This document shows, piece by piece, positions 1 to 38,825 of a stretch of DNA of 38,825 bases. How positions within the stretch are numbered: position 1 is the stretch's first letter; each line of letters starts with the position of its first letter. The notes beneath the pieces were generated by a model. The model saw only the letters and a list, made by a program, of their open reading frames with translations. It was not told the DNA's origin and searched no databases. The DNA comes from Saccoglossus kowalevskii (lineage: Eukaryota; Hemichordata; Enteropneusta; Harrimaniidae): positions 97,543 through 136,367 of the forward strand of contig NW_003146294.1 in NCBI RefSeq assembly GCF_000003605.2. The letters are read 5' to 3'. The position numbers were made by a program, and so were the translations under genes.

Positions 1-1186
1 GTATACAAGACATAGTCGGCGATGGCCCATCAATCCATGTACCGATCTTATGGGCATACAATTTACATATGTATACAAGACAATAGACATAGTCGGTAAT
101 GGCCCATCGATCCATGTACCAATCTTATGGGCATACAATTTACATATGTATACAAGACATAGTCGGTGACGGCCAATCAATCCTTGTACCAATCTTATTG
201 GTATACAATTTACATATGTACACAAGACATAGTCGGTGATGGCCCATTGATCCATGTACCAATCTTTTGGGCATACAATTTACATATGTATACAAGACAT
301 AGTCGGTGATGGCCCATTGATCCATGTACCAATCTTATTGGCATACAATTTACATATGTATACAAGACATAGTCGGTGATGGCCCATCGATCCATGTACC
401 AATCTTTTGGGCATACAATTTACATATGTATACAAGACATAGTCGGTGATGGCCCATTGATCCATGTACCAATCTTATTGGCATACAATTTACATATGTA
501 TACAAGACATAGTCGGTGATGGCCCATTGATCCATGTACCAATCTTTTGGGCATACAATTTACATATGTATACAAGACATAGTCGGTGATGGCCCATTGA
601 TCCATGTACCAATCTTATTGGCATACAATTTACATATGTACACAAGACATAGTCGGTGATGGCCCATAGATCCACGTAGCAATCTTATGGGCATACAATT
701 TACATATGTATACAAAACATAGTCGGTGATGGCCCATAGATCCATGTACCAATCTTATGGGCATACAATTTACATATGTATACAAAACATAGTCGGTGAT
801 GGCCCATAGATCCACGTAGCAATCTTATTGGCATACAATTTACATATGTATACAAAACATAGTCGGTGATGGCCCATAGATCCATGAACCAATCTTATGG
901 GCATATAATTTACATATGTATACAAGACATAGTCGGTGATGGCCCAACAATCCATGTACCAATATTATGGGTATACAATTTACATATGTATACAAGACAT
1001 AGTCGGTGATGGCCCAACAATCCATGTACCAATATTATGGGTATACAATTTACATATGTATACATGACATAGTCGGTGATGGCCCAACAATCCATGTACC
1101 AATATTATGGGCATATAATTTACATATGTATACAAGACATAGTCGGTGATGGCCCATAGATCCACGTAGCAATCTTATGGGCACGG
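1..1186. repeat. 70-bp tandem satellite, about 17 copies, cut by the window edge
   Basis: The segment is built of 70-bp units containing the landmarks ACATATGTATACAAGACATA and GTCGGTGATGGCCCA. Units differ by a few substitutions. The last recognisable unit ends near 1186, where unrelated sequence begins. The array probably continues to the left of the window. Short minus-strand reading frames recur every 70 bp, but the period is not a multiple of three and they all stop at 61 codons, so I read them as by-products of the repeat and not as genes. Confidence 0.97.
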
Positions 1187-2704
1187 ACACTACATGCTAT
1201 TTAAGGTATTCCACATTAAATTTCTTGTAAAAACTACATTTGCCTGAAAATACGCAATATGAGACAATAGTTACTAATCGTTGTACTGAGTAACTATTAA
1301 TAATACTGCCTACTATATTTAATATATGAGCAGCTTATTCCTGTTTCATCTGAAAAAACATACTGCGTACTGTCTCCCATGTGAACTCAAAGTATGTCCT
1401 ACATTATTTAAACGACTTAAATCGGTAATAGTTGTAAAATATTTTTTTAAATAAAACTACATAAAAAGACCAAATATCACCAAAATATTGTTTTAAACAC
1501 AACTGCATGGTCAAAGTAACCCTGCGCAAGGTCAATGTCACATAAACTAAGGCTCGAGCAGTAGCCTTCGGTTATGGCCACACTATTATGTGAATCACAC
1601 ATAAAACCATCAGTGAAAGATCGACAGTTAGAGGCTTAGCCTATCAAAATTGCTGCGTATTCGAAGTTTCCCCCAGGATCCCCGTACGGTAATTTTGTAC
1701 GGTAATCCCCAAGGTTCGCTTGACATCACTGGATTTCAATAGATGGTGCCCTCTGGAGACATTGACGCAGCGTCGGTATAAGCAGCAATTTCATTTTTCG
1801 CATTTCGGCGATGACCGTTTCGAATTTGCACCAATGATACATGAATTGTTTTATTAAAAATAATAATAAAGAAGATCGATAGTTACAGTTATTGCCACTA
1901 ATACTAATTTTTGCTCGCTGTGATGTAACTATAACATCCGTCTACGTCAGTCCTGACACAAATATGAACAAAAATACAGGTAGATTCAATGTTTGAACAA
2001 ACGCTTGGTTTTCATTATTGTTCCTCTGCACTAAACTTGAAAACGATAAATATTAAATGACAGGTCTGTAATGAGAACTGGTTTTGAAAGTCACATGTAC
2101 TACGGCGTTCAATATACCACTGAACCCAATACAGAGCAATTTCCCGTTTGAATAGCTCAACTTATCAGTGAAAAGTTTTTTTTTGAATTCAATTACGTCT
2201 CTACCTTTAACGTACTACTAGCATTAACCACGGTGCCATTAGTTATATCTGAGTGGTTGCATTATTCGTCTTCGTATTTATGATGATGTAAAAGTACAGT
2301 GGTTTAACACAATGGATCGAGGACATCGAACGATTGTCAAAGAATCTTATTGTCTACATGTGTTTACAGCAAACCCTCTACTGTTGTTTATAATGACGTA
2401 TATTAAAAGCGCATCTCACAATTCATGTTCTTACAGATGTGCAACAAAGGCTGTCGTTTCTATTGCTGCTCCTCCCTATTGTCGGTCTCGTTCTCTTCGG
2501 TACAGTTGCTATGTCCGCGGAACATTACAATGTGTTCACAAAAATTGATTGTTCATATTACGGTATCTGAATGAAAGGAGCGTCCCCGCTTGTAGAAACA
2601 GCCGAACTTTGTCGCTATTCGTGGTCGAAGTAAATTTGTATGTTTCAATCGACCCACTAGTTTGGTCTTCAGTGGCATTATAAAGCTGTTTCCCAATGTA
2701 CGAC
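1187..2704. other. Non-coding stretch upstream of gene A
   Basis: AT-rich sequence between the 70-bp array and the first exon of gene A. It holds only short reading frames (for example 2312-2548 on +) without recognisable motifs or flanking splice signals. It should contain the promoter and 5' untranslated region of gene A, but I could not place a TATA box or start site with confidence. Confidence 0.5.
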
Positions 2705-5700
2705 ATGGCTATAATAGTACGATGCTGTTGCTGTAATGTGCGAACGGGGTCCATATGGGCTGCTTCTTATTCCTTGGTAAGTTTTCGTCTAGTGGAATGT
2801 TATGCTAAACAAAATTAGCGACGATCATGACATTAACTAATATTTATTATCGACAATAACTTCATTGTTGACAAACTTTATTTTTCAATGTAGAAACTTG
2901 TGTCTAACTGTCATGTTTATCTACCATATGAAATATACATTCAATGTATGTTTTTAAAATATACAGACTGTCATCTGTAACATACAGCGGTGGTGGGCTC
3001 CGTGTAGTAGTCAACAGTTCACGTCGCACACAATGTGAATCAAAACGCACCCACTATACAACATTTACGTTTCAAATCTAAATATCAAGAGGTCAATAAA
3101 TACAAATATGTTGTTTCTGTGTATCGTGATACAGTACGTGTTGTATTCATCGCAACACCTTATTTAAACTACTGGAATTTCTACACTATGAGTTCAACAA
3201 CAAAAAATGCCTCGCCCAGTGTTCTATTGTCACATGTACATATTTCGAAAATATGATCGCTGATCTCAAACATCAGCTGTCCCATAGATAGTTCAGGTCA
3301 TGGTGCCATAACGGTCAGATTAAAACAGAATAAATGTTTATTTAAATTGGGGTTCATTCAATCTATTGTCAGTAATCGGGTTTTCACTAGCATGACCTCT
3401 GGGACGTTTGTCTAGCGGCATTGAATCTGAGATAGCGGATCGTAAATTCAGGTATGAAGAGAATAATGAAAGGCGACACTACAATGGCTGATACACGTCG
3501 CACGCTCACCGCTCACCTTCCACTTCGGTACATGCTTTGTATCTCCCATGCCAATCGACTTAAAATAAAGAAATTTAAAAATAAACTGAATCTAATGAGT
3601 TATAACATTTCACATGCCGGTACGGCAAAACTAAACTTACGATATCATGCTTCGTTAAGATGGATATTACTTACGCCATTCTATTATAGTTAGTAATTTC
3701 ACTAACACGTTTTCATTGTATACATCTTAGATTACATCTCTTTTGAATGTCGGATTGTATGCGTATTTTACTGTCATCTACCAGAATATGGAATCAGGTA
3801 GGAAAATGTCAAACTTTTTATTATTTGTTTAATGTTTTGGGGGGAATTGTATTAGTTCGTATTTAAAAATAATGCTCGTTAAAGGTTCCCTTACCTAGTA
3901 CAATTGCGCATACACAGTTCACAATACGGTGGGTCATTCGTTTAAGGAACTGGTAGTATTTATGTTAGGACTCATAAAGCAACTTTTTAATTAAGTGAGA
4001 CCCAATTGTCTAATGTTGCTGTGAGACCGCTTCGTTGAATACCGTGCTTTCAATGCAGACACAGAAAGTTAAAATTGTTAACAACAAAGGCACGTGTTGA
4101 CTAAAGGAAATACATATGATTTTTGAAAAATGCTAATCTTTCCGGTAGTATTTTGATTTAGCCAGGTTATCGTGAGTGGGCCCGATGAGCCGTTCACATC
4201 ACAACTCCTTATGTTTGAAAAGGCTGAGTATAAACAGTCGTTCGTCATTTAAATAAAATGGAATGAAAATTTCAGCGTTTTGAATAAAAGCAGCGTTTTC
4301 AATCATGATGACGAAAGAATTACATCACTTCAAAACAGTGACGTTTCTTATTGCCTTCTTTTCACTCAACTATACTAAATCAGCGCTTTACCGATAAAGG
4401 GCACAATATATTGGAAATTGGCGTAGAATCCAATAAATGCAGATATACATTTATTTATTTATTTATTCATGAATTTGTTGACTGACGATTTGTTGTCACT
4501 GTTTTAGTAAGGAACAGGTTGGATGTTGTTGCTGTGTATTATACCGCAAGTGAAGGATAATTGTACATGAAATATTTTACATGACTATATTAAAATATCG
4601 CGACTTCATTTATGGCTGCTTGTTGCAGCGATGTAGTGATTAAGAATAAAACAAGTATCTTCTACAGGTACATTTGTTCACGTCGTGTGTGTGTTCTTGT
4701 ATTAATTTGTATTACGTAAATAATAAATAACATTTAATAAAATAAAAACAAAAGTAAAAACAAAACAAAACACAAGGTCATTTGAGGATATTTATCCATA
4801 AACAGATTTGTCATAAACTTAACTTTGAAAATGAGCAATTCTACCAGACCTGCAAAAGTCAAGAAGACCCCAAGTGGTCTCAGAAATAAAATAAGTGATT
4901 TCTAGTTTATATTTCTAACTGACAAAAGGAACATAAGGGGTCATCAACCTTGAATGATTTTATCTTATATAAATTTTCGTTGTATATAGAGTACTGTTAT
5001 ATAGTACAATAGTTTAAATAGTAATACCCTAATAATACCCTCCAGTGTCAATTGAGCACTCACTTAAATGGAATAGAATAATAATTAGATAAATCAGACA
5101 CCAAGAAATTAAAAACTCTTTATTGCGTGGCTAGCAATCTTGGTGGTGGTGGTAGTGGGGGGGGGGGGTACTTCAGATAAACCAGAAATGCATCTGAGAT
5201 ACATGTTGATTTAACAATTGGTGATAGATAGTAAATTTCGCATTTTCCAAGATGTAAGATCTTTTCTTGCTCAGTTACCGTCTAGCTATCGGAGTAGTAT
5301 CACTGTACTCCACTCTCATTGTGTTCACAGGTTATCTTCACATACCTTATATTGTGTTTCCGATAACCACGGGATGTAGTGGACTAGTCTTCATGTTGTC
5401 CATAGTTCTCATAATTGGTTTAATAATGGTAAGTCTTTTGGATTCACATGCAGCACAGATAGATGTATTTGCGTTCATTACATTACGCATCATATGGTTA
5501 TGTGCGATTCAAACCATACCATGTTCGGGCTTACAGTCATAGAAATGTATAATAAAAAATGCTGACAATATAAATTATTTATGATGAATTTCATACATGT
5601 CCATTCATATAATATTTTATACGTAAATATACATTCCCTGTACGAGGAACATTTCAACAAAGATTCTTTGTTGGGTGTCGTCTTGTTCAGCTCGACACTG

Positions 5701-7167
5701 GCAAACCATAGGCATAAGCATAAACTCAAGTCAAATATAACTCGTCACTTTTCCCAGAATAAACCTGGGTAATTTATTTCTATATTTAATTTTAATAACA
5801 AAGAATTTATAGAAATATTAGATCGCTCGCACTTCGAGCCAATAATATAATTAATGTGTATTATTGTATTCCTATAGGACCATAAGAAGTTATTGTTGCC
5901 GTGGATTATTTTCTATATTTTTTACATTCTCGCCGAAGGTGCTACATCATTTGTCTTGGTATTTTTCTTTGTAAGTATCGAATTCACTTCTATACAAATC
6001 GACACCACTGTACTATGACCCAGTCTATTTTGGCGACATAATACTGTTAAGTGAACCGGCATTGTTTTGCGACCCAGCATGGCTTCATGTCTCAGAATAA
6101 TCCAACTTTCATGAGAAAATTGTTCATAGATTTAGATTTTTGAAAACAACGTTTTTAGTTTATGACAAATAATTTAATGACATCAATAATTATTTGCGTA
6201 ATAATTGTCTTATTGTTTGTATTTAATTACTATAGGGTGCACACGCGATGAACCTGTTTGCCTTAGCGTGGTTTGTATCAAGAACAATACTTGGGGTAAG
6301 TGAATGATGATACCTGCATTTACCCTGCCCACAGTATGAGGGCGTTCTTTTACATCCGCGTATTGCTAAAATTATGTACACATTGTAACCTGCGATATTG
6401 TAAAGACGATGGTGTAATATAAAGAACGCTGATAATTTCGTGTAATCTTCTTGTTATATGCAATCTACATATTGACCTCTCCTAATAGGTGAATAAATAA
6501 TGGAAACATGTCCCTAATAAAGCGACAACCAATGACATATAGCGCAATTATAGGAGCACAAATATCAGCGCACCCCATCATAATGTACGGTCCATTCAGC
6601 ACAATGATGTTTTCACTTTACGTTTTACGCAGGTATATTGTATTATATGTGTGGTGTCACAATACCAAGAACTAAACGAAGGTCGTGGTAGAAGTTACGA
6701 TTACGAAAGGGTGAGATGGCTACTGTAATACTCTATGATGACCATAGTGTTTTTTCTACCACCATTTTCACCACTTTGGCGAAATATACAGGACAGAGTA
6801 CCGACACAGAGGTCAAATCATGTTGACAAATTTTGATTTCATGGTGAGGTTACATTTTATGAGTTATATCAAAATCAAGTTTATTTTTTTCGTATTTTAC
6901 TAGGATGCATATATGGACGATGATGCCGACGCGCCACCAGAAACAATCGAGTCGCCGCGGGTAATGAAGTTCACGATCCATGGGGATCAGACTCAAAGAC
7001 AGTACAGTACAGCATCTACCAAGTCAGCAGGTGATATCGAGTTAGAAGAGACTAGATCGTATTCAACGCCGAGAAGACATCCACGTTCACCGAAGATTGT
7101 ACCCCGAGAAGTGCAAACACCAAACAATGGTTACCAAAACAGATACTTCGAAGACGATGTCTTTTAA
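2705..7167 (+). CDS. Gene A: LAPTM/Mtp-like four-helix membrane protein, 7 exons, 243 aa
   Basis: Exons: 2705-2776, 3731-3797, 5331-5428, 5878-5970, 6236-6295, 6633-6710, 6904-7167. All introns are GT-AG, with phases 0,1,0,0,0,0; the exons sum to 732 nt, an open frame ending in TAA. Exon 1 encodes an N-terminal cysteine cluster, RCCCCNVRTGS (residues 6-16), close to the start I recall for LAPTM4 proteins. Helices: TM1 about 17-40, TM2 about 60-79, TM3 about 84-110, TM4 about 114-139. E99 lies in TM3 and R126 in TM4; YQEL (141-144) follows TM4. The 100-residue cytoplasmic tail is acidic, then Ser/Thr/Arg/Pro-rich (DDDADAPPETIESP near 161). Relatives act in endosome/lysosome or plasma membranes; role here is inferred only. 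The start was chosen because the frame upstream of the cysteine cluster opens with ATG at 2705 and the exon lines up with those of genes B-D. DUF4728-like tetraspans are the main alternative. Confidence 0.85.
2777..3730 (+). other. Gene A intron 1, with short ORFs and a possible SINE fragment
   Basis: Phase-0 intron with donor GTAAGT and acceptor CATCTTAG. It contains ORFs at 3035-3256 and 3454-3693 that show no recognisable domain. Apart from the tRNA-like stretch at 3401-3453 I see nothing in it. Confidence 0.7.
3401..3453 (+). repeat. Possible tRNA-derived SINE fragment
   Basis: TTTGTCTAGCGGCATTGAAT resembles a pol III A box, and GGATCGTAAATTCAGG, about 20 nt further on, looks like a decayed B box. 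No complete cloverleaf can be folded by eye, so this is at best a degenerate SINE piece in intron 1 of gene A. Confidence 0.3.
3798..5330 (+). other. Gene A intron 2
   Basis: Phase-1 intron, donor GTAGGA, acceptor TTCACAG. AT-rich, with an ATTT run near 4450 and a G-run at about 5157-5168. A second AG at 5274 lies in a longer open frame that extends upstream of exon 3, but only the AG at 5329-5330 restores the same phase and the same 98-nt exon length as genes B and C. Confidence 0.7.
5429..5877 (+). other. Gene A intron 3
   Basis: Phase-0 intron, donor GTAAGT, acceptor CCTATAG. Overlapping short ORFs on both strands (5490-5772) have no recognisable motif and are crossed by the splice model, so I treat them as chance frames. 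Confidence 0.7.
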
Positions 7168-7407
7168 TTACAGGGAGATGTTCTATTCTATTCAAGTATG
7201 TTCTCGTCATGTTAACGTTAACGTTCGTCAAGTTTCATTTATTGGTTTATCAATGATTGCGATAAATCTTCCAGTTTTACTCCATTAAGTTGTTTTTATT
7301 CCGACACATAAATTATTATTATAGCACCAAAGAACACATTGGACAAAATGAATTGTAATACAAAGACACTATTATTTACACTGAGTTAGCTGTCAATAGA
7401 TGGATTT

Positions 7408-8010
7408 TGTTGTTGACACAGGATGCTTTGTTGTCACAGGATGCTTTGTTGTCACAGGATGGTTTGTTGTCATTGGTAGGGTTTGTTTTCATTAACCATT
7501 GCTTGGGTTTGGTTGCCAATGAGTGGTTTGTCGTCATTGGACGGCTTGTGTTGTGATTGGGTAATTTGCTGCTATTAAGTGGTTTTTATTGTCACTTTTC
7601 GCATTTGAACGGTTTGTTGTCATTAAATGAGTTTTGATATCACCGAGTGAGTTGTTGTCATCAGTAGAGTTTGTTGTCATTAGATGGGTTATGTTAATTG
7701 GATGTTTTTTTGTTATCACTGGATGATTTTTTGTCATTAGATGGGGTTTGTTGTCATTAGATAGTTTGTCGTCATTAAGGGGGGTCGTTTTCATTGGATG
7801 GTTTGTTGTCATTAGATGAGTTTTGTTTTTTCTAAATGGCTCGTTGTCATTTGATGGGTTTTGTTCTTATTTTATGATTTGCTGTCATTAGAAAGATTCG
7901 TTGTCATTAGATGGGTTTTTGTTGTCATTATATGGGTCTTGTTGTCATTAGATACATTTTGTTGTCACTAGATGCTTTGTTGTCATTGAGTGCTTTGTTG
8001 ACAGTAAATG
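7408..8010. repeat. Degenerate minisatellite, units of about 17-20 bp
   Basis: About 30 imperfect copies of a unit like TTTGTTGTCATTAGATGGG. The first copies read TTTGTTGTCACAGGATG and are almost identical; later ones vary in length and sequence. The minus-strand frame at 7534-7812, rich in Thr, Asn and His, is simply this repeat read in one frame. The array begins about 240 nt after the gene A stop codon. Confidence 0.9.
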
Positions 8011-9248
8011 GGAATTAGCGTGATGGATTATGGGTAGTCAAGTGAGTCATGGAATTTCATGACCTCAAGGTACTTAAGTACTCATATATATTTTTCATTA
8101 TTTGCATTTTCTGTGTAAAGGCGTGTTTCATTATACGAGTGGTCTTGTCAATAATATTATTTATATATTTTTTTCAGTGACGTACTCAATATCATACCTG
8201 TCATGTTATTATAGTTTTATTAGTTGATTGTGTGTCCTAAGAACAAAATTTAACATAAATATCCCCTCTCCATAAAACCTATCATTCAGTATAATTAAAG
8301 AATTACTTTAATACCAAAAACCATTATTGTTACGAAGTTTATAACAAATATTGTTAAATTATTGAATAATAGCAAAATAGCTTCACAATAGAATTTTGAA
8401 ATGTACTTTAGGTAGATTAGCTTTAATATTTTAGAATGTGTGTAACTATTCTAATAAAATCTTCATGTAATTATTAAATATCGACGTGCTGACGACACGT
8501 GTTGAATATAGCTAGAAGATTGGGAGTAAATCCAAACAAAAATGGTCGCCCATTGAATCGTGGGTTCGTTATTATAGAGTCAATTTAGTGAACGCTGGTT
8601 GATAAGAACATGATGTAATGTTGCACTCTGAAATTATTACTAAAGTTTCATTGTGATTCTGCAATTACTATGTAAAGTGCATGGAAGTATGAATTTGCTT
8701 GAATTGTGGGAAATACGAACTAAACGTTTAATTAATGTTTAGTTCAGATTCTCTTTATAATGTTCTGAATTTGAAATCATAAACATTTCCCATTATTCGC
8801 GCATATTCAAACTAAGAAAAAAATGCATATTCAAAAATTAAGTAATTCAGAGAATCAAAGGATTCACGTATACATATTACCAAATGGTTCACATGACATT
8901 CCAAAAAATGCGTTAATGATATCAGATTGCATCACGTGATGGAAGGACTAACGAAAGCTTTAGTCGAAGTTTGCAAACTAAAATATTTTTTAAACCCGAT
9001 TTGTGATTTTAATTTTTCATAATAGTTAATGGTTTTATTTACAATGTATATTTGTATTTATGCATAGACAATTTAGGATTGACATCAATCTTTCCCAACA
9101 ATACACACATTTAGTGTAATAATTTATCTTATTTTGTCGATAAAAAGGAAGATTACTTACGAGAAATGTAACTTTAAGAATATTCCATTTCTGTTTTGTT
9201 TTGTTTTTCGAAAACGAAGTACAACTTTATATGTATTAAAGGTGGGTT
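8011..9248. other. Spacer between genes A and B, first part
   Basis: AT-rich sequence with no ORF of note and no recognisable repeat. Possible gene A polyadenylation signals lie here (ATTAAA near 8294, AATAAA near 8452), but either would place the 7408-8010 minisatellite inside the 3' untranslated region, so the true 3' end of gene A is unresolved. Confidence 0.4.
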
Positions 9249-9464
9249 GTATGAACACATGTAATAGTGATGTAATATAGACTATGGTCACCGCAATGTT
9301 GAGTATGAACACATGTAATAGTGATGTAATATGGACTATGGTCACCGCAATGCTAAGTGTGAACACATGTAATAGTGATGTAATATGGACTATGGTCACC
9401 GCAATGTTGAGTATGAACACATGTAATAGTGATGTAATATGGACTATGGTCTCCGCAATGCTGA
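9249..9464. repeat. 54-bp tandem repeat, 4 copies
   Basis: Four nearly identical units starting at 9249, 9303, 9357 and 9411, each beginning G(T/A)(A/G)TGTGAACACATGTAAT-like sequence and ending in ACCGCAATG plus four bases. The period is a multiple of three, so both strands stay open through the array (9284-9505 on +, 9157-9420 on -). The + frame repeats an 18-residue block ending in NSDVIWT. No splice sites tie this to a gene. Confidence 0.95.
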
Positions 9465-10264
9465 CTCGTCTATATATGCTATGTGTTTATAAGACACGCT
9501 GGTGATATTCGCCTTTGGCAAATCACTTGTACATAATTTATCCTCTCCCGTGATTGTTATATTCAGCCAGAAAAAAAATAGTTTATTATTGAATCGTAGA
9601 AAGTCGATCAATTAATCGTGAACAATTGAAATGAAAATGTTGGTATTCAGTAAAGCTCTTTAATTCATGGCATCCTACGTGGAATGGTAATTACGTCGTC
9701 TACAATATCAATAACTTCCATACTAAGCTTCCCCAGGTAATTACAAAATATAATGGCCATCTAGGTACAAATTGCTATAACGGGGTTGTCGTGTAATCAT
9801 AAAGTGTATTTTACTGTAGAACGTTTCAGTTCACGGTTCGCTGTAAGGTGAAATCACGGATGGTACGTACTCAAATCATCTGGCTCATGTAGTATAATTG
9901 GAAGTGAAAACACCCAAAATGGGCAATAGATTTTATTAGAATGTAGTCCAATGTTGTAGCAATGTTCCATGTGGATTTCATTCGGTGTACGCAACGCGTG
10001 TAAAAAGTATGTTTTACACGGAATTCGAACTAAGAATACATTGCTGAGAATGTATGTCTGAGCAAACCTAAGACCTGGGAATCAGGATTCCGGGTGGGAT
10101 TTGTCCACCGATTTCAGAGGTGGGTTCAGATGACAGTTCTTTTACGATAAAACTCACGCTTGACGGTATCAGAAGATTTCAGTTATAGACTAAATAGTAA
10201 TAAATAGTAAGTTATCAGAAATAGTAATCGCATTTAAAATGCATGAGTTAGTCACGTCATTGTG
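9465..10264. other. Spacer between genes A and B, second part
   Basis: No coding signal found. Ordinary AT-rich sequence. Confidence 0.4.
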
Positions 10265-10412
10265 CAACGGTAATAAAATAATGAGATGCATAGATCAATT
10301 GAGTCATTCATTTGGAATAATAATTACGTAATGCATACATTGATTACGTCATTGATTTGGAACATAATTTACGAAATGCATAAATTGATTACGTCATTGA
10401 TTTGGGATAATA
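10265..10412. repeat. Short minisatellite, 41-45 bp, about 3 copies
   Basis: Units starting near 10298, 10339 and 10384 share ATTGATTACGTCATTGATTT followed by GGAA(C/T)ATAAT and an ATGCATA block. A more degenerate partial copy precedes them. The first unit carries several substitutions; the last is cut short. Confidence 0.8.
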
Positions 10413-11050
10413 TTATGTCATTTTTTTATGAAAATAATGATGAAGGGTATAAACTGGCAGAGTAATGGATTCTTGGTAACTTCATTATCTATTTATACTA
10501 ATTATTCATAATATTACTAGTAAATTCTAATTGTCTCAAAATGGTGGCAACAGCTAAGACTGTTTGCAAGGCTACGTGAAAAGAAATAGCGCTTCCGGTT
10601 GTCAGGCGATATAGCTCCCATGTCGTTGTTACGCTCATGTAAATTCAAAACCTACTACACATAACAATAAGAATTCTACCAAACAATACAACACGGAGCT
10701 ATTGTTGTCATCAAACGTCCAATCATTGGAATAGCTAGTTGCCCTTACAACAACTAGCTAGTCACCCACTGGCAATTCAGGGGCATCCCTGGGAATGAAT
10801 AATAACGACAGTAGTCTGTCTATGTGTATAGTATGTGGTATCGGCATAAGCAATTTTGCAGCTGAAAATCGCAGAAAGATACCTTAACTAACGTGGCTAA
10901 CTGTCGTGGTTAAATTCACTCATAGCGGGGGAGAGAACAGTTTATAACAGTTTAGTAAGCTTGTACAAAGTGAAGACGACGCTGCGTAGAATGATTGCTT
11001 GGTAATTGAAAACATGTGAAAACTACAAATGCTGCCATTTTCATTCCACC
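10413..11050. other. Presumed promoter and 5' region of gene B
   Basis: Runs up to the gene B start codon. It includes a perfect 9-bp inverted repeat, AGCTAGTTG (10733-10741) with CAACTAGCT (10751-10759). I see no clear TATA box. The base composition becomes less AT-rich toward the start codon. Confidence 0.4.
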
Positions 11051-14000
11051 ATGCCGCTAATCACCAGGTGTCTATGTTGGGACGATCTGCGAAGCGGTGC
11101 CCAGGCAACAGCTATATATACAGTGGTGAGTATTGGCGTCTAATCTCACAGTTGTACTTGTTGTTGTTGTCATAAATTACCGGATAATTATGGCAGAACA
11201 GCTGTGATTTCGATTGAGTATTATACCTACCACTGAAGAAAGATATACTAAATTAACGTGTGAATAGCATCTAAGTGAAGTTTAATTGTTAGTGCCAACG
11301 ACAAAAGATCGTGTTAATTTTAACAAAATAGTTTAGAACGTAACGGGATGTTTTAAACACAGGACGAATATTTATAATACAGATATGGGGGTCATTGTGG
11401 GTCATTTCATCAGGTGGTTGTGGTACACAATGGCCGTAAAAACGCTCGGTGTGTACAACACTTTGGCACACCTTGACGAATTATTGCATATTACAATTCA
11501 CCTACAATGACGAGTACAATGCCACGCCATTGACATATGATAGCCATTACAGTGGTAGGCTGGGTAAAAAGCTAACACGCTGTCAGTTGTGTGGGACGTG
11601 TACATACCGCGTACTTTTTTTCAATGTCTATTTTTAAACTAGTGACCTAGCAGTGTTTTATTTATTTTTTTCAATTTTGTCAATATGATTACTAGTCTTT
11701 CTGAACTGCGCGTTGGGGTGATTGTGTACATATGACATACGCACTCCAACGTACGCAACAACATAAGATTACCACCCCTTACGTTTACTGTCAGATATAA
11801 AAGTGGTCATCGACCATGTGAAAAGTTCCGGAATGTTCTGTCATAATGGTCTTGTCAGGGATGTATTGCATTGACAAATCCATAGCGGCATGAGCAACTG
11901 CGTTTTTATGCAATATACTTGCTCTAAGTCAAAGAATACGAACCAATACGGGATGCCTGTCACATTTTCAGCAAATCGTCATTGCCCTAAGTGTTGTCCA
12001 AAAATTTACATTCACAACAAATCTGCCATATTGCCAATATTATACAGTGACCTTGCTCTGGACATAGAGGTCGCTCAAACAATTGGACCCAAGTTAAAAC
12101 GCGTCCGATATACAGTGACATCACACTAGAACAATCACAAGGTACCCGACACATTGTTGTCTACACGTTAACGTAACCATACAGTATAATGCGTGGAATG
12201 CTTTGTTCTACTAGCCAGTGTCATAACAAATGTTGAAATGGCATTATTTTGTTGTTGTTTTTCTCAGTGAAAATGCAGAAAATGAATAAAATTACTCGCA
12301 AAGTCACGATTCTTATTGGAAACGAAAGCAAGGTCGTCGACGTTACAATACATAAAAACACGTTTAATGTAACGTAGACACTATTAATCAACAATTCATA
12401 TATTCATATTCACTCTAAATAAATCGCGTATTTGACATGAGTAGCCTATAACGATCAGTAATTTACAATGCACTCCACATAATCACAGTCACTGTAGTCG
12501 TCACCGCGTGGTAACTTGATAACAACGCTATAACCACCATATTATACGTGTGTTTTTTATTTGTAGGTATTCTCTCTGATTGGCATCTTCATATTTATTT
12601 ACTATCTGAGTTTCTATGGCAGTAAAATGGAAGATGATTGTAAGTAACGTCAACAATAATATGGCTATTTAAAGACTATCCGTCAAAGCAATGTCATCAA
12701 CATTGTCAGCTGACCACAAATTCAATCAATCGTATTTATTTGGTTTTAGTTATAAAGAGCAAGAAACGATGGACATTACCGGTATATTTTAGTTCATTTA
12801 CTTAAATGTGTGTTTGGTCAATGAAATTCATTCTAACGTCCTAAATTTCAATCCTATATTATCATTTCAAAAGATTATCTTACGATTTCCAATTGACAAC
12901 ATTTTTAGTTCTAGATATTAGATATATGCTGTGGCAACGTAATTTGAAATGAATATTTGAAGTAAAAGTTATTTAGCGAACCTAAACATCAACAAAAATG
13001 TCTCTGTGCATTTCTTTTATTTGGGATTGACATCCCCAGTTAGTTATACAAAGCAAACAAACAGTATTTCTCAAGATATGATTGATACACACTAAAATAT
13101 AATAAATTTACTGCTAGTTATAATCACCACACAATGGTAATTGTTGAATATATGGGGAAATAAAAATGATGATTTGTAAACCCAAACGTTTTTTAAATGT
13201 TGATCACGTCTCCTAAAAAACAATTATAGCATTCTTGATATACAAATTATTTTGTCTGACATTATAACTATTGTGTGTATATATTACAGCCACGGCAGCC
13301 ATAATATATAAGCTGTGGTTTGTCATGGTGTTTGTTTACGCTCTAGTGTTCATTGTGGCGGTCATTCTCATGGTTGGTGTACAAAACGTAAGTATGTTGT
13401 AATACTATTGTAGAGTTTTGCATGGTTTCATAATTTAATACATCGGAATCACACTCTTCCCTCATTGTAATTCTAGATTCTAACACGCTAGCTTCTCATA
13501 CAAATGTGCCACGGCATAATTTACCTAAACCGAGCAGTCTGCGTATCTCTTTCCAAACCATACTTGATTTTGGCCAAAATAAAACTTAAGTTGTAGGTCA
13601 ATTAAAGGTTGACCAATATCTGGATTTGAAGATGATACCATATTTGTGAACTAGATTCTCTTGTTTATCGGGATCAATGTGTTGCTACTGTATTTTGCTA
13701 CATATTATGTTTAAGATTTGTTTAATTTTCTCTGTAGATTTGTTTTCCTTTTTAACCGAAGCTACCATTTACTAGAGTTTGTAATTTGATTTGGCGCTTT
13801 CATCGGTCCATGGCTAGATTATTTTTTTTCTTATTTTTTTTTAGAAATAATTAAACTACCAAAATATCACGAACATTGAGATTATGAAAATGTTGCATCT
13901 GTTATGAATTTATTTAAATTCACTTCATGTCATTAACAATGATGACGTCATTGGGTGGGTAGTAACTGTTTTGCATATTGCTGCATACTTTGCAGGATCA

Positions 14001-14692
14001 GAAGAATTTACTGTTACCTTATCTATTTTACATGGTATTTTACATGTTTGCTGACGCTGGTGTCAATGCATACGTTTATATTGTAGGGGTAAGTTACACA
14101 GACCGTATTCACAATATCATTCTGGCATTTTCCATTGCCCATGATAGGCAGCCAAATAAATAAGAACCTATGGAATTGTGTGACCATTCAATGTAATTTC
14201 AAATCGTTTTTGTATTCACCTTTTCACTTTGTCGACCCTTTACTACTCGTTACTTTATCAGCTGTATAAGTCAGTTTTTCCATGGTCGTGTTGTCACCCC
14301 CCCCCCCCCATTAACTTGAATCGTACCATCCTATCCAGTAACATGAAGCCCCGGTATACGTGGATGATAGTGTGATAGATGAGATAAATGCCAAGTCCTT
14401 GGGATCACATGCAATATTCAATATTTCCAAGCAGATATAACTAATTAACCGTCACAGAGAAAAACGACTATCATCGTGGAGAACTTTGATAATGTTATGA
14501 TTTTTTGTTTTTGTTTTTGAATTCCTAACCAAATGAACACATTCATTCAGTTACATCCGGGATTTGTTGTCCTGTGTAACGTATATACGTAAATCATCAG
14601 TAAAGTATGTACTATGGTTAAATTATGAAAATATGAATAAAATAAGTATATATAAATATAAATTTTTAAACAAAATTAATAAAACATAATAA

Positions 14693-14752
<60 letters not shown>

Positions 14753-17700
14753 TTATTATGTTTTATTAATTTTGTTTAAAAACAATAGTATATGATTTAT
14801 CCTAAGAATTGTTGGCAGTGAACATAGCAGTTTTGTTTGATGCAATAACCACAACGCTAGTGCGCATGCTCGTCGAATTCCACATTTCATATTATTGTAC
14901 TCTTTACATTAGCAAAAGTCAAAACAACAACATCCCTTATAAAACAAAAACTATAAAATTTCAAAAAGCACCCTACACATACCTCGGAGATTATCAAATC
15001 CTGGAATTAACAGAGTGACATAATAATTTATCGAAGAAATTATTTAATGATTTCACACATTGTTGAAATGTCAGCCTAGGTCGTACATATTAACTACATG
15101 TGCCACTATGGACTAACCTGTTTACTTCATAAAATGTAATCCAGAGTGGCTATTAATCCAGGATTTGTCTGTTAATCCTACATGACGCTTTCTATTTTTA
15201 TGAGTTCCCTTTAACCTTGTCGATCGTTTACACTGTTATATTTATGCAAATGAATGTACAACTCAAATGTGTCTATCGTTGTTGTTTTATGTCATTTTAG
15301 GGATCAACCAGTATCAATGTGTTCAATCTTTCATTATGTGTTGTACGTGAAGCAATAACAGTAAGTACGCTGTCATCATGACAACAACAATAGAATGGTT
15401 CTAAGATACAGCATACTAGAACAGAATCCGGTACAATAGAATAGTTGCGATTGACATGATTTCATATACAACGTAGTATAATATATTTGTGTGTGGGGGG
15501 GGGGGGGTGTGTAGCGTACGTGATGGATGTACCACAACATCTTTTGGTTGTAATTATCACTATGAAATGTATGCATTATGCAAATATCAAATATAATAAA
15601 CTATTCTAATGTGTTTATTTCTAGTTCTGGTGTGAATTGTGTATCTTTTCATTATATCAACTATTAATATCAGCAGAGAATGCGAGAGCGGTGAGTCACG
15701 TGACTTATGCAGTACACACTTTTTTAATGTGTCTATGTTCACCTTGTCTGTGTCGCTAAAACGACGTTGGGCATTTCTTCCATTCGTATACATGCCTTTT
15801 CCCCCACTTTTCTTTTTCTAAAACCGCCTCTGTTTTATCAACAGAAAGATGCAATGTCTCGCGAATGTCAGGTTTCGACGATCACCCTCAACGACAAACT
15901 TTGTGTATCTCCAGAAAAATTACCTGACACCGGTCAGAGGGGGCGCTCGTACAATCAACAGAAAAATTGCAAGTTCAATTCGGGGCCAAACCAAAACGAC
16001 GTGTTTGATGAATTATTCCGCCCGAGAAGTGCATTATCTGCCCGTGATGTTCGACTGTTGTCAACCCCAACGCCGTCTCCATCATTGCAGTTTGACTTTG
16101 GCTCTACGGGGTCGATGAGAAGCGGTGTCGAGGGTCAAGAACAACTCGAGCCTCCCGTAACACCTGACACAAAATCTCGTCGAAAATATGATATTGGTCA
16201 GTCGGCGAGAAACTCAAAACAGGTGAATGTTGAAGTTCACCAAGGACATTACAGGGTATGATGAAAGTCGATTCAATTACATAAACAAATTATTTTCATA
16301 TATATATTTTTTGTTAAAAATCAAACAAATTTTTCGAAACTTCTACTTCGATTTAAAACGCCACAGTGCGTCCACATTCATTTACATATGTTACATGGGA
16401 CTCACCAATGAATACGATGCATTGTATTCGTTACATGGTTACGTGGGACTCACCAATGAATACGATGCATTGTATTCGTTACATGGTTACATGGGACTCA
16501 CCAATGAATACGATGCATTGTGTTCGTTACATGGTTACATGGGACTCACCAATGAATACGATGCATTGTATTCGTTACATTGTGACAAGGGATTAACCAG
16601 TGAATATGCTGCGGTGTACACGTTACATGGAACTCACCAATGAATACGTTGCGTTGTATAAGTTACATGCTTACATGGGACTCACCAATGAATACGATGC
16701 ATTGTATTCGTTACATGGTTACATGGGACTCACCAATGAATACGATGCATTGTATTCGTTACATTGTTAAAAGGGATTCACCAATGAATATGCTGCGGTG
16801 TACACGTTACATGGAACTCACCAATGAATACGTTGCGTTGTATACGTTACATACTTACATGAGACTCACCAATGAATACGATACATTGTATTCGTTACAT
16901 GGTTACATGGGACTCATCAATGAATACAATGCATTGTATTCGTTACATGGTTACATGGGACTCCCACCAATGAATATAATGCGTTGTATACGTTACATGG
17001 GACTCACCAATGAATATGATGCGTTGTATACGTTACATGGGACTCACCAATGAATACGATGCGTTGTATACGTTACATGGGACTCACCAATGAATACGAT
17101 GCGTTGTATACGTTACATGGGACTCACCAATGAATACGATGCGTTGTATACGTTACATGGGACTCACCAATGATTACGATGCGTTGTATACGTTACATGG
17201 GACTCACCAATGAATATGATGCGTTGTGTACGTTACATGGGACTCACCAATTAATACGACGTGTTGTATACGTTACATGGGACTCACCAATGAATACGAT
17301 GCATTGTATACGTTACATGGGACTCAACAGTGAATACGATGCGTTGTATACGTTACATGGGACTCACCAATGAATACGATGCGTTGTATACGTTACATGG
17401 GACTCACAAGTGAATACGATGCTTTGTATACGTTACATGGGACTCACCAATGAATATGATGCGTTGTATACGTTACATGGGACTCACCAATGAATATGAT
17501 GCGTTGTATACGTTACATGGGACTCACCAATGAATATGATGCGTTGTATACGTTACATGGGACTCACCAATGAATATGATGCGTTGTATACGTTACATGG
17601 GACTCACCAATGAATATGATGCGTTGTATACGTTACATGGGACTCACCAATGAATAGATGCGTTGTATACGTTACATGGGACTCACCAATGAATATGATG

Positions 17701-19650
17701 CGTTGTATACGTTACATGGGACTCACCAATGAATATGATGCGTTGTATACGTTACATGGGACTCACCAATGAATATGATGCGTTGTATATGTATGTTTCG
17801 TGGGACTCACCAATGAATATGATGCGTTGTATACGTTGTATGGGACTCACCAATGAATATGATACGTTGTATACGTTACATGGGACCAATGAATAAATTA
17901 AACGCGTCGCAACGACTGTAGTATTTTAAACCTTCAAGTTGCTTTGAAAGAAACGTTGCTCCCTCCAACGATGAATGTCGAAATCAAACGTCAAAATTTA
18001 TGCTGTGTTTTGTTAATACAGTGTAATTTATATATGATTATTTATTATCTATATTTTAGTACGAGATTATTTTTATTCTTGTATAAATATACTAAACAAA
18101 GTTTTACTTTTTATGAGACTATACTATATCAAAACCATACCGTCAAACTTGTATAAATGTTTATTTCCTGTGTTTCAATGTAATAGTTGTAGAAGTTGAC
18201 AAATCTATCGGAATTTTATGACTGGGTCATTTGAAAGTGTGTTCAACGATTGGTCTTATTATATAACCTATATGTTCTGAACTTTGAAATACAATAAACA
18301 AAATCTGCTTGAATGTTTCTGGTGATGGGATCTATTTCTTTGCATGAGTTATTATTGATTGTTCGTATGTAGTTCTTGTTGCACACCTGTATGGGCATGT
18401 TCACATCTCAGACTGTCGTCTCAGCTCGCTCACCTCTGCCACACTCTAGACGCACGTGACCAAATTGCTGCCGACTTGTTTTACGAAACGTATAAATACA
18501 TTGCTACCATGATCAGAGCACGTAATAACAGTTCTGGGGTAATACTGGACAGGCATGATGTTCTTTACTTCCGGGCACGGTGGCGGATTTACTATCGGGA
18601 ACGGTGGCGGACAATCGCCTTCTGTAGGTGAGTTTCCATTGTTTTATATAGCGTTGAGTGTTTTATTTTTTAATGTGTTTTGAACTGCAGCTCTGTGAAA
18701 CTACATTGTTAATTCATTACATGACATAATTGTGTCTGATTGGCCACACAATCATAACATTCAAGCCAATCAGAAAACTGTTTGATGTTCTTTCGATAAA
18801 TCAAATCTTGTCTTTATAAATAATTAGACACAAATGTAAAGCATAGTAGTATAGTCTATAGAAGAATGATACAAAACATGCATTTCACTTAAATCAATTA
18901 TGCTAATTCACCGGCAATTGATGTCAATGATCCTAAAATACACGTGACATATTCCTGCTTTTTTAAAAAATGTCCAATGTGCAAATATGCATTTAGACAT
19001 GACATAAATTATTTCCATTGTAATTGAATCTAATTGTTATTAAACTAAAACATATCATGGATCAAGGCTTCACAATATAACTGTTTAATATGTTCTACTT
19101 ATAAGGTTGACCATTGTTTAGGCGTGTGTACTCGGGATAAACACTCGCCTCTCTTTCCAACATATTATTCTGGCCACCCCTGTAATTTAGGTCGACCCCA
19201 ATATCTGATAATTTCTCCTGTTTTTTACAGGAATTGGACACTGTTGGCTTACTTGAGATGGAGGAGTTTTCAGACGAGACCAGTTATGGGGGTACAGTTT
19301 TTTCATCCGATTCTGATCAATCTAGTACAAATGAAGACCTCGCCGATTTGAAAAGAACAATGGACGCGTTGACCCAGAGAATGCGACTTGTAAGCTGTGG
19401 TGCTCGAGGGGTCACTAAGTCAATCGAAAATATTGCTAAGGAACAACAAATCTTGCAGGGGGAGATTTATGAACTGAGGGACACAAGAGGACGTATTGTG
19501 ACGCCGTACAAAGCTGGAGAACGTGGACGGATACGAGACTCTGAAACCTTAAACGAAGGAATTGTTAGTAATGTCTATATGGGTCGTACTTCAACGCCGA
19601 CCAACGGCAGGAGAATCAATTGGGAAGAAATGTGGAGCTCAAAACTATGA
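11051..19650 (+). CDS. Gene B: LAPTM/Mtp-like four-helix membrane protein with a long cytoplasmic tail
   Basis: Exons: 11051-11125, 12567-12639, 13290-13387, 13996-14088, 15301-15360, 15625-15690, 15845-16222 (or 16255), 19231-19650. Phases are 0,1,0,0,0,0,0. If exon 7 is read through, the protein stops at 16261 (293 aa); if it splices at CAG|GTGAAT (16222) or AGG|GTATGA (16255), both phase 0, exon 8 extends it to 420 or 431 aa. The N terminus is MPLITRCLCWDDLRSGA, nearly the same as gene C. TM1 about 19-43, TM2 about 58-80, TM3 about 87-113, TM4 about 118-142. D102 is in TM3 and R129 in TM4; YQLL (144-147) ends TM4. The tail is polar, Ser/Pro/Gln-rich with a TPTPSPS stretch and, in the long form, a coiled-coil-like region. 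A polyadenylation signal follows exon 8, while I find no AATAAA near 16261, favouring the long form. Confidence 0.82.
11126..12566 (+). other. Gene B intron 1
   Basis: Phase-0 intron, donor GTGAGT, acceptor TTTGTAG. It holds chance ORFs at 11289-11471 (-), 11449-11637 (+) and 11890-12129 (+), with no recognisable domains. Confidence 0.7.
12640..13289 (+). other. Gene B intron 2
   Basis: Phase-1 intron, donor GTAAGT, acceptor ATTACAG. Nothing else is seen in it. Confidence 0.7.
13388..13995 (+). other. Gene B intron 3
   Basis: Phase-0 intron, donor GTAAGT, acceptor TTTGCAG. It contains a T-rich tract near 13822-13842 and no ORF of note. Confidence 0.7.
14663..14782. repeat. 120-bp perfect palindrome with (TA)n core
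   Basis: The left arm TTTTTAAACAAAATTAATAA continues as AACATAATAAG and runs into an uninterrupted (TA)n tract (about 14694-14751). The right arm is the exact reverse complement, CTTATTATG then TTTTATTAATTTTGTTTAAA and AA. Non-TA arms are 31 nt each without a mismatch. It lies in intron 4 of gene B. No coding sequence lies within it. Confidence 0.97.
14783..15300 (+). other. Gene B intron 4, 3' part
   Basis: Ends at acceptor CATTTTAG. An ORF at 14809-15018 has no recognisable motif. Between exon 4 and the palindrome (14089-14662) the intron also carries a C-run at about 14298-14309. Confidence 0.6.
16381..17885. repeat. Minisatellite, 48-bp then 40-bp units, about 36 copies
   Basis: The core unit is TTACATGGGACTCACCAATG followed by AATACGATGCGTTGTATACG (40 bp). 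In the first 600 bp most units carry an extra CATGGTTA, giving 48 bp, and stay open as a repeated NEYDALYSLHGY-like peptide. From about 16975 the array is nearly pure 40-bp units, which shift frame. It lies between exons 7 and 8 of gene B in the long model. I treat the frames through it as non-coding. Confidence 0.96.
17886..19230 (+). other. Last part of the proposed gene B intron 7, with an unexplained GC-richer patch
   Basis: AT-rich apart from 18370-18640, which is richer in G and C and ends in a donor-like TGTAG|GTGAGT at 18628. An inverted pair TCTGATTGGC (18735-18744) and GCCAATCAGA (18765-18774) gives opposed CCAAT-type sites. The intron ends with a strong polypyrimidine tract and TTTTTTACAG. 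Confidence 0.5.
18491..18627 (+). promoter_or_regulatory. Possible alternative promoter and first exon
   Basis: TATAAATA (18491-18498) is followed about 65 nt on by ATGATGTTC and a short glycine-rich frame (MMFFTSGHGGG then FTIGNGGGQSPSV) that runs into TGTAG|GTGAGT. This would make a plausible first exon, but its phase (1) does not fit the phase-0 acceptor of the exon at 19231 and I found no convincing linking exon. A longer open frame covers 18359-18631 in another phase. Low confidence. Confidence 0.25.
19231..19650 (+). CDS. Terminal exon with coiled-coil-like region, assigned to gene B
   Basis: After a textbook acceptor (TTCTCCTGTTTTTTACAG) a phase-0 frame of 139 codons runs to TGA at 19648. 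It starts ELDTVGLLEMEEFSDETS, is acidic and Ser-rich for about 35 residues, then has heptad-like stretches (LADLKRTMDALTQRMRLV and SIENIAKEQQILQGEIYEL), then a basic Arg/Thr-rich end with INWEEMW close to the C terminus. AATAAA follows at 19848. The only upstream + strand coding exon I found with a compatible phase-0 donor is exon 7 of gene B, hence the assignment. It could instead be the last exon of an unrecognised separate gene. I know no family for it. Confidence 0.6.
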   Translation, partial: ELDTVGLLEMEEFSDETSYGGTVFSSDSDQSSTNEDLADLKRTMDALTQRMRLVSCGARGVTKSIENIAKEQQILQGEIYELRDTRGRIVTPYKAGERGRIRDSETLNEGIVSNVYMGRTSTPTNGRRINWEEMWSSKL

Positions 19651-19847
19651 AATCAATTTGGAATATTGTCACAATTTATGGATAAATTAACGGTGGTCGT
19701 GACACGCTACTACTGTTTTTGGAAATTCAGAAACTGCATAGCCATGTGCTACTGTCATTTTAAAGGTCACATGATAGTACCGGTCTAATATCACTTACTT
19801 TGCCTAAACTATAACAAGTTGTACTTTAACAAGTAGTTAGTTTATTA

Positions 19848-19853
19848 AATAAA
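19848..19853 (+). terminator. Polyadenylation signal, gene B long form
   Basis: AATAAA about 200 nt after the stop codon of the 19231-19650 exon. Confidence 0.55.
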
Positions 19854-22288
19854 ACGTTGTTTATCGGTATATACCAAATTGCATAATAGATGGATGCAAA
19901 CACTTTATAAACAAATTCAAAACAGGTACCACATAAAATTCTCACATATAGATCTAATACAGAACACTTACGTGTATTTGTTTCCCGATAAGATTCAAGA
20001 TGGTTGACATTAATACAAAATATCACTCAAGTAACATATGTCTAACATTGCGTAACCAGGTCTCGAGTATGCATGTGTGACCGCAAACCTACAAATACCA
20101 TCATCAGCCCTGACGTACGTTATTATGTTCACGTATCTAACTCTGAAGGCTTTTTTTAATACGTCTCAGAAGATGTGGAGTGACTCGGACACATGGATAA
20201 TACGTTGGTTGGGCGATGGTAGATTTGTACACGGTTACGTAAAAAAAACCTCTGAAATACTCAAACCTGCGCATGCAGTGGACGGCCATAGCATGTGCCC
20301 ATGAGCCTTTGCGTCTTTAGCGTGCGTTGTTATGGTCTCATGCCACTAATAAACCAATGAAATTTTTTAAATATTTTTTTTTCTCAGGTGCTCCCTGTTT
20401 GAGGGCGTAATCACCTGGGTCAGAGGTGAGACCAACATGTGGTCTTTTGTTTACTACTTAGCGGCTGTGTACCTGCGGGTTTATTCTGTGTGTATTTGGA
20501 TGTTCTAATCTTGATGTTTTTCCAGTCATTTCTCTTGGTGCAATCCAAATACAGTAGGTGTGTCTTGTTTACCTGATATTTGCAAGAGTTTGAGCTGGCC
20601 AACATGTTAGTTTTTTTCATATGGTTGATTACTGGCATGTTGATTTCCCATTTTTGAGCCATGTTTTCAACTTTCTTCGTCATTTTCATATATCAATCTC
20701 GTCATATGTTAACATTGTCGTCTACGGAAATTCAATTAGTGGTATGAGCCCTTATTGTCGTTTAAAACTCAATTTTTACGCATGCGTAGGTGACATCCTC
20801 TCCGCTATAATTGTGTTTTACAGAGCTGACTCACAATGAACGACCAGCGGTTATTTCGTTTTTAAAAATTACGTTCCAAGGCCATAGCCATATTTTACAC
20901 ATATACAATATATTATTGCGCACGTTATGTCGTAGATGTACCAACATCGAGCATTTCTCAAATTCCGGTGCCGGTTACCAGGCGTACGTGACGAATTTAC
21001 GTTTGGCCGCTGGAGGGTGTGGGAACACAGCGATCTAACACTTAGTATTTATGCGCATACATGAAACAGTTTTGAAAAAGGTTATCTGATTTTATAATAT
21101 TGGTAAGATCGACAGAGACACTCTGAATACTGTCCACTGGCGCGATGTGAATCATGCGAGCTAAAACTACGAGGCGAGTAAGCGCCGTCGCCTCCACACA
21201 AACTAAAACATGGCTTTAGAATTGGCGAACACCACACCACTGGCAATGCCGACAATGGCAGTTGAATGAACACTTCTTATTAATATTATTACTGAATACA
21301 GAACCCCCAATTGTATAATATGTATTCATTGTATACTATTTGCATTGTATTTTCGCACTTTTTGTGTACATATCTGTGTATTTTTGTATACACAGTCTTA
21401 TACATAATATGTGCATATTCAGAAATATTTTACACATCAAAGAAATACACGTTAATTATGTCGGCGGTATATGAATCACCACGCGTGGAACGTCAGCTGT
21501 TTTGATTTTATCAGCCGCTGCTTTTATGTAATCAGTAAATACTTAATTTTTCATACTAGTTTGTATGCAGTGAGGTTAAACGTATATAGTTGTCTGATAT
21601 ACATCTCCTTGGCACTCTAATATGGTGGATGATATGGAGTACGTTTTGTTATGCGAAATATTACATTTAATAATGAGTCAATTTGTGTCTAAACACGCAA
21701 AGCTTGTATTTTCTGCTTTGCAACGTACTTTAAAGTGATATGAAAAAAGTAATCACAAGGGATTGGGATAAGACAAAACATCTACAACACGTGTGAGATA
21801 TTTCATGCCAGACCCTTTGGGATGCGGGATTCTATTAATTTGCTACACGCCACAGCGGTGACCGGTTGCACTCACTTAGTGTAAATACATCTACGTCGTG
21901 ACACGTATACATACACGCGATGACACATGCGTCATTTCATGGCGAAGTAACATCACATTTTTTTCACACAAGAATCTAATATGGACTAATCGTATTGTTA
22001 AATCACACATCCGCCCTCGCAATATATTGTGATGATTCTCCGCCCTCGATGTGCACCATATTGTGTAAGATCGCGTTGCCCAGGGACCTCATTTACAATG
22101 CTTACTCCAACAACACTTGTGATTTAATTGTCCACGCAGGATGCTTAGCAGTAATGAACAGCGTTAGTACAGGGTCACCGCCCTCACATGTTACGCAGTA
22201 CCATCATAATTTAGTGAGAACACTCTAGTACGTGTGTCTGTCGCTACCGTCATCGTTATCAACGGAGGCTGTCGATAAACGGTGCACG
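19854..22288. other. Spacer between genes B and C
   Basis: Several short ORFs occur (20077-20304 and 20621-20839 on +, 20420-20689 on -) but none has a recognisable domain or consistent splice signals. A small inverted repeat AGGCGA/TCGCCT lies near 21171-21192. The region should include the gene C promoter; I could not identify one. Confidence 0.4.
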
Positions 22289-25200
22289 ATGCCGCTAATA
22301 ACAAAATGTATGTGTTGGGACAACATCTACTCTGCATCGAGAGCCGCTGCCATGTACACACTGGTGAGTTTACCAATTCAGCTGATAGAGTAACACCCAC
22401 ACGATGTTTAAAGTTGTCATATATAATCTCTGTTTGGTATCGCTGTCGTGTCACTGTACTAACGAGTGGTAGACATTGGAACCACTGCCATAAACCGGAA
22501 GTCAATGGTTGTACAGGATTAACATGACACGACGAAGGTATCCACAGCGACTAACACTCGCTGACCGGAAATGGCTTGTCATGGTCCTCCTATTTAAAAT
22601 ACAAACTCGTGGCTGAGAAAAAAGTGATAAATTATTGATTTTGAAGTAATGATAACCGTTGTTATATTCACTATTATCTTGAAAAAGTGTGTATTTATTT
22701 CTCTTTCTTGGCATATGGTAATCGTAAAACTATAAAATGAACATGACGTGTTGTTTTGCCGTAGTTGTAGCTGACAGAATATTGTCCACCAGTAGAAACA
22801 CCGTAAACATATTGTGAGATCGATTATAAATATACTTACATGCCCTGGATAGGCCCACCACGAATTTTAACAAATGTCTAAAATTAGAGACACTCCTCTC
22901 TCACGCAAATTACGACATGGAAGTTAATTATTTATTGTTGGTAAATACGTATTAATTTGAAATATTAATTTGACGATTGAGATAACAGAAAGCGACTCGT
23001 GACATAAAAATTGTACTTTATTAAGCCTTATTCAATGCTATCGAAAATGAAATGCGATTAAATACGGTGCATGGATGTTGTCCCTAAGTATCGATTACTC
23101 ATTAACGATAGCTTTCAAATTGGTTGTCTGTTTTATTGTGATATGTTCACACGTGATTGTCTGCATTATTGAAGGCCATAATAGGACAATGTATTATTTT
23201 CACATATGTTACATAAATCGTGTGAATAACACAGATGCAATATTCTGATAAAAACAGACTGACATGGGTCAGTGTTGTTTACTGTCATATGTTAGTAATA
23301 CTTCATATATTATGACTGACGACTCATTCCATTTCCATTCAGTGGAAATTGGTGTTAAACATTATCGACTTTAATAAAACCATCAGATTCAAAACAGTTT
23401 GATAGGGTACAGTGGTTAGCGCATTCGACTCGCATCTAGAGTTTGTGTATTCATTGTTTTGATGACCTAGTTTATGCAAATGCATACAATTTGCATAATT
23501 AATGACGTGACACATACAATCTGTACATTACAATTTTTACAGAATATTAATCCAAGGATTCTATTGTTTTATATTGCTATTTGAATACAGAATATATTAA
23601 TCCACCGATACTATTGTTTTGTATTGCTATTTGAACACAGAATATATTAATCCACCGATACTATTGTTTTGTATTGCTATTTTAACACAGAATATATTAA
23701 TCCACCGATACTATTGTTTTGTATTGCTATTTGAACACAGAATATATTAATCCACCGATACTATTGTTTCGTATTGCTATTTGAACACAGAATATATTAA
23801 TCCAAGAATTCTATTGTTTTGTATTGCTATTTGAACACAAAATATATTAATCCACCGATAATATTGTTTTGTATTGCTATTTGAACACAGAATATATTAA
23901 TCCACCGATACTATTGTTTTGTATTGCTATTTGAACACAGAATATATTAATTCACCGATACTATTGTCTTGTATTGCTATTTGAACACAGAATATATTAA
24001 TTCACCGATACTATTGTCTTGTATTGCTATTTTAATACAGAATATATTAATCCAAGGATTCTATTGTTTTGCATTGCTATTTGAACACAGAATATATTAA
24101 TCTACCGATACTATTGTTTTGTATTGCTATTTGAACACAGAATATATTAATCCACCGATACTATTGTTTTGTATTGCTATTTGAACACAGAATATATTAA
24201 TCCACCGATACTATTGTTTTGTATTGCTATTTGAACACAGAATATATTAATCCACCGATACTATTGTTTTGTATTGCTATTTGAACACAGAATATATTAA
24301 TCCACCGATACTATTGTTTTGTATTGCTATTTGAACACAGAATATATTAATCCACCGATACTATTGTTTTGTATTGCTATTTGAACACAGAATATATTAA
24401 TCCACCGATACTATTGTTTTGTATTGCTATTTGAACACAGAATATATTAATCCACCGATAATATTGTTTTGTATTGCTATTTGAACACAGTTTTCTTAGA
24501 ATCACTAATTAAGAAAATTCAAAATAATGTAAGCGAGGGTTGCCTATACTGATTGTCAAAAATATATTCTTATACATATAATTGCATAACCGCAGAACGA
24601 TGTATTAAGTCCACAGCTTTCTAGATCTGTTGAATTATTGTCTGCTGACATGAGTATTATCTTATATTATCCTATTTTTTTTTATCTATAAAGCCGTTTT
24701 TGTTTTAACTGGATAGACTAAATGACGAAACGTTTATTTATTGTTTGTTTTATTGCGATAATATTATCAGTGATAACAATCATGGCATCAAATTCGAGCT
24801 TGAATTATGCTTAAAAATGTGGAAAAAAATGCCCCCAAAAATACTGTCAACAAGTTAGAGAGATTATATTGAACCGTTCTATTATGTGAATGGCAAGCCA
24901 GGGCAAGCCGTCTGTTGCAATGTTAGCCTTTTTATTTGTATTGTTGAAATTATATTTGTATTTGCATTTTTAAAATCACAAGTTGAATTGATTACATTAT
25001 ATTTGTATTGGTAAAATCACATTTGTTTTGAAAATAATTGTATTTTATTTGTAAAACGTATATTAATATCGTTATTGAAAAATTTCCGAAGCAGGAAGAA
25101 GTTGAACAATAGCGACATGATGAGAATTGATAGATATGCAAATGAGGCTGAAAGAGCATATGTGTGCTTGATGCATATCATATCCATATCACACAAATAT

Positions 25201-28200
25201 GCCATGTCACGTGATTAACTGCGACTTTTAAATATAAGCGTATAATATGCACATTGTAAATGCTATCAAACAACAAATATTTAGGAAGTTAAAATCACGA
25301 TAGCCGCAATCACCACTGATGTAATGTTCTAAGGTGGCAATATTTCGCTCATCAGGTCTAATCGAAAAAAAAACACAATCAAGTTAGAGAAATGTGAACA
25401 TGGCGAGTCAAACAAACCAAAGGAAACAATATAAAATAAAGGGGATACAAGAAATAAAATTACATGTTAAAGGGAACTAGTAAGAAAACAATGGCACAAA
25501 TTGAAATAATAGATGGAAATAGTAACGAGATTCGAATGGCGGGAAAGGCCATGGTGTTATATAATGACAAAAACAGATAGGGTGAGTGGCATGTAAACAT
25601 CATTCCAGGGTCAATGGACACGTCAGCTGGGTAGAAGAGATTTAATTATATTGATCATTGAAAATTATTTTAATATACGCACTTTGGTATCTAGGGAATT
25701 AGTGTCAAAACCCAACACGTTGAAGCAATGAATGGTTTGGTCGGTGGGGGGGGGTTGAAATGATGGGAAACTAGGGTGTTTTGGTTGCGCGTAATTAATG
25801 GTAGAGTACGAGAATTTTTAATATAATGGTTGTTAACCAACATATTGGAGTGCACGCAAGGTGTATTTGATAAGGTAAATCACGTTAGTTGTGGCGCGGA
25901 AGATGTGGGTACTAATATACTAATTTTCGTAATATTAATATAGTCAATCGCACCTCGTAGCCGCGATGTTTCAATTTTAACGTAAAATGTGGTTGTCACA
26001 CTTGAAACAGCACGGCCACGAGGTGTGATTAACGTTTTATACCACGACAATCCGACGAAAGCGCAAAATAAATGCAAACACTGCTCCACCTATTGCTGTC
26101 ATTGGAAAGAACATATACATAGGCACAAAACGCTTTGTCACGTGATGAAGAATGTATTGTAGAACCGCTACTTTCCTATTGTACTCATTAACAGTACGAA
26201 AGTTATGAAATCGTCTTGGAAAACTTGTTAATAAAAAAAGAAAAAAACTGTCATTCACATTTGAAATTTCAAACCCAGGGACACAATCTCAATTACAGCA
26301 GGTGGATGCACTACCTCCATGTGACGACTAAGCTATTGCGATTTCTGATGGAGTTCAAGGTCAAATGATATGCTGTGGATTATTCATGAGATAAGATGAA
26401 AACGCGTGCAATTCATTTTTTGTAGTTATGTTAATTACTATACGTTCACTGGTAATATCAGCGATTGCTGAATTTTATCGTTTTTATTTGTGTTATAATT
26501 GAGAAATTATTTTAAAACTCAGTGTACCATTATATCCGATAACACAGCCGGAACGACGGGTCACATGACCAAAAGTGGAATGACTAGGATGGCGTTGTGT
26601 GAAGTGTTTCCTGGTTCAGTAGTAATACCACTAGGTAGTAGCGATATAGCATTGAACTAGGTAGTTGGCAATTATCCCAGGGCATATGCCCAGCTTTTCC
26701 AACTCAATCGTTACCGGTACTGAAACGATGGCGTAGTTTATTCCAAACCAATTATAGTAAATGTAATTTCACGACAATTTTGTTGTCTAATACTTGTATA
26801 TAATAATACATACACATAATATACATTCTAATATTCAGCATACTAGTATTGTTTTTGTTTTCAGTGTTTATCGACAAACCTGTTGCTGCTATATTTATTT
26901 AAATTTTCAACGTACATTCCTGCGCACGACGAAGACCGTAAGTAGACTGATATGTCAACGTAATATGACAGTTGTACATTACTCGAGATAATATCTACTC
27001 AAGACGAATGAATCATGGGATACAGAGTGGTGTCACGTATCAATTGGCTGTCAACAGTGACGTCACTGTATTCATATTTTGAAAATCTAGCATGACATAT
27101 CAATATTAAAAATGATGAAAGTTTACTCAGACCTTTAAAACAATTTTTCCAGCTTTTTGTTTTCTTATTTTGCAGCTTTTATGGTGGTTGTTTACAAAGC
27201 TTGGTTTCTCCTGCTCCTTATTTACGCTCTGTATTTCATCACTTCGTTTATATTGCTCAATGGAATCGAAAAGGTATGTGCTAGAGCAGGGGCAGAGTAT
27301 TATGGCATTTTATTAAAATAATTACCCAGGACAAGGTAATGTAAGATGTAATTATAATATATATTCTAAACAGGAAAATATGGGATGTAATTATAATATA
27401 TGTTTTGCGTATCGTGTTTAATTTTTTATATATTGTTATTTTTCAGGCTTTCGTTGGAATGGTATTATTTTTTCTCACTTTCCTCGTCGCAGCCGAAATA
27501 ATAGAAACAGGAATTATAGTTTTATTGCTAGTAGAAGGAGTAAGTGTCTCATTTATACTTAGTTACATAGAGTTAGTCTAGTCTAGTCTAGTCTAGTTCT
27601 AGTCTAGTTCTAGTCTAGTTCTAGTCTAGTCTAGTCTAGTCTAGTCTAGTCTAGTCTAGTCTAGTCTAGTCTAGTCTAGTCTAGTCTAGTCTAGTCTAGT
27701 CTAATCACGATATATCATTTTTTTTGCAGGGATTCACGTCTACAATTCATGTAGAATTCTCACTTTATATTGTAAAGTTAGTGCCCAATGTAAGTACCTG
27801 TATGTTTGGTTCTTGCACAACTTATACATAGTTATGTATTTAGACAAATAAATAGACAATAGACAAATAGACAAATGTCAATGTGTTTAAAAACCATATA
27901 CATATATATTCTAGATTCTGATATTCGTCGTCGTGTTATCGTGCTATCAGGCGCTAAAAGAACAAAAAAGGAACGAAAAAAACTATGATGATCTTGTTAG
28001 AAAGGTATGTTACTATAGATAGATTCATATTGGAAATATGTCGCTCCACTGAATTTGTTATTGATTGTTAAAGCGTGGTGGTCGTCGCGCAGCGCGTGTT
28101 CGAATTTCATGCAAATAAACAATGTATTTTACACGCGTTCTATACGTCGCTATGAGTCCCATATCGAACAGAACGCGGTACGACAACTGCCGCCCTTCAA

Positions 28201-30425
28201 CATTAAAATCTGTTAAAAACAAACATATGAACCGTAGCGATTTAAATCTTCATTTGAATACAACCGTAACGATTTAAATCTGAATACAAATACAACCGTG
28301 ACGATTTAAATCTGAATACAAATACAACCGTGGCGATTTAAATCTGCATTTGAATACAGACGTAGCGATTGAAATCTGCATTTGAATACAACCATAGCGA
28401 TTCATATCTGCATTTGAATACAGATGTAGCGATTTAAATCTGCATTTGAATACAGATGTAGCGATTTAAATCTGCATTTGAATATAACCGTAACGATATA
28501 AACCTAAATACAAATACAACCATAGCGATTCAAATCTGCATTTGAATACAACCATAGCGATTCAAATCTGCATTTGAATACAACCATAGCGATTTAAATC
28601 TGCATTTGAATATAACCGTAACGATTTAAATCTGAATACAATTACAACAATGGCGATTTAAATCTGCATTTGAATACAACCATAGCGATTCAAATCTGCA
28701 TTTGAATACAACCATAGCGATTTAAATCTGCATTTGAATATAACCGTAACGATTTAAATCTGAATACAATTACAATAATGGCGATTTAAATCTGCATTTG
28801 AATACAGACGTAGCGATTTAAATCTGCATTTGCATACAGACGTGGTGATTTAAATCTGCATATGAATACAGACGTAGCAATTTAAATTTGCATATGAATA
28901 AGGACGTTGCGATTTAAATCTGCACTTGAATACAACCGCAGCGAGTTAAATCAGTATTTGAATACAACAATAGCGATTTAAATCTGCATTTGAATACAAC
29001 TGTAGCGATTTAAATCTGCACTAAAATTACAGCCGTAGCGATTTAAATCTGCTTACGAATACAACCGTCGCGATTTAAATCCGCATTTGAATACAACCGC
29101 AACGATTTAAATCTGTATTTGAATACAACTATAGCGATTTAAATCTGTATTTGAATACAACCATAGCGATTTAAATCTTCATTTGAATACAACCTTGACG
29201 ATTCAAATCTGCACTAAAATTACAGCCGTAGCGATTTAAATCTGCATTTGAATTCCTACTGTAGCGATTTGAATCTGCATATAAATACAGACGTAGCAAT
29301 TTAAATCTGCATGTGAATACAGAAGTAGCAATTTGAATCTACATTTCAATACAACTGTAGCGATTTAAATCAGCATTTGAATACAACTGTAGCGATTTAA
29401 ATCTGCATTTGAATACAGACATAGCAATTTAAATCTGCATAGTCTGCGGAAATAAACAGAGAGTCACAGGAGTGATATATATACCAATATTGGCATAATC
29501 AAATAATCAATTGAATAAGTAATTCAAATCTCATCATTACCCACTTATTCACAACAAGTAATCATACTTATTCAGAGAGTACTGAAGTACAGTCTCATCA
29601 TCACAGTCCCTTCATCACAGAATGATAGAAGCACTGTGACGTAGGAAATGGAGCGTTCATCCCCGACACTCGTAACCCTATGAATATATTTGGGACTGTT
29701 GGGACAGCGGGTTTCCTGTAAACTCATGGGTTCTAATAATAATACTATTTCTGGCATGTTTATTCAGTATGTGTATTCTTCTCTTATTATTTCGATGTAA
29801 CGTCTATGGTCTGCCTTTTTTTCATTTGCAATCCATTTTCTTTTGCATAACGACTGTCATCTGCTCTACTGACGTCACCGAAATATGCTAATCCTAACTT
29901 ACTTATGGTGTTTAAGCGTGACTGTTCTGTGATGACTTGACTGAGCATATACTGGTTAGTTTTCTTTGCTGCCCAAGAAATTCGCATAAGTCCCAAAAGA
30001 GTTGGATTCATGTATCTATGTCAGATGATAAAACAGCAATATTAATCTTAGCTTGAATTATTTATTTTTAAAGACAAACCACTATTTGAGTTCGGCGAAA
30101 GTTATAAATTGCGCCATATAAATGGTTGTAGGAATGAAACAACGAACATACTTACTCTTCTTTACGTGGATCACATCGAAGACACTTATCGCAAAGTAAC
30201 ACGTCTAATCATAACAACAACGCGCTGACTCTTCTCTGTTTCCTATAGGGCCTGATCGTACCCGGCAGTCCGATGCCAAGTGCAGTTGACCGTGATGACG
30301 AAGGTGGATTTGATGAAATTTACCAACCTAGACCGAGTACTAGCGGTAATAACAACAATGCCAACCTGTCACAGCTAGATAGCGCAAGTGCGTATATTGA
30401 CAGTGGGGGCGCTAGAGCAGTGTAA
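22289..30425 (+). CDS. Gene C: LAPTM/Mtp-like four-helix membrane protein, 7 exons, 221 aa
   Basis: Exons: 22289-22363, 26865-26937, 27176-27273, 27447-27539, 27730-27789, 27915-28004, 30249-30425. Phases 0,1,0,0,0,0; the exons sum to 666 nt with a clean TAA. The first 10 residues, MPLITKCMCW, match gene B except at two positions. TM1 about 19-42, TM2 about 53-77, TM3 about 84-112, TM4 about 120-142. Acidic E102 (and E99) lie in TM3 and K129 in TM4; YQAL (144-147) closes TM4, and a second tyrosine motif, YDDL (157-160), lies in the tail, where endosomal sorting signals of the YxxPhi type are usually found. The 58-residue last exon is Ser/Asn/Asp-rich and lacks hydrophobic segments. Intron 1 is 4.5 kb and intron 6 2.2 kb, both swollen by tandem repeats. 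Endomembrane or plasma-membrane location is inferred from family and motifs. Confidence 0.87.
22364..23540 (+). other. Gene C intron 1, 5' part
   Basis: Starts at donor GTGAGT. Opposite-strand ORFs at 22191-22505 and 22502-22714 are unrecognisable and overlap exon 1. Otherwise AT-rich with no coding signal up to the 50-bp array. Confidence 0.6.
23404..23452 (+). repeat. Possible tRNA-derived SINE head
   Basis: GGGTACAGTGGTTAGCGCAT followed by TCGACTCGCATCTAGAG closely resembles the D arm and anticodon arm of a tRNA gene (A-box-like TGGTTAGCGC; anticodon-loop-like ACTCGCAT). The acceptor stem and a clear B box are missing, so this is a tRNA-like fragment and not a functional tRNA gene. It sits just before the 50-bp array in intron 1 of gene C. 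Confidence 0.4.
23541..24488. repeat. 50-bp tandem satellite, 19 copies
   Basis: The first unit is 48 bp, then 18 units of exactly 50 bp: AGAATATATTAATCCACCGA, TACTATTGTTTTGTATTGCT, ATTTGAACAC. Most copies differ by zero to three bases. The array lies in intron 1 of gene C. Confidence 0.98.
24489..26864 (+). other. Gene C intron 1, 3' part
   Basis: No coding exon found. ORFs at 25017-25205 and 25880-26258, all on -, lack recognisable domains. A G-run is at about 25746-25753. The intron ends at TTTTCAG. Confidence 0.5.
26263..26335 (-). repeat. tRNA-derived SINE head, antisense
   Basis: Read on the minus strand: GGAGGTAGTGCATCCACCTG (A-box and anticodon-arm-like), then TAATTGAGATTGTGTCCC and GGGTTTGAAATTTC, a decayed B box. 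Spacing of the two boxes fits a tRNA-derived pol III promoter. The tail of such an element would extend to lower coordinates, where A-rich and T-rich sequence occurs (26231-26247). Confidence 0.45.
27574..27703. repeat. (TCTAG)n pentanucleotide microsatellite
   Basis: About 25 copies of TCTAG, with a few TCTAGT hexamer interruptions near 27595-27620. It fills most of intron 4 of gene C and ends 26 nt before the exon 5 acceptor. Confidence 0.98.
28225..29442. repeat. 32-bp minisatellite, about 38 copies
   Basis: The unit is GCGATTTAAATCTGCATTTG followed by AATACAACCGTA, with variants CAGACGTA and CAACCATA in the last part. Most copies keep the palindromic GATTTAAATC core. Divergence between neighbours is higher than in the 50-bp array. 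It lies in intron 6 of gene C. Confidence 0.96.
29787..30011 (-). pseudogene. Antisense remnant of a non-LTR retrotransposon (LINE) ORF2 C terminus
   Basis: The minus-strand frame contains RISWAAKKTNQYMLSQV and, further on, LGLAYFGDVSRAD. This matches the pattern RI.W..K.TN..VL..I......L.....K..L.YFGH..R that I know from the region after the reverse transcriptase domain of many animal LINE-type ORF2 proteins. Only about 75 codons survive, without the catalytic domains, so this is a dead fragment. It lies inside intron 6 of gene C, opposite to the gene. Identification is from memory of the motif. Confidence 0.6.
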
Positions 30426-30649
30426 TGGTGATAACGTATCCGGAACCCAAAATATTATATGATTCAAAATACTAAAATTAAACTTTTGAAATTATGTAAA
30501 ATTTAATATTTATTGATGTGAATAGTCTGTTATTTATAGTTATTCTAGCATTATAACTGCCAAATACGAAAGTATGCCAAACTTCTCACATGATTAAAAA
30601 GTTGTCCGAGCCATACTATAAACCATTGTTGACAGCTTAACACGTCCAA

Positions 30650-30655
30650 AATAAA
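30650..30655 (+). terminator. Polyadenylation signal, gene C
   Basis: AATAAA 225 nt after the gene C stop codon, within AT-rich sequence. Confidence 0.55.
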
Positions 30656-31747
30656 TATTTTTATTATTAATATTTTAATATGTTATCATATATTGAAATT
30701 ATATATAGTATTTAAATATACAATTAAGGTCGTAGTTGTCGCTTTATATTTGTATAATATCTATAAGTAGGATAAGAGGGATGGTTACTGAAAAAATACT
30801 GGGAAACTGCAATTCTGTATTGTGTTTTTAAAGTTTAAAAAGTATGGGTACTTCCATTTATTATTTAAACATTATTTACAACATTATTTTGTTATATTCG
30901 GGATAGCAGCAATATATAGCTGTTATTGTTCGGAATTATTCTCGTATTGTCCATATTTTACAATAAAAACAGGAAATGCAACTTTGTATTGTTTTATGTC
31001 ACGTGTCTTATTCCCCTAATATTTAGGTTTGATTCAACTTTGTGTCTCTGTACGGAAAATATATGTAAATAAGATGGTAAGTTCAATGGGTATTTTTAGC
31101 GGTGATTCTGATTTTAAATAAAAATGTTAACTGATTTGTAACTCACTGAAAAAATACTACATCCACCAAAATTCGATTCTCTGCATAATATTGTAAATTA
31201 TGTCATGGAAAACACAATATAATCATAGGTCATAGGTCATAGGTCGTTATTTAGGTATATGTATGTGTAACTGGAACTAAATTATGCAGCATATTATTCT
31301 CAATATTTATTTGTTGCCAATAATTCTAATTACTGTCGTTTTAACAACAGTTCAAGGCAGAGAACGTTTGTACATAATTATGTCGTGGTAGTAAAAACAA
31401 AACATCGTGGCGCTGTTCTGTGATTTGGGTTTTATACACACAATACGTATAATAGGATAGCTTGGGCAGACTAGAGCCGTGGATAGATTTCAACCAGTAG
31501 AAGACGTACTGTGTTCAAGTTTGTAAAGGTGCACACAATGAAATTGTTGCATATTCATTTACACGCTCTGTACACCTGCAGAATGCGCTTAGCACAGTGA
31601 GTGGAGTTTGGGCATGCGTAGAACGCACCTGCATCGCCAGTGAAAGTAGACGCCTAGTCGGTGACTAACTTTGGGCGAGGTCAGCTTTTATCCGTGCCAT
31701 TTGTTGTTACTTTCCGATGTTATAAGTGATATCAACAACCTTACAAC
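30656..31747. other. Spacer between genes C and D, presumed promoter of D
   Basis: Mostly AT-rich; a CATAGGT heptamer is repeated three times at about 31226-31245. From about 31550 the sequence becomes less AT-rich up to the gene D start codon, as also seen before gene B. The ORF at 30822-31019 (+) is unrecognisable. Confidence 0.45.
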
Positions 31748-34700
31748 ATGCCGTTGATGTATAGCTGTGGGTGCTGCAGCCTTAAGGCCGGCAACATGGT
31801 GTGTTGTATATTAATACTGGTAAGTGTGAGGACAATGGTACGGGGTTTATGTGGTGATCGATATATCCCATTTACGGTCCTTAACGCCGTGACTGGGTAG
31901 CCATTGCACTGCCCTTATATTCACTGCGAGTGATAGTAGTACACATGTCATTAATGTATTGTTATAATTTCACGCCAAGGCATTGTACTAATTGTGTACA
32001 TGTATATGTTATGCCATCGAACTGTCGACACGACAGTACAACAATAAAATCGACCTCAATTATAAAAAGGTGGTATTTATAAGTACCGCTTGCCTGTCTG
32101 TTTGTTGGCTTACTACCACGTGATGTCGTCGGATCTGCGACATATAGCACCATATACATTCACTGACTTGTTACTTAGCTGAACGATTGCCACGTCACCT
32201 TTACTGTATGTGATATATTCGTCGGTATACGGCTTCTGGTATTACGCAATGTGAGGAGGGTGCGGTTTTCATTCGTAGGGTTCCACCCATCGAGGGTTTA
32301 TTTTACGACAAAACCGAATCATAAAATAATCACCGTCATTCCATCTTCATAAAATAACCTATTTCTGCAATTTGTTCAAATTATTGGTTCAATTTTGGAG
32401 GTAAATAATCTTCACGGGAGAAGTGTATCCCAAGCCATACAAATACCTTAGCGCCATTTTGAATAATTAACACCTGTTAACAATATAGGAGAATTCTATT
32501 CAGCATAATAGAGGTCAACAGATCGCACAACATGGAGGCCCAAATAATGATCAATGTGTAAATAAACAAACAAAAGTATAGTCTTATTTGAGGCGCATCG
32601 AGAAGATTTTCGGACAAATTATTATACCCAGCCGTACTAATTTTAATAATTACCTGTACGCTTTCATTCAGTGAGTTTAACTTAAGGTAGCGAGAAGGGA
32701 AATTTTCACTTTTTTCTTGATTTTTCAAAAATTGATAAAACGGTTACTTTAGACCTTGATACATCACCCCAGGTTTACAAAAGATCGAAATTGCGAAATA
32801 ACGTTGCTCAAATTAGTGTTTTAAAACACTAGCAGAAAAGACTACAACTGCCGTTTCGTGGATATTTGCATAGTGTTTATCTTTGGAAGGAATTAAATGA
32901 TAAAATCTTATCTGTATATTCTGTTGTTGACGATTCTGATATAACGGGTGATAAGCTTCCAGTTGCAAACAATGCGTGTTTATCTAACGTCCATTGTCAG
33001 CATTATTGTCAGTCGAGACTTCGTCGGAGAAACATGCTCATACAGTACTCATTTCGCCCAACCTTCCGCTTTTACATCGACCGCTTATCGCTTAATTTCC
33101 GACCACGCGGTCTTGTCCGACCGGAAACCGACCGCATTTTAATCGCGTTTTTTTTCGCTCGCTGGCTCATTGAAAACATTGACCGCTCGCCCAAACACTT
33201 AAAACTGGCACATGGGTGGTCGAAATGGTGGTTTTGATAGTAAAGTGTTAACATACAACTAGTATTAACTATTATTACATTATGCACTCATGTTTGCTTT
33301 GTTGGGGATCTTACTAACTTTCTAACTACTGATTAATAATATTTCATTGTTGCATACGGTAAGCACGATTCACAGGGAATTGTAATCAAATATCTAAATA
33401 TGACTGTTACTTTGGCAACGTAGATTAAGGACATTTCAGGTCAGATTTAAGCTAGCTATTGCTTTCGAAGCTTTCATGTTTGACAATTGTCATTTATATC
33501 ATATTATGTAAATGAGTGCGATTAGTCGTATGTTGCCAGGATACGCAGCCATTTATATAATTAGGGACGCTATGAACTAGCAACACACGCCTGCCATTCC
33601 GTACGATTTTGATTTTTTGGCGCTTCTATTGTAGCAAATATCAGTCGGAGCGGAGGACATTTATTTATTTTCGTAATATGGCGGCGAGGTTCAAGTTCGA
33701 TCATTTATAAAATAAAATACGAGACAAAATAATACATAGTTTGACCGACTATGTTTTCAGAGGTTTGGATAGTGATTGGGCTCACACCCCCCCCCCTCAG
33801 AAATTCAGAAAGTGTCAATGACGAACATGTAGCCTCAATAATCGTTCAAAAGACCACACAACATGGCAGCCCATGTTAATAAATTAAAAGCAAACTATCC
33901 GTACCTGTCAAACACAAGACATACAACAATGTCAATAATGTAGTTACACGCCCGATTAACACTCAGTTACTTAATAGTTACTTCACAATTTAATTTATTG
34001 AAAATAGAATAATAGCTGATAAACACTAATTTGTTTCAGATTGAAATGGTGATTAATTTGGTGATCTACGTCTACGGAGTGCTACAACTTCTCATGGAGA
34101 AGCCAAATCTCGATGAAGAACTGTACATCGGTGAGTTGTGTATCCCTCTACGTCAACTAACATACGTTACATTTGTTCATGTACGAACACTTGTGGTAAA
34201 TTATAAGGAAAATTATACGTATTGCGACTTGCCCGTAATGAAAGACAGAACTCAACAATTACTAAATCTTCTCTGAACAAATGTAGTAAATACTATGTTA
34301 TTACTCTCAATTATATGTATTCGGGTTACACTACATTGTCATGATACTCATCAAAACTATTCACACAAGGCCTTTGTAACGCAGAAAATATGACACCAGG
34401 CAGATATGAAGTCACCATGCGTTCTTTTAATTTCCAATATGAGCAACTATGAAAGTTAACACGACTGAAACCCTAACCAGTACAATTCAGTGACGCCCTA
34501 TATGATTACATAGTTTCTTTTTACACGGAAACACACCGAAAGTGAATTCATAAACGTGGAAAGTAGATGGGGAAGTACTGCACGGGTTGTCGTCCCTCAG
34601 TGGTTTCAAAGCGATGTTCACGCCGCAAATCTCAGTGACCAACTGACTGGATGTCAAGTTGAACACCACTGCGCATGCGCGAAGTAAATTACAAGGCTAA

Positions 34701-35884
34701 TTAGAATGTGAATACATTTGACCTGTCACACCTTCATAACTCTATTACATTACGCTGAATACCACGTGTTTGCTTACAGGAATGGAAGTCGCATACTACG
34801 TGTTGATTGGTCTATTTGTTATCGTCATGGTTATGACTAGTATATATTTCTGTGGGGCAGTCAAGGTAGGTTGTGTTTTAATATTATTCGTAATAAATGT
34901 ACCACTGTCATGCTAGTATCATCATTGCCACACCCTCGTCCCGGCCCGGTAATGTGTTTTGAATACTGTGAGATAGTTCGAACTATCACCTAAATCTACT
35001 TTTTCCGTCTTCTAATGTCCCTTTATTTAGAAGTGCCATCTTCTGGCCATATGTATACTGTTGGGTAAAGAAAGTATCGTTTTACCAAATATATTTTATA
35101 CAATTTTATTAAACACATCGTTTCATTATTACGTCATATTATAGCTACTATCTATATAAATGTGTATTATACTGAATGTATTGTGTTTATGTAATCACAG
35201 GGGCATCCTGGTTTGTTGGTTGGTTGGATCGTAACTCTAGTAATATACATGGTATTAGAATTAGCCGCCACAGTGTATCTAACTTATATCTATCACAACT
35301 TTCTTGGTGTAAGTAGAACAGCTTCAATTATTTATTGTTTGTATGTATGCACTGTTTCTGTCACTTGTCAATTCATGTAGTCCTTGCTTGACTAAATGCT
35401 TCATCAAGTAAATCATGTACATAGTGTTCTGTTGCTGACTTCATTTTGAACCCCATTTTTATTTAGTTAGCGATTCAGAAACGTATCACGAAACATTTCT
35501 ATTTGTTAAAATCTACACAAGTCATGATTACGATTCGTATTGTTAGTTTGTGTCCACGATGTAAAAGCTAGTTTGTGGGAGTTCTCCAAATTGTTTTATT
35601 ATTTTGTAGATTTATTTTTCCACACACTGCAAATGCGAGGCAATTTAGTGTTGAAAACGTACATTTTTATACGCATACTGCTCGTGCTCTTATTTCTTGC
35701 TTACTTTTTTGTTTTCCAGGGGTTGGAGAATAATATTTTCGCCCTCTCGTTATTAATATGGTATATACTTCGGACATTACTTCATGTAAGTAAACAGTCA
35801 ACGATTATACGATCTGATCCGACCCACCCCGACCAGCGCGATTAAATTGAATACAATCCGATTAGTGCAATGTCGGTTAAGCAA

Positions 35885-35941
<57 letters not shown>

Positions 35942-37100
35942 TTCTTTTTATTTAGATCATGGCAATTTTTTGGTCAGAGCGCCCTCTAGTTTTGTGGAGA
36001 ATCATGTTCATTTGGAATGCTCTGATTGGATGGAAGTTCAAGCCTAGCAAGGTGTGATAGAATTGGCCTGTTATGTTCAGATTCAAATAAGCATGAACCA
36101 CTAATTTGACAGGGAAGTGATACTTATAATGCAGCAAGCTGTTCTAATTGCTGTTGTGGTAGAGTTTTTCTATTTTCCTGTCAAATGCATTTATTGGTCC
36201 ACTGAAAAATGAAAATAATGTTCCCTGTAACTTAGACTCTTATTGATCAAGGCATTTTAAAAATCATGGGTGTTAACTCCCCTCAAGTTATGACCCGTTG
36301 TCCCCTACAGAATAATGGTTGCATCTAATATTAAAATAAAGATGGCGGAGTATAGCGTTGATTCATCTCGTTCTACTCTGGATTACTTGGAGTCAATAAA
36401 GATCCTAGAAAGTTAGTATTTATATGCCTGTGTGTTTTTTTTTTCACTGTCTTTGACTTTCCCAGTATGTTTGTTGCTGTTGACAACAATTCAGTCCTCT
36501 GCCAGGCTTCAGTCAATGTTTTTCTTCACTACCTACCCAACTCCTCGTCGGGCACTATGTAGCTGGTGTGGTATATTTATCACAGACAGTAGGGCAATTG
36601 TCACATTTAGTGCTCCAAGAAAATATTCTCTGTCCATGTGTATTTATATAAATAAATGCAGTTTCTTTGGCTTGAATAACGATCACTGGCTTCGTACATA
36701 CAGGTATACTGGTTTACCTGTTTCTAGTTGAAATATAGCCAATCTTATTAACCAAGACAGTTGGACATTTGCCACATGTCACAACACTCATTTCCAAGTG
36801 CCATAGCTTGAAACAAGTAGTCAAATCTGATATTGGCTGGAGCTTTAGTTTATATGGACATGGTAAATGGCAAACTAGATGGTCAGAAAGTAATAAAAAT
36901 AATCACAGCTTTACTCCACCCACCCCACTATGAAGTAAAAGGCTGTTTATAAGGCCATGTATGATGGTTTCATTTTTCTTATGGAAAACAATTTTAATTA
37001 AAAACTTCTATGCTCCTGTACCCAACCGTGGGGGTTCATCACACTAAACAACAGGTGTCACTATTACTAAGATAAATGTACTTTTTTTTCATTAAAATTA

Positions 37101-37188
<88 letters not shown>

Positions 37189-37405
37189 TATCGATACAAT
37201 TAATATGCATAATTCTGATAACGCCGTAGCAGTTAACATGAATATATAAATTATATTCCACATACTTATATTTTATACGTTTTTGTTGTCTGTATAGATG
37301 CTCTATCTTATGAGTGCAGTTTCACAATACCAAGAAATTACAGAAAAACAGAAGAAAATACATCGGCACAGGATGCTGCAAGATTCCGAAGAACACGGAG
37401 TTTGA
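31748..37405 (+). CDS. Gene D: short, divergent LAPTM/Mtp-like four-helix membrane protein, 6 exons, 176 aa
   Basis: Exons: 31748-31819, 34040-34130, 34780-34865, 35201-35308, 35720-35785, 37298-37405. Phases 0,1,0,0,0, as in genes A-C; the exons sum to 531 nt and end in TGA. The N terminus MPLMYSCGCCSLKAGN keeps the MPL start of B and C and the cysteine cluster. TM1 about 17-44, TM2 about 57-80, TM3 about 88-115, TM4 about 124-149. E103 is in TM3 and R137 in TM4; SQYQEI (150-155) matches SQYQEL of gene A. The separate tail exon of A-C is absent: the protein stops about 20 residues after YQEI with a His/Lys/Arg-rich end. Exon lengths differ from A-C (exon 3 86, exon 4 108, exon 5 66 nt), so D is the most divergent copy. 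No CpG or promoter element could be assigned. Confidence 0.87.
31820..34039 (+). other. Gene D intron 1
   Basis: Phase-0 intron, donor GTAAGT, acceptor TTTCAG. A GC-richer patch at about 32950-33230 carries open frames in two + phases and one - phase (123, 64 and 71 codons); none has a domain I recognise. It may be an eroded mobile element. The C-run at about 33787-33797 is a simple repeat. Confidence 0.5.
34131..34779 (+). other. Gene D intron 2
   Basis: Phase-1 intron, donor GTGAGT, acceptor GCTTACAG. Exon 2's frame runs on to 34276 but that extension is intronic in this model. The minus ORF at 34487-34669 is unrecognised. Confidence 0.65.
35888..35938. repeat. (TA)n microsatellite
   Basis: About 25 uninterrupted TA dinucleotides in intron 5 of gene D. 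Confidence 0.98.
35939..37103. mobile_element. Possible non-autonomous element between two (TA)n tracts
   Basis: A 1165-bp segment lies between TA tracts. Its left end reads TATATATCAGTTCTTTTTA; the reverse complement of the right end reads TATATATCAGTAATTTTAA. Beyond the TA bases only TCAGT is shared, so inverted termini are weakly supported. Frames at 35957-36056 and 36432-36731 encode no recognisable transposase. A non-autonomous DNA element inserted in a TA repeat is one reading; two independent microsatellites is the other. Confidence 0.25.
37104..37185. repeat. (TA)n microsatellite
   Basis: About 40 TA dinucleotides, about 110 nt before the last exon of gene D. Confidence 0.98.
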
Positions 37406-38014
37406 AGGCGTGTCACCTGAGTCCTCAGTGAACACCAGGAATTATTGTATTTGGTTGAACATTTAAATACACGTTATATTACATTATATCTTTGTCGCAG
37501 GAAGTGTCATCGTTTTGTGATTTTTAAACTAACCAAATCGCGTCTTATTCTAAATGCCATTATAGTTGTCTATATGCAGCGTGTTTGAATACTACATATT
37601 TTACGCAGCACAGTTTCCAATGAGTCAGCAAATTTTTCAACTGCAAGTCCATACGATTCATAATTTGCTATGTGCGTCCATGTTGAAACATTACATATAA
37701 TTTTTTGTCAATTATATTGTAAATTCAATTTCTATAAAGTTTGATAGGAATAGTAGTTACTCCATGAGATAATGTCTAGTTTGTTGACTATAGTGTATCT
37801 CAATTCCCCACCATAAGTAGTATTTCAACTACTAAAAAACACGTCAAGTTTATTTATGCCTAATGTTCATTTTAATTTCGTGGGGCAAATCTCGTGTCAT
37901 ATATACTCACGTTTTATATCGTTTTAATAACAAAATATGTAAACTTTTAACAAGAAGATTATAGAAATATCACATTAATATATTTGCCATTTACGTGTGA
38001 TATTTTTGTACCGA

Positions 38015-38020
38015 AATAAA
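38015..38020 (+). terminator. Candidate polyadenylation signal, gene D
   Basis: AATAAA about 610 nt after the gene D stop codon. It is the first perfect hexamer I found downstream. Confidence 0.45.
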
Positions 38021-38825
38021 ATTTATTAAAATACAATGTTTATTACAATCGTTATTTTGAAACTTATTTCGTTTCCATTCATATTTATGAAGTATGAATA
38101 TTCCTCCCCTATACGTCTTTTTTCAAGTTTGGGATAATAATATGTTAGTGATAAGTTGCAAAGCCATCCGCTTGACAGAGTGGACTGAGTTTGCCTCTAC
38201 ACAATACTACATGACTGAAGTAGTATTACTGTTGCGAGTTCTGTTCCCATTAATAAGCATGCGAATTGGTGAATGGTTACAAGGACGCTCCTCGCCATGT
38301 GATAGCAGCAGGCCTTCAAAGACTAATATTCTCTCTGACTCTCTGATGACGCAAATAACCAAAACAGTCGGCACACACAGACTGCCACAAGCTAACAGTG
38401 TAGTTATGCTGCCGCTATTGCTTTTTGAAAGCAAGTTGAAAAACGTTATGCTGTTACGTAATATTAAGAGATCACTTGTTACAAAATAAAGCAGTTGTTA
38501 GAGCACCAATGTGTTGATTAGTAACCTTCTAAGTAAATTGGTATACACCTTTTTGGTGAGTGTGCAGATATATTCCCACTACTATAATTAAATGGTACTG
38601 TAATGCATACCAACTTAATCAACAAATATTTTGTTATGAAAATGTTTATGCTATTCTCTTAGTTGAAGTATTATCTGTTCACCTCCCGATTGCGGTTTAG
38701 TTTGGAGAAAAATATTATTGAACGTGCTACCTGTGATCGGCCTGACAAGGCTCGGCCATCTTTGCCAGCCGAGGCCCGTTTCTTCGGCACAGTTTTATAC
38801 ATTGTCATATTCTTTTCAGTCAACG
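38021..38825. other. Sequence downstream of gene D, with one unassigned ORF
   Basis: The + frame 38094-38489 (131 codons) and the minus frame 38207-38434 overlap. Neither shows a domain, helix pattern or splice site that I recognise, and the codon content does not look like that of genes A-D. The rest to the window end has no visible coding signal. Confidence 0.35.

Follow-up and report, generated by a model that had tools for sequence, protein, structure and literature searches.

The window analysed here, the whole stretch of 38,825 bases (C3696:97543-136367 of the Saccoglossus kowalevskii assembly, which comprises 572 Mb in 4830 contigs, the contig C3696 having 185,257 bases), carries four spliced genes on the same strand, designated A, B, C, and D, which were rebuilt from splice sites and checked by script (Table 1). 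The original prediction of four genes in one orientation spanning 2705 to 37405 was reproduced by this rebuild from the letters, with the same start and end. All 23 introns of the models, which contain 27 exons in total, are of the GT-AG type, and neither inner stops nor frame breaks are present. The first five introns have the phases 0,1,0,0,0 in each of the four genes, as had been proposed, and a sixth intron, of phase 0 in each case, occurs in A, B, and C only. Exons 3, 4, and 5 of A, B, and C have exactly the predicted lengths of 98, 93, and 60 nt, as compared with 86, 108, and 66 nt in D. The earlier description of the exons as being of 60-110 nt holds for exons 1-6, but not for the last exons of A, B, and C. 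By subtraction, the coding parts are separated by 3,883 (A-B), 6,027 (B-C), and 1,322 (C-D) bases. The gene models that had been put forward are right and useful.

Table 1. Exons of genes A-D (window coordinates) and of copies E, F, and G found outside the window (contig coordinates where given)
Feature	Position	Strand	Length (nt)	Description	Basis
Gene A	2705..7167	+		7 exons, 243 aa	
A exon 1	2705..2776	+	72	N-terminal Cys-rich MAIIVRCCCCNVRTG..., TM1 start	ATG, donor GTAAGT
A exon 2	3731..3797	+	67		splice sites/phase
A exon 3	5331..5428	+	98	TM2	splice sites/phase
A exon 4	5878..5970	+	93	TM3, PW motif	splice sites/phase, motif
A exon 5	6236..6295	+	60		splice sites/phase
A exon 6	6633..6710	+	78	TM4 end, VVSQYQ	splice sites/phase, motif
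A exon 7	6904..7167	+	264	tail, stop	splice sites/phase
Gene B	11051..16261	+		7 exons, 293 aa	
B exon 1	11051..11125	+	75		C exon 1 match, 2e-11
B exon 2	12567..12639	+	73		splice sites/phase
B exon 3	13290..13387	+	98		C exon 3 match, 4e-7
B exon 4	13996..14088	+	93	PY replaces PW	A exon 4 match, 2e-4
B exon 5	15301..15360	+	60		splice sites/phase
B exon 6	15625..15690	+	66	IFSLYQ	splice sites/phase, motif
B exon 7	15845..16261	+	417	long tail, stop	splice sites/phase
Gene C	22289..30425	+		7 exons, 221 aa	
C exon 1	22289..22363	+	75		B exon 1 match, 2e-11
C exon 2	26865..26937	+	73		splice sites/phase
C exon 3	27176..27273	+	98		splice sites/phase
C exon 4	27447..27539	+	93		splice sites/phase
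C exon 5	27730..27789	+	60		splice sites/phase
C exon 6	27915..28004	+	90	VLSCYQ	splice sites/phase, motif
C exon 7	30249..30425	+	177	tail, stop; least certain	acceptor pyrimidine count
Gene D	31748..37405	+		6 exons, 176 aa	
D exon 1	31748..31819	+	72		splice sites
D exon 2	34040..34130	+	91		splice sites/phase
D exon 3	34780..34865	+	86		same length in copies E, F, G
D exon 4	35201..35308	+	108	GW replaces PW	splice sites/phase, motif
D exon 5	35720..35785	+	66		splice sites/phase
D exon 6	37298..37405	+	108	AVSQYQ, short tail, stop	splice sites/phase, motif
E exon 3	C3696:65056-65141	same as A	86		by eye with splice sites
E exon 4	C3696:65322-65414	same as A	93	LPWIISIL	by eye; fragment E 1.5
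E exon 5	C3696:65690-65749	same as A	60		by eye with splice sites
E exon 6	C3696:67009-67086	same as A	78	VLSHYQ	profile search E 0.001
F exon 1	C2342	-	75	MALLRQCCCWNNVRSGSLASGIYTL	four-gene profile E 8e-8
F exon 3	C2342	-	86		profile E 0.0025
G exon 1	C2676		72	MAILSNCCCCSLQSGTLVAAVYTL	profile search
G exon 3	C2676		86	up to GTAAGT donor	profile E 1e-3
G exon 4	C2676		93	VPWIISIL	profile E 5e-5
G exon 5	C2676		60		profile E only 0.17

Exon 7 of gene C is the least certain exon of the models, because its acceptor was selected, for the highest pyrimidine count, among 31 listed candidates; the string FDEIYQPR of this exon resembles FDELFRPR of B by eye, the relevant tblastn match being weak (E 8.8). 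The tail of gene B lies inside a 177-aa open frame that is visible in the list of open reading frames of the window, and a possible alternative exon of D was noticed by eye near 35957. Three of the four proteins end with valine (YRV, RAV, and HGV), and it may be speculated that these termini act as PDZ-type ends.

The G+C content of the window is 32-40% in 2-kb steps. Minisatellites are numerous, and long arrays of them are located between and inside the genes, at 10-1289 (unit of 70 nt), 16294-17947 (40/48 nt), 23444-24643 (50 nt), and 28134-29524 (32 nt). Intron 4 of gene B contains a perfect palindrome (14663-14782), whose 60-nt arms flank a TA run and which is possibly a small mobile element. 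Six open frames besides the genes were scanned against Pfam, and none had a family match over the cut-off, including a 154-aa frame (stop to stop) at 19186-19650; the frame 16227-16640 gave a sub-threshold match to Cytochrom_B561 (18 bits vs. 23). No RNA family reached its gathering score in the window. Downstream of the array, in the regions C3696:150079-156594 and 171721-172086 (L005, L006, L014), pieces resembling retroelements or LINEs and an exon resembling that of an ABC transporter were recognized by eye.

The similarity among A, B, and C is apparent already at the level of unspliced fragments. When 1529 stop-to-stop fragments from the two strands were compared all against all, at a stage at which no exon had been fixed and with rows touching tandem repeats excluded, the best pairs were the first exons of B and C (2e-11) and their third exons (4e-7), followed by the fourth exons of A and B (2.0e-4). 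Next to the latter stood two overlapping frames on opposite strands near 9.9 kb (2.2e-4), which probably reflect an inverted repeat at that place. BLASTP comparisons of the spliced proteins, in a search space of four, gave E values of 2e-20 for A-B, 4e-24 for B-C, 7e-15 for A-D, and 6e-6 for B-D, the weak pairs being A-C (2.4 in one direction and 0.005 in the reverse) and C-D (0.06-0.08). Since all these proteins are hydrophobic, residues in the control were shuffled separately inside and outside hydrophobic segments, with 1000 shuffles per pair. The observed score was reached by none of the 1000 shuffles for A-B, A-C, A-D, B-C, and B-D, and by one for C-D. Similar shuffles with the fragment of a further copy, E (see below), whose exons were chosen by the analyst, gave 0/1000 for A-E, B-E, and C-E, and 14/1000 for D-E. 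The predicted proteins A-D resemble one another, by this measure, beyond what common hydrophobicity yields.

Leave-one-out profiles were run against 1852 fragments of the window, with rows on exons of the other genes excluded and with reversed sequences as controls. Held-out exons of A, B, and C ranked first (E of 0.001, 4e-6, and 1.5e-5, against best reversed controls of 0.31, 0.28, and 0.18, respectively). Exon 4 of D also ranked first, but weakly (E 0.1 vs. 0.52 for the reversed control). D is, on these scores, the weakest member, whose placement is supported mainly by whole-protein similarity to A and by the exon plan. The proposal of tandem paralogous genes for putative four-helix membrane proteins with one exon plan is supported.

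The array continues upstream of the window, beyond the stretch covered by the original prediction. The genome was queried with proteins A and B as well as with two Pfam families, and these searches were followed up with a four-gene and a five-row profile. Copy E, represented by exons 3-6, lies on the same contig and strand as A, 33 kb upstream of it; it was first noticed via exon 6, its exons 3-5 being chosen by eye. An apparent GC donor (GCAAGT) follows its exon 4 at C3696:65415-65420 (L013). The contig reads N at 1-62258, 73785-97542, 136368-143775, and 157394-160589, and therefore additional copies may exist. Copy F was found as exons 1 and 3, and copy G as exons 1, 3, 4, and 5; they may adjoin the array, lie at separate loci, or represent other haplotypes. 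Exons 4 and 5 were seen in six copies, five of which (A, B, C, E, and G, not D) have lengths of 93 and 60 nt for them, respectively; copies A-C have an exon 3 of 98 nt, and copies D-G one of 86 nt.

Among the places matched by the four-gene profile, L024 (E 8e-8) was kept, as were L047 and L044 (which coincides with L024) among those matched by the five-row profile. Place L023 was dropped, as its match (E 0.003) covers 82 residues within a single uninterrupted frame, contrary to the exon plan. Also dropped were L030 (E 0.04), L027 (0.06), and weaker places of the four-gene profile, which did not list L025 and L028, L046 (E 0.015) and L045 of the five-row profile, which did not list L043, the C2342 matches at E 0.43 and 0.47, and the matches of L048 outside exons 1, 3, 4, and 5 (best E 0.026).

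The cysteine-rich start of the proteins had been taken as a sign of either LAPTM/Mtp-like or DUF4728-like tetraspans. The latter assignment holds for A, which scores 32.4 bits against the DUF4728 profile (PF15860, cut-off 26.7) over residues 65-144, but not for B (24.4), D (15.9), and C (9.8), the E fragment scoring 21.9. A search of the whole genome with DUF4728 gave no place over the cut-off, the split genes being matched exon by exon, and six places below it (L025-L030). The Tetraspanin profile (PF00335, cut-off 32.1) matched D at 23.7 bits (E 4e-5), B at 18.3, and A at 6.8, C not being listed; the score of D is thus higher for Tetraspanin than for DUF4728, with neither over its cut-off. 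Other sub-threshold matches are those to DUF7027 (B 23.3 and A 16.9, cut-off 27) and DUF4271 (A 21.8 bits, E 2e-4, cut-off 29.7). The Pfam scan listed no claudin model for A-D. The only match of the five-row profile in PDB was CD9 (E 1.5), which was set aside as a solved-structure relative.

By hydropathy, A, B, and D each have four hydrophobic segments, and C has five candidates. In this layout, exons 1-2 encode the Cys-rich start and TM1, exon 3 TM2, exon 4 TM3, exons 5-6 a short loop and TM4, and exon 7 the tail, which in D is short and encoded in exon 6. DUF4728 and Pasiflora may represent one family, and A fits both the profile of the former and the motifs of the latter. A better characterised relative, which was not named in the original prediction, is Pasiflora1, and A is a clear relative of it, as judged from its motifs. 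According to a Drosophila study (Deligiannaki et al. 2015, PMC4582180), Pasiflora1 (CG7713, 169 aa) and Pasiflora2 (CG8121, 258 aa) belong to a fly family of nine members, and orthologues of Pasiflora1 are present in arthropods, molluscs, echinoderms, and hemichordates. Pasiflora1 is characterised by four membrane helices, cytosolic ends, and the absence of a signal peptide. Two motifs are given as conserved, PW where TM3 begins and VxSQYQ where TM4 ends at the cytosol, and diverged fly members still have PW of TM3 in common (PMC4582180). Both motifs occur in A, with PW at residue 87 and VVSQYQ at residue 137. PW of TM3 is replaced by PY in B and GW in D and has no counterpart in C, but is found in E and G. 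The full VxSQYQ is absent from B, C, and D (Table 1), the pattern xxSxYQ being common to all four proteins, which also retain an N-terminal CxC. Because of the missing PW, we regard B, C, and D as diverged paralogues of A and not as Pasiflora proper.

We consider it likely that the array arose as the Pasiflora/DUF4728 family expanded in tandem in this lineage, with a role in septate junctions as suggested by the fly proteins. This reading builds on the gene structures observed, on the mutual homology of their products, on the family of A, and on the exon lengths that match in other copies where seen. For A, it is supported by the score over the DUF4728 cut-off and by the presence of both Pasiflora1 motifs. 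We infer topology, membrane, junction role, and expression by analogy. In flies, Pasiflora1 and Pasiflora2 are located at septate junctions, are required for barrier function, and have been proposed to assemble, together with claudins, into ribbons in cis; barrier defects are reported for fly mutants (PMC4582180). By this analogy, each gene of the array would encode a small protein that crosses the membrane four times, has both termini in the cytosol, and carries a Cys-rich start and a variable cytosolic tail. The lateral plasma membrane of epithelial cells, and perhaps also that of glia, would be the place of residence. There, these proteins would pack beside claudin-like and adhesion proteins into septate-junction ribbons and so seal the path between cells, A being the counterpart of Pasiflora1 and B, C, and D its diverged partners with different tails. 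A-D are probably structural parts of septate junctions, the role in ribbons being proposed more confidently for A than for B, C, and D.

Several features count against the expansion reading, namely that B, C, and D score below the DUF4728 cut-off and have neither PW nor the full VxSQYQ, as well as the Tetraspanin match of D, the DUF4271 match of A, the five segments of C, the weak similarity of D to E, and the genome search with DUF4728, in which no place scored high enough. Some of them would also be expected if A were a true Pasiflora1 and B, C, and D had moved to other membrane tasks, in which case the cluster would not be one functional unit. Apart from the two motifs and the Tetraspanin match, such a division of functions is favoured by the differing tail lengths and by the fly family itself, the study showing no junction role for the seven members beyond Pasiflora1 and Pasiflora2 (PMC4582180). 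The retention of the exon plan, the N-terminal CxC, and xxSxYQ argues against it, and we hold this alternative to be a serious possibility, albeit a tentative one. An extension of the expansion reading, in which the array serves as a claudin-like toolkit whose diverged loops and tails are used per tissue, giving tissue-specific make-up and perhaps permeability of septate junctions, seems unlikely; evidence for such specificity in invertebrates is absent according to the 2015 study (PMC4582180).

The assignment of the proteins to the LAPTM/Mtp type, i.e., to four-helix proteins of endolysosomes or the Golgi with a function in sorting or carrying small molecules, appears quite improbable. The Cys-rich start of A is followed by RTG, which resembles LAPTM4, and residues 63-94 of A give a weak match to Mtp (PF03821; 8.8 bits, E 1.5). 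However, this score is below the cut-off of 25.2 bits, the E fragment scores 7.8, no match of B, C, or D is listed at E up to 10 in the Pfam scan, and DUF4728 together with the Pasiflora1 motifs is a better fit for A; membership in this family was rejected on the profile score, and this half of the earlier assignment is not supported. A search of the whole genome with Mtp gave no match, and the control genomes were likewise silent. The presence of pseudogenes or prediction artefacts among the copies is very improbable: the models come from genomic sequence, D is weak at the exon level, and the last exon of C was selected among candidates, but the intact frames, GT-AG introns, similarity above that of shuffled sequences, and equal exon lengths in copies E, F, and G all argue otherwise.

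As judged from the profiles and motifs, the array represents the local growth of a family that is already known, although little studied, and not a new kind of gene. Pasiflora proteins were studied in flies in the literature that we found, and we found no description of a tandem array or of non-arthropod Pasiflora copies in the open-licence literature, judged mostly by titles. The array suggests that the Pasiflora family can grow through tandem duplication. With at least five diverged copies on the same strand, one of them with the Pasiflora1 motifs, it may serve as a test bed for the parts of the protein that are relevant to septate junctions. Genes composed of such short exons could easily be fused or missed by automatic annotation.

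When compared with known systems, the proteins share with LAPTM, presumably, the predicted four helices and the Cys-rich N-terminus, but differ from it in falling short of the Mtp profile. Claudins and tetraspanins are similar in the four-helix layout, and D, B, and A have Tetraspanin matches; the difference is that these matches are under the cut-off and that no claudin model is listed. The likeness to DUF4728 is over the curated cut-off in A, but below it in B, C, D, and the E fragment. With Pasiflora1 and Pasiflora2, the proteins share small size (176-293 aa here), hydrophobic segments consistent with four helices in A, B, and D, the occurrence of several diverged paralogues and, in A, both PW and VxSQYQ. 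They differ in that B, C, and D are devoid of PW, that at least five copies form one same-strand array here, and that D has a shorter tail than A, B, and C. The junction role is known from the fly.
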